Source: Methylocapsa palsarum
GTDB taxonomy: Bacteria > Pseudomonadota > Alphaproteobacteria > Rhizobiales > Beijerinckiaceae
Length of the DNA stretch: 64,000 nucleotides
Reading direction: 5' to 3'
Assembly: GCF_900114285.1 (NCBI RefSeq)
Contig: NZ_FOSN01000001.1
Coordinates: forward strand, 62,001 to 126,000
The notes under the pieces were generated by a model, which searched no databases, was not told the DNA's origin, and saw only the letters and a list, made by a program, of their open reading frames with translations. The position numbers were made by a program, and so were the translations under genes. This document shows positions 1-64,000 of this stretch, piece after piece; within the stretch, counting starts at the first letter, position 1, and every line of letters starts with the position of its first letter.

Positions 1-2708
1 AGCTGTGCGGAATCGGCGGCGGCGGCCGACGGATCCTCGCTGGCGAGTTCTTCGGTTTGGCGGGTTTCAGTCGGATCTGTTTCCAGGATGGCGGTTTTTG
101 GCGGACCGTCGCTCTCGACGGCCGCGGCCTCGGGATTTGGCTCGCCCTCAGCGTCCTCCGGACTCGCGAGGTCGACAACACCCGGCGCCGCGGGCTCCAT
201 CGCGGCGAGAGGACGCAGCGGCGCGGTGATCGCCGGACCTTTGCGGCGATCGAGCACATAGCCGAGCGAGCGCAGAATCGTCGCGAAACTCTCGCCCGAG
301 CAACCCGCCAGCGAGGTCATCGCAACGGTGATGACAAAGCCGTCGTCGTCGGCGGCCCCGACGGGCGGATCGCCGGCCGTGACCCCTGGACGGTAGGCGA
401 TCGCGGGACGGATCAGGTCGGCGAGCCGTTCCAATATGTCGACGCGCACGGCGCGATCGCCGCAGACGCGGAAACCGGCCGCCCGGTAGAGGCCTCTTTG
501 AACCTCCTTGTCCGCGATGAACGAGGTTCGCCCTGAAGCGGCCAGATGAGGAACGTCGTCGAGACCCTTGACCTCCTCGACGCCGCCGTTCTTCAGCGCC
601 CAAAGCTGCGCCGCGAGCGCGCGCGGAGCCGGTTTCAGCAAATTCGGCAGATAAAGATGATAGGCGCCGAAACGGATCCCGAACTTGCGCAAGGCGGCGC
701 GAGCCTCCTGGGGAAGGTTCTTGAGATCGTCCGCGACCTTGGACCGCTCCAGCACGCCAAGCGATTCGGCGACCTGGAAAGCGATGCCGCGGGCAATCCC
801 CTCGAGCCCTGCTCCGGCCTCGAGTTCGGCAAGCGGGCCGAGCAGCTTCTTGACGTGCTGCGCAAGCCAGAGATCCAGCCGGCGCTGCGCCATTTCGAGC
901 GCCGGTCCAGTGAGGTGATCGTCGGCGAGGATGCAGGCCCGGGGTTCGAGCACATGCCCGCCCGGCGCGATTTTCGCCACAGGTTCGCCGAGCCAGCGGA
1001 TAATTCCGTCATTGGCCAGCACGAACGCTTCGTCGACGGCCTCGTGAACGCGCGTGGCCCTGCCTTCGATTTCCCCCGCGAGAGCCTTCTGCGCGGCGGC
1101 GTTCAAGGCTTTCGCGGCCTCGCCGACCGCTTGCGGGTCTCCGGTGAAACGAAATCCGTTGAGTTGGCCAACATGCTGGCCTTCAACCAGCACATCGCCG
1201 CTGGCGGTGACTTCCGCTTCCAACATGGCGTTCTCCCTCAAGCGGCGCATAAGCACGCTCGTCCGGCGGTCGACGAACCTTTGGGCGAGCCGTTCGTGCA
1301 ACGCGTCCGACAGCCTGTCCTCTACCTGACGCGCGACGCTCTGCCAATGCTCCGGATCGCGAAGCCAGTCCGAACGGTTGGCGACAAAGGTCCAGGTCCG
1401 GACTTCCGCGATCCGCGCGGACAGCGCGCCAAGATCTCCATCGACCCGGTCGAGGGCGCTGATGTGCCGGACGAACCAGTCGTCCGGGATATATCCCGCC
1501 CGGACGACGAATCCGAAAATCGACAGGACAAGGTCCGCATGCGCGGCCGGCGAAAGCTTCCGGTAATCCGGAATCTGACAACATTCCCAAAGCCTTGCGA
1601 TGTCCTGACGCGTACACGCCTCGCGCGCGGCTTTTTCGTTGCGGGCGGCGATGTCGAGAACCATCTGGTCTTCGGCGAGCGGCGCCCGGGTGAGCCGGCG
1701 CTCCCCTGGAAGAACGTCCAGGGAGGCCGCAAGGTCCCGGATCGAGGAAAAATCGAGATCGGTATTGCGCCATTGCAACGTGCGGACAAAATCGAACCGG
1801 TGCTCCTCCAGCGCCTCGACGATCTCGGCGTCGAACGGGGCGCAGCGGCCTGTCGTGCCGAACGTGCCGTCGCGCGTATGCCGCCCGGCTCGTCCGGCGA
1901 TCTGCGCCAGTTCCGCCGGATTGAGGCGGCGGTGCTGCCAGCCGTCGAATTTCCGGTCGGCCGCGAAGGCGATATGATCGACGTCGAGATTCAGGCCCAT
2001 GCCGATGGCGTCGGTGGCGACGATGTAATCCACGTCGCCGTTTTGAAACATCTCGACCTGGGCGTTCCGGGTCCGCGGCGAGAGCGCGCCAAGGACGACC
2101 GCGGCCCCGCCCCGCTGACGTCTGATCCATTCGGCGATCGCATAGACTTCCTCCGCCGAAAAAGCGACGATCGCGCTGCGCCGGGGAAGACGGGTCATTT
2201 TCTTTTCGCCCGCGAAGCTCAGCGCGGACAAACGCGGGCGTGAGGCGATTTTAACGCCCGGCAGGAGTTCCTCGACCGCGCGCTGCATTGTCGCCGCTCC
2301 GATCAGCAGCGTCTCGTCCTGGCCGCGACGGCGCAACAGCCGGTCGGTGAAGACATGGCCGCGGTCAAGGTCGGCGGCGAGCTGGATTTCATCGACGGCG
2401 ACAAAAGAGACCTCGAGATCGCGGGGCATCGCCTCGACCGTCGAGATAAAGTAGCGCGCCGTTTTCGGCTTGATCTTTTCTTCGCCGGTAATGAGGGCGA
2501 CCGCCGCGGACCCCGCCTTTTCGACGGCGCGCTGATAGACTTCGCGGGCGAGAAGCCGCAGCGGCAGGCCTATCATTCCGCTGGGATGGGACAGCATTCG
2601 CTCGATGGCGAAATGCGTCTTGCCGGTGTTCGTCGGCCCGAGCAGGACGCTGACGCCCCTGGCGCGGTCGCGCTGATTTTGCTTCGGAGCTGGAACTGAA
2701 ATGTTCAT
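1..2708 (-). CDS. SUV3-like superfamily 2 helicase (partial, 3' end outside window)
   Basis: This is an open minus-strand frame from an ATG at 2708 to the left edge (902 codons seen, no stop), so the C-terminus lies outside the window. The N-terminus has a Walker A motif GPTNTGKTH (residues 24-32), a DEIQ Walker B box (106-109) and a QIAGRAGR motif VI near residue 270. The P-loop and DEIQ forms are those of SUV3-type ATP-dependent RNA helicases, found in alphaproteobacteria as large proteins with a basic Ala/Pro-rich tail; the last visible residues are such a low-complexity tail. The family unwinds RNA or RNA/DNA duplexes, but the bacterial role is poorly defined. The upstream neighbour on the same strand is a DUF3108 gene, a pairing usual in Hyphomicrobiales. 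Confidence 0.85.
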   Translation of the reverse strand, partial: MNISVPAPKQNQRDRARGVSVLLGPTNTGKTHFAIERMLSHPSGMIGLPLRLLAREVYQRAVEKAGSAAVALITGEEKIKPKTARYFISTVEAMPRDLEVSFVAVDEIQLAADLDRGHVFTDRLLRRRGQDETLLIGAATMQRAVEELLPGVKIASRPRLSALSFAGEKKMTRLPRRSAIVAFSAEEVYAIAEWIRRQRGGAAVVLGALSPRTRNAQVEMFQNGDVDYIVATDAIGMGLNLDVDHIAFAADRKFDGWQHRRLNPAELAQIAGRAGRHTRDGTFGTTGRCAPFDAEIVEALEEHRFDFVRTLQWRNTDLDFSSIRDLAASLDVLPGERRLTRAPLAEDQMVLDIAARNEKAAREACTRQDIARLWECCQIPDYRKLSPAAHADLVLSIFGFVVRAGYIPDDWFVRHISALDRVDGDLGALSARIAEVRTWTFVANRSDWLRDPEHWQSVARQVEDRLSDALHERLAQRFVDRRTSVLMRRLRENAMLEAEVTASGDVLVEGQHVGQLNGFRFTGDPQAVGEAAKALNAAAQKALAGEIEGRATRVHEAVDEAFVLANDGIIRWLGEPVAKIAPGGHVLEPRACILADDHLTGPALEMAQRRLDLWLAQHVKKLLGPLAELEAGAGLEGIARGIAFQVAESLGVLERSKVADDLKNLPQEARAALRKFGIRFGAYHLYLPNLLKPAPRALAAQLWALKNGGVEEVKGLDDVPHLAASGRTSFIADKEVQRGLYRAAGFRVCGDRAVRVDILERLADLIRPAIAYRPGVTAGDPPVGAADDDGFVITVAMTSLAGCSGESFATILRSLGYVLDRRKGPAITAPLRPLAAMEPAAPGVVDLASPEDAEGEPNPEAAAVESDGPPKTAILETDPTETRQTEELASEDPSAAAADSAQ

Positions 2709-3280
2709 TGGTTAATCGGCGCAAGAGGAACAATGAGAACTCAAAGATGCGAGTCGCCTGTCCTCCTGCTCCGGCCGATGGTTTTCCGGCGCTCCAGAAA
2801 AGCTTCAGCTTGTTGTTTTCGTGGCCGCATTTCGCAAAGCCCCGGGATTCTCCCGCGCCGATGACTTATCGCCAAACGTTCGGGCCGCCTTTCGCTTCTG
2901 TATCACAATGGCGCCGTTGCTGGCAGTTTTCTTTAGATCTCGAACAGGAGACGAACGAATCACGCCCGAATCGGCGACCCGCCTCGAGTCCGGGTTTGTT
3001 CACCACACCATGTTGACGGGCTGACGACGGTTGCGACTAAAGGTTGGGAATTGGAAGATTTTCGAACCCTTCGGCCAGACGAAGCAGCGAGATGGCGCAC
3101 GGACTCGGGAGGCCTCTTCTGTCAACCGGGCCTTAAAATTTATTTGGCGGGCTTTTTGGAAATTTATTTGGCAAGTCTTTGGCGCCAGGTCTTTGGCGAA
3201 ATCTTGGAAGTTTACGTGTGAGGGTCCTGGAAGCCCTTGCCGGCGATTCAAGGCTCCGAAGCCTTGCCGAGCAAGACCCC
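2709..3280. other. Intergenic region with direct repeats, no supported gene
   Basis: This 570 bp spacer separates the helicase start from the DUF3108 stop. It is less GC-rich than its surroundings. Small open frames here have no ribosome binding site or recognisable composition. It contains the direct repeats described at 3136-3198. It probably holds the helicase promoter, but I cannot place -35/-10 boxes with confidence. Confidence 0.5.
3136..3198. repeat. Short direct repeats in spacer
   Basis: AAATTTATTTGGC occurs at 3136-3148 and again at 3160-3172 (24 bp period). It is followed by GTCTTTGGCG at 3175-3184 and 3189-3198 (14 bp period). The spacing suggests local tandem duplication followed by drift. 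No function is evident. Confidence 0.75.
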
Positions 3281-4093
3281 TCAATGCGCGGTCGTCGCCG
3301 CCACGTCGCTGGCCTGGATCGTGAAATCCACCGCTTCGATGACGGCGGCGCCCGCCAGCGTCGTCAGGGCGACGCGCAACGGGACGACGACATGCGCGTG
3401 CGGGAGGGGCGCGAGCCACGCCTCGATCTCGCGATTTTCCGACATGAACTTGGCGGACCGGGAGTCGCGCTTATGCCCGGAAATCGGGGTGTAACGCGCG
3501 GCGCAGACCGACACGGGACCCGAATAGCCGCTGACGGAAACGTCCCTTGTGCCGACATAGGACAGCGCGACATTGAACCGCACGAACCCATCGTAGACCG
3601 GGAGAGTCCTGTTGCAGGCCGAAGCCCCCACCAGAGGCTGCCCCTCGGGAACGGCCATGACGAAGGCGCTCAACGGATCGAGGATATTGCGCTTGTGCGC
3701 CTCGGTCACGGGAACCCGGTTGAACAGGTCGTCCCAAGGCGGCGAAATATCCACCGCCTTCACATTGCCGGCGTTGAGCGACATGCGCACGGTTCGCGTT
3801 TCGCGGTCGTTCGACGAAATCGTCGTGAAAGTGGCGGGAGCGACGGCGCCGTTGCGCAACGCGCCGGTCGAACGCAAGGCCAGTTTGACGTTCGACACCA
3901 TCGCCGCGACGCCGGTCAGGTGGACATTGAAATCGATCCGGTAGGACGAGGGATCGATCGACCCCACCGCCACCGCGTCGCCGATATGGAGTCCGACAAG
4001 GGACACCGTGTAATGCGCGCGCACGACCTCCGAGGAAGCGGGAGCCGCGCCAAGACATCCAGCGAGAGCGAAGGCGCATAAACGGCGGAACAA
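3281..4093 (-). CDS. DUF3108 domain periplasmic protein
   Basis: This 270 aa protein has a signal peptide (residues 1-21: basic start, hydrophobic core, small residues before the cut). The mature part is a beta-rich domain with the DUF3108 pattern: an early strand with YTVSLVGLHIG, a central YDGFVRFNVALSY, and a C-terminal strand around HAHVVVPLRVAL. The function of the family is unknown; members are exported and often lie beside the SUV3-like helicase, as here. The start is the ATG at 4093. Assignment to the family is fairly safe; any functional claim is not. Confidence 0.75.
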   Translation of the reverse strand: MFRRLCAFALAGCLGAAPASSEVVRAHYTVSLVGLHIGDAVAVGSIDPSSYRIDFNVHLTGVAAMVSNVKLALRSTGALRNGAVAPATFTTISSNDRETRTVRMSLNAGNVKAVDISPPWDDLFNRVPVTEAHKRNILDPLSAFVMAVPEGQPLVGASACNRTLPVYDGFVRFNVALSYVGTRDVSVSGYSGPVSVCAARYTPISGHKRDSRSAKFMSENREIEAWLAPLPHAHVVVPLRVALTTLAGAAVIEAVDFTIQASDVAATTAH

Positions 4094-4185
4094 CTGACTC
4101 TCCCCCTGCAGATCCGGTTAACGAACGCGACCGGCCAAATTATGGCGGCGGCCCGGAACCCCGTTCATCCTCCAAGAGTCGCATT

Positions 4186-4229
4186 ATCTCAAGGGCGGAT
4201 GCAAGAGATCTCAAGGATGGATGAAAGAG
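4186..4229. repeat. 22 bp tandem duplication
   Basis: Two adjacent 22 bp units, at 4186-4207 and 4208-4229, agree at 19 of 22 positions; both begin ATCTCAAGG and end AAGAG. It is one of many short tandem duplications in spacers of this window. Confidence 0.8.
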
Positions 4230-4424
4230 TCCGCGAGAATGCGGTCTCGCGCGCCTCTCCACCCGTTGCGCCGCGCCGATCTTGGCTTTTATCCTGATTA
4301 CGCGTACCTGTCGAAACCGGCCAAAGCGGCGTCCAAAGCCCGCCGCCGCGCCGACCGCGGCCCGCGCTGTTCGAAGATTGACGAAATTCGTGGCCCGCCA
4401 GGGCGGCGCGCAAGAGCGACATAC

Positions 4425-4462
4425 AAGAGCTTCACGCAAGAGCTTCATGAAAGGGCTTCAAG
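4425..4462 (+). repeat. Triplicated 12-13 bp unit covering a translation start
   Basis: Three consecutive units, AAGAGCTTCACGC, AAGAGCTTCATG and AAAGGGCTTCAAG, end directly before the ATG at 4463. The last copy holds the only purine-rich ribosome-binding candidate (AAAGGG) of the following gene, so the duplication extends into the 5' UTR. Confidence 0.75.
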
Positions 4463-4900
4463 ATGGCGCCGCGCTCCCTGTCTTTCCCTTGGTCCGACCC
4501 CTCTCTGTCCAAAGCCGTTTTGTCCAAATCCGGCCTGGGCCTCGTCGCCGGCTTGGCCCTGGCGGTCTTCGCGCAAGGCGCAATCGCCGCGAATTACGAA
4601 TTTCTTCCCTGCCCGGCGATCGACGTCAATCGCATCTATCGTCTCGACCGGGCGACGGGCGAAGTCGGCGCTTGCCAATATGGATTGAAAGAAAACAGCG
4701 TGAAGGAGGGCTCGGTCGGAATCACGCTCTGCTATCCCCCCGGCGAAGGCGCGGGCCCACAGACTCCTAGCGAATATTCCCTCGTCGCGTCCCACCATGC
4801 CAGCGAGGGCGCGGTGTTCCGGGTCGATCTGCGCACCGGGACGATGTCCGTCTGTTATGTGCTGCGGGAAACCGTGGTGTGCACGCCGCCGGCGAAATAA
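4463..4900 (+). CDS. Hypothetical secreted protein
   Basis: This 145 aa protein has a long N-terminal region and a hydrophobic segment (about residues 24-42) ending in AIA-A, consistent with Sec export. The mature part has several cysteines (CPA, GACQ, TLCYPP, SVCYV, VVCTPP) that could form disulfides, and ends in CTPPAK. I recognise no family. The start ATG follows the repeated unit with AAAGGG at 4450-4462. It stands alone, convergent with tspO. Confidence 0.6.
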   Translation: MAPRSLSFPWSDPSLSKAVLSKSGLGLVAGLALAVFAQGAIAANYEFLPCPAIDVNRIYRLDRATGEVGACQYGLKENSVKEGSVGITLCYPPGEGAGPQTPSEYSLVASHHASEGAVFRVDLRTGTMSVCYVLRETVVCTPPAK

Positions 4901-4918
4901 GAACATTTCGCCCGGCTC

Positions 4919-5410
4919 TCAGGCCAGTTCGCGGGACACAGGCGAAGGGTTGAGCCGCCACAGGGCGAAATTCAGCGCCGAAGCGAAACTGACCCAGACG
5001 AAATAGGGCGCGAGCAGCAAAGCGGCGCGATGATCCACGCCGTCGAAAGCGACGATGGTTGCGGCGATCGAGAGCCAGAGAACGACGATTTCCGCGAAAG
5101 CGAGATCGAGCCGCCTCAGCCCGAAGAAGAGTCCCGACCATCCTGCATTCAACAAAAGCTGCGCGCCGTAAATCGCCAGCGGCGCGGCGGCTCCGGCAAG
5201 ACCGGCGCGGCGCCAGACGAGCCAGCCCGAAATGGCGATCATGACGTAAAGGATGGACCAGACCGGCCCGAACAACCAGTCCGGCGGCGTCCACCAGGGC
5301 TTCCTGATGTTTGCGTACCATTTTCCGGGACGAAACAGCGCGCCGGAAGAGGCCGCGCCGAAACAAGCGGCGGCGAAGACGAACAATCCAGCGGCGTCGG
5401 ACGTTTCCAT
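4919..5410 (-). CDS. tspO: TspO/MBR family tryptophan-rich sensory protein
   Basis: This 163 aa membrane protein has five predicted hydrophobic segments, the usual length and topology of TspO. The first loop has the aromatic signature WWTPPDWLFGPVW (residues 39-51), and a later segment has the conserved NAGWSGLFFG. TspO binds porphyrins and related ligands in the membrane and in Rhodobacter modulates tetrapyrrole-dependent gene expression. An AAAGGA box precedes the ATG. The neighbour VIT transporter is divergent. Confidence 0.9.
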   Translation of the reverse strand: METSDAAGLFVFAAACFGAASSGALFRPGKWYANIRKPWWTPPDWLFGPVWSILYVMIAISGWLVWRRAGLAGAAAPLAIYGAQLLLNAGWSGLFFGLRRLDLAFAEIVVLWLSIAATIVAFDGVDHRAALLLAPYFVWVSFASALNFALWRLNPSPVSRELA

Positions 5411-5612
5411 GGAATCCTTTGCGGCGGCGCGACCGGCGGCGAACGCCGGCCATGATTGGTTCCGTCACGATGATCGAAACGCGCTACTCTATCATATGTT
5501 GCGGCGGCGCGAGTCGGCGCGCCAATCGGCTCCCGGTCAATTCCAAAAGAACCTTAACGCGAACCGCGGCGTTTGCGCTAACCTTCAGCTTGTCAAATAG
5601 GAGACGCCTGTT

Positions 5613-6308
5613 ATGCCGCCAAGGCACAGAGAGAGGCATGTGACCAGCCGGATCGGATGGTTGAGAGCGGCGGTTCTGGGCGCGAACGATGGAATTGTCT
5701 CGACGGCGAGCCTTGTGCTCGGCGTCGCCGCGGCCCATGCGGGCCACGCCAATGTCATCCTTGCCGGCGTTTCCGGCCTCGTCGCCGGCGCAGGGGCGAT
5801 GGCCGCGGGCGAATATGTCTCCGTTCATTCGCAGGCGGACGCAGAGAACGCGGAACTCGAGCGCGAACGCGCGGAACTCGAGGCCGACGACAAGGCCGAG
5901 CGAAAAGAGCTGACGGCGATCTATGTTGGGCGCGGACTCGATCAAGACCTCGCGGCGCAAGTCGCCGATCAGCTCATGGCCCATGACGCGCTTGGGGCTC
6001 ACGCCCGCGACGAACTTGGCATATCGGAGACTTTGACCGCACGTCCGATCCAGGCGGCGCTCGCCTCGGCTGCGAGCTTCGCGTTCGGGGCGGCGATGCC
6101 GCTTGGCGTCGCCATGTTTGTCCCCGAACGCCGGATCGTCGGCTGTGTCGCCGGGACATCGCTCGTGTTTTTGTGGGGCCTTGGCGCTCTCGCCGCAAGG
6201 GTGGGAGGCGCCGAATACCGTCCGGCCGCCCTGCGCGTCACATTCTGGGGCGCGCTTGCGATGGCGCTCACGGCCGGGGTCGGGGCTCTTTCCGGGCGGA
6301 TCATTTAG
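5613..6308 (+). CDS. VIT1/CCC1 family (iron/manganese) transporter
   Basis: This 231 aa protein has the VIT family layout. An N-terminal helix pair carries LGANDGIVSTASLVLGV and AMAAGEYVSVHSQ, then comes a charged cytosolic Glu-rich helix (about residues 70-100) that in plant VIT1 binds metal, then three C-terminal hydrophobic segments. The family moves Fe2+/Mn2+ across membranes, probably in exchange for protons. The ATG at 5613 has AGGAGA nine bases upstream. The stop codon sits in the loop of a perfect stem-loop (6295-6321). Confidence 0.85.
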   Translation: MPPRHRERHVTSRIGWLRAAVLGANDGIVSTASLVLGVAAAHAGHANVILAGVSGLVAGAGAMAAGEYVSVHSQADAENAELERERAELEADDKAERKELTAIYVGRGLDQDLAAQVADQLMAHDALGAHARDELGISETLTARPIQAALASAASFAFGAAMPLGVAMFVPERRIVGCVAGTSLVFLWGLGALAARVGGAEYRPAALRVTFWGALAMALTAGVGALSGRII

Positions 6309-6321
6309 CTAATGATCCGCC
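6295..6321 (+). terminator. Perfect 11 bp stem-loop over the VIT stop codon
   Basis: GGCGGATCATT (6295-6305) pairs perfectly with AATGATCCGCC (6311-6321) around a 5 nt loop that begins with the TAG stop. No T-run follows, so it is either a weak terminator or a 3'-end stabilising hairpin. Confidence 0.5.
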
Positions 6322-6416
6322 GATTGCGCCTTCCAAATCCCGCGACGGCGCCTTATGAGCGCCTTAAGGTTTGCAGGAGAATACGATCCCGCGAGCAAAC
6401 GGACGGAGCCTCGCCA

Positions 6417-6665
6417 ATGAGTTGTAAGATCGCCCTCCTCGCGGTCGCTTTGACCGGCGCGGTCGCCATGGCGCAGGCCCAGCCGTTCCTCCAGCCGGGC
6501 GAACCCGCGGCCGTCCCCTATCCGCCCGGCGTTCCCTGGGGCGCGCAGGCTTCCTATAGACCGAAGCCTGCTTGCCGGCCGATGTGCGATAACGATTTTA
6601 GTCCCTGCGACCCGATTTATTTCAAGACGGAAGACGGCCGTTGCGCCGGGATCAACCTGCGCTGA
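6417..6665 (+). CDS. Small hypothetical secreted protein
   Basis: This 82 aa product has a clear signal peptide (MSCKIALLAVALTGAVAMAQA, cut after AQA). The mature part is about 60 residues, rich in proline (PGEPAAVPYPPGVPWG), with four cysteines in its second half (PACRPMCDNDFSPCD and GRCAG). An upstream in-frame ATG at 6312 would add 35 non-signal residues and is unlikely. The family is not recognised. It lies between the VIT gene and a lipocalin-like gene, same strand. Confidence 0.6.
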   Translation: MSCKIALLAVALTGAVAMAQAQPFLQPGEPAAVPYPPGVPWGAQASYRPKPACRPMCDNDFSPCDPIYFKTEDGRCAGINLR

Positions 6666-6719
6666 AGGCGCGGCCGTCGATAAACGCGTTTCATGATCCA
6701 ATTTGGCGAGGAAATCTTC

Positions 6720-7217
6720 ATGCCGCGCAAACCCCAATCGAAAATACGAGCCGCGCTGATCGCATTTTGTGGACTCTGCGCGCTTGCCGCCGGCGTCCGC
6801 GCCGCCGCGCTTGCGCCAGGCGACATTGTCGGCACATGGCGGATCGTGTCTTACGTGCATAAGGATGCGGCGGGGGAAACCAGCCTGCCGATGGGAGCGC
6901 ATCCCAACGGCGTTCTGATCGTCGGCGCCGACCGGCGCTGCACGCTCATCGTGGTCGCCGAGGGAAGGAAGGCGGCCCATGACGAGGAGGGCTACGCCGA
7001 ACTGGCGAAAACCATGATCGGCTATTCGGCGCCCTTTACCGATGAAGCCTATGGCGCCGCGCTGAAGGTCACCCTGCATCCCGACGTGTCTTGGAACGAG
7101 ACCATGACCGGCGCCAGCCTCGTCCGGTTCGTTTCGCTGGAGGACGGCAAACTCGTCGTGAGAAGCCCGCCGGGGCCAAACGGCGCCGCCGTGGCGAAGT
7201 TCGAGCGCGCGCGATAG
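6720..7217 (+). CDS. Lipocalin-like domain secreted protein
   Basis: This 165 aa protein has an N-terminal signal peptide followed by a domain that opens with DIVGTWRIVSY, the GxW-type start of small lipocalin-like proteins of the Lipocalin_5 type. Beta strands (HPNGVLIVGADRRCTLIVV; YGAALKVTLHP) follow. The function is unknown; such folds bind small hydrophobic molecules. The ATG at 6720 is preferred over 6693 because GAGGAAA precedes it by about eight bases. Its TAG stop is formed by the left end of a dispersed repeat. Confidence 0.6.
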   Translation: MPRKPQSKIRAALIAFCGLCALAAGVRAAALAPGDIVGTWRIVSYVHKDAAGETSLPMGAHPNGVLIVGADRRCTLIVVAEGRKAAHDEEGYAELAKTMIGYSAPFTDEAYGAALKVTLHPDVSWNETMTGASLVRFVSLEDGKLVVRSPPGPNGAAVAKFERAR

Positions 7218-7330
7218 AGCTCTTTCCGATCGCATGAAGTCATGCGATCGATAAGAAATCGCTCCAGAGTCAAAGGCTTGAGCATATTCTTGTCGATTGG
7301 ATCAATTCAATCCAATCGGAATATGCTCTA
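7215..7330 (+). repeat. TA-flanked MITE-like element, copy 1
   Basis: This 116 bp element begins TAGAGC and ends GCTCTA(G). It has two internal palindromes: GATCGCATGA paired with TCATGCGATC, and a longer one built on CGATTGGAT/ATCCAATCG. The outer 17 bases of both ends are related inverted repeats (about 13 of 17 match). TA stands at both outer ends. Its left TAG is the stop codon of the lipocalin-like gene. Confidence 0.85.
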
Positions 7331-7441
7331 GGACTTCCTTTCCCGCGCGGCGACATTTCCCGGCGGGCGCGATAGAATGGCCTTCCAACAGGCGCGCGAC
7401 AGGCGCGGCGCGCCGGCGGATCGAACCCGCGAGGAACCCTG

Positions 7442-8335
7442 GTGAGTCAAGACCCTTACGAACTTCTGGGCGTGTCCAAAAGCGCCTCCGCCGACGAACT
7501 TCGCAAAGCCTATCGCCAGTTGGCGAAAAAGCTGCATCCCGATCTTAATCCCGGCAATCGCGAGGCCGAGGAGAAGTTCAAGGCGGTCGGCTCGGCCTAC
7601 GATCTTTTGAGCGATCCGGAAAAGCGGGCCCGGTTCGACCGCGGCGAAATCGATGCGTCCGGCGCGGAGCGGCCGCCGCAGAATTACTACCGCGACTACG
7701 CCGGAGACAGCGCGGGCCGCTACCAGAACGACGCGGGCTACGCCGACATGATGGACGACGACATTCTGTCGGGTCTGTTCCGGCGCGCGCGGGCCAACGC
7801 CGGCGGCCGGGATCTGCGCTACAAACTGCCGGTCGAGTTTCTCGACGCGGTCAATGGCGCGACCAACCGGGTCGCCTTGCCGGACGGCTCGACGCTTGAC
7901 GTCGCCGTCCCCCCCGGCACGCGCGATGGCCAGATCCTGCGGCTTCGCGGCAAGGGCGAGCCCGGGATGGGCGGCGGCAAGCCCGGCGACGCGCTTGTCG
8001 AAATCGAGGTGAAGCCGCACCGCTTCTTCACCCGGGAGGGCGACGATATCCATCTTTCCCTGCCGATCGGCCTCGCCGAGGCCGTTCTCGGGGGCGAGGT
8101 GCGCGTGCCGACGACGACCGGCGCCGTCGCGATGAAAGTGCCCAAGGGCTCAAGCACGGGCGCGGTGCTTCGCCTCAAGGGCAAGGGCGCCGCGCGGCCG
8201 GACGGCGGGCGCGGCGACCAGTATGTCAATCTCAAAGTCGCGCTCCCGGACAAGATCGATCCGGAGCTTGAGGAATTCATGGCGAACTGGGCCGCGGGGA
8301 AAATTCAAAACCCGCGCGCGGGAATGGAGGCCTGA
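7442..8335 (+). CDS. cbpA: DnaJ C-terminal domain co-chaperone, CbpA type
   Basis: This 297 aa protein has an N-terminal J domain with HPD at residues 32-34, a short Gly/Tyr-containing linker, and a substrate-binding C-terminal region (from about residue 115, [18 protein letters not shown]). The Cys-rich zinc finger of DnaJ is absent, which defines the CbpA (type B) class. It stimulates DnaK ATPase and may bind curved DNA. The start is a GTG with GAGGA eight bases before. The CbpM-like gene follows without a gap. Confidence 0.88.
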
Positions 8336-8617
8336 ATGATCGACCGCGACCAATTCCTCGCCAGAACCCGGCTCGAGATCGAGACGCTCGAAATCTGGAT
8401 CAGGGACGAATGGCTGGTCCCGCATCGAAGTGAGGCCGGCGCGACCTTCTCCGACGCCGATGTCGCGCGCGCCCGGCTCATCAACGACCTTCGGCAAGAC
8501 CTCGGCGTCAACGATGAGGCGGTTCCGGTCGTTCTCCACCTGATCGACCAGATTCATGGCCTGCGGCGGACGCTGCGCGCCTTGCTGGACGAGGCCCGCG
8601 ATCAGACGAAGCGTTAG
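8336..8617 (+). CDS. cbpM: Chaperone modulator CbpM-like
   Basis: This 93 aa protein has an N-terminal MerR-like helix pattern (LEIWIRDEWLVPHRSEAGATFSDADVARARLI) and a helical C-terminus (LIDQIHGLRRTLRALLDE). CbpM binds the J domain of CbpA and blocks its DNA-binding and co-chaperone activity. The ATG directly abuts the TGA of cbpA (0 nt), so the two are surely co-translated. Confidence 0.85.
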   Translation: MIDRDQFLARTRLEIETLEIWIRDEWLVPHRSEAGATFSDADVARARLINDLRQDLGVNDEAVPVVLHLIDQIHGLRRTLRALLDEARDQTKR

Positions 8618-8708
8618 AAAACCCATCGGTGGCGGGATTTGGCCCTCCACGCGTTCCCTCCGCGCCCTCCGGACGTTACGGCGCGCCTTCCTCGCTCGGC
8701 GCGTTGGC

Positions 8709-8791
8709 CTTGGCGCATTGGTCTTGGCGCATGCGTTCGCGCCGCCCATATACTGCCAAGCATCATAAATTCCGAGGCCTCATAAATTCCG
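8709..8791 (+). repeat. Two short tandem duplications upstream of the pirin gene
   Basis: CTTGGCGCAT recurs at 8709-8718 and 8723-8732 (14 bp period). CATAAATTCCG recurs at 8764-8774 and 8781-8791 (17 bp period). The second copy of the latter is followed by the GGAG ribosome binding site of the pirin gene. Confidence 0.75.
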
Positions 8792-8800
8792 GAGACGCGA

Positions 8801-9523
8801 ATGATGAAATTGCGCAAGGCCGGCGAACGCGGCCCGACCAAAATCGATTGGCTGGACAGCCGGCACACGTTCTCATTCGGCGGATACCGCGACCCCAACC
8901 ATACCGGATTCCGGGATTTGCTCGTCATCAACGAAGACCGGGTCAAGCCAGGGGCCGGGTTCAACCCGCATGCCCATCAGGACATGGAGATCATTTCCTA
9001 TGTGATCGACGGGGCGCTGGAGCATAAGGATTCCATCGGCAACGGCTCCGTCATCCGACCTGGCGAAATTCAGCGGATGAGCGCCGGGTCGGGCATCCGG
9101 CACAGCGAATTCAATGCGTCGAAGACCGATCCCGTCCATTTTCTGCAAATCTGGATCGCGCCCGAACGCGCCGGGATCGCGCCCGGCTATGAACAAGCGG
9201 CGCTTCCTCCGGTGAGCGCTCCCGCGCAGCTTGATCTGATCGCCGCGCCGTCGGGCGGCCCCGGCGCCGTGGAGCTGCATCAGGATGCGCGGATTTACCG
9301 CGGCTCCCTCGAACCGGGCGCGGCGGCGGAGCTTTCTGTCGCGACCGGACGGCACGCCTGGGTTCAGGTCGTCAAAGGGGCCGCCAAGGTCAATGGAATC
9401 GCGGTTGCGGCGGGAGACGGCCTCGCCATCAGCGGCGAACCAAAATTGTCCTTCGAGGGCGCAAAACTTTCCTCCGAGAATGAAGGCGAAAAGGCTGAAT
9501 TGCTGATTTTTGACTTGGCCTAA
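8801..9523 (+). CDS. Pirin family protein (YhhW type)
   Basis: This 240 aa bicupin is of the usual pirin length. The metal ligands are in place: H57 and H59 in NPHAHQDME, H101 and E103 in IRHSEFNA, the same numbering as in E. coli YhhW. YhhW has quercetin dioxygenase activity in vitro; physiological roles vary. Two in-frame ATGs (8801, 8804) follow GGAG by about ten bases. It is monocistronic as far as can be seen. Confidence 0.9.
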   Translation: MMKLRKAGERGPTKIDWLDSRHTFSFGGYRDPNHTGFRDLLVINEDRVKPGAGFNPHAHQDMEIISYVIDGALEHKDSIGNGSVIRPGEIQRMSAGSGIRHSEFNASKTDPVHFLQIWIAPERAGIAPGYEQAALPPVSAPAQLDLIAAPSGGPGAVELHQDARIYRGSLEPGAAAELSVATGRHAWVQVVKGAAKVNGIAVAAGDGLAISGEPKLSFEGAKLSSENEGEKAELLIFDLA

Positions 9524-9643
9524 TGCCGGCATGACGCGGGCCTCGAAACAGGACCGCCTATAATTTAGCCTTGCAGCCGCCGTCCGCACGACAAAAAACC
9601 AGATTAGATGTGTTCAGCCGGGCGAAATCCGCGCGGCGGCGCC

Positions 9644-9757
9644 AGAGCGCTTTCCGATCGCATGAAGTCATGCGATCGATCAGAAACCGCTCCGGAGTCA
9701 AAGACTTGAGCATATTCTTATCGATTGGATTGATTCAATCCGATCGGAATATGCTCC
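9644..9757 (+). repeat. MITE-like element, copy 2 (tandem with copy 3)
   Basis: This complete copy begins AGAGCGCTTTCCGATCG and ends in ATATGCTC, with both internal palindromes intact. It directly abuts copy 3 in the same orientation, upstream of the cNMP/reductase fusion gene. Confidence 0.85.
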
Positions 9758-9871
9758 AGAGCGCTTTCCGATCTCATGAAGTCATGCGGTCGATCAGAAA
9801 TCGCTCCAGATTCAAAGGCTTGAGCATATTCTTGGGATCGGATTGATTCAATCCGATCAGAATATGCTCGA
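9758..9871 (+). repeat. MITE-like element, copy 3
   Basis: This second tandem copy has slightly diverged hairpin arms (ATCTCATGAAGTCATGCGG in place of the perfect palindrome). It ends about 20 bp before the ribosome binding site of the next gene, so it forms most of that gene's upstream region. Confidence 0.85.
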
Positions 9872-9899
9872 GCGGTCGCCACGTTCAGCCGGAGGCCCG

Positions 9900-11582
9900 A
9901 TGAAGCTCGCCAAACCTGAATTGACCCCGCAGTTCGCGCAAGGCGATGCGAGCGATCCCTACGAGCGCGAAACCCAGACGTTCCCCGTTCTCACGTTGGA
10001 GCAGGCGGCGCGGGCTGCGGCCTTCGGAGCCGAGGAACAGCCGGCGCAGGGGATCCTCCTTTATGAGAGGGGCCAGCGCAGTGTCGATTTTTTCCTCGTT
10101 CTCGACGGCTCCATAGAGATTTTCGACGAGCGCGACGGTTGCGCCCCGCAGGTCATCACTGTCCACGGAAAACACCAGTTCACCGGCGAACTCGACCTCT
10201 TCAATGACCGTCAGATTCTGGTCAGCGCGCGGGCGGGACCGGACGCCCGGGTCGTGCGGATCAAGCGGGCCGATTTCCGACGCCTCGTGACGGCGGAAAG
10301 CGATATCGGCGAAATCATCATGCGGGCGTTCATTCTTCGTCGGGTCGGAATGATCCGCCATGGGCAGGGCGGAGTCATCCTCGTTGGCCCCGCGCACGCG
10401 GCGGACACGATCCGGCTGCAGCGGTTCCTGACCCGCAACGGCTATCCGCACCGCATGCTCGACACGGATTTTGATCGGGGCGCGGGCGGCTTCCTCAATT
10501 GCTTCAAGATTTCCCCCGATCAGCTTCCGGTCGTGATCGACACGCGTCGGAACATCCTCCTGAACCCGCCGAATTCGGCTTTGGCCGACAGTCTCGGATT
10601 GACCGAACAGATCGATCCCGAACACGTTCGCGACGTCGTTGTCGTCGGCGCCGGGCCGGCCGGCCTCGCCGCGGCGGTCTATGCGGCGTCCGAGGGCCTC
10701 GACACGCTGGTCGTCGAAGTCGAGGCCCCGGGCGGACAGGCGGGAACCAGCTCGAAAATCGAAAATTACCTCGGATTTCCCACCGGCATCTCGGGTCAGG
10801 CATTGGCCGGACGCGCTCAGGTTCAGGCGCAGAAATTCGGCGCGCGGCTGGCGATCTCGCGCCAGGCCTCGGGCGTCGATTGCGCGGGGCGGCCGTACCG
10901 CGTGCGCCTCGACGACGGCGGAGCGATCAGGGCGAAGACGCTTGTCATCGCGACGGGCGCGCGCTACCGGACGCTCGACGTCGAAAACTATGCTCAATTC
11001 GAGGGCCAGGGCGTCCATTACGCGGCGACCGCGATGGAGGCGAAACTCTGCGGCGAGGGGGAAGTCGTTGTCGTCGGCGGCGGAAACTCCGCCGGGCAGG
11101 CCGCCGTTTTTCTCTCCCGGTCCACGTCCTGCGTCCATATTATCGTGAGGGGGCAAGGCTTGGCGGCGACGATGTCGAACTATCTTATCGAGCGGATCGA
11201 AGCGTCGCCCCGGATCAGGCTGCATACGCAGACGGAGATCACCGGATTGCGCGGCGACGGCGAACTGCGCTCCGTGACATGGTCCAATCGCGCCACGGGC
11301 GCCAGCGAGACGAGGCCGATCGGGAATGTCTTCGTCATGATCGGCGCGTCGCCGAACACGGACTGGCTCGACGGCTGCCTGACCCTCGATTCGAAGGGGT
11401 TTGTCGTCACGGGAGCGGCGGCGGCGGCTCACGCGACGTCTCCCTATGAAACCTCGCTGCCCGGGATCTTCGCGGTGGGCGACGTCCGCTCGGGATCGAC
11501 GAAGCGGGTCGCCTCGGCGGTGGGCGAAGGATCGGTGGTCGTCGCCGACATCCATCGTTTTCTCGAAATGAGCGGCGGCTGA
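9900..11582 (+). CDS. cNMP-binding / glutaredoxin-like / thioredoxin-reductase-like fusion flavoprotein
   Basis: This 560 aa protein has three parts. A Crp-type cyclic-nucleotide-binding beta-roll spans about residues 25-150, a glutaredoxin-like segment about 158-240 (VILVGPAHAADTIRLQRFL), and a class II pyridine nucleotide-disulfide reductase core 245-555. The core has FAD motif GAGPAG (250-255), ATGA (351-354), a GGGNSA NADPH motif (393-398) and a C-terminal GIFAVGDV. Where thioredoxin reductase has its CxxC pair, this protein reads HYAATAME (373-380), so classical thioredoxin reduction is unlikely. The start ATG at 9900 has GGAGG upstream; an earlier in-frame start lies inside the repeat. 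A CPA2 antiporter gene follows after 5 nt. Confidence 0.85.
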   Translation: MKLAKPELTPQFAQGDASDPYERETQTFPVLTLEQAARAAAFGAEEQPAQGILLYERGQRSVDFFLVLDGSIEIFDERDGCAPQVITVHGKHQFTGELDLFNDRQILVSARAGPDARVVRIKRADFRRLVTAESDIGEIIMRAFILRRVGMIRHGQGGVILVGPAHAADTIRLQRFLTRNGYPHRMLDTDFDRGAGGFLNCFKISPDQLPVVIDTRRNILLNPPNSALADSLGLTEQIDPEHVRDVVVVGAGPAGLAAAVYAASEGLDTLVVEVEAPGGQAGTSSKIENYLGFPTGISGQALAGRAQVQAQKFGARLAISRQASGVDCAGRPYRVRLDDGGAIRAKTLVIATGARYRTLDVENYAQFEGQGVHYAATAMEAKLCGEGEVVVVGGGNSAGQAAVFLSRSTSCVHIIVRGQGLAATMSNYLIERIEASPRIRLHTQTEITGLRGDGELRSVTWSNRATGASETRPIGNVFVMIGASPNTDWLDGCLTLDSKGFVVTGAAAAAHATSPYETSLPGIFAVGDVRSGSTKRVASAVGEGSVVVADIHRFLEMSGG

Positions 11583-11587
11583 CGCTG

Positions 11588-13297
11588 ATGGAGCACCCCG
11601 TTCCCATTCTGGCCTCGCTCGCTCCCGTTCTGGCGCTGCTGTTCGGCGGCGTCGTCTCCGCGGTCGTCTGCCGCGCCGCCCGTCTCAGCCCTATCGTCGG
11701 TTATCTTGCGCTCGGAATCGGACTTCAGGCGAGCGGGGTTCAGCTTTTTCAGGTGACCCCCACGGTTTCCCTCCTGGCGGAACTCGGCGTCGTCTTTCTG
11801 CTTTTCGACATCGGACTGCATTTTTCACTCGGCCATATCAAGGAACAGGCGGGCGACATCTTCGGATTTGGACCGGTGCAGGTCTCGCTCGGCGCCCTCG
11901 GCCTCGGCGGTCTCGCGATCCTCGGCGGGATGGCGCCGCTCCCGGCTTTCCTGCTCGGCGCGACGCTCGCGCTGTCGTCCACCGCCGTCGTCGCACGGCT
12001 GATCGCCGAACGGGGCCAGCAGAATTGTCCCGTCGGGCTGACCGCGACGGCCATCCTGATCTTTCAGGACGTCGCCGCCATCTTCCTCCTCATTGTCGTC
12101 AATGAACTCGGCGGCGACGGCGGCGCGATCCTTCCCCATCTGGCGCTCGCGCTCGTCAAGGCCGCCGGAGCGTTCGGCGTCGCCGTCGTCCTCGCCCGGA
12201 TCGTCGTGCGGCCCTTGTTCGACCTGATCGCGCGAACCAACAACGAGGAGGTCTTCACCGCGAGCGCGCTGCTGGTCGCGCTGGCGGCGAGCTGGGCGAC
12301 AGGATCGATCGGTCTGTCGCTGACCCTTGGCGCATTCCTTGGCGGCATGATCATCGCCGAAACCCCCTACCGGCCGATCATTCAGGCCGAAACCAAACCG
12401 TTCCGGGGCCTGCTGCTGGGATTCTTTTTCATCTCCGTCGGACTGACGCTGAATCTCTCCGCGCTCCGGGATTTGTGGCCGCAGGTGATCGGCGCGACGC
12501 TCGCTCTCATCGCCACGAAGGTTCTGACAAACGCTCTGTCGAGCCTCCTCTTCCGCTGGTCGGGGCCGGGGTCGCTTCAACTGGGGTTCCTTCTCGCTCA
12601 AGGATCAGAGTTCGCCTTCGTGATCTTGAGCCTTCCGCCGATGCGCCAGCTGATCGGCGACGAGGCCACGTCCGTCGTCATCGCCGCCGTGGCGCTGAGC
12701 CTCGTCCTGACGCCAACGCTCGCGCAGCTTGGCCGCTCTCTGGCGGGACGGCTGCGCGCGCGGCGCCGGACAGCGATCGACAGCGAGGAACTGGAACGCG
12801 ATCTCGCGGCGCCGGTCATGATCGTCGGCATGGGCCAGACCGGCCGAACCGTCGCCGACGCCCTCAACGAATTCGAGATCGGCTACCAGGCGATCGAACG
12901 CGACCAAAGCCGCTACGCCGACGCAATCGCCGACGGTTACGCCGTCTTTTTCGGCGACGGAGCCGATCCCCGCATCTGGGAGCCGGTCCAGATGCATCAG
13001 CGCAAGATCGCGGTGATTACCGAACCGACGCTCGAAATCTCCCGCGCCCTGACGCCTCTGGCGGACCAATATTATCCCGACCTGAAACGATTCGCGGCCA
13101 TTTCCGACGCGGCGAGCATCGAGGATTTCCTCGCGGCGGGCCTCACCCCCGTCGTCGACCGCAGCATGCCGCCGGGGCTCGACATGGCGGCGGCGGTGCT
13201 GAGTGATCTGGGCGTTGACGGCGCCGCGGTCGGAACCTGGATGCGGCGTCAGCAGGACCGCGCGCTCGATGCGCTTTCGGAAGCCAAGGCCGCATAA
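11588..13297 (+). CDS. CPA2 family cation:proton antiporter with TrkA-N domain (KefB/C, YbaL-like)
   Basis: This 569 aa protein has an N-terminal membrane domain of about 12 segments (residues 5-385), including LGATLALSSTAVVARLIAE and GLSLTLGAFLGGMIIAET, typical of Na+/H+ exchanger-type CPA2 carriers. A cytosolic NAD-binding TrkA-N domain follows (about 408-525, MIVGMGQTGRTVADAL). Such proteins export K+ or Na+ in exchange for H+ under ligand gating. The gene starts 5 nt after the flavoprotein fusion, so the two are co-transcribed and probably act together. A C-terminal TrkA-C domain is not apparent. Confidence 0.88.
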   Translation: MEHPVPILASLAPVLALLFGGVVSAVVCRAARLSPIVGYLALGIGLQASGVQLFQVTPTVSLLAELGVVFLLFDIGLHFSLGHIKEQAGDIFGFGPVQVSLGALGLGGLAILGGMAPLPAFLLGATLALSSTAVVARLIAERGQQNCPVGLTATAILIFQDVAAIFLLIVVNELGGDGGAILPHLALALVKAAGAFGVAVVLARIVVRPLFDLIARTNNEEVFTASALLVALAASWATGSIGLSLTLGAFLGGMIIAETPYRPIIQAETKPFRGLLLGFFFISVGLTLNLSALRDLWPQVIGATLALIATKVLTNALSSLLFRWSGPGSLQLGFLLAQGSEFAFVILSLPPMRQLIGDEATSVVIAAVALSLVLTPTLAQLGRSLAGRLRARRRTAIDSEELERDLAAPVMIVGMGQTGRTVADALNEFEIGYQAIERDQSRYADAIADGYAVFFGDGADPRIWEPVQMHQRKIAVITEPTLEISRALTPLADQYYPDLKRFAAISDAASIEDFLAAGLTPVVDRSMPPGLDMAAAVLSDLGVDGAAVGTWMRRQQDRALDALSEAKAA

Positions 13298-13312
13298 GCG
13301 GCGGAGCGTAAA

Positions 13313-13371
13313 GGCGAAGGCGGCAGGGGAGGAGGTGGCAAGGGAGAAGGCGGCAAGGGCGGGAGGCGGAT
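13313..13371. repeat. Purine-rich imperfect tandem repeat
   Basis: Three to four drifted units of the form GAAGGCGGCAAGGG occur in the spacer behind the antiporter gene. Periodicity is irregular (about 15-17 bp). No function is seen. Confidence 0.55.
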
Positions 13372-13505
13372 TCGTCCGTTGAGCCTGTCGCGCCTTGAAT
13401 TCATGACGCCCGTGTCATATGATAGAAGCCATAAATTTCTAAAATATCTTTTCGTCCGTATTTGGCTCGATCATTTATTTTCAAATCATTTCCGGGAGGC
13501 ACGCC

Positions 13506-14150
13506 TTGATTATTTCCCAAGGGAGCGCGCGCGCTTTGACCTTTGCGCTTGCGCTTGCGTCCTTCACGCTGCCGATCTCGCTCAATACTGCGAACGCGGG
13601 ATTTTTCGATTTTCTGTTTTCGTCGCCGCAGCCCGCGCCGAGCAATTATGCGCCGCAGCCGCGCGGTTTGCGCGAGGCGCACAGCCATCGGTTCTTTCAT
13701 CTGCGGTCGTCACGGCGTTTCGCGGAACATCATCCAACGCGCGACGACCACCGGCGCGCGACCAAGCAGATTGTCCTGCGCCATCCGAAGTGGGACGACA
13801 AAGACGCCTGTTGCAGATCGCGGGAGGCGGCGCGCCCGGCGCCTGTGCTTCTTGACGACGAGAGCCTCCGCGAAGGCGATGCGGTGATGACACATTCCGG
13901 GATCAAGGTTTTCACTGGAGACGCCGGTCCTCATCACAAAATCGATGATTTCGCCCTGGTCCGGGACGCCGGCATCCCGAAACGGGCGCGCAAGGCCCTT
14001 CTCGCAATGGACCCGTACCGTACAGGCTCCAGTGCGCTTCCGGTTGCAGCCGGCTTGACCACGGGCCGGTCCGCGGCGGAGCCGCTTGTCGCGCCCGGCG
14101 CGATGATCGTCGACCCGAAGGGCAATAATGTGCGTTACGTCGGACCCTGA
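13506..14150 (+). CDS. Hypothetical secreted protein
   Basis: This 214 aa product starts at a TTG preceded by GGGAGG with good spacing. A signal peptide (about residues 1-31, ending NTANA) is followed by a His/Arg-rich segment (HSHRFFHLRSSRRFAEHH) and a globular part with GDAVMTHSGIKVF and a C-terminal GNNVRYVGP. I recognise no family. It probably acts in the periplasm. The upstream spacer is AT-rich and likely contains its promoter. Confidence 0.6.
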   Translation: MIISQGSARALTFALALASFTLPISLNTANAGFFDFLFSSPQPAPSNYAPQPRGLREAHSHRFFHLRSSRRFAEHHPTRDDHRRATKQIVLRHPKWDDKDACCRSREAARPAPVLLDDESLREGDAVMTHSGIKVFTGDAGPHHKIDDFALVRDAGIPKRARKALLAMDPYRTGSSALPVAAGLTTGRSAAEPLVAPGAMIVDPKGNNVRYVGP

Positions 14151-14164
14151 ACGCGCCGCGCCTT

Positions 14165-14180
14165 TAGAGCATATTCCGGC
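14165..14180 (-). repeat. Terminal fragment of the MITE-like element
   Basis: The bases TTAGAGCATATTCCG match the right terminus (inverted) of the dispersed element including its TA flank. The rest of the element is absent, so this is a solo end or deletion remnant in the spacer between convergent genes. Confidence 0.55.
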
Positions 14181-14193
14181 GCCGTTTGAGAGA

Positions 14194-17100
14194 TCACGCC
14201 TGAACGTCGTCCCACCGCAGCCGCGCCTCCACACGCCCCGAGGGAAGCAAAGGCTGCGCGATCCGCTCTCCCCATTTGCGTCTTTGGCCAAAGAGCAAGC
14301 GGATCAGGACATTGGCGTAAAGGCCCGGGCCGCTCGAATAGACGCGCCATCCGCCTTCGACCTCGATCTGTCCCGCCGCCACCCGCGCCCATTCGGCGCT
14401 GGCCGCGTAACGGTCGGCAAACGCCGCGTCGCTGCTGCTGAAATAGGCGTTGCGCTGGCGCAGGCCGCCCTGGGGCAACAGGTCGGTGACGGCGATCGGG
14501 TTCGCGACCTGCAGCGCGTCCCATAGCGGTCCGGCTTCGCCCAGTCCCGCCATGGCCTCGGCGTAACGAAGATGGGCGTGGACATACATCAATCCGATCT
14601 CGCGGCCGAAAAAGGAGGCGGACTCGGCGCGCTTGAATATCGTTTGCGGGCCGCCCCTGTAGACGACGGGGCGGTCGATCAGCCTGACGCCGTCGGGAAA
14701 AAGGAGATGAGCGCGAATGAGCGCGAGGTGATGCGCCGCCTGGTCCGGCGTGAACAGGCCGCCGATGATCCCCCTCGTCATCGGGAGCAGGGAATATTTC
14801 AGACCCGTGCGCGCATCGGACGGATGAATGAGCAGTTCCGGCTCGCCGCCTCCGGGCGCGAACACGCCATAGCCGGCGACCGCGCCATCGCGAATGAGCA
14901 GGCGGTTGAAATCGGCTTCTATCCGGGCGGCGAGGTCGCGGGCTTTTGCCGAAGCGGCGGGGCGATCCGCGCGGAGCAGCGCTTCGGCGTAACGCCAAAG
15001 CTGCTGAAACAGCAACGCGACCGTCCAGCTGCTCACCATCCAGTCGCGCATCCTTGGATCGACCGGCTGCAACGAATCGTTCCAGTCTCCCTCGCCATAG
15101 CGGATGAGGCTGGTCCCCGGAATGAACCGCGCGCAAACGACCGCGAGCAATTTCTCGACATGCGCGGCGACGCTGTCGGTCCGCGCCGTTTTTTCCAGCG
15201 TGTCCTCCCGCCGCCATGCGACCGGCTCATCGAGAAAACCAAGATCGTTCGTCGCCTCGAGATAATCGTTGAGGGCCTTGAGCGGCCATACGATGACGTC
15301 GCCATGGCTCGATCGATCCTGAATGGCCGAATAGGGTTCGAGCATGAACCATTGCGGCCAGTCCCCCTTCGTTTCGTACTGCTGCGCGAACACGATGCGC
15401 AGGATCTCCTTGACCGGCGCGTCATGCTCGAGGGCGAGAAGGAATTCGACGGGACCCTGGCAGACGTCGCGCGTTCCCCAGGCCGCGCCGGTATATTGCT
15501 CAAGGCCGTGCGGGCAGGTCAGATGAATCATCGCGTCATGCGCAAGCCAGGGAAAAAAGACGTCGAGGGCCTCGCCGCGGTCCCCGCCGTCCTCGATGCG
15601 AAGGCTGCGCGTCACGCGCCGCCAGTAAGCGGCGGCGGGCGCCTGCATGTCTTCGTCGCGGACGCCCCGTGCGTATCGATCAGCCAGAAGCTCCGCGCGC
15701 GCCGGATCGTCCATCGACCCCGTGACGGCGAAGCAGAGTTCGCGCGTCGGGAGCGTCCGGAACGCAAGATAGTCGCCGGCGCGGGGGCGCCCGTCGGCAT
15801 AGAGAAGTTCGTCGCCGCCCCATGCGTCGATCGCGTCCGGCGTGCTGGTGACGAGATGATAGACGGCTTGAGGAAAGCGCTGTCCCCAAAGCGAATCCGG
15901 ATCCGGACGGAGCGCTGAGCGTCGGGCGGCGGCGTCCGCTTCGATCCGGCCCTTGTGATCGAGTTCGCGCTCCCCTGCGGCGAGATGCCCGAAGACCAGG
16001 AATCGGCACGGCTCGCCGTCCACGGCGACACGCCATTGCATCGCGGAATCCGCGCCCGAAGCGATCGCGCGGATCGAGATGATCCGAGCGTCGAAGCGAT
16101 AGATCCAGCGGCAATGGCCAAGGCCCATGTCGAAGGCGGATGGAACGGTCAACCACCGCCAGCCCTCGCCCGCGTCGACCAGCATGCGCAGACCGCTGGA
16201 GCGAATGACGTTGTAGGGTTCGCGCGAAACCGAAAACAATTTGTGGAACGACGTGTTGCCGATCGTCAGCTGGGCCGAGAAGACGCCGTGCATCCAGCCC
16301 GTGGCGCAGAGCGTTTCCTCGTCGGGCAGCATCGCCTGGCCCGACCGCATCAAGGCCCCATGGCGCCTCGTGATGAGCAGCTCCTTCGCCTTCAGGACCA
16401 CATGGCGGTTGTGCGGCGGATCCGGCATGAAAAACGACAGAAGCCGTCCGTCGATCCTTTCCTCGCGAAGACGGTCGGGGAAGAGGCGAAGCAGATCCGT
16501 GTCGTCGAGATCGCGCGCCGGAACGGCGGCGGCGGCCTGAACGAGGCTGACATCCGGCGACGCCAGATCCCCGCGGCCCATTGCGGCGGGAACCCGAACA
16601 TCCGGCCAGGAACAGGCGTCGATCCGCGCGAGGTCCTCGGGGCCGGAGGCCGCCGGATGATCGGAAACGAAGAGGGCGAAGAATCTCCAGACCGCCTTCG
16701 TTCCGCGGACAAGAGCGACATGGGGGGATTGAACCGCGGCGCAGGCCATCTCGTGCTGGAGGCGAATTCCGGGCAGATCGGCCCCCGAGCCGAACGGCGG
16801 CTCGGCGCAATCGCGAAACGCGGGGCCGAAGACCTGCTTGCCGTCGGTCGCGAAGGCCGCGGCCCCATCGAGGCAGCCATGGACCGCCCATGGGTTTTTC
16901 CCGTCCTGCGCCAGATTCTGGCGGCTCATGACGACAGGCCCATAAAGCCCGTGCCGCTCGATGTGATGATCGATATATTGCGAGGCGTAGGCCTCGTTGT
17001 TCATCAGGAAACCACGCTCGCCAAGGCCAAGATCCTGAACGAAGAGCGCATCGGCCATCAGGGCGCCGTCCGCGTCATGCTCCGCCTCAAGTCGCCAGAC

Positions 17101-17463
17101 CCACGCCGGTTCGGTTGGATGGAGCCAAAGGATCGCGCGATGGCGGACCCCGCCTGTCTCCCCTTCCCAGACAAACCTGTCCGGGAAGGCCGCGAAACGG
17201 ATCGATGGCTGAGGCCCCAACGCCCGGATAAGAAGCGGCCGCTCGCCGCGGACCCGCAGAAAAAGCGCTCCGGCACCGCCGCCCACGGCCGCGCCAAGGA
17301 GCTGGTTGACGAGAATGGGCGCGGCAGATTGCCTGTGCTCGATCGAAAAAACGCACCCGTTCGGGAGGACGCGAATCGAAAGACCGGCGTGATTCTTGAT
17401 TTCGCGTAATTTAAGGTCGCAATCGCGCGGCGTCGTCCAAGTCCGAATGTCCGGAGACCGCAT
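14194..17463 (-). CDS. GH94/GH36-type glycoside phosphorylase-like protein
   Basis: This 1089 aa protein has an N-terminal beta-sandwich region (about 1-330), a linker, and an (alpha/alpha)6-barrel in the C-terminal half. The barrel motif GEGDWND lies at residues 791-796; its aspartates (D793/D796) correspond to the acid region of GH94 phosphorylases. Length and the NEAYASQYIDHH segment resemble 1,2-beta-oligoglucan phosphorylases, which split beta-glucans with phosphate. That specificity is inference from size and general pattern. The start ATG at 17463 follows GGGAGGAAATCAGG. No sugar transporter or other carbohydrate gene is next to it. No signal peptide, so cytoplasmic. Confidence 0.7.
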   Translation of the reverse strand: MRSPDIRTWTTPRDCDLKLREIKNHAGLSIRVLPNGCVFSIEHRQSAAPILVNQLLGAAVGGGAGALFLRVRGERPLLIRALGPQPSIRFAAFPDRFVWEGETGGVRHRAILWLHPTEPAWVWRLEAEHDADGALMADALFVQDLGLGERGFLMNNEAYASQYIDHHIERHGLYGPVVMSRQNLAQDGKNPWAVHGCLDGAAAFATDGKQVFGPAFRDCAEPPFGSGADLPGIRLQHEMACAAVQSPHVALVRGTKAVWRFFALFVSDHPAASGPEDLARIDACSWPDVRVPAAMGRGDLASPDVSLVQAAAAVPARDLDDTDLLRLFPDRLREERIDGRLLSFFMPDPPHNRHVVLKAKELLITRRHGALMRSGQAMLPDEETLCATGWMHGVFSAQLTIGNTSFHKLFSVSREPYNVIRSSGLRMLVDAGEGWRWLTVPSAFDMGLGHCRWIYRFDARIISIRAIASGADSAMQWRVAVDGEPCRFLVFGHLAAGERELDHKGRIEADAAARRSALRPDPDSLWGQRFPQAVYHLVTSTPDAIDAWGGDELLYADGRPRAGDYLAFRTLPTRELCFAVTGSMDDPARAELLADRYARGVRDEDMQAPAAAYWRRVTRSLRIEDGGDRGEALDVFFPWLAHDAMIHLTCPHGLEQYTGAAWGTRDVCQGPVEFLLALEHDAPVKEILRIVFAQQYETKGDWPQWFMLEPYSAIQDRSSHGDVIVWPLKALNDYLEATNDLGFLDEPVAWRREDTLEKTARTDSVAAHVEKLLAVVCARFIPGTSLIRYGEGDWNDSLQPVDPRMRDWMVSSWTVALLFQQLWRYAEALLRADRPAASAKARDLAARIEADFNRLLIRDGAVAGYGVFAPGGGEPELLIHPSDARTGLKYSLLPMTRGIIGGLFTPDQAAHHLALIRAHLLFPDGVRLIDRPVVYRGGPQTIFKRAESASFFGREIGLMYVHAHLRYAEAMAGLGEAGPLWDALQVANPIAVTDLLPQGGLRQRNAYFSSSDAAFADRYAASAEWARVAAGQIEVEGGWRVYSSGPGLYANVLIRLLFGQRRKWGERIAQPLLPSGRVEARLRWDDVQA

Positions 17464-17646
17464 CCTGATTTCCTCCCGGCGATGTATTGATCCTGGCGGT
17501 CGGCTCGCGAAAGATCAATTGGGCCGGATTCTCCTCCCGGGTGCGAGGCCCGCAGGATTCGGACATCCTCTCTCGTGTCTCTCGACCCTTTGAGGACTTA
17601 GGACCTGCGAAAGGGCGAGGCGTTCCGCGCGAACGGGCCGTCGGAA

Positions 17647-18477
17647 CTAATGCGATGTCGGGGCGATGGCCAAAACCGCGGCGTCCAATTGCCCGACCAG
17701 CTTTGGATCAAGCGCCAGAGCTTCGGCGAGACTGTTCAGGAAAGCCTTCTCCGGAGCGCTCTCCGCGACGAGATGGGCGGCGGTGTACGCCTGCAACGCC
17801 AATTCCTTTGACGAACCGACGCCCAACGCGATGTCCGCGACCGTCGAGGGACGCGCGATCTCAGCGTCAAGAAATTCGGCGGCTTGCGGGTTGAGGCCGC
17901 CCTCCTTCAATTCGCCGAGAATCCTCGCCCGCTGGGCGGGATCCACCACCCCGTCGGCGGCGGCGGTCGCGATCATGGCGCGAACGAGGAGCAGGGCCGA
18001 ATCGTTGGAATGCGCCGTTTCCGCGAAGCCGGACCCTTCGGGAGCGCTGGTCAGCTGTTCAAGCCCCGGAACGCCTTCGGTCAACGGGCGGCCCGCCTGA
18101 TAATTTTGGAACGCTTTATAAGCAATCCCGCCGATCGCCGCGAGGCCGCCGAGCTTGACCGCTCCGCCGGTCACCGCCCGCCCGCCCCTGGTGCCAAGAA
18201 GCACCGCCGCCAAGCCGCCAAGAGCTGCGACCGCGCCCAACGGATTTTGATCGACCACATCCTTCGCCTTGCCGACATAGCCGGCGGCCTCGGTGCCTTC
18301 CAGACGATCCTTCGCCTGGCCGAGGGCCCCGGACACCGCCGCGGCGGCGCTGTTCGCCGCCTCGCTCGCGGCCTGCTTGCCGCGCTCCAGAGCATCCGCC
18401 GCGGCCGCCGCGGGATCGCGGCCCGAACCGGGAACCCCGCCGGTGAGCACGTTCAAGAGTTCCTTTGCGTCAAACAT
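17647..18477 (-). CDS. DUF533 (YebE-like) TerB-fold membrane protein
   Basis: This 276 aa protein has an Ala-rich N-terminal helix region, a hydrophobic Gly-rich stretch (LGAVAALGGLAAVLLGTRGG) and a C-terminal all-helical TerB-like domain (LLLVRAMIATAAADGVVDPAQRARIL). This order defines the DUF533/YebE inner-membrane family of unknown function. The ATG at 18477 is preferred to a GTG at 18486 because GGAG lies eight bases before it. Divergent from rpoE. Confidence 0.8.
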   Translation of the reverse strand: MFDAKELLNVLTGGVPGSGRDPAAAAADALERGKQAASEAANSAAAAVSGALGQAKDRLEGTEAAGYVGKAKDVVDQNPLGAVAALGGLAAVLLGTRGGRAVTGGAVKLGGLAAIGGIAYKAFQNYQAGRPLTEGVPGLEQLTSAPEGSGFAETAHSNDSALLLVRAMIATAAADGVVDPAQRARILGELKEGGLNPQAAEFLDAEIARPSTVADIALGVGSSKELALQAYTAAHLVAESAPEKAFLNSLAEALALDPKLVGQLDAAVLAIAPTSH

Positions 18478-18862
18478 GGCTGTCACTCCAAAAATTTGGA
18501 AATGCTGGATGAACGTTGGCGCTCGAACGGGCCCGGCTTAAGCACAGCGCCTGCGATCGACCACTCTTGCTCAGATAGTGATCAACGCGGGACTTAGCAA
18601 AGTTTGGCGACGAATTGCCGACAGCTGGCGGCGGCGAAGGCGGCTGGCCGATGATCCGCCGCGCCCCGCCCCGCGTATCATGGCCATGGCGTCGTCACTT
18701 TTGCTTTTCGGACCTCTCGATTACCGCATGTTTGGACATGGCGCGCTTGTGCGCCGGGGTTCGCGTGGTGTAGGAGCGGCGAAAGCCCATAGTCGGAATT
18801 CAACGGTGCAAACGCCGTCGACCAAAAGCAAGACGCCTTCAGACGCTCCGGAAGCGGTTCGG

Positions 18863-19408
18863 ATGGCTGAGCGATTAGTCGCGATTGGCCGGTCCGGCGA
18901 TCGCGAAGCCTTCGCGGCGCTCTTTGAATATTACGCCCCTCGGCTCAAGGCGTACCTGCTGCGGGCCGCCCGCGACCCCTCGATCGCCGACGAGGTGATG
19001 CAGGAAACAATGGTCATGGTCTGGCGGAAGGCGGCCCAATACGATCCGGCGAAGGCGTCCGCGGCCACCTGGATTTTCACCATAGCCCGAAATCTCCGCA
19101 TCGACGCGTTCCGGCGCGGCCGGCGGCCCGAGATCGATCCAAGCGATCCGGCGTTGGTCCCGGAAATGGACCTGCCGGCCGATCAGGCGATCGTCCGCCA
19201 GGAAGCAGAATCCGGTTTGCGCAAGGCGATGGCCGCCCTGTCCGAGACCGAACAGCAGCTGCTGCAACTGGCCTTTTACGAGGACCTGTCGCACAGCTCC
19301 ATCGCCGCCCGGCTCGGGGTTCCGCTCGGCACGGTAAAATCCCGGATCAGGATGACGTTCGCAAAACTGCGTTCGTCTCTGGAAAAGTCAGAGGATGAGG
19401 GACGATGA
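18863..19408 (+). CDS. rpoE: ECF sigma factor, RpoE/ECF11-like
   Basis: This 181 aa product has sigma-70 regions 2 (AFAALFEYYAPRLKAYLL; WIFTIARNLRIDAFRRG) and 4 (LSETEQQLLQLAFYEDLSHSSIAARLGVPLGTVKSRI). The sequence and the ChrR gene that follows fit the ECF11 group, which in Rhodobacter controls the singlet-oxygen response. The frame is open upstream to 18578 and a GTG at 18806 is a second candidate start; the ATG at 18863 gives the usual length. It overlaps chrR by ATGA. I could not identify an autoregulatory promoter with confidence. Confidence 0.9.
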   Translation: MAERLVAIGRSGDREAFAALFEYYAPRLKAYLLRAARDPSIADEVMQETMVMVWRKAAQYDPAKASAATWIFTIARNLRIDAFRRGRRPEIDPSDPALVPEMDLPADQAIVRQEAESGLRKAMAALSETEQQLLQLAFYEDLSHSSIAARLGVPLGTVKSRIRMTFAKLRSSLEKSEDEGR

Positions 19409-20067
19409 GCATCCGTCATCACGTCAGCGACGATCTTCTCGTCAGTTATGCGGCCGGAAGCCTGTCCGAAGGCTGGAGCCTTCTTGTCGCGACTCATCTC
19501 GCCCTTTGCCCGCGTTGCCGCAGCCGCAACCGGTCGGCTGAGGCCATTGGCGGCTGGATGCTGGACTGCGCCGGGGCCGAGCCCGTGGCCACGGGGAGTC
19601 TCGCAAGCGTCATGGCCCGCATCACAGACGCAAACCCGCTGCAATCTCAGCAACGCGGGTGCGCGGAAAGCACGCCATGCTCTCATGATCTGCCCGAACC
19701 CCTGCGCGGATACGCCGGGGGCGAGCTTGCCGAACTCGGCTGGCGTCGTGTCGGGTTCACCGCCGCGCGCGTCGAGATCAAGACCGGCGATCCTGAAACG
19801 CAGGTCCGATTGCTGCGCTTCCCTCCGGGGATGGAGGTGCCCGAACACGGCCACGGCGGCCGCGAGCTGACCCTGATATTGTTCGGGAGCCTTCACGACG
19901 GCGGCTGCGTTTTTGAGCGCGGCGACGTCGCCGACGTGGACGAAACCGTCGAGCACACGCCAAAGGCTGGCCCCGAGACCGGATGCGTTTGCCTCGCGGT
20001 GACCAACTCGCCCTTGCGGTTCCGCAGCCTCGCCTTGCGTCTCGTCCGGCCTATCCTGGGGATCTAG
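19405..20067 (+). CDS. chrR: ChrR family anti-sigma factor (zinc anti-sigma domain plus cupin)
   Basis: This 220 aa protein has an N-terminal zinc-binding anti-sigma domain with H6, H31, C35 and C38, the same ligand positions as Rhodobacter sphaeroides ChrR. The C-terminal cupin carries H148, H150, E154 (PEHGHGGRELT) and H184, matching the second metal site. ChrR holds RpoE inactive and releases it on singlet oxygen or related damage. The ATGA overlap with rpoE makes the pair a translationally coupled unit. Confidence 0.93.
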   Translation: MSIRHHVSDDLLVSYAAGSLSEGWSLLVATHLALCPRCRSRNRSAEAIGGWMLDCAGAEPVATGSLASVMARITDANPLQSQQRGCAESTPCSHDLPEPLRGYAGGELAELGWRRVGFTAARVEIKTGDPETQVRLLRFPPGMEVPEHGHGGRELTLILFGSLHDGGCVFERGDVADVDETVEHTPKAGPETGCVCLAVTNSPLRFRSLALRLVRPILGI

Positions 20068-20232
20068 CCCGAACGACGGACCCGTTCGGCTCGCCGGGCC
20101 TGCGCCTCCCGATGCTCAGATCGGTAAAGCGGCGGCGGCGGTTCTCGCCGGCAAGCGGAGCACAGGGCGCTCCGCTGATTGAGCTCGGACGGATTTCGCT
20201 CCCCCATCAGAGACGGGAAAGGACCTCAGCTC

Positions 20233-20346
20233 GAGCATATTCCGATTGGATTGAATTCATCCCATCGACAAGAACATGCTCAAGTCTTTGACTCTGGAAC
20301 GGTTTCTGATCGATCGCATGACTCCATGCGATCGGAAAGCGCTCTA
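20233..20346 (-). repeat. MITE-like element, copy 4
   Basis: This complete copy is in minus orientation, beginning GAGCATATTCCGATTGG on the plus strand and ending in GCGCTCTA. The terminal CTA is the complement of the TAG stop codon of ftfL, so the element directly follows the coding end of that gene. Confidence 0.85.
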
Positions 20347-22020
20347 AAACAGGCCGACGACCTTACCCTGTTCGTCGAGGTCGATCTTGACCGCGGACGG
20401 CACCTTGGGCAGCCCAGGCATCGTCATGACGTCGCCGCAGACGAGAACGATGAATTCGGCGCCGGCGGCGAGGCGCACCTCGCGAATGTTGATCTCGTGG
20501 CCGGACGGCGCACCGCGAAGCTTCTGATCCGTCGAGAACGAATATTGCGTCTTTGCGATGCAGACCGGATAATGGCCGTAGCCGGCGTCCTGCAGCTTCT
20601 TGATCTGATTTCTGATCTTGAGGTCCGCCGTGACCTCGCTGGCTCCATAGAGCTTTTTCGCGATGGCCGTGACCTTGTCCCACAACGTCGCGTCGTCTTC
20701 GTAGACGAACCGGAAATCGCTGGGCGTCTTATCGATGAGATCGACGACCGTTCGCGCAAGGTCGACGGCGCCCTTGCCTCCTTCGGCCCAGTGGCGGCAC
20801 ACGACCACCGGCGCTTCATGATGCGCCAGTTTCTTTTTGAGCAGGTCGATTTCAGCGTCTGTATCGAACGTGAAATGATTGATCGCGACGATGCAGGGCA
20901 GCCCGAAATGGTTGCGGATATTGTTGACGTGGCGTTCGAGATTGGCGATTCCGTCCGCGAGCGCTGCAAGGTTTTCGGTGTTGAGTTCCTTGAGGTCGGC
21001 GCCGCCGTGATATTTGAGCGCCCGGATGGTCGCAACGATCACGGCCGCCTGCGGGCGCAGTCCGGATTTCCGGCATTTGATGTCGACGAACTTCTCCGCG
21101 CCGAGGTCGGCGCCAAATCCCGCCTCCGTGACGACATAGTCGGAGAGTTTCAGCGCGGTCTTGGTGGCGAGGACCGAGTTGCAGCCATGCGCAATGTTGG
21201 CGAACGGGCCGCCATGGATGAAGGCGGGATTGTTTTCGAGCGTTTGCACGAGATTGGGCTGCAAGGCGTTCTTCAAAAGCACGGCCATCGCGCCATGGGC
21301 GTGCAGATCCGCGGCGAGAATCGGCTTTTGCTCCCTGGTGTAGCCGACGACGATCTTGCCGAGTCTCTCCTTGAGATCCTTGATCGAGGTGGCGAGGCAG
21401 AAGATCGCCATGATTTCCGAGGCCACGACTATGTCGAAACCGTCCTGCCGCGGAAAGCCGTTGCCGACGCCGCCGAGGCCGACGACGATGTCCCGGAGCG
21501 CTCTGTCGTTCATATCCACGACGCGCTTCCAGGCGATCCGCCTGATGTCGAAACCGAGTTCGTTGCCGTGGTGAATGTGATTGTCGATCATCGCGGAGAG
21601 AAGATTATGCGCGAGGCCGATGGCGCCGAAGTCGCCTGTGAAATGAAGGTTGATGTCCTCCATCGGGACGACTTGCGCGTGGCCGCCGCCCGCCGCGCCG
21701 CCCTTCATCCCGAACACCGGACCAAGCGAAGGTTCGCGAAGACAGATCGAGGCTTTCTTGCCGATCAGATTCAGCGCGTCGCCGAGGCCGACGGTGGTCG
21801 TCGTTTTGCCCTCGCCCGCCGGAGTCGGGCTGATGGCGGTGACGAGGATGAGCTTGCCGTCCGGCCTGTCGGCGAGACTTTCGATGTAGTCCAGCGATAT
21901 CTTGGCCTTGTAGTGCCCGTAAGGCTCAAGATATTCATCGTCAATGCCCAGCTTTTCTTTCGCCAGCTGCGTAATCCGCTGCATGTTGGCTTGCTGGGCG
22001 ATTTCGATGTCCGTGGACAT
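20344..22020 (-). CDS. ftfL: Formate--tetrahydrofolate ligase
   Basis: This 558 aa protein is of family length, with the ATP-binding loop TPAGEGKTT (residues 66-74) and the long conserved block containing [21 protein letters not shown] (split here by description only). It joins formate to tetrahydrofolate at the cost of ATP. In serine-cycle methylotrophs this enzyme links formate from the H4MPT branch to assimilation. GGAGG precedes the ATG by six bases. It is the last gene of a minus-strand run gck-sgaA-hprA-ftfL. Its stop codon is supplied by a repeat element. Confidence 0.97.
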
Positions 22021-22080
22021 ACTTTTTTCCTCCGCTACAGATGAGTCTCAAGCCCGAATTCACGTTTCGGCGTCTGCGTC

Positions 22081-23022
22081 CTAGGCCTCGACGACGTTTT
22101 GCGGCTTGCCGGCGGCGAACGCCTCGACGTTGTCGATCAGTTGATCGGCGAGGATCTGCATCGCCTCTTTGCTGGCCCACGCGACATGCGGGGTGATGAT
22201 CAAATTCGGCAGCCGCAGATCGAGCAGTATGTTGCCTTGTTTGGGCGGCTCGACCGTGAGCACGTCGAATCCGGCTCCTCCGATCACGCCTTCGGTCAGG
22301 GCTTCGGCGAGCGCCGCCTCGTCAACGAGGCCGCCGCGGCCGGTGTTGATCAGGATCGCGTCCCGCTTCATCAGCCGCAGCTCGCGCGGGCCGATCATGT
22401 TTTTCGTTTCGGGCGTCAACGGCGCATGCAACGTGATGATGTCGCTTTCGCGCAGCAAGGTCTCGAGATCGACGAGGCCCGGCTGCGGGAATACGTCATA
22501 GGGCAGCACTTTCATGCCGAAGGCTTCGGCGATGCGCGCCACTCCCTTGCCGAGCGCGCCGTAGCCTACGATTCCCATCGTCGAACCGCGCATGTCGCGG
22601 ATCGGATGGTCGAAGAAACAGAACTGGTCGGCTTCCTGCCACTTGCCGGCGCGCACGTCGTCGCGATAGGCGACGATGTTGCGCCGTAACGCGAACGCGA
22701 GCGCAAAGACATGTTCGGGAACCGTGTTGAACGCGTAATTGCGGATGTTGGAGACGACAATGCCGCGCGCCTTGCAATAGGCCTTGTCGACGACATCCGT
22801 GCCGGTCGCGGCGACCGCGATCAATTTGAGATCCGGAAGCTGCGCGAGGGTCGCCTCGCGCATCGGCACCTTATTGATAATGGCGATGGTCGCGCCCTTC
22901 AGACGGTCGACGATCTCCCCGGGGGCGGTGACCTGATAGTCCTTGTAGGTGTTTGCAAAATTCGGCGCCCTCACGTTTGCGTCGAGGGTCGAGCGGTCGA
23001 GAAAAACAATCGAATGTTGCAC
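22081..23022 (-). CDS. hprA: Hydroxypyruvate reductase (NAD-dependent, serine cycle)
   Basis: This 313 aa D-2-hydroxyacid dehydrogenase has nucleotide motif GYGALG (153-158) and catalytic R229, E258 and H279. It reduces hydroxypyruvate to glycerate between SgaA and glycerate kinase. The GTG at 23022 is chosen because it gives the N-terminus MQHSIVFLDRSTLD, matching HprA of Methylobacterium; the open frame upstream reads as non-coding. It is 60 bp upstream of ftfL. Confidence 0.94.
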   Translation of the reverse strand: MQHSIVFLDRSTLDANVRAPNFANTYKDYQVTAPGEIVDRLKGATIAIINKVPMREATLAQLPDLKLIAVAATGTDVVDKAYCKARGIVVSNIRNYAFNTVPEHVFALAFALRRNIVAYRDDVRAGKWQEADQFCFFDHPIRDMRGSTMGIVGYGALGKGVARIAEAFGMKVLPYDVFPQPGLVDLETLLRESDIITLHAPLTPETKNMIGPRELRLMKRDAILINTGRGGLVDEAALAEALTEGVIGGAGFDVLTVEPPKQGNILLDLRLPNLIITPHVAWASKEAMQILADQLIDNVEAFAAGKPQNVVEA

Positions 23023-23079
23023 GGTGATGTCGCTCTCTGAACGTTTGCCGGGATGTTGTTCGCCGCCGCGCCTGCGAAG

Positions 23080-23105
23080 ATTTGCGAAAATTTGCGGTAA
23101 TTTGC
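23080..23105. promoter_or_regulatory. Helically phased ATTTGC triplet upstream of hprA
   Basis: ATTTGC begins at 23080, 23090 and 23100, exactly one helical turn apart, about 60-85 bp upstream of the hprA GTG. Such phasing suits cooperative binding of a regulator, but could be chance microduplication like others in this window. Confidence 0.35.
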
Positions 23106-23215
23106 AATGAGACGCCCCATGAGGCGCCGGTGTCGAGGCCGCGCGACGCCAGGATCTTTGTCCTGGCGCGCTCGTCGTCAATCATTTCGAACTCGCGCCT
23201 TTTGACCGGCGCCAT

Positions 23216-23267
23216 GTCTCGTTTAGGCAGGTCTCGATTGAGGAGGCCAAGTCTCGATTTAGCTCAG
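23216..23267. repeat. GTCTCG(A/T)TT direct repeats
   Basis: Three copies of GTCTCG followed by TTTAGG, ATTGAGG or ATTTAGC start at 23216, 23231 and 23251 in the sgaA-hprA spacer. Confidence 0.65.
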
Positions 23268-23397
23268 TCGCGCGAGCCGAAAAGGCTCTCGACACGGGCC
23301 TCGCCACGCGATTTTATGAGCGCTCGAGGCGCGCCAAAAATTTCCGGCGCGCCTTGAGGCTCTATTTCGCGAGCGTGCGTCCCGAATCTCGCCTGGC

Positions 23398-24594
23398 TCA
23401 GGCGGCGGACTTCTTTTCGCCGACCGCATTGGAGGCGCGGAAGTGAGTCTGCGCGGCGGCGACGCCGCTGCCGAGCTTCACATCGATTCCGTTGTCCGCC
23501 ATCGCCATCTCGGCGCCCGCGAGCGCCCCAAGAACCATGAGTTCGTTGAGATCGCCAAGGTGACCGATACGGAACACTTTGCCGGCCACCTGGGACAGAC
23601 CGGCCCCGAGGGAGATGTTATACCGGCGGTAGCCCGTGGAGATCACGTCCGCGCCGTTGATTCCCGGCGGCGTCAGGATCGCCGTCACCGTGTCGGAATC
23701 CCACTTTGCTTCCTTGGCGCAGGTCTTGAGGCCCCACGCCTTGACCGCAGCGCGCACGCCGCCGGCAAGGTGGTGATGGCGGGCGAACACGTTCTCGAGG
23801 CCTTCCTCGAACAGAATCTTGAGCGCTTCGCGCAGGCCGTAAAGCATCGGGAGCGCCGGGGTGTAGGGGAAATAACCGGTCGCGTTGGCCTTGGTCATGT
23901 CGTCGAAATCGAAATAGACGCGCTTCAGCTGCGCGGTCTTCGAGGCGGCGAGCGCCTTCGGGCTGGCGCAAACAAAGCCAAGTCCCGCCGGAAGCATAAG
24001 CCCCTTCTGCGATCCCGCGATGGCAAGGTCGACGCGCCATTCGTCGGCGCGGAAATCAAGGCTCGCGATCGAGCTGACGCCATCGACATAGAGCAGCGCG
24101 GGATGGCCCGCCGCGTCCATGGCCTTGCGGACCGCGCCGATGTCGCTGGTCACGCCGGTGGCGGTCTCGTTGTGGACCGCGAGGACGGCCTTGATCTGAT
24201 GCGATTTGTCGGCGCGCAGGATCTCTTCGATCTTGTCGGGCTTGACGCCGGTGCCCCATTCTTCCTCGAGAACCTGAACGTCGAGGCCGTGCCGCTGGGC
24301 GAGATCAATCCAGAGGTGGCTGAACTGGCCGAAACGGGAGGCGAGCACCTTGTCGCCGGGCGAGAGGGTGTTGGTCAGCGCCGATTCCCAGGCGCCTGTG
24401 CCCGAGGAAGGAAAGATAAAAACCTGTCCGTCGGTCGTCTTGAAGACTTTCTTCAATTCCTGAAATAAAGGCAGAGTCAGTTCGGGAAATTTGGGGGACC
24501 GATGGTCCTCCATCGGCACCACCATGGCCCGCGTAACGCGGTCGGGGACATTGGTCGGTCCGGGGACAAAAAGAAAGTGTCGGCCCGCCATCAT
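23398..24594 (-). CDS. sgaA: Serine--glyoxylate aminotransferase
   Basis: This 398 aa fold-type I aminotransferase opens with FLFVPGPTNVPDRV, the typical start of the class V serine/alanine-glyoxylate group. The PLP lysine is K197 in AIAGSQKGL. It converts serine and glyoxylate to hydroxypyruvate and glycine in the serine cycle. Two consecutive ATGs follow a GGAGAATGA ribosome site. It lies between gck and hprA, all minus strand. Confidence 0.96.
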   Translation of the reverse strand: MMAGRHFLFVPGPTNVPDRVTRAMVVPMEDHRSPKFPELTLPLFQELKKVFKTTDGQVFIFPSSGTGAWESALTNTLSPGDKVLASRFGQFSHLWIDLAQRHGLDVQVLEEEWGTGVKPDKIEEILRADKSHQIKAVLAVHNETATGVTSDIGAVRKAMDAAGHPALLYVDGVSSIASLDFRADEWRVDLAIAGSQKGLMLPAGLGFVCASPKALAASKTAQLKRVYFDFDDMTKANATGYFPYTPALPMLYGLREALKILFEEGLENVFARHHHLAGGVRAAVKAWGLKTCAKEAKWDSDTVTAILTPPGINGADVISTGYRRYNISLGAGLSQVAGKVFRIGHLGDLNELMVLGALAGAEMAMADNGIDVKLGSGVAAAQTHFRASNAVGEKKSAA

Positions 24595-24739
24595 TCATTC
24601 TCCATCTTCGATAGCCATTTATTCGTTATCCACGATCACACTGACTAGCATAAGTCAATGCAGCGAGTCATCCGCCGGGGCCTCGCCCCGCGCAGGAATT
24701 TTAAGTCTGCCGCCGCCGGGTTCAGCGCCGGCGCGGCGG

Positions 24740-26005
24740 TCAGCGCTGGACCAGAATCGCGCGAAAATCGTTGACGTTCGTTCGCGTCGGACCCGTCACG
24801 ACGAGATCGCCGATCGCCGAAAAGAACCCATACCCATCGTTATCGGCGAGCTTCGCCTTGGCCTTGATTCCCTTCGCTTCGGCGCGGGCCAGACTGTCCG
24901 GGGCAAGGAGAGCCCCCGCATTGTCCTCGGTGCCGTCAATCCCGTCGGTGTCTCCGGCGAAGGCATGGACGCCCGGATGGCCGTCGAGGGCGACCCCGAG
25001 GGCCAGCAGAAACTCGGCGTTTCGGCCGCCGCGTCCCGTTCCGCGGACGGTGACGGTCGTCTCGCCGCCGGAGATCAGCACGCAAGGCGGCGCGATCGGC
25101 TGGCCGAAATCGTAGCTCTGGCGGCCGATCGCCGCATGAACAAGGGCGACGTCGCGCGCCTCGCCCTCGATGTCGCTGGCGAGAATGAGGGACGCCACGC
25201 CCGCGCGCCGCGCCGCCGCAGCGGCCGCTTCGAGCGACATTTGCGGCGTCGCAATGATGACGTTCTGGACCCCGGCGAGACGGGGATCGCCGGGCTTCAG
25301 GGTCTCGGACTGCGGCGATTCGAGATGAGCGCGCACATGCGCCGGCGCCCCGATCCCGTATTTCTCCAAAATCGCCAGCGCGTCGGAGGACGTCGTCGGG
25401 TCGGCCACCGTCGGACCCGAGGCGATGACGCAGGGATCGTCGCCCGGAACGTCGGAGATCAGCAGCGCGGCGACCCGGGCGGGAGCCGCCGCCGCCGCCA
25501 GCTTGCCGCCCTTGATCGCAGACAGGTGCTTGCGCACGCAGTTCATTTCGGAGATCGTCGCGCCGCTCTTCAGCAAAGCCTTGTTGATCCCCTGCTTGTC
25601 GGCCAGCGTCACGGCGGCCGCGGGCAACGCCAGCAAGGCGGAGCCGCCGCCCGAGATCAGGCAGAGAACCAGATCGTCCGGGGTCAGCCCCTGCACCATG
25701 GCGTAGATGCGCTCCGCCGCCTCGCGGCCCGCGGTATCCGGCACCGGATGCCCGGCCTCGACGATTTCGATGCGGCTGCACGGCGCGCCATGGCCGTAAC
25801 GGGTGACCACCAGACCTTCGAGCGGCCCGTCCCAATGATCCTCGACCGCCTTCGCCATCGCGCCCGCGGCCTTGCCGGCGCCGACGACAATGGTGCGCCC
25901 AAGCGGCTTTGGGGGCAGATGCGCGGGAAGACAAACGGCGGGCGAGGCCGCGCCGACCGCCGCGCTGAACATATCAAGGAGCAATTGCCGGGGATCAGAA
26001 ATCAT
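24740..26005 (-). CDS. gck: Glycerate 2-kinase (MOFRL type)
   Basis: This 421 aa member of the GckA/TtuD glycerate kinase family has a conserved ISGGGSALL segment (about residue 116), an N-terminal VVGAGKAAGAMA motif and a C-terminal MOFRL domain ending in DNDGYGFFSAIGDLVVTGPTRTNVND. It phosphorylates glycerate to 2-phosphoglycerate, which feeds Ppc through enolase. It is the first gene of the minus-strand serine-cycle run and divergent from mtkA, so the spacer at 26006-26703 should hold both promoters. Confidence 0.94.
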   Translation of the reverse strand: MISDPRQLLLDMFSAAVGAASPAVCLPAHLPPKPLGRTIVVGAGKAAGAMAKAVEDHWDGPLEGLVVTRYGHGAPCSRIEIVEAGHPVPDTAGREAAERIYAMVQGLTPDDLVLCLISGGGSALLALPAAAVTLADKQGINKALLKSGATISEMNCVRKHLSAIKGGKLAAAAAPARVAALLISDVPGDDPCVIASGPTVADPTTSSDALAILEKYGIGAPAHVRAHLESPQSETLKPGDPRLAGVQNVIIATPQMSLEAAAAAARRAGVASLILASDIEGEARDVALVHAAIGRQSYDFGQPIAPPCVLISGGETTVTVRGTGRGGRNAEFLLALGVALDGHPGVHAFAGDTDGIDGTEDNAGALLAPDSLARAEAKGIKAKAKLADNDGYGFFSAIGDLVVTGPTRTNVNDFRAILVQR

Positions 26006-26391
26006 GAGGATTTTTCCGCCTCATCTGGGCGCGGTGAGCAGGGATCGCCGAACGGGGCGGCGGAATTCGGGTGATGCGTCAACGAAAGGACGGCGTAGAA
26101 GAAAAATTTATCCCGGTCTGCGGCGTCCGGCAAAATGGAACCGCGCGCCGGCCTCGAAAAACGACAATCTTGTTTTTTTCCGCGCGTTGCCGTTATAACC
26201 GCGAATAATCGCGTTTCAACCGTTTTTCTCGCCGCTTCGTCAGGAAGGAGTCAGGCTCGGCGCCGACGCGGCGCGGGTCGACGGCAGACCGATAACGGCG
26301 AAGTCAATGGCGGCGAACTCGATGGCGGCGAAACGGCGCGCGCTCTTCATAGACCAAGCCGTCTCTCTAGTCATAGCTGTTCCTTTGATCC

Positions 26392-26437
26392 AAGCCGTTC
26401 TTCCTATCCAAGACGTTCCTCTCATCCAAACCTTTGC
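26392..26437. repeat. ATCCAAG-type 17-19 bp imperfect tandem repeat
   Basis: Units of the form ATCCAAGCCGTTCTTCCT, ATCCAAGACGTTCCTCTC and ATCCAAACCTTTGC follow one another; a weaker related unit (GACCAAGCCGTC) lies about 40 bp upstream. They sit in the mtkA upstream region. Confidence 0.7.
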
Positions 26438-26456
26438 AGATCATTGGTCGGATCCG

Positions 26457-26488
26457 TTGCAAGTCGCATTTGTTGCAAGTCGCATTTC
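26457..26488. repeat. 16 bp tandem duplication upstream of mtkA
   Basis: TTGCAAGTCGCATTT occurs at 26457-26471 and again at 26473-26487 with a 16 bp period and no mismatch in 15 bases. The lack of mismatches suggests a recent duplication. Confidence 0.85.
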
Positions 26489-26690
26489 AAGTGTCTATGC
26501 AAGCCGTCAACGGATGAGTTGATGCGTCCTGGAATTTTAAATAAGGTTTTCGGAAGCGCTCCGGATCCCGGTCGTCCCGCGCAAAACACTCGGACAACCG
26601 AACCAAGGGTTCAACAACAAGCCTGGGCGCGTCCGGCGAAATTTTAGTGAAAGTTTGAGTTCGCTTCTTGCGGAGCGGACAACAGAAGTC

Positions 26691-26703
26691 GGAGGAGGGG
26701 AAG
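26691..26703 (+). promoter_or_regulatory. Strong Shine-Dalgarno that decides the mtkA start
   Basis: GGAGGAGGGG at 26691-26700 lies eight bases (first GGAGG to codon) before the CTG at 26704. The only other in-frame start candidate between the preceding stop (TGA at 26656) and this point is a TTG at 26668 without a ribosome site, so the CTG is preferred. Confidence 0.7.
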
Positions 26704-27894
26704 CTGGACATTCACGAGTATCAAGCCAAGGAAATCTTGGGCAATTTCGGCGTGGCGACGCCACGCGGAGCGATCGCTTACAGTCCCGACCAGGCGGTGT
26801 ATTGCGCCACCGAACTCGGCGGATGGCATTGGGCGGTCAAGGCGCAGATCCATTCCGGCGGCCGCGGCAAGGCCGGCGGCGTCAAGCTCTGCAAGACCTA
26901 CAACGAGGTCCGCGCCGCCGCGACCGAACTTCTCGGCAAGACTCTCGTCACCAATCAGACGGGCCCTGAGGGCAAGGTCGTTCAGCGCGTCTATATCGAA
27001 GCCGCCGAACCCTTCGAGCGTGAAATCTATCTCGGCTTCGTGCTCGACCGGAAAGTCGAGCGCGTGCGCATCATCGCGTCCCGTTTCGGCGGAATGGAGA
27101 TCGAGGAAATCGCCAAGACCCACCCGGAAGAAATTCTCCAGGTCGTGGTCGAGCCGGCGGTCGGCCTGCAGGCCTTCGAGGCGCGCGAACTCGCTTTCGG
27201 CCTCGGCCTCAACCTGAAACAGGTCAGCCGCGCGGTCTCGACGATTCTTGGCTGTTACCGGGCTTTCCGCGATCTCGACGCGACCATGGTCGAGATCAAC
27301 CCCCTCGTCATCACCAAGGATGACCGCGTGCTGGCGCTCGACGCCAAGATGTCGTTCGACGACAACGCGCTGTTCCGGCGCGGCGCCGTCTCCGACATGC
27401 GCGACCATTCGCAGGAAGACCCCCGCGAGGTCCAGGCCGCCGAGCACAATCTCAATTATGTCGGCCTCGACGGCAACATCGGCTGCATCGTGAACGGCGC
27501 CGGCCTCGCCATGGCGACGATGGACATGATCAAATACGCGGGCGGCAATCCGGCCAACTTCCTCGACGTCGGCGGCGGCGCCTCGCCCGAACGCGTCGCG
27601 GCGGCGTTCCGCCTCGTGCTGTCGGACCGCAACGTGCGGGCGATCCTCGTCAATGTGTTCGCCGGCATCAACAGGTGCGACTGGGTCGCCGAAGGCGTCG
27701 TCAAGGCCTGCCGGGAGATCAACGTCGACGTGCCCCTGATCGTGCGCCTGTCGGGCACCAATTATGAGGCCGGCCGCGACATCATCAAGAAGAGCGGTTT
27801 GCCGATCATTTCCGCCGACACGCTCGCCGAGGCGGCGAAGGCGGCGGTGAATGCGGCCGAGACTGCGCCGCCACGCAAATCCGGGGCGGCCTGA
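26704..27894 (+). CDS. mtkA: Malate--CoA ligase (malate thiokinase) beta subunit, CTG start
   Basis: This 396 aa protein has an N-terminal ATP-grasp domain beginning [12 protein letters not shown], as in MtkA and SucC, and a C-terminal CoA-ligase domain with [18 protein letters not shown] and GGGASPERV. With MtkB it activates malate to malyl-CoA. The family N-terminus (M-D-x-H-E-Y-Q) aligns with a CTG codon at 26704 that has a near-perfect ribosome site; no ATG or GTG is available upstream. A GTG 13 codons further in would delete the conserved start. CTG initiation is therefore inferred and is unusual. Confidence 0.93.
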
Positions 27895-27957
27895 GCGCCC
27901 CGGAAGACTGGCGTTATTGAACTGAACCCGCGACGAGGAGAGCCCGGCGACGGCCAA

Positions 27958-28015
27958 GCCTTTGATTGTCAGCCTTTGATTGCCGGCCTTTGATCATCGC
28001 GTCTTTGATCATCTG
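27958..28015. repeat. Four 14-15 bp tandem units between mtkA and mtkB
   Basis: GCCTTTGAT starts at 27958, 27972 and 27986, and a variant GTCTTTGAT at 28001 (periods 14, 14, 15). The first two units end TGTCA/TGCCG; the last two read CATCGC/CATCTG. The array sits in a 233 bp spacer. Confidence 0.85.
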
Positions 28016-28127
28016 GCCGCAGTCAGCATGCATTGGCGCCGGCGCCCCTCGTTTTTGTTTTGGCCCATTTTCTGGTTGCGAACATAGCTTCCGCTACGCC
28101 TGAAAATGCTCTCCGCGAGTAGCCGAC

Positions 28128-29024
28128 ATGAGCATTCTAATCGATGAAAAAAGCCGGGTCCTGATTCAGGGCTTCACCGGCGACAAAGGCACTTTCCACG
28201 CCAAGGACATGATCTCCGCCGGCACCAACGTCGTCGGCGGCGTCACCCCTGGCAAGGGCGGCCAGACGCACCTTGGCCTGCCCGTCTTCAACACGGTGAA
28301 GGAAGCCGTCCGCGCGACCGACGCCAACGTCAGCATCACCTTCGTCGCGCCGGCCTATTGCGCGGACGCGATCATGGAGGCGGCCGACGCCGGGATCGGC
28401 CTCGTCTGCTCGATCACCGACGGCATTCCCGCGCAGGACATGATGCGGGTCAAGCGCTACCTCCTGCGCTATCAGAAAGGGCGCCGCACCCTGATGGTCG
28501 GGCCAAATTGCGCCGGCATCATCAGCCCCGGCAAGGCCATGCTCGGCATCATGCCGACCAATATCTACATGCGGGGCTCGGTCGGCATCGTTTCCCGGTC
28601 CGGGACCCTTGGCTATGAGGCCGCCGCCCAGATGAAAGACCTTGGCATCGGCGTCTCGACCAGCGTCGGCATCGGCGGCGATCCGATCAACGGCAGTTCC
28701 TTCCTCGACCATCTCATCCTCTTCGAACAGGATCCCGAAACGAAGGCGGTCATGATGATCGGCGAGATCGGCGGCCCCCAGGAAGCCGAAGCGGCCGCCT
28801 GGATCAAGGAAAACATGACGAAGCCGGTCGTCGGCTACGTCGCCGGACTGACCGCTCCGAAAGGCCGCCGCATGGGCCACGCCGGCGCGATCATCTCGGC
28901 GACCGGCGACAGCGCCGCCGAAAAGTCCGAAATCATGAAGTCCTACGGATTGACCGTAGCGCCAAGTCCAAGCGAACTCGGCGCGACCATGGCCAAGGTC
29001 CTGGCCCAGGCCGGTGCCCACTAG
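28128..29024 (+). CDS. mtkB: Malate--CoA ligase alpha subunit
   Basis: This 298 aa protein is homologous to SucD. It has CoA-binding GFTGDKGTFHAKDM near the N-terminus, GPNCAGIISPG, and the phosphohistidine loop RRMGHAGAI with His at about residue 251. It partners MtkA. It is separated from mtkA by 233 bp containing a tandem repeat, whereas these subunit genes are usually adjacent. The TAG stop is formed by repeat copy 5. Confidence 0.96.
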   Translation: MSILIDEKSRVLIQGFTGDKGTFHAKDMISAGTNVVGGVTPGKGGQTHLGLPVFNTVKEAVRATDANVSITFVAPAYCADAIMEAADAGIGLVCSITDGIPAQDMMRVKRYLLRYQKGRRTLMVGPNCAGIISPGKAMLGIMPTNIYMRGSVGIVSRSGTLGYEAAAQMKDLGIGVSTSVGIGGDPINGSSFLDHLILFEQDPETKAVMMIGEIGGPQEAEAAAWIKENMTKPVVGYVAGLTAPKGRRMGHAGAIISATGDSAAEKSEIMKSYGLTVAPSPSELGATMAKVLAQAGAH

Positions 29025-29135
29025 AGCGCTTTCCGATCGCATGAAGTCTGCGATCGATCAGAAATCGCTCCAGCATCAAATGCTTGAGCATATTTTTCTC
29101 GATTAGATTGATTCAATCCCATCGGAATATGCTCT
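29022..29135 (+). repeat. MITE-like element, copy 5
   Basis: Begins with the TAG stop of mtkB (TAGAGCGCTTTCCGATCGC) and ends ATATGCTCTC. The first hairpin has lost two bases in its loop (ATGAAGTCTGCGATCG). It lies between mtkB and ppc, within the probable operon. Confidence 0.85.
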
Positions 29136-29339
29136 CGTCGAAGCGAAAACGAACTTTGCGCGGGGCGCCCAAAGCTCCCCGCCCAATCTTTCGAAAGATC
29201 ATCCAAGCGAACGATCATCCAAGTCCGCTTGGATTTCCGCTGTCGGCGCATACAAGGCGCCGGACCGATCCATGGATCACACCTCGATGAGGGCCGACAT
29301 GACGAACGCAGCGGAACATGGCCGGAGCGAGCGCCGCTT

Positions 29340-32114
29340 ATGACTGACCGTGAGATCGCCCTTCCCCCCGGTTGGAACCCCTCCGACGCCGGCGCCAAGG
29401 CGCCGTTGAGCGGCGAGGAAACCGCCGATATTCTGTTTCAACTCCTCCTCGACGTTGTGCGCCAGCAATACCCGCAGGTGGCCGACGTCCTCGCGGGGGA
29501 TTCCGTCGCCAAAGACGGCAAAGTCTCGGATTTTTCGCCTGAACTCCTCTCCCGCGTCTTTCAGGTTCATGGAATCTGGTTTCAGCTTCTGGCGATCGTC
29601 GAGCAGCACGCCGCGATGCGGCTGCGCCGCCTCATCGAGCGCGAGCGCGGCCCCGACGCGGTTCAAGGCACGTTCGCCAACCTGATTTCCGAGGCGGCGC
29701 GCCTCGGCGTCGGCGCGCCCGAACTCAGCGACAAGCTCGCCTCGATGCGGATCCGACCGGTGATCACCGCCCACCCGACCGAGGCCAAACGGGTGACCGT
29801 TCTCGAAAAGCACCGCAGGATCTACCGTTTGCTCGTCGATCTCGAGCAGACCCGATGGACCGAGCGCGAACGCGCGTCCCTCATCGACCAGCTGCGCGAC
29901 GAAATCGAACTGCTTTGGATGACCGGCGAACTGCGCCTGGAAAAACCCTCGGTGGATCAGGAAGTCGCCTGGGGCCTTCACTTTTTCCATGAGACCCTGT
30001 TCGAGGGCGTCCCCGAGCTGTTGAAAAAGCTCGACCGCGCGCTGCACCAGTTTTATCCTGGCGACACTTTCGCGCTGACCCCCGTGTTTCAGTTCGGCTC
30101 CTGGATCGGCGGCGACCGCGACGGCAATCCTTTCGTCACCAACACCGTCACCCGCCGCGCGCTGACCGAAAACGCGCTGGCGAGCATGCGCCATTACGAA
30201 CAGCGCATCCTGATCCTGCAGCAGAGAATGTCGATCACGGAGCGCGCGCTGCCTCCGCCGGAAGCGTTCCGGGCGGTTCTCGCCCGCACGCTGGCCGAAA
30301 TCGGCGACGGCGAGGCGATAGCCCATCGCAATCCCGGCGAGCCGTACCGCCAGTTCCTGTCCTGCATGCTGCGCAAGCTCAGGGCCGCGATCGCGAACAC
30401 GGAACAAGGCAACTGGAACAAGACGGCGGCCTCCTATTCCAACGCCGATGAACTGATCGCGGATCTTTCGGTTCTGGAAGAGGCCCTGACCGCCGGCGGC
30501 AGCGGCGAACTCGCGTCCCGGCTGATCCGTCCGCTGCGCTGGACCGTGGAGGTGTTCCGCTTCCGCACCGTCCGGCTCGATCTGCGCGAGAATTCGACTC
30601 GCCTGACGGAAACCCTGCAATCCTTGTGGAAGGCGACATCCGGGCAGGAGCGCGACCCGCCGAAGCCCGATTCGGAAGAGTGGAAGGCCTGGATCATCGC
30701 CGAGCTCGCCCGGCCGCGCCAGGGCGACCGCGAACTCAATCTCTCGCCCGAAGCGCAAGAGACGCTCGGCATGTTCAAGCTTGCACAGGACCCGCGCGAG
30801 GAGTTTGATCGCGAGGCCTTCGGCAGCTTCATCCTCAGCATGACGCGCTCGGCCGCCGACATTCTCGGGGCCTATCTTGTCGCCAAGGAGGCCGGGCTGT
30901 TCCGTGACGCCGCGGGCGTCGAGGCGTGCACCTTGCCGATCGTGCCGCTTTTCGAAACCATCACCGACCTGCGCGCCGCGCCCGGAATCATGCGCGAACT
31001 GCTGTCCGTCCCGGTCGTGCGCCGCAGCGCGCGCGGCCTCGGCGGCCTCCAGGAAGTCATGATCGGCTATTCGGACTCCAACAAGGACGGCGGATTTCTT
31101 TCGTCGAACTGGGAGCTGGCGAAAGCGCAGAACCGCCTGACCAAGGTCGGCAGCGAAAGCGGGATCGGCATCGCGTTCTTCCACGGCCGCGGCGGCTCCG
31201 TCAGCCGCGGCGGTTCGCCGACCGCGCAGGCGATCGCGGCGCAGCCGGCGGGGTCCATCCGGGGCCGCTTCCGGGTGACCGAACAGGGCGAGGTGGTCTC
31301 GTTCAAATACGCCAACCGGGGAACCGCCGCCTATCAGATGGAGGTTCTCGCGACCGGCGTCTTCCAGCATGCGCTGATGTCGGAGCGCGAACATGCGCTG
31401 ACGCCCTCGGCCGAATTCGACGAGGCGATGGAGGCCCTCTCGGGCGCCTCGCACGCCGCCTATGCCGGACTGATCGGCCATCCCGGCCTCCTCGCCTATT
31501 TCCAGGCGGCGAGTCCGCTCGAGGAAATCTCCCTGCTCAACATCGGTTCGCGTCCGGCGCGCCGCTTCGGCGCAAGGTCGCTGAGCGATCTGCGGGCGAT
31601 TCCCTGGGTTTTCGCCTGGGCGCAAAATCGCCATGTCATAACCGGCTGGTACGGAGTGGGAAGCGGCATCGCCAGCTTCCTCGACGTGCGCAAGGAGCGC
31701 GGCGCCGCGCTGCTGCAACGCATGTTCAAGGAATCGCGCCTGTTCCGGCTCGTCATCGGCGAGGTCGAGAAGACGATGTGCCTCGTCGATCTCGACATCG
31801 CGAGGGAATACGCCGGACTCGTCACGGACGAAGAGGCGCGCGAAGGCGTGTTCAGTCTGATCGAAGCGGAGTTCAAGCTGACCCGGGACATGGTTTTGCG
31901 GGTCAGCCAGGACGGCGAGATCGCGGAGCGCTTTCCAAGATACAGATCCTTACTGCAGCACCGGCTGCCGACCATCAACAAGGTCAGCCGGGAGCAGGTG
32001 GAGCTTCTGCGCGGCTTCCGGGCCTGCCCGACCGAACTCGAGAAAGAAGCCTACAAATCCAACCTGCTGCTTTCGATCAACTGCATCGCCAGCGGCCTCG
32101 GCGCCACCGGCTGA
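29340..32114 (+). CDS. ppc: Phosphoenolpyruvate carboxylase
   Basis: This 924 aa protein is of full family length. The catalytic histidine is H145 in VITAHPTEAKR. Further signatures are GSWIGGDRDGNPFVT, MIGYSDSNKDGGF and FHGRGGSVSRGG. It carboxylates PEP to oxaloacetate, supplying the C4 unit that becomes malate for MtkAB. The ATG at 29340 yields the typical Ppc N-terminus; the in-frame extension to 29229 reads like spacer. mcl follows 43 bp downstream. Confidence 0.97.
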   Translation: MTDREIALPPGWNPSDAGAKAPLSGEETADILFQLLLDVVRQQYPQVADVLAGDSVAKDGKVSDFSPELLSRVFQVHGIWFQLLAIVEQHAAMRLRRLIERERGPDAVQGTFANLISEAARLGVGAPELSDKLASMRIRPVITAHPTEAKRVTVLEKHRRIYRLLVDLEQTRWTERERASLIDQLRDEIELLWMTGELRLEKPSVDQEVAWGLHFFHETLFEGVPELLKKLDRALHQFYPGDTFALTPVFQFGSWIGGDRDGNPFVTNTVTRRALTENALASMRHYEQRILILQQRMSITERALPPPEAFRAVLARTLAEIGDGEAIAHRNPGEPYRQFLSCMLRKLRAAIANTEQGNWNKTAASYSNADELIADLSVLEEALTAGGSGELASRLIRPLRWTVEVFRFRTVRLDLRENSTRLTETLQSLWKATSGQERDPPKPDSEEWKAWIIAELARPRQGDRELNLSPEAQETLGMFKLAQDPREEFDREAFGSFILSMTRSAADILGAYLVAKEAGLFRDAAGVEACTLPIVPLFETITDLRAAPGIMRELLSVPVVRRSARGLGGLQEVMIGYSDSNKDGGFLSSNWELAKAQNRLTKVGSESGIGIAFFHGRGGSVSRGGSPTAQAIAAQPAGSIRGRFRVTEQGEVVSFKYANRGTAAYQMEVLATGVFQHALMSEREHALTPSAEFDEAMEALSGASHAAYAGLIGHPGLLAYFQAASPLEEISLLNIGSRPARRFGARSLSDLRAIPWVFAWAQNRHVITGWYGVGSGIASFLDVRKERGAALLQRMFKESRLFRLVIGEVEKTMCLVDLDIAREYAGLVTDEEAREGVFSLIEAEFKLTRDMVLRVSQDGEIAERFPRYRSLLQHRLPTINKVSREQVELLRGFRACPTELEKEAYKSNLLLSINCIASGLGATG

Positions 32115-32157
32115 CAGGCCGCGGACGCCGCAAGATACAACGAGAGGGAAAACGGCC

Positions 32158-33135
32158 ATGAGTTTCACCATTATCGAACAGGCGACTCCTCGCCTTCACC
32201 GCTCCGAACTGGCGGTTCCGGGCTCCGCTCCGGCGATGTTCGAAAAGGCGGCAAAATCTGCCGCGGACGTCGTCTTTCTCGACGTCGAGGACGCCGTCGC
32301 TCCCGACGACAAGGAGCAGGCGCGCAAGAACATCATCGCCGGCCTGAACGAGATCGACTGGGGCGCGAAGACCATGATGGTGCGCATCAATGGTCTCGAC
32401 ACCCATTTCATGTACCGCGACGTCGTCGACATCGTCGAAGCCTGCCCGCGTCTCGACATGATCCTCATTCCGAAAGTCGGCGTGCCGGCCGACGTCTACG
32501 CCATCGACATGCTGGTGACGCAGATCGAGGCGGCCAAGAAGCGCGACAAGCGGATCGGCTTCGAAGTGCTGATCGAGACCGCTCTCGGCATGGCCAATGT
32601 CGAGGCCATCGCCCAATCGAGCCCGCGCCTCGAGGCGATGTCATTCGGCGTCGCCGATTACGCCGCCTCGACGCGAGCCCGCACCACGGTGATCGGCGGC
32701 GTGAACCCCGATTACGGCGTGCTGACCGACAAGGACGCCAACGGCGACCGCAATTACTACTGGGCCGACCCCTGGCACGCGGCGCAGACCCGCATGATGG
32801 TCGCCTGCCGCGCCTATGGCCTGCGCCCGATTGACGGCCCCTTCGGCGATTTCAACGATCCGGACGCCTTCATCGCCGCCGCCAACCGCGTCGCCGTGCT
32901 TGGCTATGAAGGAAAATGGGCGATCCATCCGTCCCAGATCGAGCTTTCCAACAAGGTGTTCACGCCGTCCGACGCCGAAGTCACCAAGGCGAAGCGGATC
33001 GTCGAGGCGATGGCCGACGCCGCCAAGGCCGGCAAGGGCGCCGTCTCGCTCGACGGCCGCCTGATCGACATCGCCAGCATCCGGATGGCCGAGGCTCTCC
33101 TGAAAAAGGCGGCGTCGATCGGCGTCGCCGCTTAA
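32158..33135 (+). CDS. mcl: L-malyl-CoA lyase
   Basis: This 325 aa member of the CitE-like aldolase family has the N-terminal RSELAVPGSAPAMFEKAAKS, the metal-binding acidic motif FLDVEDAVAPDDK and FEVLIETALGMANVE. It cleaves malyl-CoA to glyoxylate and acetyl-CoA, the last step of the serine cycle. It follows ppc on the same strand and is closed by a strong stem-loop at 33151-33177. Confidence 0.96.
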   Translation: MSFTIIEQATPRLHRSELAVPGSAPAMFEKAAKSAADVVFLDVEDAVAPDDKEQARKNIIAGLNEIDWGAKTMMVRINGLDTHFMYRDVVDIVEACPRLDMILIPKVGVPADVYAIDMLVTQIEAAKKRDKRIGFEVLIETALGMANVEAIAQSSPRLEAMSFGVADYAASTRARTTVIGGVNPDYGVLTDKDANGDRNYYWADPWHAAQTRMMVACRAYGLRPIDGPFGDFNDPDAFIAAANRVAVLGYEGKWAIHPSQIELSNKVFTPSDAEVTKAKRIVEAMADAAKAGKGAVSLDGRLIDIASIRMAEALLKKAASIGVAA

Positions 33136-33150
33136 GCTCCTCCTGCTCTC

Positions 33151-33177
33151 CTTCGGCCGGGCGTCGCTCGGCCGAAG
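33151..33177 (+). terminator. Perfect 9 bp stem-loop after mcl
   Basis: CTTCGGCCG (33151-33159) pairs perfectly with CGGCCGAAG (33169-33177) across a 9 nt loop, 15 bp after the mcl stop. No T-run follows, so it may be an RNA-stabilising or weak termination hairpin at the end of the serine-cycle transcript. Confidence 0.5.
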
Positions 33178-33205
33178 CAATGGCGCAACTTGATCGGAGA
33201 ACATC

Positions 33206-33619
33206 ATGGATTGGGATCATCTCGAACAGAACTGGAAGACCTTCGCCGCGACGGTCAAGGCGAAGTGGGATAAATTGTCCGAGGAAGAGATCGCCAATCT
33301 GAAGGGCAGGCGCGAACACCTCGAAGCCAAGATTCAGGAGGTCTACGGACACGCGAAGGAAGAGATCGCAAAGGATGTCGACGAATGGACAGCCTCGCTG
33401 AAGGCGCGCTCCGAGGAATGGGAGCATATCGAGAAGAACTGGATCGAGTACGCTGGAACCGTCAAGGCCAAGTGGGATAAATTGTCCGAGCAGGAGATCG
33501 CCGACCTGAAGGGCAAGCGCGATCAGCTCGAAGCCCGGATCTACGAGCTCTATGGCCACGCCAAGGAGCAGATCAAGAAAGACGTCGACGAATGGATCTC
33601 CGTGCTCAAGCGGCCCTAA
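33206..33619 (+). CDS. CsbD-like stress protein with duplicated domain
   Basis: This 137 aa highly charged helical protein consists of two near-identical halves of about 68 residues. Each contains W..(F/Y)A.TVKAKWDKLSE, then EIA.LKG.R..LEA.I.E.YGHAKE.I.KDVDEW. One half corresponds to the CsbD family of small stress-induced proteins of unknown function. The DNA of the two halves is also close, indicating a recent internal duplication. CGGAGA precedes the ATG. Confidence 0.8.
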   Translation: MDWDHLEQNWKTFAATVKAKWDKLSEEEIANLKGRREHLEAKIQEVYGHAKEEIAKDVDEWTASLKARSEEWEHIEKNWIEYAGTVKAKWDKLSEQEIADLKGKRDQLEARIYELYGHAKEQIKKDVDEWISVLKRP

Positions 33620-33716
33620 TCCATCACATTGCGCGCGGGGAGCGAGCCAGGCCGTCGCGGGCCGAGGGCCGCTTCCGCGCGTTTGATCGTTTCCCTTTGC
33701 GCGGAGACAGACGGCG

Positions 33717-34097
33717 ATGACGGAAGCCCAAAAAGAACGCACCTATTCGAACGAAGAGGTCGAACAATTCCTCAAGCGGGACTTGCCGCACTGGCGTCTG
33801 GAGGATGGATGGATCCGGCGCAATTATCGCACCCATAGCTGGAAGGGCACGCTGATGGTGATCAACGCCGTTGGCCATCTGGCCGAGGCCGCCTGGCATC
33901 ATCCCGACATCACGGCGTCTTACGCCTTCGTCGAGGTGCGCCTGCAAAACCACGCGGCGAAAGGGATCACCGACAAGGACTTCGAACTGGCGAAGAAAAT
34001 CGAGGACGTGATCATGTGGCGGCCCGGCAAGGAAGGCGGATCGCTGGAAGGAACGCCCGAGCACGACCAGCGCTTCGCCTATATCAAATACGACTAG
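33717..34097 (+). CDS. 4a-hydroxytetrahydrobiopterin dehydratase (pterin carbinolamine dehydratase)
   Basis: This 126 aa protein has the PCD/DCoH core with HLAEAAWHHPDITASYAFVEVRLQNHAAKGITDKD, containing the paired catalytic histidines. The enzyme dehydrates pterin-4a-carbinolamines. No aromatic amino acid hydroxylase is nearby; instead it precedes mptG and the H4MPT genes, so a role in methanopterin synthesis or repair is a reasonable inference. The region just upstream has weak purine content; the ATG choice is supported by the usual N-terminal start. Confidence 0.88.
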   Translation: MTEAQKERTYSNEEVEQFLKRDLPHWRLEDGWIRRNYRTHSWKGTLMVINAVGHLAEAAWHHPDITASYAFVEVRLQNHAAKGITDKDFELAKKIEDVIMWRPGKEGGSLEGTPEHDQRFAYIKYD

Positions 34098-34134
34098 ATC
34101 CAGACCTCCGATCGCCGCCGGCCGCGAACCTCGC

Positions 34135-34179
34135 CGGCTCTTGAACTTGTCGGCTTGAACTTGCCGGCTCTTGAACTTG
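34135..34179. repeat. CGGCTCTTGAACTTG tandem triplet
   Basis: CGGCTCTTGAACTTG occurs at 34135-34149 and 34165-34179, with a shortened copy CGGCTTGAACTTG at 34151-34163 between them, in the 220 bp spacer upstream of mptG. Confidence 0.8.
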
Positions 34180-34319
34180 GCGGCGCGGGTCGGTAAGAGG
34201 GGGCGTCTTTTCAGGTGGCGGATCCACCGCCGGCCTGAGCCCCGCCGGATTCCCGGGCTCTGCGCGCGCGAGCCGAAAGAGCGGCCGGGCCTTCAGGCGC
34301 TTCCGCGAAAGAAGGGGCC

Positions 34320-35291
34320 ATGTTCGACACCGCGACGGCGATCGCCCCCGCCCGGCTTCACCTCGGTTTTCTGGATATGAACGGAGGGCTCGGCCGACGC
34401 TTCGGCAGTCTCGGGCTCGCCATCGACGGTCCCGCGACGCGCCTGTCCATCGCACGCGCGCCTTCTCCCGGAATCGAGGGCGTCGAAGGCCCCCGTGGCG
34501 CCAGCTATCTTGAAATCCTGAGCGGACATCTCCGGCTTCCGCACGCTTACGCTCTGACCATAAGCGAAGCCATTCCGGCGCATGCGGGTCTTGGCTCGGG
34601 GACGCAGCTCGCGCTCGCCGTCGCCGCCGCATTACGCTGTCTCGAGGGGCTGCCCCCGGATCCGGCCGGTGACGCCGCCCTGCTGCGGCGGGGCGAGCGT
34701 TCGGGCGTCGGCGCGGCGGTTTTCGAGCGCGGCGGCTTTATCGTCGACGGCGGCCATGGCGAGAAGACCAGAACGCCGCCGGTGATCGCGCGGCTCGAGT
34801 TTCCTCCGGACTGGCGGATCATTCTCGTGCTCGATTCCCGCGCCAAGGGGGTCCACGGCCCGCAGGAGCGCGCCGCTTTCGCGCAGCTTGGAGTTTTCGA
34901 GGGCTCCGCCGCGGCCGAAATCTGCCGCCTGGTCCTGATCAAGGCGCTGCCGGCGCTGGCCGAAAAAGATATCGACGCGTTCGGCGGCGCGATCGGCCGG
35001 ATTCAGGACATCGTCGGAGATTATTTTGCTCCGGCCCAGGGCGGCGGCCGCTACGCCAGCGCGGCCGTGGCCGACGCGATGGACGCGCTCACCCGCTTCG
35101 GCGCGAAGGGCGCGGGCCAGTCGTCGTGGGGCCCGACCGGCTTCGCCTTCGCCGAAAGCGAAAACGACGCCCGGCGCCTCGGCGCCCGTTTGCGCGAAAA
35201 AGGCGTCGAACCGGGTATAGACATCGCAATTTGCAAAGGACTAAATCACGGCGCTTTGGTAAAGGGACAATCCTTCGACGCCAATTCATAG
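34320..35291 (+). CDS. mptG: Beta-ribofuranosylaminobenzene 5'-phosphate synthase
   Basis: This 323 aa GHMP-fold protein has an early ARLHLGFLDMNG block (residues 11-22) and the phosphate loop AHAGLGSGTQ (87-96). The enzyme condenses p-aminobenzoate with phosphoribosyl pyrophosphate, releasing CO2, as the first committed step of H4MPT. Its substrate is made by the pab genes at 47.4-50.2 kb. It is followed by mtdB after 9 bp, so it leads the mtdB-fae operon. Confidence 0.93.
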   Translation: MFDTATAIAPARLHLGFLDMNGGLGRRFGSLGLAIDGPATRLSIARAPSPGIEGVEGPRGASYLEILSGHLRLPHAYALTISEAIPAHAGLGSGTQLALAVAAALRCLEGLPPDPAGDAALLRRGERSGVGAAVFERGGFIVDGGHGEKTRTPPVIARLEFPPDWRIILVLDSRAKGVHGPQERAAFAQLGVFEGSAAAEICRLVLIKALPALAEKDIDAFGGAIGRIQDIVGDYFAPAQGGGRYASAAVADAMDALTRFGAKGAGQSSWGPTGFAFAESENDARRLGARLREKGVEPGIDIAICKGLNHGALVKGQSFDANS

Positions 35292-35300
35292 GGGAAATGC

Positions 35301-36188
35301 GTGGCCAAAAATATATTGCATATGCTCAGTCCGTTGAAGCACATGAGCCCTTTCGACGTGAACATGGCGCTCGACGCCGGTTATGATTCGGTCACGCCCT
35401 ACACCGGCGTCACGCTCGACGACGTCATGCCGCTGGTGCAGGACGCCATGTTCTCGCGTTCGCCCTCCGACGCGGTCCGCACCGCCGTGTTCTTCGCCGG
35501 CAAGGACGCCGGCCTCGCCCTCGACATGATGGAGCGCGTGCGCGAAACGCTGCTGAAGCCTTTCGAAATCTCCGCCTTCGCCGATCCGGCGGGGTCTTTC
35601 ACCACCGCCGCCGCGATGGTGGCGTGCGTCGAGAAACTGCTGAAAGAAAAGAAGAATCGCAGCCTCAAGGGCACGAAGATCCTGATTTTCGGGGCGACCG
35701 GGGTCGTCGGCTACGCTTCGGGCGTCATCGCCGCGCTGGAAGGCGCCGAGGTTTTCCTCGCCGGCTATGACGGACCGGCGCGGGTGCAATCCAAGGCCGA
35801 CGACATCAAGAAAAGGTTCGGCGTCACGGTCCACGCCGTTGACGGCAGCACCGAAGAGAAAAAAGTCGAGGCGCTGGTCGGCGTCGACGTCGTGTTTTGC
35901 GCGGCGGCGGCTGGAAAGCAAATCCTCTCCAAGGAGGTTCTCGCCACGACGAAGTCGCTCCTGATCGCGGCCGACGTCAACGCGGTTCCGCCCGCCGGGA
36001 TCGAGGGCCTCGAACTCATGGACTACGGCCGCGAACTCGAAGGCGGCAGCCTCGGCGTTGGCCCGCTCGCCATCGGCGACGTGAAATACAAGACCGAGTC
36101 CGGTCTGTTCAAGCGCATGGCCACCTCCACCACCGCCCTCAGCCTCGATTTCCGCGACGCCTTCGTGCTCGCGCGCGAGACTGCGTGA
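35301..36188 (+). CDS. mtdB: Methylene-H4MPT dehydrogenase (NAD(P)+-dependent)
   Basis: This 295 aa protein begins MAKNILHMLSPLKHMSPFDVN, the signature of MtdB rather than MtdA, and has the dinucleotide motif FGATGVVGYASG (about residues 133-144). It oxidises methylene-H4MPT to methenyl-H4MPT. The start is GTG. The last 23 bp, including codons for LARETA and stop, are repeated directly after the gene. Confidence 0.95.
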   Translation: MAKNILHMLSPLKHMSPFDVNMALDAGYDSVTPYTGVTLDDVMPLVQDAMFSRSPSDAVRTAVFFAGKDAGLALDMMERVRETLLKPFEISAFADPAGSFTTAAAMVACVEKLLKEKKNRSLKGTKILIFGATGVVGYASGVIAALEGAEVFLAGYDGPARVQSKADDIKKRFGVTVHAVDGSTEEKKVEALVGVDVVFCAAAAGKQILSKEVLATTKSLLIAADVNAVPPAGIEGLELMDYGRELEGGSLGVGPLAIGDVKYKTESGLFKRMATSTTALSLDFRDAFVLARETA

Positions 36189-36213
36189 ACCTGGCGCGTG
36201 AGACCGCCTGAAC
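36168..36213 (+). repeat. 23 bp tandem duplication spanning the mtdB 3' end
   Basis: Units at 36168-36190 and 36191-36213 agree at 19 of 23 positions. The first encodes the last residues and stop of mtdB. The second would encode LARETA-stop again in the mtdB frame, and in another frame provides the GTG start of the next gene. Confidence 0.8.
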
Positions 36214-37364
36214 CCGGCGCCGCGATCCTGATCGCGGCGTCGTCCGGACGGGCCCTGGCGGCGGCCGCGCGGCGCGCGGGATACCGGCCGCTCGTCGCCG
36301 ATTTTTTCGATGATTCCGACACTAGAGTCATCGCCCACGCCACTCGCCGGGTCGAGGGCGATCCCGGTTCCGGTTTTGAGAGCGAGGCGTTGTTCGAGGC
36401 GCTGAATGCGCTCGCGGAAATCGCGGCGCCGGCCGGGATCGTGTACGGCGCGGGCTTCGAGGACCGCACCGGATTGATCGCCGAAATGTCCAAGCGCTGG
36501 CCGCTTCTTGGCAATACGCCGGAAGTAGTCCGGCGCATCAAGGATCCGGTCGAGCTTTCGGCGCTCTGTGCCTGCCTTCAAATTTTCCATCCGCCGATCC
36601 GCCTCGATGTCCCCGAAGATCCCGAGAATTGGCTTGCCAAATGCGCCGGCGCTTCGGGCGGCTCCCATGTCGTTTCAGCCGGAATCTGGTCGACGGGAGA
36701 GATGGTCCCGGGAAACGACGACAACGTCTATTTTCAGAGAATTGCCGAAGGCGAACCTGTTTCGGTGCTTTTTTGCGCCGACGGGAGGCAGGTCCAGATT
36801 CTTGGGACCAGCCGGCAATGGCCCTCGCCCTCGCCGGACGAACCGTTCCGTTTCGGCGGCGGCGTCAGGCCCGCGGAGATTTCCGCAGGCCTCGAATCCG
36901 CCCTGACCTCCGCCGCGGCGGCCATCGTGCGGCTGTGCGAACTTCGCGGCCTCAACAGCATGGATTGCCTCGTCGACGACGACGACGGCTTTACGCTGCT
37001 CGAAATCAATCCGCGCCCGGGAGCGACCTTGGACATTTTCGATGACGCGGCGGGTTCCCTGTTCGACGCCCATGTCGACGGATGCCTCAGCTGCCTGCCG
37101 GCCCGGCCGCCGCAAGTCAGCGGCGCGCAGGCGGCCGGGGTCGCCTATGTCCGGCGCGCCATTGCCTCCATGCCGGCGCTGGACTGGCCGGACTGGACGG
37201 CCGACCGGCAAAAACCGGGAACGCGCTTGCGGCTGAACGATCCGCTTTGTACGGTGCACGCGCGCTCGGATGATCCGGCGGGCGCGCGCCTGCTTCTGGA
37301 GGGACGAATCTCCCTTATCCTCGACGCGGCGGAACTATACATGGGGAAGGAAGCGACGTTTTGA
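36198..37364 (+). CDS. ATP-grasp family protein between mtdB and mch (OrfY-like)
   Basis: This 388 aa protein has a central/C-terminal ATP-grasp fold: GASGGSHV lysine/Gly loop region (about 154-161), an acidic metal-binding [13 protein letters not shown] segment (about 272-285), then a C-terminal domain. In Methylobacterium a protein called OrfY holds the same position between mtdB and mch and is needed for H4MPT-linked C1 oxidation; the reaction is unknown. An ATP-dependent amide ligase acting on a cofactor is inferred. The GTG start lies in a tandem duplication, and the end overlaps the mch start (TTGA). Confidence 0.82.
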
Positions 37365-38317
37365 GCGAGACGAAACTCAGCATCAACACATTGGCGGGAC
37401 AGATCGTCGACAGGATGGTCGCCGACGCGGCGCGGTTGCGTCTTGCTGTTTCGGTCGGCTCCAGGGGCGAAACCGTCATCGATGCGGGCAAGGATGCGCG
37501 CGGCGGAATCGAAGCCGGCCTGCAGATCGCGAACATATGCCTTGGCGGCCTCGGCTCGGTCGATATCGCCCCCACCGGCTCCAATCCGAACTGGCCTTTC
37601 CAGATTTCGGTGCGCAGCACCGATCCCGTGATCGCCTGTCTTTGCAGCCAGTACGCCGGTTGGGCCCTCTCGCATGGCGATTTCTTCGCCCTCGGCTCGG
37701 GTCCCGGGCGGGCTCTGGCTCGCGTCGAGCCCTTGTTCAAGGAAATGGACTATCGCGATCACGCCACCCGAGCGACTTTGGTGCTGGAAGGCGACCGTCC
37801 TCCGCCGGCCGAAATCGTCGAAAAAGTCGCGCAGGATTGCGGGATCGACCCCAAAAACCTCGCGTTCATTTTCGCTCCGACGCAAAGTCTCGCGGGCGGG
37901 GTTCAGGTTGTCGCGCGCGTTCTCGAAGTCGCCCTGCACAAGGCGCATGAACTGAAATTTCCGCTTGAGCGGATCCTCGATGGTCTGGCCTCCGCGCCGC
38001 TTTCGCCGCCGCATCCCGATTTCATCCAGGCGATGGGCCGGACCAACGACGCCATCATCTACGGCGGCCAGGCTCATTTGTTCGTGAGCGGCCCCGCCGA
38101 CGACGCCAAGGCGCTGGCGGCCTCGCTGCCGAGCACGACGTCGCGTGACCACGGCCGTCCTTTCGCGGACGTGTTCAGCGCCTACAAAGGCGATTTCTAC
38201 GCGATCGACCCGATGCTTTTCAGCCCCGCGCGGGCGATCGTGACGGCGGTCGAGACGGGGGAGACCTTCCACGCGGGCGGCGTCGATCACGCGTTGCTCG
38301 ATGCCTCTTTCTCATAA
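37361..38317 (+). CDS. mch: Methenyl-H4MPT cyclohydrolase
   Basis: This 318 aa protein is homologous to archaeal Mch, with N-terminal [31 protein letters not shown] and [13 protein letters not shown], and C-terminal [12 protein letters not shown]. It hydrolyses methenyl-H4MPT to formyl-H4MPT. The start is a TTG that overlaps the preceding stop by four bases (TTGA), indicating translational coupling. The next gene starts inside the mch 3' end. Confidence 0.95.
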
Positions 38318-39248
38318 CGCCAGCGCGCCCGACAGGGGCGCGCGACAACCCAAAATCGCGATCGCGATCGATCTTTACGACTGGCACGCCCGCGATCTTG
38401 CGTCCGCCTTCGCGCGGGCGGGCGCCGATTCGGCCCCGATTCGTCTGGCGCAGTGCGGCTTCGACACCGGCCGTCCAGGCGGCCTCGTCATACCCGGCTT
38501 CGGCTCGGATCTGCCGGACGCGGTTTTCGTGCGCGCGATCGGTTCCGGCACTTTCGAGAGCGTGACTTTGCGGCTCGGCGTCCTGCACAGCCTCGCCGCC
38601 CTCGGCGTCAAGGTCGTGAACAGCGCGCGGGCGGTGGAGATCTGCGTCGACAAAGCCGCGACGAGCTTCGCCCTCGCCCGACGCGGGCTGCCAACTCCCG
38701 CCACATGGACGGTTCAGTCCGAACAGGCGGCCCGCGCAATCGTGCGGCGCGAGGCGGCCCGGGGGCCGCTGGTGTTGAAACCCCTGTTCGGCGCGCAGGG
38801 ATTCGGCTTGAAACTGATCCGGCGCGAGGACGATCTGCCGCCGTTCGATGAGGCGGAAGGGGTTTATTACCTGCAGCGGTTTGTCGCCGTGGAACGCAAC
38901 GGATTTCGCGACATCCGGCTGTTCGTCTCGCATGGAAAGGTCATCGCGGCGATGACGCGGAATGCGGAGCACTGGATCACCAACGTGAAACTTGGCGCTC
39001 GGCCGGAATGGTTCGAGCCCGACGCCGAGATCATAGATCTCGGCCTGCGCGCGGCTGAAGCCGCCGGCGCCGAATTCGCCGGAGTCGACATCATTCGCGA
39101 TGCGAGGGATGCGCCCCAGATTCTCGAAGTGAACAGCATGCCCGGCTGGCGCGGGCTGCAGAGGGTCGCGCCGTTTTCGATCGCCGACCGTCTCGCGCAG
39201 GATCTGCTCGCCCGCATCGCAGGCGCCGGGGCGGAGGCGACTGGTTGA
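38301..39248 (+). CDS. RimK-like ATP-grasp ligase in H4MPT cluster (Orf5-like)
   Basis: This 315 aa ATP-grasp protein is of the RimK/MptN type: nucleotide-binding [17 protein letters not shown] (about residues 152-168), metal-binding site at [15 protein letters not shown] (about 274-288). It keeps the place of Orf5 in the Methylobacterium mch-orf5-orf7-fae order. RimK relatives add glutamates to proteins or cofactors, so glutamylation of methanofuran or H4MPT is a plausible but unproven role. It overlaps mch by 17 bp and the next gene by 4 bp. Confidence 0.82.
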
Positions 39249-40108
39249 ATCCGATCGCGGAAGCTTTCATCGCTTCTTGCCGCGACGAAATCGAAGCCCC
39301 GAAGCCAGGCAACGTGCATGTTTTTGCAGACGGCCACGGCATGAAGGCGGCTGATTTCCTGATCAGCGCGGAAGTCGCGGCTCCTTCATTGTGTGATTCC
39401 TCGCGAACCGTCGGCGCCCGCATTCTCGGCGCCGTCGAGGCGACCTGGGCGGCGGCGGGGATGAACACCAATCTCGGCATCATCTTATTGTGCGCCCCGC
39501 TCGCCGCGGCGGCGCAATCGTGCATGCAGACGGACGTGTTCGATTTGTTCGCCTCGCTGCACGACACTCTGCTTGGGCTGACGCGTGCCGATGCGCAAGC
39601 CGCCTTCCAGGCCATTTTGCTCGCCTCCCCGGCGGGGCTCGGCCAATCCGCCCGCCACGACGTCCACGCCCCGGTCGAGGCGACGCTGCTGGAGGCGATG
39701 CGCGAATCGGCTGGACGGGACAGGATCGCCTTTCAATATACCTCTGATTTCATTGATGTTTTTGAGACGGGATTCCCCGCGCTGGAAGCCGCGGGAGCTG
39801 CGGGATGGCCGGCGCCATGGCCGGCGGCGCGCGTCTACCTCGATTTTCTGGCGGACTTTCCCGACAGCCATGTCGCCCGCAAACATGGTCCGGAGCCGGC
39901 GGCTCAGGTGCAGGCCGAGGCTCGCGGCCTGCGGGCGAGATTGAACAGCCGTCTCGATCCCTCGCCTCTCCTGCCTGACCTGCTCGCCTTCGACAGCCGC
40001 CTCAAGGTTCTGAAGTTCAATCCGGGAACAAGCGCGGACCTTACCGTCGCGACGGTTTTCGCCAAGAGGCTAACTCGTATCTTGATCCAGCGGCGCAATG
40101 ATGATTGA
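39245..40108 (+). CDS. CitG/MdcB-like triphosphoribosyl-dephospho-CoA synthase family protein (Orf7-like)
   Basis: This 287 aa all-helical protein opens with AFIASCRDEIEAPKPGNVHVF and MKAADFLISAEVAAPSL, the pattern of the CitG/MdcB family that transfers ribosyl groups from ATP. It has the position of Orf7 before fae. A nucleotide-ribosyl transfer step in H4MPT or methanofuran assembly is inferred only by context. The TTG start overlaps the preceding stop (TTGA). Confidence 0.8.
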   Translation: MNPIAEAFIASCRDEIEAPKPGNVHVFADGHGMKAADFLISAEVAAPSLCDSSRTVGARILGAVEATWAAAGMNTNLGIILLCAPLAAAAQSCMQTDVFDLFASLHDTLLGLTRADAQAAFQAILLASPAGLGQSARHDVHAPVEATLLEAMRESAGRDRIAFQYTSDFIDVFETGFPALEAAGAAGWPAPWPAARVYLDFLADFPDSHVARKHGPEPAAQVQAEARGLRARLNSRLDPSPLLPDLLAFDSRLKVLKFNPGTSADLTVATVFAKRLTRILIQRRNDD

Positions 40109-40249
40109 GTGCGCCCGCGGCGACCAATCGCCGGTGCTGTCCGGTCAACCGGTCCGATCCCATCGGGCGCTGACAACAAGGATAAGCCTTCGCATCTGCC
40201 GATCTTCTTCGGCAGTAATATGGAATGGAAACCTCCAGGGGATTCAATC

Positions 40250-40759
40250 ATGGCCAAGATAAACAGGCTCCTCGTCGGCGAATCGCTGGTCGGGGAAGGT
40301 AACGAAGTTGCTCATATCGACCTTCTCATCGGACCGCGCGGCAGCGCCGCCGAGACGGCGTTCGCGAATGCGCTCGTCAACAACAAGGACGGGTTCACGT
40401 CGCTCCTCGCCGTGGTCGCTCCGAACCTGCTCGCCAAGCCGGCGACCGTCATGTTCAACAAGGTGACGATCAAGAACGCCACCCAGGCGGTCCAGATGTT
40501 CGGTCCGGCCCAGCGCGGCGTCGCCAAGGCCGTTGCGGACAGCCTCGCCGACGGCACGATCCCGCTGCGCGAAGCCGACAACGTCTTCATCTGCGTCGGC
40601 GTCTTCATCCATTGGGAAGCCAAGGACGACCAGAAGATCCAGGACTACAATTATCAGGCGACCAAAGAGGCGATCTCCCGCGCCATCAACGGCGACCCGA
40701 CCCCCAGCACCGTGGTTGCGCAGCGCAACACCGCGAAACATCCTTTCGCGCCGAACTAG
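40250..40759 (+). CDS. fae: Formaldehyde-activating enzyme
   Basis: This 169 aa protein has the Fae signature [23 protein letters not shown] (split across residues 10-33), including catalytic H22. Fae condenses formaldehyde with H4MPT to methylene-H4MPT and is the entry point of the pathway. The ATG at 40250 follows AGGGGA. The 140 bp spacer upstream suggests its own promoter in addition to operon transcription. The TAG stop belongs to repeat copy 6, and a strong terminator lies at 40945. Confidence 0.97.
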
Positions 40760-40872
40760 AGCTCTTTCCGATCGCATGAAGTCATGCGATCGATCAGAAA
40801 TCGCTCCAGAATCAAAGATTTGAGCATATTCTTGTCGATTGGACTGATTCAATCCAATCGGAATATGCTCTC
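40757..40872 (+). repeat. MITE-like element, copy 6
   Basis: A full copy starting with the TAG stop of fae (TAGAGCTCTTTCCGATCGC) and ending GGAATATGCTCTC. Both palindromes are intact. It lies between fae and the terminator. Confidence 0.85.
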
Positions 40873-40942
40873 ATCGGCCGAAAATAAAAATCTTTTGCAA
40901 AAAAGATTTGTAGCGAACAGATATTTTCGAACAAAGAAAAAC

Positions 40943-40970
40943 AAGGGGGCTTTGGCCCCCTTTTATTTTG
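40943..40970 (+). terminator. Bidirectional rho-independent terminator after fae
   Basis: GGGGGC (40945-40950) and GCCCCC (40955-40960) form a stem with a 4 nt loop, followed by TTTTATTTT. The other side is A-rich (GAAAAACAA), so it can also stop the convergent HisA-like gene. It is the clearest intrinsic terminator in the window. Confidence 0.9.
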
Positions 40971-41008
40971 GCTCCCTGGCAGTTTTAGGTATTCTTGCTT
41001 ATTTTTGA

Positions 41009-41734
41009 TTATTCGTGGGTCACCGGCGTCGTGTCCACAAGGGACGCGAGCTCCGCTCCCGTGAGGCGGCCGTCATGCAGTGCCGAGGCGACGAGCGCGC
41101 CGGCCATCCCGGCTTTCATGAGATTTTTAAGATCCTTCAGTCCGCGCACCCCGCCGGCGGCGTACAATTTCGTTGACGGCGATCGCGCGGCGATCCCGAC
41201 GAGGCGCTTCAGATCGGGCCCTTCGCCGGCGCCGACGCGATCAAGACTCATGGCGATCACCCGCGCAGGCCAGAAATGAACCGCCTCAAGAATGCCGGGC
41301 GGGCCAAGCAAGGCTCCGCGATGAGTATCGAGCGAGAGAATGACGCGTTCGTCCCCGGCGATCTGATCGAGGCAATCCATGCTTTTCAGCGATTCGCTGC
41401 CCAGAACGAGGCGCGCGCGCGGGTGGCGGGCGAGCCACGCGACCGCCCGCCTGGCGTCGCCGATTCCCGAGTCCACCCAGAACGTCACGTCCGGAAGGGC
41501 GGCGCTCAGAGCGACAAGAATATCCTCATGACCACCGCGCGCGGCGATCGCGTCGAGATCAGCGACATAGATCGTTCGAAACGGAAAGATCGTCAGAAAC
41601 CCGGCCGCGACGTCGAAAGGATCGCTGGTCTGCGCCAGGCGAGTCGCGATCGGGGCGTAAGCGTCGCGAAGGCCTCGGCGGGCCGCGACCACGGCGCCGC
41701 CCTTGAGGTCGATCACCGGAATGACTTCCATCAC
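41009..41734 (-). CDS. HisA-like (beta/alpha)8 protein of the H4MPT gene set
   Basis: This 241 aa protein resembles HisA: N-terminal EVIPVIDLKGGAVVAARRG, FRTIYVADLDAI and a C-terminal YAAGGVRGLKDL phosphate site. It sits with methanopterin genes rather than with his genes, and such HisA-like proteins are part of the conserved H4MPT set in methylotrophs. The actual reaction is not known. It is convergent to fae and divergent from the hydantoinase-like gene. Confidence 0.8.
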   Translation of the reverse strand: MMEVIPVIDLKGGAVVAARRGLRDAYAPIATRLAQTSDPFDVAAGFLTIFPFRTIYVADLDAIAARGGHEDILVALSAALPDVTFWVDSGIGDARRAVAWLARHPRARLVLGSESLKSMDCLDQIAGDERVILSLDTHRGALLGPPGILEAVHFWPARVIAMSLDRVGAGEGPDLKRLVGIAARSPSTKLYAAGGVRGLKDLKNLMKAGMAGALVASALHDGRLTGAELASLVDTTPVTHE

Positions 41735-41835
41735 GCGCTCCCTATCCCGCCCCGGGCGGTTTAGAGTCAGTATGCCTCTCTAAGTTATTGATCAAGTTTC
41801 CGGAACCGGAGCGGAAGCTCCCCAGCGGGTCGGCA

Positions 41836-42876
41836 ATGATGCAAACCGTGATCGGATGGGATATTGGCGGCGCGCACCTCAAGGCCGCGCGCGCGGACGA
41901 TGGCGTGGTGACGGCGGCCGCGCAAATCGCCAGTCCGCTGTGGCTTGGCCTTGAGGAACTCGACCGCGCCTTCGCGGCGGCGCAGGCCGAGATCGGAGCG
42001 GCGTCCGTTCATGCGATCACCATGACGGGCGAATTATGCGACGCCTTCGCCACCCGCGATGAAGGCGTCGCAGGTCTGGCTGAAATCGCAAACCGTCGTC
42101 TTTCGCCCGCACGCGTCTTTTTTTATGCGGGACGGGCCGGATTCGTCGAATGGGCGGGCGTCGGCGCGCAGGCCCGCGAGATCGCCTCCGCCAACTGGCA
42201 TGCGAGCGCCGCGTTGACCGGCCTTCGCGCGCCCGAGGCCCTGTTCATCGACATGGGCTCGACGACGACCGACCTCATTCCGGTCTCGGGCGGCGTTCCG
42301 GCGGCCCGGGGCGCGAGCGACGCGCAAAGGCTCGCCCACGGCGAACTTGTCTACACCGGACTGGTGCGCACGTTCCTGATGGCCGGCCCGAAGCTTGTCC
42401 CGTTCGAGGGCGCCTTGACGCCATTGATGAACGAATGGTTCGCCAGCGCGGCGGACGTCTATCGCATTCTCGGGCGATTGCCGGAGGAGGCGGATTTGAT
42501 GGAGACGCCGGACGGGCGCGAAAAGACGGTTTCAGCCTCGCGCGCGCGCCTCGCCCGCATGATCGGGCGCGACGCTGGCGAGGCGGACGACGACGCGTGG
42601 GAGCGGCTCGCGCGCTACTTCGCCGAAGCGCAGATGCGCGAGATCATGGACGCGGCCGCGCTCGTTCTCTCGCGCGGCCTGATCGGACCCTGCGCGCCAA
42701 TCGTCGGCGCCGGATGCGGCCGCGACATCGTGCGCGGGATGGCCGCGCGGATGGAACGGCCCTATTTGGCCTTCGACGACCTGATCGAGGCCGCGCCGGG
42801 GGCGCGCGGCAAGGCGTCGGATTGCGCGGGCGCCTGCGCCATGGCGCTCATCGGCGCGCGTCGCCTCCCCCTGTAG
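41836..42876 (+). CDS. Hydantoinase/oxoprolinase-like H4MPT-linked C1 transfer pathway protein
   Basis: This 346 aa protein has an actin/HSP70-type phosphate loop TVIGWDIGGAHLKAA at its N-terminus and a second one, FIDMGSTTTDLIPV, in the middle (about residues 136-149). It fits the uncharacterised family found only in organisms with H4MPT-linked C1 transfer. The ATG-ATG at 41836 is preferred to a TTG at 41788 because it places the conserved strand at the start. It is convergent to the DUF447 gene with a 20 bp gap. Confidence 0.82.
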   Translation: MMQTVIGWDIGGAHLKAARADDGVVTAAAQIASPLWLGLEELDRAFAAAQAEIGAASVHAITMTGELCDAFATRDEGVAGLAEIANRRLSPARVFFYAGRAGFVEWAGVGAQAREIASANWHASAALTGLRAPEALFIDMGSTTTDLIPVSGGVPAARGASDAQRLAHGELVYTGLVRTFLMAGPKLVPFEGALTPLMNEWFASAADVYRILGRLPEEADLMETPDGREKTVSASRARLARMIGRDAGEADDDAWERLARYFAEAQMREIMDAAALVLSRGLIGPCAPIVGAGCGRDIVRGMAARMERPYLAFDDLIEAAPGARGKASDCAGACAMALIGARRLPL

Positions 42877-42896
42877 CGCCGCTTCCGCTTGTAGCA

Positions 42897-43460
42897 TCAA
42901 TTGTCCTTGTAGAACGCGTCGCGCTTTTCCATCAGCCACGACCAGGCCTCGCGCTCCGCCTCTCCAGCCGTCTTTTCGATGGCGATGGCGAGATAAGCGA
43001 TTTCCTGATCGATTTTTTCACGCGGCAACATGCGCAGCCGGGTCATCAGGATCGCGCATTCCAGCACCGCGTTGCGGGCCCGATTGAAACCCTCGAACGG
43101 CGCATGCTGCTCGACGCGATCGACCTTGCAGTGGAACCGTGGGCGCTGTTGATCCTCGACAACATGAGTGACGACAAGTTCCGCATGAGCCAGCGCCGCC
43201 GCGAGTCGCGGCGCGGGCGTTGTCTTCAAGGCGACGAGCGGCCAGTCCGCGCGGCCGGTGACGAGGCCGGCGAAGAGACGCGCGTCGTCGGTATAATTGG
43301 CGACGGCGTAAGATGTGGCGCGCAAATTTTCCAGCGTCGTCGAAGGCCGGAACGGCGCGATGATCCATTCTTCGCCGTCCTCGATCAGCCCCAGCGGCGC
43401 GATGTGAGGACGGCCGGAGGAATCAACAGTCGTGACGATGCATTCGCGGATCATCGGCAT
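42897..43460 (-). CDS. DUF447 family flavin-binding-fold protein
   Basis: This 187 aa protein of split-barrel FMN-binding type opens IRECIVTTVDSSGRPHIAPLGL and has FRPSTTLENLRAT. DUF447 is shared by methanogens and methylotrophs and lies in H4MPT clusters; the function is unknown. It is the last gene of the minus-strand run from pabB. Confidence 0.8.
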   Translation of the reverse strand: MPMIRECIVTTVDSSGRPHIAPLGLIEDGEEWIIAPFRPSTTLENLRATSYAVANYTDDARLFAGLVTGRADWPLVALKTTPAPRLAAALAHAELVVTHVVEDQQRPRFHCKVDRVEQHAPFEGFNRARNAVLECAILMTRLRMLPREKIDQEIAYLAIAIEKTAGEAEREAWSWLMEKRDAFYKDN

Positions 43461-43497
43461 GGAGGGCCTTCCTTCGCGCGATCGGCGCCCTCGGGTC

Positions 43498-44886
43498 TCA
43501 CACCTTCCCCCTCAAAGTATGTCCGATCTCACGCAGGCGCGACCTATCCTCGTTCTTCTTGTCCACCGCGCAGCCCCAATCGAGAGGCTCGTCCTGGGCG
43601 TAGCGTTTGCCCAGCGCGAAGGCGATCTCCGCCTTGGCGAGTTCCGCCCCAAGATAAAACGCGTGCGCGCCGTCGGACTCGACGCCCAGTTTTGGAAACA
43701 GCGAAAAGGCGTCGCGCGCCACATGTTCGCCGTCGCGGTTGAAAATATGAACGCCGTCCTCCGCCGTCTCGATGCGGAAGTTGGCGTCGCGCACCTGCGC
43801 CGCGATCTCGGCGATTTCCGCAGGGGTTGACGCGTAGGGCGCGCGGTCATGCAGCTGCAACAGCCCGGCGTCGTAACCTTTCGGGAGCGCGCCGTCGCGC
43901 GCGGACGCCAGCATCAGGCGGCGCGCGCAATCGTGCTCCTCGATGGTGCGGCGCGTATGCGGGCTGACCTGCACGGTCAGCACGTTGCGGATCGAAAGCT
44001 CCGAACACAATCCCATGAGGATCGCGGTGACGCCGCCCGAATCCGCCTCGGTCAATTCGGTGAGGTTGCCGGTGCCCATCATCATTTCGGCTCCGGGAAG
44101 GCGCCGCCGCGTTTCGACGTAGCGGGTCAGCGAGGTTGCGAATCCGAAATGGATCGGATCGAGAATCGGATCGACGATGAACGGCAAGCCGCGGCGCGAC
44201 GCCTCCTCGGCCACGCGGACAAGGGAGTCGACGTCGCCATGCGGCGCCGGAACGAGAATGGGAACCGTCCCGGTATCCGCCGCGATGTCGAGCGAGTTCT
44301 CGTCGAGGCTGAGAAGGAAATCCGCGCCCGCCTTCGCGCCGCGCGCCAGTTCCGTCCGGTCGGCGGAATCGACGCTGACCCGTCCGCCCGCGGCCTTGAG
44401 GGCTTTCACGCAATCTTCAAGATGCGGGAAGGGCGTATCGGGCAGACAGCCAAGGTCGATGACGTCGGCGCCCGCGTTTTGCAGGACCTGCGCGCGCGCC
44501 AGCACGGCCTCGACGGAGAGCGTCGAGGCGTCGACGATCTCGGCGAAGATGCGGATGTCGTAGGCCGACAGATCCGGCGCCGTCCCGCCCCGCCCTAGAT
44601 AACGGGGAAGATCGCTCAGCTCGTCGGGGCCGCGCGCCACGGGCACGCCGAGTTCGCCGGAAAGCCGGTCGAGATCGGCGCGGCAGCGGCCCGGAAGGAT
44701 GATGCGGTCGGCGGCGACGGGCCTCGGGATGCGCCGCAAAATGATCGCCTCGGTCATCAGCGCGGCGACCTTGACTCCAATGTCGAACACTTCCCAGCGG
44801 AACGGGGTCTCCCCCAGGGACTGCAGCAGCCGCTCAAGCCGCGGGTAGGCGAGATGGCCGGTGACGAAGAGAAGCCGTTCGCTCAT
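43498..44886 (-). CDS. Dihydropteroate synthase-like protein (DUF6513 type) of the H4MPT set
   Basis: This 462 aa protein has an N-terminal domain starting RLLFVTGHLAYPRLERLL and a central pterin-binding TIM-barrel-like region (about 155-330: GADVIDLGCLPDTPFP, RVSVDSAD, FIVDPILDPIHFG). Canonical FolP is separately encoded at 55.6 kb, so this copy probably joins the pterin to the aminobenzene-ribofuranoside of H4MPT; that assignment is inference from archaeal relatives. It overlaps the flavoprotein gene by ATGA. Confidence 0.82.
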   Translation of the reverse strand: MSERLLFVTGHLAYPRLERLLQSLGETPFRWEVFDIGVKVAALMTEAIILRRIPRPVAADRIILPGRCRADLDRLSGELGVPVARGPDELSDLPRYLGRGGTAPDLSAYDIRIFAEIVDASTLSVEAVLARAQVLQNAGADVIDLGCLPDTPFPHLEDCVKALKAAGGRVSVDSADRTELARGAKAGADFLLSLDENSLDIAADTGTVPILVPAPHGDVDSLVRVAEEASRRGLPFIVDPILDPIHFGFATSLTRYVETRRRLPGAEMMMGTGNLTELTEADSGGVTAILMGLCSELSIRNVLTVQVSPHTRRTIEEHDCARRLMLASARDGALPKGYDAGLLQLHDRAPYASTPAEIAEIAAQVRDANFRIETAEDGVHIFNRDGEHVARDAFSLFPKLGVESDGAHAFYLGAELAKAEIAFALGKRYAQDEPLDWGCAVDKKNEDRSRLREIGHTLRGKV

Positions 44887-45431
44887 TTCTCCGTCAATTC
44901 GCTCCTGCGTCTGGCGACGAGCGTTTGCAGATCTTTCAAACTCTCCGCGACGCTCGTGGCCTCGAAGTCCTTCAGCCGCGCGGTGTTCTCAAGGTCGATG
45001 CGCCGCGGATAGACCTTGACCATGCCTTCGGGCGCGCGCGTTTCAAGTTCCGGCGCGGTGTCGCAGGCGAAGACGATGCTCGGCACGCGGCACTTTCCGG
45101 CCTGCGCGAACACATTGGTCGCGAGATTGTCGGAGATGCCATAGACGAATTTCGCGACGCTGTTCGACGAGGCCGGCGCGACGATGAGCGTATGGTAGAT
45201 TCCGTGGTAGAAATTGCCGACCACGGGAGAACTGGCGGCGCCGTCGGGAAAGATGCGGGCCGCATCCGGAAGATCGTATTTCTGCTTGTACATTCGCAAC
45301 ACCTCGGCGGCCGCCTTGCTGACGAAGACGTCGACATGCTCCAGCTCGCGCACCAGATCGAGGCACTCGTTGAAGAAATGACCGGAGCCGGTGAGCGCCC
45401 AGCCCCAGCGCGGGACGACGATATCGTTCAT
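44883..45431 (-). CDS. Archaeoflavoprotein / DmrB-like dihydromethanopterin reductase
   Basis: This 182 aa flavoprotein of the FMN-dependent decarboxylase fold starts RWGWALTGSGHFFNECL and has the FMN-binding segments IVAPASSNSVAKFVYGISDNLATN and IVFACDT. Relatives (AfpA, DmrB) reduce dihydromethanopterin to the tetrahydro form. It stands between MfnE and the pteroate-synthase-like gene, which supports the final reduction step of the cofactor. Confidence 0.83.
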   Translation of the reverse strand: MNDIVVPRWGWALTGSGHFFNECLDLVRELEHVDVFVSKAAAEVLRMYKQKYDLPDAARIFPDGAASSPVVGNFYHGIYHTLIVAPASSNSVAKFVYGISDNLATNVFAQAGKCRVPSIVFACDTAPELETRAPEGMVKVYPRRIDLENTARLKDFEATSVAESLKDLQTLVARRRSELTEK

Positions 45432-45520
45432 GTTCGCACCTTCATCATAGCGGCTCTCATCGCTTCGATCGCGTCATCAATTCGTCCCCGGCGATCGGGG
45501 GCGGTTTCGGGACTGCCGCG

Positions 45521-46138
45521 CTACTCCAACATCACGTTAACGCCCGGAACCCCGCCGCCGCGCAATATGTCCAGCGCCCCGGGAAGCGCGGCCGGACCCG
45601 CGATAAAAACCTCGACCCCCGCCTGACCCGAGAACAACGGAAACAGCGGATCGACGACATCGTCCATCGCAAGATCCTCGACGAGCGCTCCGGCCGGGCA
45701 ATCGCAGGACTTGATCAGCAGCAAACGGCGCGCGCCGATCTTCGCCGCGAGCCAGGCGCTGAGGGAATCCGAGGTCGCATCCCACGACGCCGGCACCTCG
45801 ATCGCAGGCGCAACCATTCGCGACGGTAGCCAGACCGGTATCCCGCCAGCTTGCAAGACGCTCTCAATTTCACCGGCCGACGCGGCCAGATCGAAGATCC
45901 CGGAAAACGCCGCGAGGGCGCAACCATACTGCTCCATCGCCAGCAGCGCCATCTTGTGCGCGGCCTTGTCGTCGAAGCCCATCTCGGCCTGGGCGTCGCG
46001 AACGGCGGCGGCGAAAGGGCCTCCGCCGGGCACGACAACCAGCGGCCCGCCCCAGGCGATGAGCGTCGCGAGCCAAGCCTCGCGTTGCGCGGCCGAATGC
46101 GCGAGGCTGCCGCCCACCTTGACGATCGTGACGCTCAA
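45521..46138 (-). CDS. mfnE: MfnE-like amino-acid-kinase family protein (methanofuran synthesis)
   Basis: This 205 aa protein of the aspartokinase/uridylate kinase fold has TIVKVGGSL at the N-terminus, VVVPGGGPFA, and DATSDSLSAWLA for nucleotide binding. In methanogens MfnE phosphorylates the aminomethylfuran phosphate to a diphosphate. The ATGA overlap with the MfnB-FolB gene supports this assignment. Confidence 0.8.
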   Translation of the reverse strand: MSVTIVKVGGSLAHSAAQREAWLATLIAWGGPLVVVPGGGPFAAAVRDAQAEMGFDDKAAHKMALLAMEQYGCALAAFSGIFDLAASAGEIESVLQAGGIPVWLPSRMVAPAIEVPASWDATSDSLSAWLAAKIGARRLLLIKSCDCPAGALVEDLAMDDVVDPLFPLFSGQAGVEVFIAGPAALPGALDILRGGGVPGVNVMLE

Positions 46139-47310
46139 TGACTTCTCTTGCCGCCCGCGCTTGCGAACCCGGTCGCCAGCTGATCGACCGCCGCGGCTTC
46201 GCTCGCGCGCTCGCGCCTGATCTCGACGCCGACCCTGCCGGGAATGATGTCGAGCTTTTCAATCCGCACGCACACGCGAACGACCTCGGGATGGCGCAGA
46301 ACGCTATCCGCAAGTTCGCGCGCCAGGGTCTCGACCAATTCCACATGGCCCTGGCCGAGCAGGATCTTGATCGCGTCGATCACGACATCGTAGGAAAAAA
46401 TATCCCGCATATCGTCCGAATGATGATTTGAACGCCGCACGTCCACATCGACGTTGAAACGGACGTTCTGCTTCATTCCGCGCTCGTAATCATAGGCGCC
46501 GATGAAACAGGGCATGATGAGGTCATGCACGAAAACACGGTCGGTTTCGATGGCGCGTTCGTTCGCCGCGATGTACCCGCGGCCAAAAAAGAATCGTAAA
46601 TCGGCGCCCGCGTCGACGGCGGCGCGGCCGGACTGCGCCTGCGGGATCAGGTCGCGAATCATCCGCACGGCTCCGGCGTCGATGGCGGCCTCGCGAGTCC
46701 GGCCCTGGCACAGGGAACCTCGAAACCCGAGGTAGCCTGGGCGCATCGGCAGGAGACGCGGAATGTCCGGCGGCTCGAGCGATCCGGCGAGTCCCGAGGC
46801 GAGACCGTGCGCGTTGCAGCGCCCGATAAAACCGTTGAGCGCAGCGACGTCCATGTGATCCAGAAGCCGCCCGGCATTTTTGGCCGCCGTGTCGAGCATG
46901 GCGCCCGCGAAGCCCTGCGCGGCCATCAGCGCGACGAGTTCGAGATCGGGAGTCTTGTCCGCGAAGAGAACGCCGACGAGTTTGGTCCTGGCGGCGATCG
47001 GCGCCAGCGCGCGCACGCCGTCGGCGCCGGTCTGGTCCGAGGAAAATCCGATTTTCACGTAATCGCAACCGGCGGCGGCCATTTTCGCAACGGCCTCGAC
47101 TCCAGCATCCGGATCAGCGAACAAGGCCCCCGCCGCGGCGCTGACGGGTTTGCGTTTGGCCACCTGGCGCACGATGGTCGCGGCGAGCGCAGGATCGAGC
47201 GCGCCCAGCGCTCCATTCGCTGGATCCTTCAGATCGATAATGTCGGCGCCGCCCGCCCAAACCGCCTCGGCCTCGGCCGGATCGGTCACGCTTGCGAGCA
47301 TCAAGGTCAT
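46135..47310 (-). CDS. mfnB: Fusion of (5-formylfuran-3-yl)methyl phosphate synthase (MfnB) and dihydroneopterin aldolase (FolB-like)
   Basis: This 391 aa protein has an N-terminal TIM barrel (about 1-235) beginning MTLMLASVTDPAEAEAVWAG with DIIDLKDP and YVKIGFSSD, as in archaeal MfnB that makes the furan ring of methanofuran. The C-terminal part (about 255-375) is a dihydroneopterin aldolase: FVHDLIMPCFIGAYDYERG, VELVETLARELAD, and IEKLDIIPGRVGVE with the catalytic lysine region. So one protein seems to serve furan and pterin synthesis. The ATG at 47310 is favoured (GAGGGA upstream); 47343 has no ribosome site. It overlaps mfnE by four bases. Confidence 0.85.
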   Translation of the reverse strand: MTLMLASVTDPAEAEAVWAGGADIIDLKDPANGALGALDPALAATIVRQVAKRKPVSAAAGALFADPDAGVEAVAKMAAAGCDYVKIGFSSDQTGADGVRALAPIAARTKLVGVLFADKTPDLELVALMAAQGFAGAMLDTAAKNAGRLLDHMDVAALNGFIGRCNAHGLASGLAGSLEPPDIPRLLPMRPGYLGFRGSLCQGRTREAAIDAGAVRMIRDLIPQAQSGRAAVDAGADLRFFFGRGYIAANERAIETDRVFVHDLIMPCFIGAYDYERGMKQNVRFNVDVDVRRSNHHSDDMRDIFSYDVVIDAIKILLGQGHVELVETLARELADSVLRHPEVVRVCVRIEKLDIIPGRVGVEIRRERASEAAAVDQLATGFASAGGKRSH

Positions 47311-47443
47311 TCTGGCGGTTCCCTCGCCGGCGCCGGCGATCATTCGAGTTTACGGAGAAAATCCGAGGTCGTTTTACGAGGTAGTTCTATATGCGGCAGA
47401 CGCGCTTGAATAGTGCCGCTGCGGCCAGGGCGGCTCCCGCCGA

Positions 47444-48286
47444 TCACCCTTCCTCGATCGCGGCGGCGATCAGAGCCCGCAATTGCCCGACGGCGCCGCC
47501 TGCGCGGCGCGCCAACGCCGCGCCGTCGCAGCGCCCGGCCTCGACGATTCCGCGCACGGAATTCGTCAGAAGGACATGGTCCGCCTCGGCGACGTCGTTT
47601 GCAAACAGTGACGTCTCCATCGCGGTCAAGCCCGCCGCCTGAGCCATCGACAGCAGCCTCGCCCGCATCGTGCCCGGCAAGGCGCCGTCCGCGACCGGCG
47701 GCGTCTCCAGCCGGTCGCCGCGTATGATGAACACATTGGCGGCGCTCGCGCAGGCGATCGCCCCGCAGGTGTTGAGCATCAAGGCATCGTCCGCCTCGAG
47801 AGACCGCGCCTCCTGCAGCGCGATGATGTTGTCGAGATAGGGCAGCGCCTTGATCCGCGACACGGGCGACAATTCGTTCCGCCGCGTGGCGGCCGCGATA
47901 TGGAGCGAAATCGGCTCCTCCCGCGCGGGCGGCGGCGGCGACAACGACATGACGATTGTCGGGCGCGGCTCCGGCGGAGGAGCAAGGCCGCGCGGCCCGC
48001 CGCCGCGGCTCACCGTGATGCGCAGCACGCCGGATTTCGCGCCGTCATCCGCGACGTAGCGGACAATTTCGGCGTGGAGCCGGTCGATATCGACGGTGTC
48101 CGCGAAACCAAGGACCGCCAGGCCGAACGCCAGCCGTTCGAGATGGGCCGGCAGATCGAACGGCTTGCCATTGTGAACGGCGAGCGTCTCGAAAACGCCG
48201 TCGCCGAGCAGAAACCCGCGGTCGGCCGCCGAAACGCAGGCCTCGTCGGGCGCGAAAAGCTCGCCATTTCGCCAGATGCGCGTCAT
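47444..48286 (-). CDS. pabC: Aminodeoxychorismate lyase (class IV aminotransferase fold)
   Basis: This 280 aa fold-type IV PLP protein opens TRIWRNGELFAPDEACVSAADRGFLLGDGVFETL (described in pieces), with the PLP lysine in RIKALPYLDN. The aminotransferase class covers IlvE and PabC; linkage to pabA and pabB (ATGA overlap with pabA) makes PabC the best call. It releases pyruvate to yield p-aminobenzoate. Confidence 0.88.
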   Translation of the reverse strand: MTRIWRNGELFAPDEACVSAADRGFLLGDGVFETLAVHNGKPFDLPAHLERLAFGLAVLGFADTVDIDRLHAEIVRYVADDGAKSGVLRITVSRGGGPRGLAPPPEPRPTIVMSLSPPPPAREEPISLHIAAATRRNELSPVSRIKALPYLDNIIALQEARSLEADDALMLNTCGAIACASAANVFIIRGDRLETPPVADGALPGTMRARLLSMAQAAGLTAMETSLFANDVAEADHVLLTNSVRGIVEAGRCDGAALARRAGGAVGQLRALIAAAIEEG

Positions 48287-48846
48287 GGCGAGGGAATGCG
48301 CTCGAGAAAATTGCGGAGCAAATGCCGTCCGTGTTCTGTCAGGATGGATTCGGGATGGAATTGAACGCCGAACGTCGGATGCCGGCGGTGTTGTAGCGCC
48401 ATGATCTCGCCTTCCTGCGACCACGCTGTCGCAATGAGGTCCGGGTTGTCGTCGTCGAGTTCGACGATCAGGGAATGATAGCGGCCGACGTTAAGCGGAG
48501 AGGGCAGGCCATGCAAAATGCCGGCTCCCTCGTGCGTGACGAGGCTCGCCTCGCCATGCATCGGCCGCAGCGCGCGCGTGACGCGGCCGCCGAACGCCTG
48601 CCCGATGCATTGATGCCCAAGGCAAACGCCAAGGATCGGCGCGCGGCCGGAATATTCGAGCACGAGGCGATTCGAGATTCCCGCCTCGTTCGGAGTGCAG
48701 GGTCCAGGCGAAATCACGATCGCCTCCGGCGTTTGCGACGGCGGCGCCGCGTCGTTGCGGACGACGACGGGGTCGGCGCCGAGTTCGCGCAGATAATTTG
48801 CAATCGTGTGAACGAAGGAATCATAATTATCAATGACAAGAATCAA
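48283..48846 (-). CDS. pabA: Aminodeoxychorismate synthase glutamine amidotransferase subunit
   Basis: This 187 aa class I glutamine amidotransferase starts ILVIDNYDSFVHTI, with catalytic C75 in GVCLGHQCIGQAF and the HPE triad part in FGVQFHPES. It supplies ammonia to PabB. The start is a TTG overlapping the pabB stop (TTGA); a longer open frame to 49236 only reads through pabB in another frame. TrpG is an alternative name; the pabB and pabC context decides for PabA. Confidence 0.92.
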   Translation of the reverse strand: MILVIDNYDSFVHTIANYLRELGADPVVVRNDAAPPSQTPEAIVISPGPCTPNEAGISNRLVLEYSGRAPILGVCLGHQCIGQAFGGRVTRALRPMHGEASLVTHEGAGILHGLPSPLNVGRYHSLIVELDDDNPDLIATAWSQEGEIMALQHRRHPTFGVQFHPESILTEHGRHLLRNFLERIPSP

Positions 48847-50207
48847 CGAGCGAGTTCCTTGACGCCGAACGCCTCGAAAACGCGACGGGCCTTGTCCAGA
48901 GTTTCCAGATATTCGGCTCTTGGGTCCGACCCTGCGACGACGCCGCCGCCCGCCTGCGTCACGCAGGTCCGGCCACGAAAACTGGCCGTGCGAATGACGA
49001 TGTTGGTGTCCATCGCGCCATTGAATCCAAGATAGCCGATGGCCCCGCAATAGGGCCCCCGCGCGTGGCGTTCGAGTTCCGTGATGATCTCCATTGCGCG
49101 CACCTTCGGGCACCCGGTGATCGAACCGCCAGGAAACGCCGCGGCGAGAAGATCGACGGCGCCGCGCCCCTCGCTGAGACGGCCGACGACGGTCGAAACG
49201 AGGTGATGCACCGTCGCAAAGGATTCGAGAGCGCACAGTTGAGGAGTGAGCACGGAGCCGGGGACGCAGACCTTGGACAGATCGTTGCGCAGAAGATCGA
49301 CGATCATGACGTTTTCGGCGCGGTCCTTGCGGCTTTCGAACAGAGCCTGGGCCTGAAGCGAGTCAAGGACGGCGTCGGCGAAGCGGGGCCGCGTTCCCTT
49401 GATCGGCCGGGTCTCGACCCTGTCGCCCTCGACCTTGAGAAACCGTTCGGGCGAGGCCGAGGCGATGACGAAGCTCTCGTGATCCAGATAGGCGCCGAAC
49501 GGGGCGGGGTTGATCTTGCGCAGATGTTTGTAAAAACCGAAATGGTCGAAATCGTTGGGCGCCTGAGCTTCGAATCTTTGCGACAGATTCGCCTGAAAAA
49601 TATCGCCGGCGAGAATCCGTTCGATGACTTCGCCGACCGCCCGCTCGTAGGTCGCCTTGGTGAAATTGCTGGACCATTCGTCGATCGCGATATTCCCCGC
49701 GGAAAAGGTTCCTGGCGCGCGGCGCAGCTCCGATTCGAAAAAATGACCGCGCTCGGCCGCGCGCCGGCTTCGCAGCCCCGGCTCCGTCTCGGGAAGCCCG
49801 CTGGACATGATCCAGCCCCTGCGCTGGACGCAGTCAAAGGCGACGACGACGTCGTAGAATCCGAGGGAAAGATCGGGAAACGCGAGGTCGTTGCGCTCCG
49901 GCTCGGGCAAGCGTTCCAGACTGCGGCCGAGTTCATAAGAAAAAAGCCCGGCGGCGCCGCCCTGAAAAGGCGGCAGGCCGGGCACGGTCGGCAGGCGATG
50001 AGCCTCAAGCGCGGCTTTGAGGCGCGCGATCCAGCTGTCGTTGGTCTCGTCGCCCTGGAGGCGGGCGAACGGATCTGCGGCGACGAAACTGTAGCGGCCC
50101 AGCGTTTCGTCGGCCCGGGCGCTGTCGAGAAATGTCAGAAACGGCAGATGGCGCAACGCTTGCGCCGCCTCGGCCGGGTCACAAAAATCAATCTCGATGA
50201 CATGCAT
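48843..50207 (-). CDS. pabB: Aminodeoxychorismate synthase component I
   Basis: This 454 aa chorismate-utilising enzyme has SPERFLKVEGDRVETRPIKGTRPR, KDRAENVMIVDLLRNDLSKVC and the C-terminal PGGSITGCPK motif (all in the C-terminal half). It adds ammonia to chorismate for p-aminobenzoate. It heads a minus-strand run pabB-pabA-pabC followed by methanofuran and H4MPT genes, so precursor and cofactor synthesis are likely co-regulated. Confidence 0.94.
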   Translation of the reverse strand: MHVIEIDFCDPAEAAQALRHLPFLTFLDSARADETLGRYSFVAADPFARLQGDETNDSWIARLKAALEAHRLPTVPGLPPFQGGAAGLFSYELGRSLERLPEPERNDLAFPDLSLGFYDVVVAFDCVQRRGWIMSSGLPETEPGLRSRRAAERGHFFESELRRAPGTFSAGNIAIDEWSSNFTKATYERAVGEVIERILAGDIFQANLSQRFEAQAPNDFDHFGFYKHLRKINPAPFGAYLDHESFVIASASPERFLKVEGDRVETRPIKGTRPRFADAVLDSLQAQALFESRKDRAENVMIVDLLRNDLSKVCVPGSVLTPQLCALESFATVHHLVSTVVGRLSEGRGAVDLLAAAFPGGSITGCPKVRAMEIITELERHARGPYCGAIGYLGFNGAMDTNIVIRTASFRGRTCVTQAGGGVVAGSDPRAEYLETLDKARRVFEAFGVKELAR

Positions 50208-50415
50208 TGACGCGCCTTTGGAAACATCGACGACCGCGATGAAAACCCTCCCCTTTGATCCGTCGCTCCACGGTCCGGGTTATCACTGCCGGCCGTCTTT
50301 ATCGCTTTAAGTCAAGCGTGCAGGGCGATCAAACGCTTCCGCGCCCTGGCCGCTTCGCCTAGGGCGGCGGGCGTTCATCGCCGCGCCATGCTCGCCGCTT
50401 TGGTCCGCCCGGCGC

Positions 50416-50661
50416 TTAGGAGGCTCCCGCCTCTTTTTCCGGCTGGGGAGGCTTCGGCGCTTCCGGGGCTGGCTCGGGCGCGCCTTTCGGCGCCGGCGGC
50501 GGAGCCTTGGGCTTGGCTGCCGGGCGGCCCTTGTAGGCGAACGAATCAGCGCGGCCGCGAGCTGCAGCGCGGCCGGTCGAGGGGAGAGGCCGACCCATGG
50601 CCGATGGAACGATCGCCGTCCTCACATTCGCACCCTGATAGTTCGCAACCTGATAGTTCAT
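50416..50661 (-). CDS. Small Pro/Ala-rich hypothetical protein
   Basis: This 81 aa protein has N-terminus MNYQVANYQGANVRTAIVP, containing a repeated NYQ(V/G)AN unit, then a basic part (GRAAARGRADSFAYKGR) and a tail of Lys/Pro/Ala/Glu. AGGAGAAGTCC stands directly before the ATG at 50661, a strong ribosome site. No family is recognised. An overlapping plus-strand frame at 50388 has no comparable start signal. Confidence 0.55.
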   Translation of the reverse strand: MNYQVANYQGANVRTAIVPSAMGRPLPSTGRAAARGRADSFAYKGRPAAKPKAPPPAPKGAPEPAPEAPKPPQPEKEAGAS

Positions 50662-51145
50662 GGACTTCTCCTTCGGTCGTCGTTTTCGGCCGGTCGGGTC
50701 TAGGGCTAGGCCCGGCCGCTGAAAGACCGGAACGCGCGTCGGATCGTCCAAAAATCTCGTATGCATAGGATTGGGGGAGGCGTCAACTCTTAAAACCCGT
50801 CACTTATTGATCCTCCGGATCGGCGGGCGTCAGTGCGGTTTTCGCTGAAGGCGAGGCTGGCGCGCGTCCGAATTTTGTGGCATTGCGCTTGTCGGACAAG
50901 CCTACCGAAGATTTGGCGGGTCCGCCAATCGTTCAGAACGTCGTCTTGATAAGCTCCCGCCTTCCACGCCAACCCCGGTAGCAAGAAAGCCAGCCAGAAA
51001 ACACCGATCTGAGGCCTTGCGGCTCCCGGCTTTGCAGCCTAACAGCGCTCATGACGGCTCGGATGGCGGCGGCGCCGCAAGACGCCGGAAACAGCAGGCG
51101 CGCGGTCAGGGAAGGCTGGCGAGGCGCGTCCCTTGAGGAGGATTT
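50662..51145. other. Upstream region of the fhc operon
   Basis: This 480 bp non-coding region between the small minus-strand gene and fhcB should hold both promoters. It contains a perfect palindrome at 50913-50928. I see no further gene or RNA. Confidence 0.5.
50913..50928. promoter_or_regulatory. Perfect palindrome upstream of fhcB
   Basis: TTGGCGG-GT-CCGCCAA at 50913-50928 is a perfect 7 bp inverted repeat with a 2 nt centre, compact like a repressor operator, about 215 bp before fhcB. No T-run follows, which argues against a terminator. Confidence 0.35.
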
Positions 51146-52237
51146 ATGGTCGAGGCCCGGATTGATGGAAAGCCCGCGGGAATTGACGCGGCGGTCAAGC
51201 GCGCGGCCGAGATTTTGGGCGCGGCGCGGTTCCCCGTCATCGCCGGGCTTGGCACCGACGTCGCCGGCGCCCGCGCCTCGATAGCGCTCGCTGAACGGCT
51301 GCGCGGCGCTTACGACCATCTCGGCTCCAAACGGATTTTCGCCGACCTCGATGTTCTGCGCCAGGCGGGACAGTTCCTGACGACGCCGAACGAGGCGCGC
51401 CTTCATGCAGACGTTCTTCTTTTCGTGGGCAGGGACCTGACGCGGGTCTGGCCCAAATTGCTGGAGCGCCTCGCGCCGGCCGAAAAACCCGAACTCGCCC
51501 TCGAGCCGACCGCGCGGAAGATCATCTGGATCGACGCCGGAGCCGTCCCAGCCGAACTGAACGGACTGCCTCTCGTAACGCTCGACGCGCCGGACCTGCG
51601 CTCCGCGCTGGCGCTCGTGCGGGCGAGGGTCGCGGGAAAGCCCGTCGCCGCCTCCGGCGAGGAAACGAAAAAGTTCGACGAGATCGCCAAGATCCTCAAC
51701 GAGGCGAAATTCGGCGCCGCGATCTGGGGCGGCGAGACCATCGACCAGCTCGCGATCGAAATGCTTTACGGCCTCCTTGCCGATCTCAACAAGACGACGA
51801 GGTTTTCAGGCTTCCCCGTCGGCGCGGGCGACAATAGCGCGGGCGTCGTCCTGACGTCGGGCTGGATGACCGGCTTCCCGATCCGGACCGGATTCGGCCG
51901 GGGCTATCCCGAACATGACCCCTGGCGGTTCGACGCCATCCGCCTGATCGAAAGCGGCGAGACGGACGCCGCGCTCTGGGTGTCCTCCTACAGTCAATCC
52001 ACGCCGCAATGGGAAAAAGACATCCCGCTGGTCGCGCTGGTCGCGCCAAAAACGAAATTCGGCCGCGAGCCGCAGGTCGTCATCGAGGTCGGCTGTCCGG
52101 GCGTCGATCACGACGGCGCGGAGTTCGCGCGCGACACCGGGTCGATCATCGCCCGCGCGGCGTCGAATTCCAGCGGCGCGCCTCTGGCCTCAGCCATTAT
52201 CGCCCGCATTGCCGAGCAGATCGACGGAGCCGTCTAA
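51146..52237 (+). CDS. fhcB: Formyltransferase/hydrolase complex subunit B
   Basis: This 363 aa protein is homologous to formylmethanofuran dehydrogenase subunit B but lacks its Fe-S and molybdopterin features, as is typical of FhcB: N-terminal FPVIAGLGTDVAGARASIALAERL and a central GFPVGAGDNSAGVVLTSGWMTGFP. It is a structural part of the Fhc complex. The ATG follows GAGGATTT. fhcA begins directly after its stop codon. Confidence 0.93.
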   Translation: MVEARIDGKPAGIDAAVKRAAEILGAARFPVIAGLGTDVAGARASIALAERLRGAYDHLGSKRIFADLDVLRQAGQFLTTPNEARLHADVLLFVGRDLTRVWPKLLERLAPAEKPELALEPTARKIIWIDAGAVPAELNGLPLVTLDAPDLRSALALVRARVAGKPVAASGEETKKFDEIAKILNEAKFGAAIWGGETIDQLAIEMLYGLLADLNKTTRFSGFPVGAGDNSAGVVLTSGWMTGFPIRTGFGRGYPEHDPWRFDAIRLIESGETDAALWVSSYSQSTPQWEKDIPLVALVAPKTKFGREPQVVIEVGCPGVDHDGAEFARDTGSIIARAASNSSGAPLASAIIARIAEQIDGAV

Positions 52238-53863
52238 ATGCTGATTCTTCTCAAGGGCGGACGCCTGATAGATCCCGTCAACCAGCGCGACGAAATCGCG
52301 GACCTCTGGATCGAAAACGGGCGCATCATTTCGCCGCCGCCCGGCCGCATTCCAGATCAGGCGCATGACCTCGCCGGCAAGATCGTCATGGCCGGCGCCA
52401 TCGACATCCATTCGCATATCGCCGGCGGCAATGTGAACACCGCGCGGCTGCTTCTGCCGGAAATGCACCGCGCCATGCGCGAGGCCGAGCTGCCGTTCTC
52501 GACCGCCAAATGGTCCACCTTCGAGACCGGCAACATCTACGCGCAGATGGGCTTTACGACCGTGATCGAGCCGGCGGTCGCGCCCGATCATGCGCTCCAG
52601 GCGCATCTCGAACTCGCCGACATTCCGATCATCGACAAGGCGGCGCTGATCGTTCTCGGCAACGACGATTTTCTGCTGTCGCTGCTGCGCGACGGCGAGA
52701 GCCGGTCGGCGGTCGCCGATTATGTCGCCGCGACCCTCACCACCGCCAACGGCCTCGGCGTCAAATGCATCAACGCGGGCGGCGCGGCGGCGTTCAAATA
52801 TAACGCGCGCACCTTTGAACTCGACGACGTGGTGCCGCATTACGGCGTGTCCTCCCGCCAGATCGTCCAGGCCTTGCAGCAGGCTGTGGAAGACCTCAAG
52901 ATTCCGCATCCGCTGTGCCTGCACACCAACAATCTCGGCATTCCGGGCAACGTCACGACGGCGCTGGCGACGATCGAGGCGGCGCGCGGCAAGCCCCTGC
53001 ACCTCGCGCATCTGCAATTCTATTCCTATGGCGACGAAGGCGACCACGGCATGTCCTCGGCGGCCGCCGCCCTCGCCGAAGCCGTCAACAAGGCGCCGAA
53101 TGTGACGGTCGACGTCGGCCAGGTCATGTTCAAACAGACCGTGACGATCTCGTCCGACGTGCTGCGGCAGTTCAACGGCGCCTCGTCGGCGAAGCCGCGC
53201 AAATCGGTCATCTTCGACGGCGACGCAAACGGCGGCGGCATCGTCCCATACCTCTATCAGGAGAACAGTTTCATCAACGCGGTGCAATGGGCCTGCGGAC
53301 TCGAATTGTTCATGCTGATCGAGGACCCGTGGCGGCTGTTCTTCACCACCGATCACCCGAACGGCGCGCCCTTCACCACCTATCCGGACATTTTCGCGCT
53401 GCTGATGAGCCGCGACGCGCGGGCGCAGGCGATGTCGCGCCTGCCCGAAGACGCCGTCGCCATGACGACGCTCAATTCGATCACCCGCGAATATGATCTG
53501 AACGAGATCGCCATCATGACACGCGCGGCTCCGGCGAGACTCCTCAACCTGAAGGATCGCGGACACCTTGGCGTCGGCGCGGTCGCCGACGTCGCGGTCT
53601 ATTCGCCGGACAAGGACATATCGAAGATGTTCCGCTTCGCGCATCTCGTGTTCAAGGACGGCGACCTCGTCGTGCGCGACGGCCGGGTCACCCATTACCG
53701 CTTCGGCAAGGCGTTGACCGTCCGGCCCGGTTTCGACAAGGCCATCGAGCAGCGCCTCGCCCGCTATTTCGACCATCACTTTGGCGTCACGGACAATCTT
53801 TTCGCCGTCCCCAGCCATCTGCTTCCGCACGACGAGCCGTTCCAGGAGGTCGCATGCCAATGA
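52238..53863 (+). CDS. fhcA: Formyltransferase/hydrolase complex subunit A
   Basis: This 541 aa amidohydrolase-superfamily protein is homologous to FmdA/FwdA. The metal-binding HxH is H58/H60 in AIDIHSHIAGG, and CLHTNNLGIPGN and FTTDHPNGAPFTTYP are conserved further on. It hydrolyses formylmethanofuran to formate and methanofuran. It abuts fhcB and overlaps fhcD by 10 bp. Confidence 0.95.
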   Translation: MLILLKGGRLIDPVNQRDEIADLWIENGRIISPPPGRIPDQAHDLAGKIVMAGAIDIHSHIAGGNVNTARLLLPEMHRAMREAELPFSTAKWSTFETGNIYAQMGFTTVIEPAVAPDHALQAHLELADIPIIDKAALIVLGNDDFLLSLLRDGESRSAVADYVAATLTTANGLGVKCINAGGAAAFKYNARTFELDDVVPHYGVSSRQIVQALQQAVEDLKIPHPLCLHTNNLGIPGNVTTALATIEAARGKPLHLAHLQFYSYGDEGDHGMSSAAAALAEAVNKAPNVTVDVGQVMFKQTVTISSDVLRQFNGASSAKPRKSVIFDGDANGGGIVPYLYQENSFINAVQWACGLELFMLIEDPWRLFFTTDHPNGAPFTTYPDIFALLMSRDARAQAMSRLPEDAVAMTTLNSITREYDLNEIAIMTRAAPARLLNLKDRGHLGVGAVADVAVYSPDKDISKMFRFAHLVFKDGDLVVRDGRVTHYRFGKALTVRPGFDKAIEQRLARYFDHHFGVTDNLFAVPSHLLPHDEPFQEVACQ

Positions 53864-54759
53864 TCTGCAACGGCGTCCGCATCGACGATTCCTTCGCGGA
53901 AGCCTTTCCGATGCAGGGCACCGCGATCATCATCACGGCGCCCAATGCAAAATGGGCGCTGCAGGCGGCGGTCACGATGACCGGATTCGCCACCTCCGTC
54001 ATCGGCTGCGGGGCCGAGGCGGGGATCGATCGCGAACTGCCGGGCGAAAAAACCCCCGACGGGCGGCCGGGCGTCCGCGTTCTCATCTTCTCGATGTCAG
54101 GCGAAACGCTGCAGGCGCAGCTGGTCAATCGCGTCGGTCAATGCGTTCTCACCTCGCCAGGGTCGGCCTGTTTCGCCGATCTTGCCGGCGAGGAACGGCT
54201 GCAGATCGGCGACAACATCCGCTATTTCGGCGATGGCTGGCAGGTCTCGAAAAAGTTCGGCGACCGGCATTTCTGGCGCGTGCCCGTCATGGACGGCGAA
54301 TTCCTTTGCGAGGCGACCACCGGCCTCACCAAGGACGCGGTGGGCGGCGGCAACCTGCTCATCATGGGGGCGACCTGGGCCTCGACCATGCGCGCCACCG
54401 AAGCGGCAGTCGAGGCGATGAACGGGGTCGAAGGCGCGGTGCTGCCGTTCCCCGGCGGCGCCGTGCGGTCCGGATCGAAGGTCGGCGCCAAATACAAAAC
54501 CATGATGGCCTCGACCAACGACGCCTATTGCCCGACCTTGCGCGGCGCGGTGAAAACTAGCCTCGACGACGACATCGGCTGCGTCCTGGAAATCGTCATC
54601 GACGGTTTGACCGAACGCGCCGTCGCCGACGCCATGCGGGCCGGAATTGCGGCGATCGTGAAGCTCGGGCCGCAGGACGGCGCGGTGCGGATCGGCGCCG
54701 GCAATTACGGCGGCAAGCTCGGCCCCTTCCATTTCCATCTGAAGGATCTGCTGCCGTGA
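53854..54759 (+). CDS. fhcD: Formylmethanofuran:H4MPT formyltransferase (complex subunit D)
   Basis: This 301 aa protein is homologous to archaeal Ftr, starting CNGVRIDDSFAEAFPMQGT and ending GPFHFHLKDLLP. It moves the formyl group from formyl-H4MPT to methanofuran. The gene overlaps fhcA (10 bp) and fhcC (GTGA). Confidence 0.96.
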   Translation: MPMICNGVRIDDSFAEAFPMQGTAIIITAPNAKWALQAAVTMTGFATSVIGCGAEAGIDRELPGEKTPDGRPGVRVLIFSMSGETLQAQLVNRVGQCVLTSPGSACFADLAGEERLQIGDNIRYFGDGWQVSKKFGDRHFWRVPVMDGEFLCEATTGLTKDAVGGGNLLIMGATWASTMRATEAAVEAMNGVEGAVLPFPGGAVRSGSKVGAKYKTMMASTNDAYCPTLRGAVKTSLDDDIGCVLEIVIDGLTERAVADAMRAGIAAIVKLGPQDGAVRIGAGNYGGKLGPFHFHLKDLLP

Positions 54760-55562
54760 AGCCATTTGTATTCGCTCTCAAACGGCAGCCAGATCAACGG
54801 CTCGATCTCGCGCCGCTCGTTCCTCATCTCATCGCCGGAAAATCCGCGGCGGAGATCGCCGCGATCCAACTGCAGACCACGCGTGAAAAACTGACCGCCG
54901 GGGACATTTTCGAGATCGAGCACGGAGATGCTCAGTCCATCCGATTCGAGGGCGGATCCGAGCGTTTCGACAATGTCGGCCATGGCCTGAAAAGCGGGTC
55001 GATTGTGGTCAATGGAAACGCAGGCAAAGCGATCGCGCGCTTCATGAGCGGCGGATCGGTCACCGTGACCGGGTCGGTCGGGCCTTTCGCGGGCTCCGCG
55101 CTCTCGGGCGGAATTTTGGAGATCGAGGGCGACGCGGGAGATTTCCTTGGCGCTCCGATCAACGGCGAAATGGAAGGTATGAGCGGCGGGTTCATCTTTG
55201 TGCGCGGATCGGCGGGGGAGCGGGCGGGCGACCGTCTGCGCCGCGGCACGATCGTCATCGAGGGCGGCGCGGGCGATTATCCCGGCAGCCGCATGATCGC
55301 TGGCACCCTGATCGTTCTTGGCTCCAGCGGCGCGCTTCCCGGCTATCTGATGCGCCGGGGCACGATTGTTCTCGCCCGCCCCCCGGCGATCGCGCCGACC
55401 TTCGTCGATTGCGGCGTTCACCAACTGACCTTCGCCCGAGTCTTCGCGCGTCTTCTCGAGCCCCAAAGTGCCGGCGCCGCGGAACTTCTCCTGCGGCCGC
55501 TTCGGCGCCTCGCCGGAGACACCGCCGCGCTTGGCAAGGGCGAAGTCTTTTTTCCCGCCTGA
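54756..55562 (+). CDS. fhcC: Formyltransferase/hydrolase complex subunit C
   Basis: This 268 aa protein has a right-handed beta-helix of repeated GxxxGxxxxG units (about residues 75-215: NVGHGLKSGSIVVNGNAG, GDAGDFLGAPINGEMEGM, GGAGDYPGSRM), like FmdC and the GltS C-terminal domain. It is structural in the Fhc complex. The start is GTG overlapping the fhcD stop. folP follows 45 bp downstream on the same strand. Confidence 0.95.
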   Translation: MKPFVFALKRQPDQRLDLAPLVPHLIAGKSAAEIAAIQLQTTREKLTAGDIFEIEHGDAQSIRFEGGSERFDNVGHGLKSGSIVVNGNAGKAIARFMSGGSVTVTGSVGPFAGSALSGGILEIEGDAGDFLGAPINGEMEGMSGGFIFVRGSAGERAGDRLRRGTIVIEGGAGDYPGSRMIAGTLIVLGSSGALPGYLMRRGTIVLARPPAIAPTFVDCGVHQLTFARVFARLLEPQSAGAAELLLRPLRRLAGDTAALGKGEVFFPA

Positions 55563-55607
55563 CGGGCTGCGCGCGCGATCGGGCCGATCGTTTTCGGATC
55601 TTAAAAA

Positions 55608-56423
55608 ATGACTGAACGCCGCGACCGGTTTCTGAATCTTCTCGGCTCCCGGTCTCTCGTCATGGGCATCTTGAATTTGACGCCGGATTCGTTTTCGGAC
55701 GGCGGAAAATTCCAGACCCTTGACGCCGCCCTCGCCCATGGCCGAAAGCTCGCGAGCGACGGCGCCGACATTATCGACGTGGGCGCCGAATCGACCCGCC
55801 CGGGGCATACGCCCGTCGGCGAGGAGGAGGAGCTGGCGCGCCTCGACCCCCTGCTTGGCCAATTGACCGCCGCGATCGACGCGCCGTTCTCGATCGACAC
55901 CTCCAAGGCGCGGGTGGCGCGGCGCGCGATCGAACTCGGCGTCAGCGTCGTCAACGACGTCTGGGGCCTCCAGCGCGACCCGGCCATGGCCGATACGGTC
56001 GCCGACGCCGGCGCGGCTGTCGTCGTGATGCATAATCGCGACGGGGTCGATCCCGGGCTCGACGTCGTCGCCGACATGCGCCGCTTTTTCGAAACCTCGT
56101 TGCGCCTCGCCGAGAAAGCGGGCGTTCCGCGCGCGCGCATCATTCTCGATCCGGGCATTGGTTTCGGCAAGACGAAAGCCCAGAATATCGAGGCGCTGAC
56201 GAACCTTCCCGCCCTGGCGGATTTCGGTCTGCCGGTCCTCGTGGGCGTTTCCCGAAAGTCCGTTCTCGGCGAGCAGCCGTCCGAGGCGTTCGACGGCCGG
56301 CTCATCGGCACCATCGCCGCCAATCTCGCCGCCGCCGCTAAGGGCGCGTCGATTTTCAGGGTCCACGATGTAGCGGAGCACCGCGCCGCCTTCGCGGTGT
56401 TCGATTCCATTGACCGCGCCTGA
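55608..56423 (+). CDS. folP: Dihydropteroate synthase
   Basis: This 271 aa protein has GILNLTPDSFSDGGKF (residues 20-35), DVGAESTRPG, IDTSKARVA, DPGIGFGKT and GVSRKS, all canonical FolP motifs. It joins hydroxymethyl-dihydropterin pyrophosphate to p-aminobenzoate for folate. Placement behind fhcC suggests it is expressed with C1 genes. It overlaps folK by 14 bp. Confidence 0.95.
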   Translation: MTERRDRFLNLLGSRSLVMGILNLTPDSFSDGGKFQTLDAALAHGRKLASDGADIIDVGAESTRPGHTPVGEEEELARLDPLLGQLTAAIDAPFSIDTSKARVARRAIELGVSVVNDVWGLQRDPAMADTVADAGAAVVVMHNRDGVDPGLDVVADMRRFFETSLRLAEKAGVPRARIILDPGIGFGKTKAQNIEALTNLPALADFGLPVLVGVSRKSVLGEQPSEAFDGRLIGTIAANLAAAAKGASIFRVHDVAEHRAAFAVFDSIDRA

Positions 56424-56934
56424 ACTTTCCGGCGGAGCGCCGCCGTCAGTCATCGGCCTTGGCCTTGGAAGCAACATCGGCGACAAGGCCCGCAACATCA
56501 AGACTGCGCTGGACCTGCTTCAAGCCCGCGGGATCGCACGGGTGAGCGCGATCTCCTCGATTTACCGAACAGCGCCCTGGGGCTATGTGGATCAGGATTT
56601 TTTCGCCAACGCCTGCGCGCTGGGCGAGACGCGCCTGGATCCGCTCGACCTCCTCGCTGCGATCAAGGACGTGGAGCGCGATATGGGCCGCAGCGCCAGC
56701 GTGCGCTGGGGGCCTCGACTGATCGATATCGATATTCTCTTCTACGGCGAAAAGCCGTTTGACGATCCCCGCCTTCAGCTGCCGCACAAGGAGCTGTTCG
56801 AACGCGCCTTTGTATTGAAACCTTTGGCCGAGATCGCACCCGACCTTCGTCTTCTGGGCCGGTCAGTCAGGGAAGCCGCCGAACGATTCGCGCAGGAACC
56901 CCTCGAAAAATGGGTGGACGAAAGCCCATCCTGA
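56410..56934 (+). CDS. folK: 2-Amino-4-hydroxy-6-hydroxymethyldihydropteridine pyrophosphokinase
   Basis: This 174 aa protein has GLGLGSNIGDKARNI at the N-terminus, the SSIYRTAPWGYVDQ block and RWGPRLIDIDILFYG, the HPPK signature. It pyrophosphorylates the pterin used by FolP. The start is a TTG inside the 3' end of folP; an ATG start is not available without losing the first strand. Confidence 0.93.
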   Translation: MTAPELSGGAPPSVIGLGLGSNIGDKARNIKTALDLLQARGIARVSAISSIYRTAPWGYVDQDFFANACALGETRLDPLDLLAAIKDVERDMGRSASVRWGPRLIDIDILFYGEKPFDDPRLQLPHKELFERAFVLKPLAEIAPDLRLLGRSVREAAERFAQEPLEKWVDESPS

Positions 56935-57001
56935 CAACAATCCCTTGATCGGCGATGACCTGATCAAAGCGACTTCGCTCTTTGGTGAAACAAAACGGCC
57001 T

Positions 57002-57114
57002 GGAGCATAGTCCGATTGGAGTGAATCATTTCAATCGACAAGACTATGCTCAAGCATTTGACTCTGGAGCGATTTCTGATCGACCACATGACTTCATGCG
57101 ATCGGAAAGCGCTC
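57002..57114 (-). repeat. MITE-like element, copy 7 (tandem with copy 8)
   Basis: A minus-orientation copy, plus-strand GAGCATAGTCCGATTGG to GGAAAGCGCTC, with some substitutions in the long palindrome (CATAGTCC in place of CATATTCC). It is fused head-to-tail to copy 8 behind folK. Confidence 0.8.
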
Positions 57115-57227
57115 AAGCATAGTCCGATCGGATCGAATCAATCCAATCGACAAGACTATGCTCAAGCTTATGACTCTGGAGCGATTTCTCATCGATCACA
57201 TGACAACATGCGATCGGAAAGCGCTCA
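57115..57227 (-). repeat. MITE-like element, copy 8
   Basis: This second tandem copy in minus orientation shares the CATAGTCC variant with copy 7, so the pair probably arose by duplication in place rather than by two insertions. Confidence 0.8.
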
Positions 57228-57268
57228 AGTTTCAATCGGACTGGCGCCCGCTCATGATCCGGACCGTT

Positions 57269-57706
57269 TCAGCGCACGCTTCCGACCGGTTGCCGGTCGA
57301 TGCCGGCGACCCCGTTTTGCGTCCTGATCCTGTTGGAAATCTGCTCGACCTTCTGCCGGTTTTGCTGCGCGAACAATTCCTTGTTGACGCAGGCATAGAG
57401 GACCGAATAGCGCGCGTAACGCGCGTCTTCCGCGCGCCTCGCGCAATTGCGCTTCGCCGGCGGCTGCAAGGCTGTCCATTTGTTGGAAATCAGCCCGGCG
57501 AGGCGGTTTTGGTGCTGCTGACAAACACTCATTCCCGCCCCTCCGTCAGCAGCCGAAGGCCACGCCGCCTTGCACAACGCATCGACATCGAAATGGGGAA
57601 AATCATCTCCGGCGTTCAACGACACGGGCACGTCGGGGCCCTCGAAAATCGTGTAGGCGTTTGCCTGGAACGGGATCAACGCCAAAAGGAGTGCAAACCG
57701 TTTCAT
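57269..57706 (-). CDS. Hypothetical secreted protein
   Basis: This 145 aa product has a signal peptide (MKRFALLLALIPFQANA) and a mature part with AALCK-type cysteines (DALCKAAWPS, MSVCQQHQNRL, RNCARRAE, LYACVNKEL), four in all, spaced as for two disulfides. No family is recognised. It is followed (in its 5' direction) by AT-rich sequence suited to a promoter. Confidence 0.6.
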   Translation of the reverse strand: MKRFALLLALIPFQANAYTIFEGPDVPVSLNAGDDFPHFDVDALCKAAWPSAADGGAGMSVCQQHQNRLAGLISNKWTALQPPAKRNCARRAEDARYARYSVLYACVNKELFAQQNRQKVEQISNRIRTQNGVAGIDRQPVGSVR

Positions 57707-57991
57707 CTTTCACCGATTCAAATTTTTAAAAACCGAAATCACGAGCATCAATGCGAAGGCAGATGTGGAAATGCTTCGCTTTATTGCTCTGGATTCATGA
57801 ACGCTTATTTAAGCGCACCTGTAGCTCAAGCCGGAACAGCGAGCGATTTCGGCACAATGTCTGATCTTGACGAGAAACCGCGCTGGATCTTCTTCAGCAT
57901 CGCAGTCCCGCCTTGCCTGAAGCTTGGCCGCCTGGACGCGAAGAAATCGGATTTGGCCAGAAAAGCCGCGCCGCGTCAGGCGGTCAGCGCT
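57707..57991. other. Spacer with a doubtful small frame
   Basis: A plus-strand frame from an ATG at 57797 (65 codons) ends in the TAG of repeat copy 9. It lacks a convincing ribosome site and resembles no family, so I leave it unannotated as a gene. The first 80 bp are AT-rich and probably carry the promoter of the minus-strand secreted protein. Confidence 0.4.
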
Positions 57992-58107
57992 TAGAGCGCT
58001 TTCCGATCGCATGAAATCATGCGATCGATCAGAAATCGCTCTAGAGTCAAAAGTTTGAGTATATTCTTGTCGATTGGATTGATTCAATCCAATCGGAATA
58101 TGCTCTA
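57992..58107 (+). repeat. MITE-like element, copy 9
   Basis: A full copy, TAGAGCGCTTTCCGATCGC to GGAATATGCTCTA, with TA at both outer ends. The right-hand CTA is the complement of the stop codon of the DoxX gene (58105-58107). Confidence 0.85.
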
Positions 58108-58497
58108 GCGTTTGGCTCTCGCGTCCAGCGACAAGGCGCCGGGACCCTGCGCCGCAAGAGTGAGGAGCCCGCCCGCGATCGCGAGATTTTTCATGAAACT
58201 GATCATTTGCTGCTGGTCGGCAAAATGCGAATGAAAAACAACGCCCGCAGCGAGCGTGAATCCCGCCAGCAACAGGGCCGCCAGACGGGCGCGCCAGCCA
58301 AACGCCACAGCCAGTCCGCCCAGCAGTTCCGTCGCGATGACAAGGGGCAGCAGAACGCCAGGCACGCCAGACGCCACCATGAATCCCGCGGTGGCGCCAT
58401 AGCTGGTGATTTTGCTCGCCCCGCTCAGGACGAAAATCAGCGCCAGCAGGATGCGTCCGACGAGGGCGACGACGGGTTTAAGCTCGATTGACGTCAC
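58105..58497 (-). CDS. DoxX family membrane protein
   Basis: This 130 aa membrane protein has four hydrophobic segments and the DoxX signature LVGRILLALIFVLSGASKI at the N-terminus, with VIATELLGGLAVAFGW and HFADQQQMISFMKNLAIAGGLL later. The family includes quinone-linked or redox membrane proteins; the precise role is unknown. Its TAG stop is provided by repeat copy 9. Confidence 0.87.
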   Translation of the reverse strand: MTSIELKPVVALVGRILLALIFVLSGASKITSYGATAGFMVASGVPGVLLPLVIATELLGGLAVAFGWRARLAALLLAGFTLAAGVVFHSHFADQQQMISFMKNLAIAGGLLTLAAQGPGALSLDARAKR

Positions 58498-58536
58498 GGA
58501 TTGCGCTCCTGTCGAGATCGTTGCTGACGAGGTTTT

Positions 58537-58620
58537 TAGAGCATATTCCGATCGGATTGAATCAATCCAATGAACAACACTCTGGAGCGATTTCTGATCG
58601 ATCGCATGAAAGCGCTCTAG
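58537..58620 (-). repeat. MITE-like element, copy 10 (internally deleted)
   Basis: A shortened 84 bp copy in minus orientation. Both termini with TA flanks are kept (TAGAGCATATTCCG to AAAGCGCTCTA), but about 30 bp are lost: part of the long palindrome's second arm and one arm of the short hairpin. Confidence 0.75.
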
Positions 58621-58735
58621 TCAATCAATTCGTGATGGGCCGCCGACGGTTGCAAACGCCGCCACCATAGCGCTTTGCAAGCGCCGCGCAAAGCGGGCGC
58701 CGTCCGCGGTTCCGGCGGACCGGCTCGGCGCGATG

Positions 58736-60103
58736 TCAGACCGGCACCCTCACCGTCGCCCGCAATCCGCCGGAGGGACTGTCCGTCAGGCTGATGTCGC
58801 CGCCATGCGAGCGGGCGATGTCGAGAGCGATCGCCAGCCCCAGACCGGTTCCGCCTTCGTCCTGGTTGCGGGCTTCGTCTAGCCGGAAGAAAGGCCTGAA
58901 CACGTCCTCGCGCCGGTCGGCGGGTATGCCTGGCCCGTCATCATCCACGTGGAGGGTCAAAAAGCGCTGATCGCGCGTCGCGGTGACCGCGATCTTTTTG
59001 GCGTGGCTGCGCGCGTTGCCGATCAGATTGGCGAGGCAGCGTTTGAAAGCGTCCGGCCGCACCGCGACGATCGGATCGCCGCTATACTCGACTTTAAGGT
59101 CGTAGCCGTGCCGCTCGGCGTCAAGGCGCAGATCCTCGAGGAAATCATGCATGTCGATCTGCGCCGCGATCTCCCCCGCCGCGCCGCGCGCGAAGGCGAG
59201 ATAGGCTTCAAGCATTCTTTGCATTTCGTCGACGTCTTTTTGCAGATCCTGGGTTTCGTCGGTCTGGCGCATCAGGGCGAGCGAGAGTTTGAAGCGCGTC
59301 AGGATGGTGCGAAGATCGTGGCTGACGCCGTTCAGCATGGTCGTGCGCTGATCGAAGGCGCGCTCGATGCGCCGCTTCATTTCGATGAAGGCGAAGCCGG
59401 CTTGCCGAACCTCGGGAGCGCCAACCGGCCGGAAATCGGGATCGCGCCCCTTGCCGAACGCCTCCGCCGCGTCGGCGAGGAGAAGAATGGGCTTGATCTG
59501 GTTGCGCAGAAACACGATGGCGACCACGATCAGAACGAAAGACGTGCCGACCATCCACAAGAGGAAAATATAGGAGTTCGACGCATAGGCGGCGCTACGG
59601 TAGGCGACGGCCCGCAATATCGCGCCTTCGAGCTGGATGCGAATTTCGATAAAGGTGGAGCGGCCGACTGTGTCGAGCCAGAACGGCCTGTGAATCTGGC
59701 GTCTGATCTCATTCGACAAGGCGGCGTCGACGATCGAGAAAAACGGCTTCGGCAGCGCGGGCGGAAGCGGACCCAATGGCAAAAACTCGATGTCGATCTT
59801 CAGACGATCCCGCGCGATCCGCGCCAGCAGGACGCGGTTCGCCTCCTCTGGATTGCTGTCGTAAAGATCGATGATCGCGGCGAGGTCCTGCGTGAGAACG
59901 GTCGAAAGCCGAGTGGTGAAGCGCTGCCAGTCCCGCTCCATGAAGACATAGGCGAGCACGCCCTGCAAAATCACCATCGGGGCGATGACGATCAACGCCG
60001 AGCGCGCATAGAGGCCTCTTGGCGCGACCACCGCGGCCTTGCGCCAGAAGCCCCGCCACCAGGCGCGTGGGCGCGCGAACGAAGTTTGAAGGGAAAGGCT
60101 CAT
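58736..60103 (-). CDS. Sensor histidine kinase (EnvZ-like)
   Basis: This 455 aa protein has two membrane segments (about 36-56 and 178-200) enclosing a 120 residue periplasmic domain, then HAMP, a dimerisation helix with H262 in LNGVSHDLRTILTRF, an N-box (LANLIGNARSHAKK) and G-boxes (DDGPGIP; GGTGLGLAIALDIARSHGG). It should phosphorylate the OmpR-type regulator encoded at 61104-61844. The ATG at 60103 has AGGAGG five bases upstream; a frame to 60136 has none. Confidence 0.92.
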   Translation of the reverse strand: MSLSLQTSFARPRAWWRGFWRKAAVVAPRGLYARSALIVIAPMVILQGVLAYVFMERDWQRFTTRLSTVLTQDLAAIIDLYDSNPEEANRVLLARIARDRLKIDIEFLPLGPLPPALPKPFFSIVDAALSNEIRRQIHRPFWLDTVGRSTFIEIRIQLEGAILRAVAYRSAAYASNSYIFLLWMVGTSFVLIVVAIVFLRNQIKPILLLADAAEAFGKGRDPDFRPVGAPEVRQAGFAFIEMKRRIERAFDQRTTMLNGVSHDLRTILTRFKLSLALMRQTDETQDLQKDVDEMQRMLEAYLAFARGAAGEIAAQIDMHDFLEDLRLDAERHGYDLKVEYSGDPIVAVRPDAFKRCLANLIGNARSHAKKIAVTATRDQRFLTLHVDDDGPGIPADRREDVFRPFFRLDEARNQDEGGTGLGLAIALDIARSHGGDISLTDSPSGGLRATVRVPV

Positions 60104-60441
60104 GGGGCCTCCTGCGCCGCGCCCGCCTGATACCACGTTCGCCCGGCGGGAAGAACGGGGAAACGCCGGAGGCCGATTTCGCTTTCGGCCGGAATAAAAC
60201 GATGTTTATTTGTCAGCGCCAATCTAGAAAACCTGTCTGCTTCATTATATTTAAATGAGAATAAGTCTAAATCATTTATATTGCCAAATTCATCTTGATC
60301 AATATGCTTTTGTTCGAAGACAGACCAGCGCTTTGCCGCACGGCCCGGGGGCGAAGAGCGTCGCCCCGGCGGCAAAGCTTTCCGCAGCCCTGACATCAGG
60401 GAAGCGTCTGCGCGGCGCAGTTGCGATCAGAGGAGTTCAGC
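60104..60441. other. AT-rich divergent promoter region
   Basis: This 340 bp region lies between the kinase start and an oppositely oriented hypothetical gene. The part at about 60210-60320 is markedly AT-rich against the GC-rich background and probably contains promoters. No gene or RNA is recognised. Confidence 0.45.
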
Positions 60442-60969
60442 ATGGCCCAGCACGCAAATCCTGTAATGCAGCGGACGCCGCCCGTCGCCATTCACGCCGA
60501 CGCGCCCGCCGAAAAGCTTTTCATCACCCAATACCGCTGCTGGACCGCGGGATATTCGTTGTGCAACAGAACCTGCTTGAATCTAGCCCGGGTCGTCTTG
60601 CAAAGTTACGTCACGCCTTGCTGCGTCAATACGCTATATGACGCATTCCATTTCTTCGCGTTCACGATGAACACGCAAGCGCAAAAGCCGATCGAATGGC
60701 GCCCTGACGCCTGCCGTTACCTTTGTCGCGACGAATATCTGGCGTTGCGCCTCATTTCGTCGTCGCAGGCCGGGGACTTCAACGAAGAAGTATCCGCGGC
60801 GACGGACCTTCTCGGGATGGATGAGATCCATCTGCTGGTGACGGCGAGCCGCTTGCTCGCGCACGCCCTCAAAGTCAGAGGGTTCGTGTTCGGGCCGGCG
60901 GCCGCTCCTGAAGACGAGCGATCGACATCGACGCAAGACGCTCCGCCAAGCCGGCTGACTCTGCATTAG
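60442..60969 (+). CDS. Hypothetical cysteine-containing protein
   Basis: This 175 aa protein has no signal peptide. The first half has six cysteines (YRCWTAGYSLCNRTCLN, SYVTPCCVN, DACRYLC) around an aromatic-rich stretch, and the second half is a helical region (EYLALRLISSSQAGDFNEEV; LLVTASRLLAHALKV). I recognise no family. GAGGAG precedes the ATG by seven bases. It lies between, and opposite to, the kinase and its regulator, and its TAG stop is formed by repeat copy 11. An acquired gene is possible. Confidence 0.6.
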   Translation: MAQHANPVMQRTPPVAIHADAPAEKLFITQYRCWTAGYSLCNRTCLNLARVVLQSYVTPCCVNTLYDAFHFFAFTMNTQAQKPIEWRPDACRYLCRDEYLALRLISSSQAGDFNEEVSAATDLLGMDEIHLLVTASRLLAHALKVRGFVFGPAAAPEDERSTSTQDAPPSRLTLH

Positions 60970-61082
60970 AGCGCTTTCCGATCGCATGAAGTCATGCGAT
61001 CGATCAGAAATCGCTCCAGAGTCAAAAGCTTGAGCATAGTCTTGTCGATTGGATCGATTCACTCCAATCGGAATATGCTCCA
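60967..61082 (+). repeat. MITE-like element, copy 11
   Basis: A full copy, beginning TAGAGCGCTTTCCGATCGC with the stop codon of the preceding gene and ending GGAATATGCTCCA. It lies between convergent genes, 20 bp from the response-regulator stop. Confidence 0.85.
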
Positions 61083-61103
61083 GAGGCTCGCGAGCCCTCC
61101 GGT

Positions 61104-61844
61104 TCAGCGATCGACGAGCAAGCGGTAGCCGGCTCCGCGCGCCGTTTGCAGATGCAGCGGATTGGCGGGATCGCGTTCGATCTTGCGCCGCAGCCGGTTG
61201 ACCTGGACATCGACCGTACGTTCGTTGCCGGCGGCGTGAGGACCGGCGAGCGCCTCGCGCGGCACCGTCTCGCCTGCGTTTTCGGCGAGCAGCCGCAGCA
61301 TGTCGCGTTCGCGATCGGTCAGCCGAACGATCTCATCACGCTGTCGCAATTCGCCGCGTTCCAGATCGAAGCAGAAATCGCTGAACCTCACCTGCGTCAC
61401 CGGCCCTTGCGCCGCGCGCGGCTGCGCCCGCCGCAGGATCGAAGCAATGCGCAGCGACAATTCGCGCGGCTCATAGGGCTTGCCAAGATAATCGTCGACG
61501 CCGCTCTCGAAGCCCTTCACGCGGTCGTCGGCGTCCGAGCGCGCGGTCAGCATCAGGATGGGAACGCGCGCGAGGTCCGACGCCCCGGAGCGAAGCGAAC
61601 CGGCGAAATCAAACCCGTTCATGCCGGGCATCATGACATCGAGCACGATCAGATCGAAGGCGAGGCTCCTGAGACAGGCCATCGCCTCGGCGGCGTCGCC
61701 CGCCGTCGTGACCCGGTAACCCTGTTCGGTCAAAAACCGTGAAACGAGCGCGCGGATGCGGCGGTCGTCATCAACGACGAGGAGATGCGCCGCGTCGTCG
61801 GCGGGGGCGGCCCGCCATGCCTCCGAAGCCGCCTCCCCGGTCAT
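61104..61844 (-). CDS. OmpR family response regulator
   Basis: This 246 aa protein has a receiver domain with phosphoacceptor D69 (FDLIVLDVMMPGMNG), acidic pocket VVDDD (24-27) and a KPYEPREL lysine, and a C-terminal winged helix (LTDRERDMLRLLAENAG; RTVDVQVNRLRRKIE; GAGYRLL). It overlaps the MarR gene by ATGA. The likely partner kinase is at 58736-60103. Confidence 0.93.
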   Translation of the reverse strand: MTGEAASEAWRAAPADDAAHLLVVDDDRRIRALVSRFLTEQGYRVTTAGDAAEAMACLRSLAFDLIVLDVMMPGMNGFDFAGSLRSGASDLARVPILMLTARSDADDRVKGFESGVDDYLGKPYEPRELSLRIASILRRAQPRAAQGPVTQVRFSDFCFDLERGELRQRDEIVRLTDRERDMLRLLAENAGETVPREALAGPHAAGNERTVDVQVNRLRRKIERDPANPLHLQTARGAGYRLLVDR

Positions 61845-62434
61845 CGCCGCGTTCTCTCGTCGAGGACATGAGGAAATCCGGTCACCGCACGGGGGCCGAT
61901 CAGAGCCGCGACCTTGTCGCGCTCGTTCGCGTTGATCATGGCGAGCAGAAAATCGGTCGCGCCCGCCCGAGCGCCGTCGCCCAATTCGGCGAAGACTTCG
62001 GCGAATCGCTTCGATTGCAGATTCGCGACGGCCAGCGCCAGAACCCGGCCGCGCGCGGTGAGAAAAAGCTGCCGCTGACGGCGGTCCCTGGCGCCGTGGC
62101 GGGCCTCGACATAATCCTTGTCAAGCAATTCCTTGAGAACGCGGTTGAGGCTCTGTTTGGTAATTTTCAGGATTTCCAGCAATTCGGCGATGCTGAGGCC
62201 GGGCCGCCGGTTGACGAAATGCAGAACTCTGTGGTGGGCGCGGCCGAGGCCGAAATTTTCCAAAAGATGATCTGCGTCGGCGACAAAATCGCGATAGGCG
62301 AAAAACATCAATTCGATCAGGTCGAACGAGGGTTCGGCCCCGCCGGCGGGCGGCCCGGCGTATGTCGTCCCCATGCGCGGCGCGCGCAGCTCCGTCTGTT
62401 TCAGGTCCGCCTGTTTGAAGAGAGCCTTGTCCAA
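61841..62434 (-). CDS. MarR family transcriptional regulator
   Basis: This 197 aa protein has a MarR winged helix (ELMFFAYRDFVADADHLLENFGLGRAHHRVLHFV; LSIAELLEILKITKQSLNRVLKELLDKDYVEARHGARDRRQRQLFLT, in pieces). It is coupled to the response regulator by an ATGA overlap and divergent from ilvE. The upstream spacer has an inverted repeat at 62450-62464 that could be its operator. Confidence 0.9.
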   Translation of the reverse strand: MDKALFKQADLKQTELRAPRMGTTYAGPPAGGAEPSFDLIELMFFAYRDFVADADHLLENFGLGRAHHRVLHFVNRRPGLSIAELLEILKITKQSLNRVLKELLDKDYVEARHGARDRRQRQLFLTARGRVLALAVANLQSKRFAEVFAELGDGARAGATDFLLAMINANERDKVAALIGPRAVTGFPHVLDERTRR

Positions 62435-62449
62435 AGCAAACGCCTATAA

Positions 62450-62464
62450 GTCAGTATTATTGAC
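62450..62464. promoter_or_regulatory. Inverted repeat in the marR-ilvE divergent spacer
   Basis: GTCAGTATTATTGAC has GTCA/TGAC arms with a 7 nt centre, 16 bp upstream of the MarR start codon, and overlaps a TTGACA box (62460-62465). Placement suggests autoregulation; the short arms make it uncertain. Confidence 0.3.
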
Positions 62465-62641
62465 ATATTTCAGGTTAAATGTTAGGCGTCAAGCAGAAAC
62501 GCTTGTTTCGCCGCTGCGGTTGTTTTGCGGCCCCGCCCTGTTTATCTTTGTTAAATCATCATCCTAGCCGGCCTCGAAGGTCCATTCCCGGCCGGCCTTC
62601 GATCTGGCCGCGACCCAGAACTGCCCCGGAGGAGCGACCCT

Positions 62642-63529
62642 ATGTCCGGCTTGTCTTTCGACCAGCGCGACGGTTTCATTTGGATGGACGGCGCCCTCGT
62701 TCCCTGGACCGACGCCAAACTCCATGTCCTCTCGCACGGCCTGCACTATGGCTCCTGCGTGTTCGAGGGCGAACGCGCCTACGGCGGCAAGATCTTCAAG
62801 TCGTCCGAACATTCCGAGCGGTTCAGGACCTCGGCGCAGCTGCTCGATTTCGAGATCCCCTATTCCGCCGCCGAACTCGACGCCATCAAGCAAAAGGTCG
62901 TCGACGCCAACCATCTTCAAAATTGCTACGTCCGTCCCGTCGCCTGGCGCGGCAGCGAGATGATGGCGGTCGCGGCGCAGAATTCGACGATCCATGTCGC
63001 CGTCGCGGTGTGGGACTGGCCGAGCATGTTCGACATCGAAACCAAGATGAAGGGCATCAAACTCGACATCGCCGACTACAAACGTCCTGATCCCGCGACC
63101 GCGCCGTGCCGCGCCAAGGCCGCCGGCCTCTACATGATCTGCACCATCTCGAAACATCGCGCCGAGCGGCGCGGATACGCCGACGCGATGATGCTCGACT
63201 GGCAGGGACGCGTCGCCGAATGCACTGGCGCCAACATCTTCTTCGTCGCCGGCGGCGTGATCCACACGCCGATCGCGGATTGTTTCCTCGACGGCATCAC
63301 GAGGCGCACGGTGATCGATCTCGCCAGGCGCCGCGGCGTCGAGGTGACCGAGCGCCGCATCATGCCCGAGGAGCTGACCGCCTTCGAGGAATGTTTCATC
63401 TGCGGCACCGGCGCGGAAGTCACGCCCGTCGCTGAGATCGGTCCCTACAGGTTCACGCCCGCCGCGCTCTCCCGCGCGCTCATCGACGATTATTCCGCCG
63501 AAGTGCAGCCCAAGCAAAAGGCGGCGTGA
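62642..63529 (+). CDS. ilvE: Branched-chain amino acid aminotransferase
   Basis: This 295 aa fold-type IV PLP enzyme reads FIWMDGALVPWTDAKLHVLSHGLHYGSCVFEGERAY at its start, with the PLP lysine in PCRAKAAGLYM and the cofactor loop AECTGANIFFV, typical of IlvE. It makes branched-chain amino acids from keto acids. The GGAG-GAG ribosome site stands about 10 bases before the ATG. Its pairing with MarR and an OmpR/EnvZ-type system is usual in Hyphomicrobiales. Confidence 0.94.
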   Translation: MSGLSFDQRDGFIWMDGALVPWTDAKLHVLSHGLHYGSCVFEGERAYGGKIFKSSEHSERFRTSAQLLDFEIPYSAAELDAIKQKVVDANHLQNCYVRPVAWRGSEMMAVAAQNSTIHVAVAVWDWPSMFDIETKMKGIKLDIADYKRPDPATAPCRAKAAGLYMICTISKHRAERRGYADAMMLDWQGRVAECTGANIFFVAGGVIHTPIADCFLDGITRRTVIDLARRRGVEVTERRIMPEELTAFEECFICGTGAEVTPVAEIGPYRFTPAALSRALIDDYSAEVQPKQKAA

Positions 63530-63871
63530 AGGCGGCGTGGAAAGGCTCGGCGATCTGGCCGCCGTTTCGCAGCCGTAGAGATTTTGCTGTTTACGCGCCG
63601 GCCTCAACGCCAGATCATGTGATTAGCGACGATGCGGGCTCGCCTCGGTCAATGCGACGCTCAGCCAGCCGCCCGCGCGCGTCGAAAATAGAAGGGCCGT
63701 CGCGACGCTACCGTTGACTGTCGTGTTCGCGACACTGGCGCGGCTTCGCCCGTCGAATTTTCCAGAACTGCCCTTTGCGGAAGCTGGTCCGATCCTCGGC
63801 GCCGGAGTTGCATAAACGTTAGGCGCGCCGCAAAGGCGCGCGCTTGACGTTTTCGGCCACGCGGGGATTTG
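63530..63871. other. Intergenic region with a GC stem-loop
   Basis: This 340 bp spacer between ilvE and the FmdB-type gene contains no supported frame. A stem GCGCGCC (63823-63829) with GGCGCGC (63835-63841) and a 5 nt loop lies 30 bp before the next start; without a T-run it is only a weak terminator candidate or 5' UTR hairpin. Confidence 0.45.
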
Positions 63872-64000
63872 ATGCCGCTCTACGCTTACGCCTGCAACAG
63901 CTGCGACGCCGATTTCGAACTTCTGGTCCGCTCGTCCGACGTCCCTGTCTGTCCGTCCTGCGGCGGCAAGGATCTGACGCAGCAGATCGCGCGGATCTCC
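63872..64000 (+). CDS. FmdB family zinc-ribbon protein (partial, 5' end only)
   Basis: The first 43 codons are present and run off the right edge. They read MPLYAYACNSCDADFELLV then VPVCPSCGG, i.e. the CxxC-x(n)-CxxC zinc ribbon of the FmdB regulatory protein family (first pair C8/C11, second pair C28/C31). The family was named from a gene near a methylotroph formamidase; the role is generally unknown. Confidence 0.85.
   Translation, partial: MPLYAYACNSCDADFELLVRSSDVPVCPSCGGKDLTQQIARIS

Follow-up and report, generated by a model that had tools for sequence, protein, structure and literature searches.

The palindromic repeat of about 112 bp that is scattered through the stretch of DNA analysed here (the window: 64,000 nucleotides, positions 62001-126000 of contig C46, in a genome of 4.1 Mb and 78 contigs from a bacterium related to methanotrophs) is very probably a non-autonomous MITE of the IS630 type. 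This identity, already proposed in a preliminary description of the sequence, is supported by a clean empty site in a sister genome, by YTA|TAR flanks, by IS630 elements with TA|GAGC ends and by the lack of a Y1 transposase in this genome. As in other MITEs, the repeat is short, multicopy and without a transposase gene. An IS630-type MITE is a known kind of element; the family itself, its habit of occupying stop codons, its covarying double hairpin and its relatives across the order were not found in the literature searched, which included the available portions of PMC2267715, PMC3163539, PMC10800456, PMC2573895, PMC2873474, PMC10969869, PMC3049150, PMC2680597 and PMC2266754. We thus describe a large lineage-specific repeat family whose tie to a defined group of IS630 elements is made by an empty site and by the match of the termini.

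Copies and architecture of the element

All copies previously listed for the window, ten full, one internally deleted and one end fragment, were recovered by an nhmmer window scan together with reading of the ends (Table 1), and the TA noted on both sides of the copies at 7215, 57992 and 58538 is correct. The left-end motif matches 19 times at up to three mismatches, inner arm ends counted in, versus 0.92 expected, and the right-end motif 10 times versus 0.12. The suggested wide spread in the genome was borne out by a whole-genome search, in which arm 1 gave 176 matches with at most three mismatches (92 + 84) and the same pattern read backwards, as a control, gave none. The open frame of the element matches at least 150 places in the genome (306 first-look candidates, 150 of them scored); a long exact pattern searched across the genome contigs had no match. 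No Rfam family reached its gathering score within the window, and one element submitted to Rfam yielded only five sub-threshold miRNA matches.

Table 1. Copies of the repeat in the window
Positions	Strand	Copy	Identified by
7215..7330	+	Full copy, TA on both sides	nhmmer and flank reading
9644..9757	+	Full copy, first half of head-to-tail dimer, junction spacer CA	
9758..9870	+	Full copy, second half of the 9644/9758 dimer	
14165..14178	+	End fragment, TAGAGCATATTCCG alone	
20231..20346	-	Full copy; TTAG end is the stop of formate-THF ligase ORF 20344-22020(-)	
29022..29137	+	Full copy; CTAG end is the stop of succinyl/malate-CoA-ligase-like ORF 28128-29024(+)	
40757..40872	+	Full copy; CTAG end is the stop of Fae ORF 40109-40759(+)	
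57002..57115	-	Full copy in head-to-tail dimer, junction without TA	
57116..57228	-	Full copy, partner of the 57002 copy in the dimer	
57992..58108	+	Full copy, TA on both sides; TTAG is the stop of ORF 57158-57994(+), without Pfam match	
58536..58620	-	Internally deleted copy, 79-bp core, TA on both sides	
60967..61082	+	Full copy; left TTAG is the stop of ORF 60421-60969(+), without Pfam match	

Together with copies from 30 loci and 20 stretches, those of the window formed a sample of 105, of which 85 extend from one end to the other (the deleted 58538 copy counted) and 20 are partial. The core, GAGC...GCTC, measures 112 bp in 62/85 copies. Own copies average 95% identity to the consensus (79 copies of 108-114 bp), which has a GC content of 46% compared with 64% in the window. 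When read directly, the ends are indeed imperfect inverted repeats with 13/17 identity, and what had been taken for two internal palindromes are two hairpins that form nearly the whole element, a 48-nt and a 49-nt hairpin joined by a linker of ~15 nt. According to the alignments, the outer ends of the hairpins are clean and their inner sides carry a bulge of 4-5 nt; folding of one element gave z = -7.4. Several partial copies resemble hairpin deletions in which one outer end has been retained.

Copies are also found as head-to-tail dimers and in one trimer, with junction spacers of zero or CA. Zero-spacer tandem copies would not be expected from simple TA insertion and in this respect speak against the MITE reading. 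BIMEs, too, have hairpins in pairs, lie at gene ends and occur in tandem, and the copies described here resemble them in all three respects. Nevertheless, a REP/BIME-like nature, with mobilisation by a Y1 (RAYT) transposase, is extremely improbable: such a transposase, which may have been lost, is absent from 12/15 genus genomes including this one (3/15 have one), and from all six of the copy-richest genus genomes (this one and five with at least 14 matches listed). The REP/RAYT explanation was rejected on the absence of a Y1 transposase from this and the other copy-rich genomes; to our knowledge, TA duplication is not a feature of REPs either. The trimer (G000:C47:205692-206025, L082) consists of three head-to-tail copies with a 111-bp period and junctions without TA.

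Compensatory changes maintain pairing in both hairpins. The rows compared were drawn from 31 relatives, with window copies added. For arm 1, 24/31 relatives were used (excluded were four with identical or near-identical arms and three with arms of 47 nt), and for arm 2 17/31 (broken, absent, divergent and near-duplicate arms excluded), so that the proportions of paired cells, 92.9% for arm 1 (25 distinct rows) and 91.2% for arm 2 (18 rows), are biased upward. Changes on both sides of a pair involve 36 cells in arm 1 versus 10 in shuffles, and 35 versus 9.5 in arm 2. The covariation scores, which are inflated by relatedness among the rows, were reached by 0/500 shuffles for each arm, and the pair types by 10/500 for arm 1 and 29/500 for arm 2. 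Pairing could be kept by selection on RNA, by selection on transposition or by hairpin-templated repair. Covariation of both hairpins between species would also suit a functional palindromic RNA or DNA element (a 3' end structure, terminator or mRNA stabiliser) that is selected at gene ends and whose mobility is secondary or extinct. We regard this as unlikely; hairpin-templated repair, rather than selection, can preserve palindromes as well, and further evidence on both sides comes from the sister genomes and the gene ends (see below).

Target site and empty site

TA dinucleotides border the left end in 52/85 copies, the right end in 48/85 and both ends in 34/85; minus the 15 tandem copies (n = 70), the left TA is present in 49, the right in 47, both in 34 and neither in 8. 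The left TA is preceded by C or T in 47/52 cases (p 1e-12; 43% at all window TAs), and the right TA is followed by A or G in 46/48 (p 2e-15; 42% at all window TAs), from which the target site is deduced to be YTAR. Seventy of the 170 flank dinucleotides differ from TA. Among these, 63 are one substitution away from TA, and 42 have changed at the element-adjacent base with the other base kept. The flanks were probably TA originally and decayed faster than the element itself: retention of TA on both sides is lower than predicted from the ~5% divergence of the element, which counts against the MITE reading.

Two sister genomes, G002 and G014, are 97.4-98.5% identical across aligned pieces. Thirteen sites with full or partial copies, from stretches of the G002 contigs C153, C109 and C80, were compared with their G014 counterparts: nine are shared (one of these copies being shortened in G014), one shows a clean presence/absence difference, and three are located in rearranged or unanchored stretches. 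The clean case provides the single-TA empty site that the preliminary description had named as a check of the MITE reading. Here, G014 has CTAG and G002 has CTA-111 bp-TAA, within ...ACTC TA-111 bp-TA ACGTAATC in G002 and ...AGTC TA GCGTAATC in G014; a separate ~48 bp indel and a few base changes are found nearby. Duplication of the TA target is thus seen in this one empty site and in the YTA|TAR flanks. That there is a single clean empty site, and that 9/13 sister sites are shared, counts against the MITE reading. The shared sites would likewise favour a functional element, against which the empty site, though the only clean one, can be held.

When the two flanks of each of the 85 own copies were joined and compared with other sequence, the one cross-species match was to lnt of G011, which is without the element; at ~72% DNA identity the junction is unreadable to base level. 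The remaining spanning matches proved to be self-matches or due to tandem copies. In pieces >250 bp, the window is syntenic with five relatives solely over 20.3-33.1 kb, so most window copies have no examinable empty site. This sole stretch syntenic with five genus genomes (window 20300-33140) contains the genes for formate-THF ligase and the succinyl/malate-CoA-ligase-like protein.

In G014, an IS of ~0.87 kb with the Pfam domains DUF4096 and DDE_Tnp_1, belonging to the IS4/IS5 family, is inserted in the outer-end CTAG of a shared copy (L176, C3:3630000-3649999, at about 6265-7135). The available parts of PMC3163539 and PMC2266754 report YTAR also as the target of IS711, another IS that duplicates TA; the target by itself is therefore no proof of IS630. 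The same target class, and the position of the G014 IS exactly in a copy-end CTAG, would be consistent with a mobiliser of the IS5 family that duplicates TA at YTAR as IS711 does. Yet the ends of the G014 IS (GGTCGTAG) are unrelated, making this a case of an IS landing beside the element, and the MITE ends match those of IS630 elements, which leaves an IS5-family mobiliser very improbable.

IS630 elements with similar ends

Transposases with the PF13358 domain are encoded in all 15 genus genomes. In 7/30 genus IS630 loci (L098, L099, L104, L122, L101, L113 and L127, the last three being copies of one G001 IS) the transposase is enclosed in a 1,048-1,056-bp unit with the ends TAGAGC...GCTCTA. 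The suggestion that an IS630 with the same termini should be found thus held for TA|GAGC...GCTC|TA, but the IS of this genome differs from the MITE past GAGC. This IS (L099) is an apparently intact IS630 of 1,048 bp that is flanked by YTA at either end and encodes a DDE_3 domain, and the match of its end, GAGCGGGATGTT..., to the MITE does not extend beyond GAGC. In addition, C65 carries a remnant with one TAGAGC-type end, whose protein is 72% identical to the transposase of G001.

Relatives of the G001 transposase were detected at 1e-30 in 69/249 order genomes. TAGAGC-type ends are present in 20/30 order-wide IS630 loci listed (19 TAGAGC, one TAGAGT), a count that is no blind survey because ends were first sought as TAGAGC...GCTCTA pairs; two of the 5' boundaries are doubtful. 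Loci without recognised ends make up 10/30 in the order and 23/30 in the genus, some of them truncated or at contig edges. The IS ends GAGCATTTTCCGATCA (L195) and GAGCAGTATCCGACC (L113) approach the MITE ends GAGCATATTCCGATTG and GAGCGCTTTCCGATCG; an IS with ends near-identical to those of the MITE was not found among the IS630 loci of genus and order.

An end profile was built from 26 ISs, all but one from other genomes; after the two doubtful 5' boundaries and, at both ends, one duplicate IS had been dropped, it comprised 25 3' ends and 23 5' ends. The MITE ends were scored against this profile at positions 5-16 alone. The fractions of background k-mers with scores equalling those of the two MITE ends were 1.7e-3 and 1.7e-4 for the 3' profile and 3e-4 and 9e-5 for the 5' profile, and the MITE ends fall inside the range obtained for true IS ends when these are left out one by one. 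TA|GAGC and the next, CCGAT-like positions are common to the MITE ends and a group of IS630 elements in the order. The fit to the end profile supports the family of the driver. The divergence of the own IS counts against the MITE reading, and the search did not yield the individual driver IS. The transposase of an IS630 with ends of this kind would have moved the element in trans; in this genome, the divergent element and the remnant would represent this type of IS630, and lineages may each have amplified their own subfamilies.

Copies at gene ends

At 39/100 TA-type ends, the TAG formed at the junction closes an ORF 100 or more codons long, versus 4 and 8 in the other two frames (Fisher p 4e-12); in terms of copies, 34/66 with a TA end close such an ORF. 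The remaining YTAG sites of this sequence (n = 567), used as a control, close such an ORF in 16% of cases, and in 14% in a second frame. The window genes ending in an element TAG include those for formate-THF ligase, Fae and the succinyl/malate-CoA-ligase-like protein.

Both ends of the element start with G, so that a TAG or TAA hit by an insertion is left as TAG. Stop-codon insertions may survive for this reason, TA plus G rebuilding a TAG stop, and insertions elsewhere in genes would mostly be purged by selection. We infer that stop-codon insertions are tolerated rather than targeted. A transposon hitch-hiker can thus occupy the stop codons of C1-metabolism genes with the protein unchanged.

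That copies very often begin on a stop codon would also be expected of a functional element selected at gene ends. However, in five relatives the ends of the formate-THF ligase and CoA-ligase-like genes have their own stop and are without the element; at the ligase end, G004 and G013 instead show another type of single hairpin, and in the other of these two spacers G011 has a half-hairpin. Furthermore, in the one stretch scanned for intrinsic terminators, 0/8 terminator-like sites coincide with the element.

Distribution and relation to known repeats

At 1e-6, the MITE has matches in 14/60 genomes (this one counted) and 3/46 genera; among the other genomes of the same genus, 11/14 have matches. 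In a 112-column copy tree, which has little resolution, own copies mostly cluster apart from those of other species, with one falling among the latter. In three loci of G019 (L039, L225 and L226), arm 1 is similar and the second palindrome unrelated (GGAATCCGTCCTGTTT...), which suggests arm swapping.

The pattern TAGAGC-N92-118-GCTCTA is present in 181/249 order genomes, but the reversed control, which matches other sequence, exceeds it in most genomes, and no enrichment is claimed. Of the 20 pattern loci listed, nine (L254, L256, L259, L260, L262, L265, L269, L270 and L272) have two-hairpin folds, as read from the folds, with different arm sequences; the remaining ones are mostly chance matches. 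L254 has a similar linker, and in it an arm of the MITE type is joined to a GAGCATGATC...GATCATGCTC arm. The bipartite loci and the mosaic L254 make an order-wide mosaic superfamily plausible.

For RUP of Streptococcus pneumoniae, 107 bp in length, the accessible part of PMC3049150 describes ends like those of IS630-Spn1. RUP and the Correia elements of Neisseria resemble the MITE in their size of about 100-150 bp, inverted ends and high copy number, and RUP also in being AT-rich relative to its own genome. The MITE differs from both in sequence and host, in its two complete hairpins and in ends that rebuild a TAG stop. Correia elements, too, have been linked to IS630. RIME elements are about 100 bp long and contain two palindromes. 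In Rhizobium/Sinorhizobium they are intergenic, occur dozens of times per genome and have a conserved secondary structure, as stated in the available part of PMC2573895. They belong to the same order as the MITE and are likewise intergenic and structured, a likeness by description only; the bipartite TAGAGC elements elsewhere in the order make homology to RIME plausible. Bru-RS1 and Bru-RS2 of Brucella are palindromic repeats of 103-106 bp that are entered by the YTAR-targeting IS711, and the portions of the three papers at hand mention no link to IS630 (PMC10800456, PMC3163539, PMC2266754). Here the parallel, again by description only and as far as PMC3163539 was available, is an IS4/IS5-family element at a copy end. 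Full-text literature searches, with subscription literature mostly outside their scope, returned no printed link of RIME or Bru-RS to IS630 and, in the parts of the texts available, neither the end motif nor repeats of Methylocella/Methylobacterium.

A tentative but serious possibility is that the palindromic intergenic repeats of Hyphomicrobiales (the MITE and probably also RIME and Bru-RS) are one bipartite, IS630-driven superfamily whose arms have been swapped and which diverges by compensatory change. A shared YTA|G end would let such repeats colonise stop codons with the protein unchanged, and YTAR ends would explain homing of the IS711 type. If the order-wide link is true, it would provide a mobiliser, and an origin open to testing, for repeats that have long stood as orphans in rhizobia and Brucella.

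Copies within coding genes

With the duplicated TA, the 112-bp element amounts to 114 bp, and the consensus is fully open in one frame of one strand. Requiring at least 25-30 codons on each side of the copy, we found 20 distinct spanning frames in the 105 copies and three in 26 further or selected loci (38 copies); in the genome-wide set, long open frames crossing the element are mostly one-sided. A Pfam scan of all 23 spanning frames identified two that are supported as genes, lnt and an MFS transporter. In-frame insertion is the exception rather than the rule. This distinguishes the MITE from the Rickettsia palindromic elements (RPE) of about 150 bp, which, according to the part of PMC10969869 available, are often intragenic and in frame in coding genes. 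YkuD (L010) and a HicB-like protein (L233) have a Pfam match downstream only and may start past the element. In the MFS transporter (G000:C37:203493-203606, L030), a 38-residue insert lies inside the MFS_1 match. In lnt (G000:C37:118312-118426, L073), likewise, 38 residues are added; the LNT_N and CN_hydrolase matches both lie past this insert, and the Lnt of G011, which does not have the peptide, can be aligned with the sequence before and after it.
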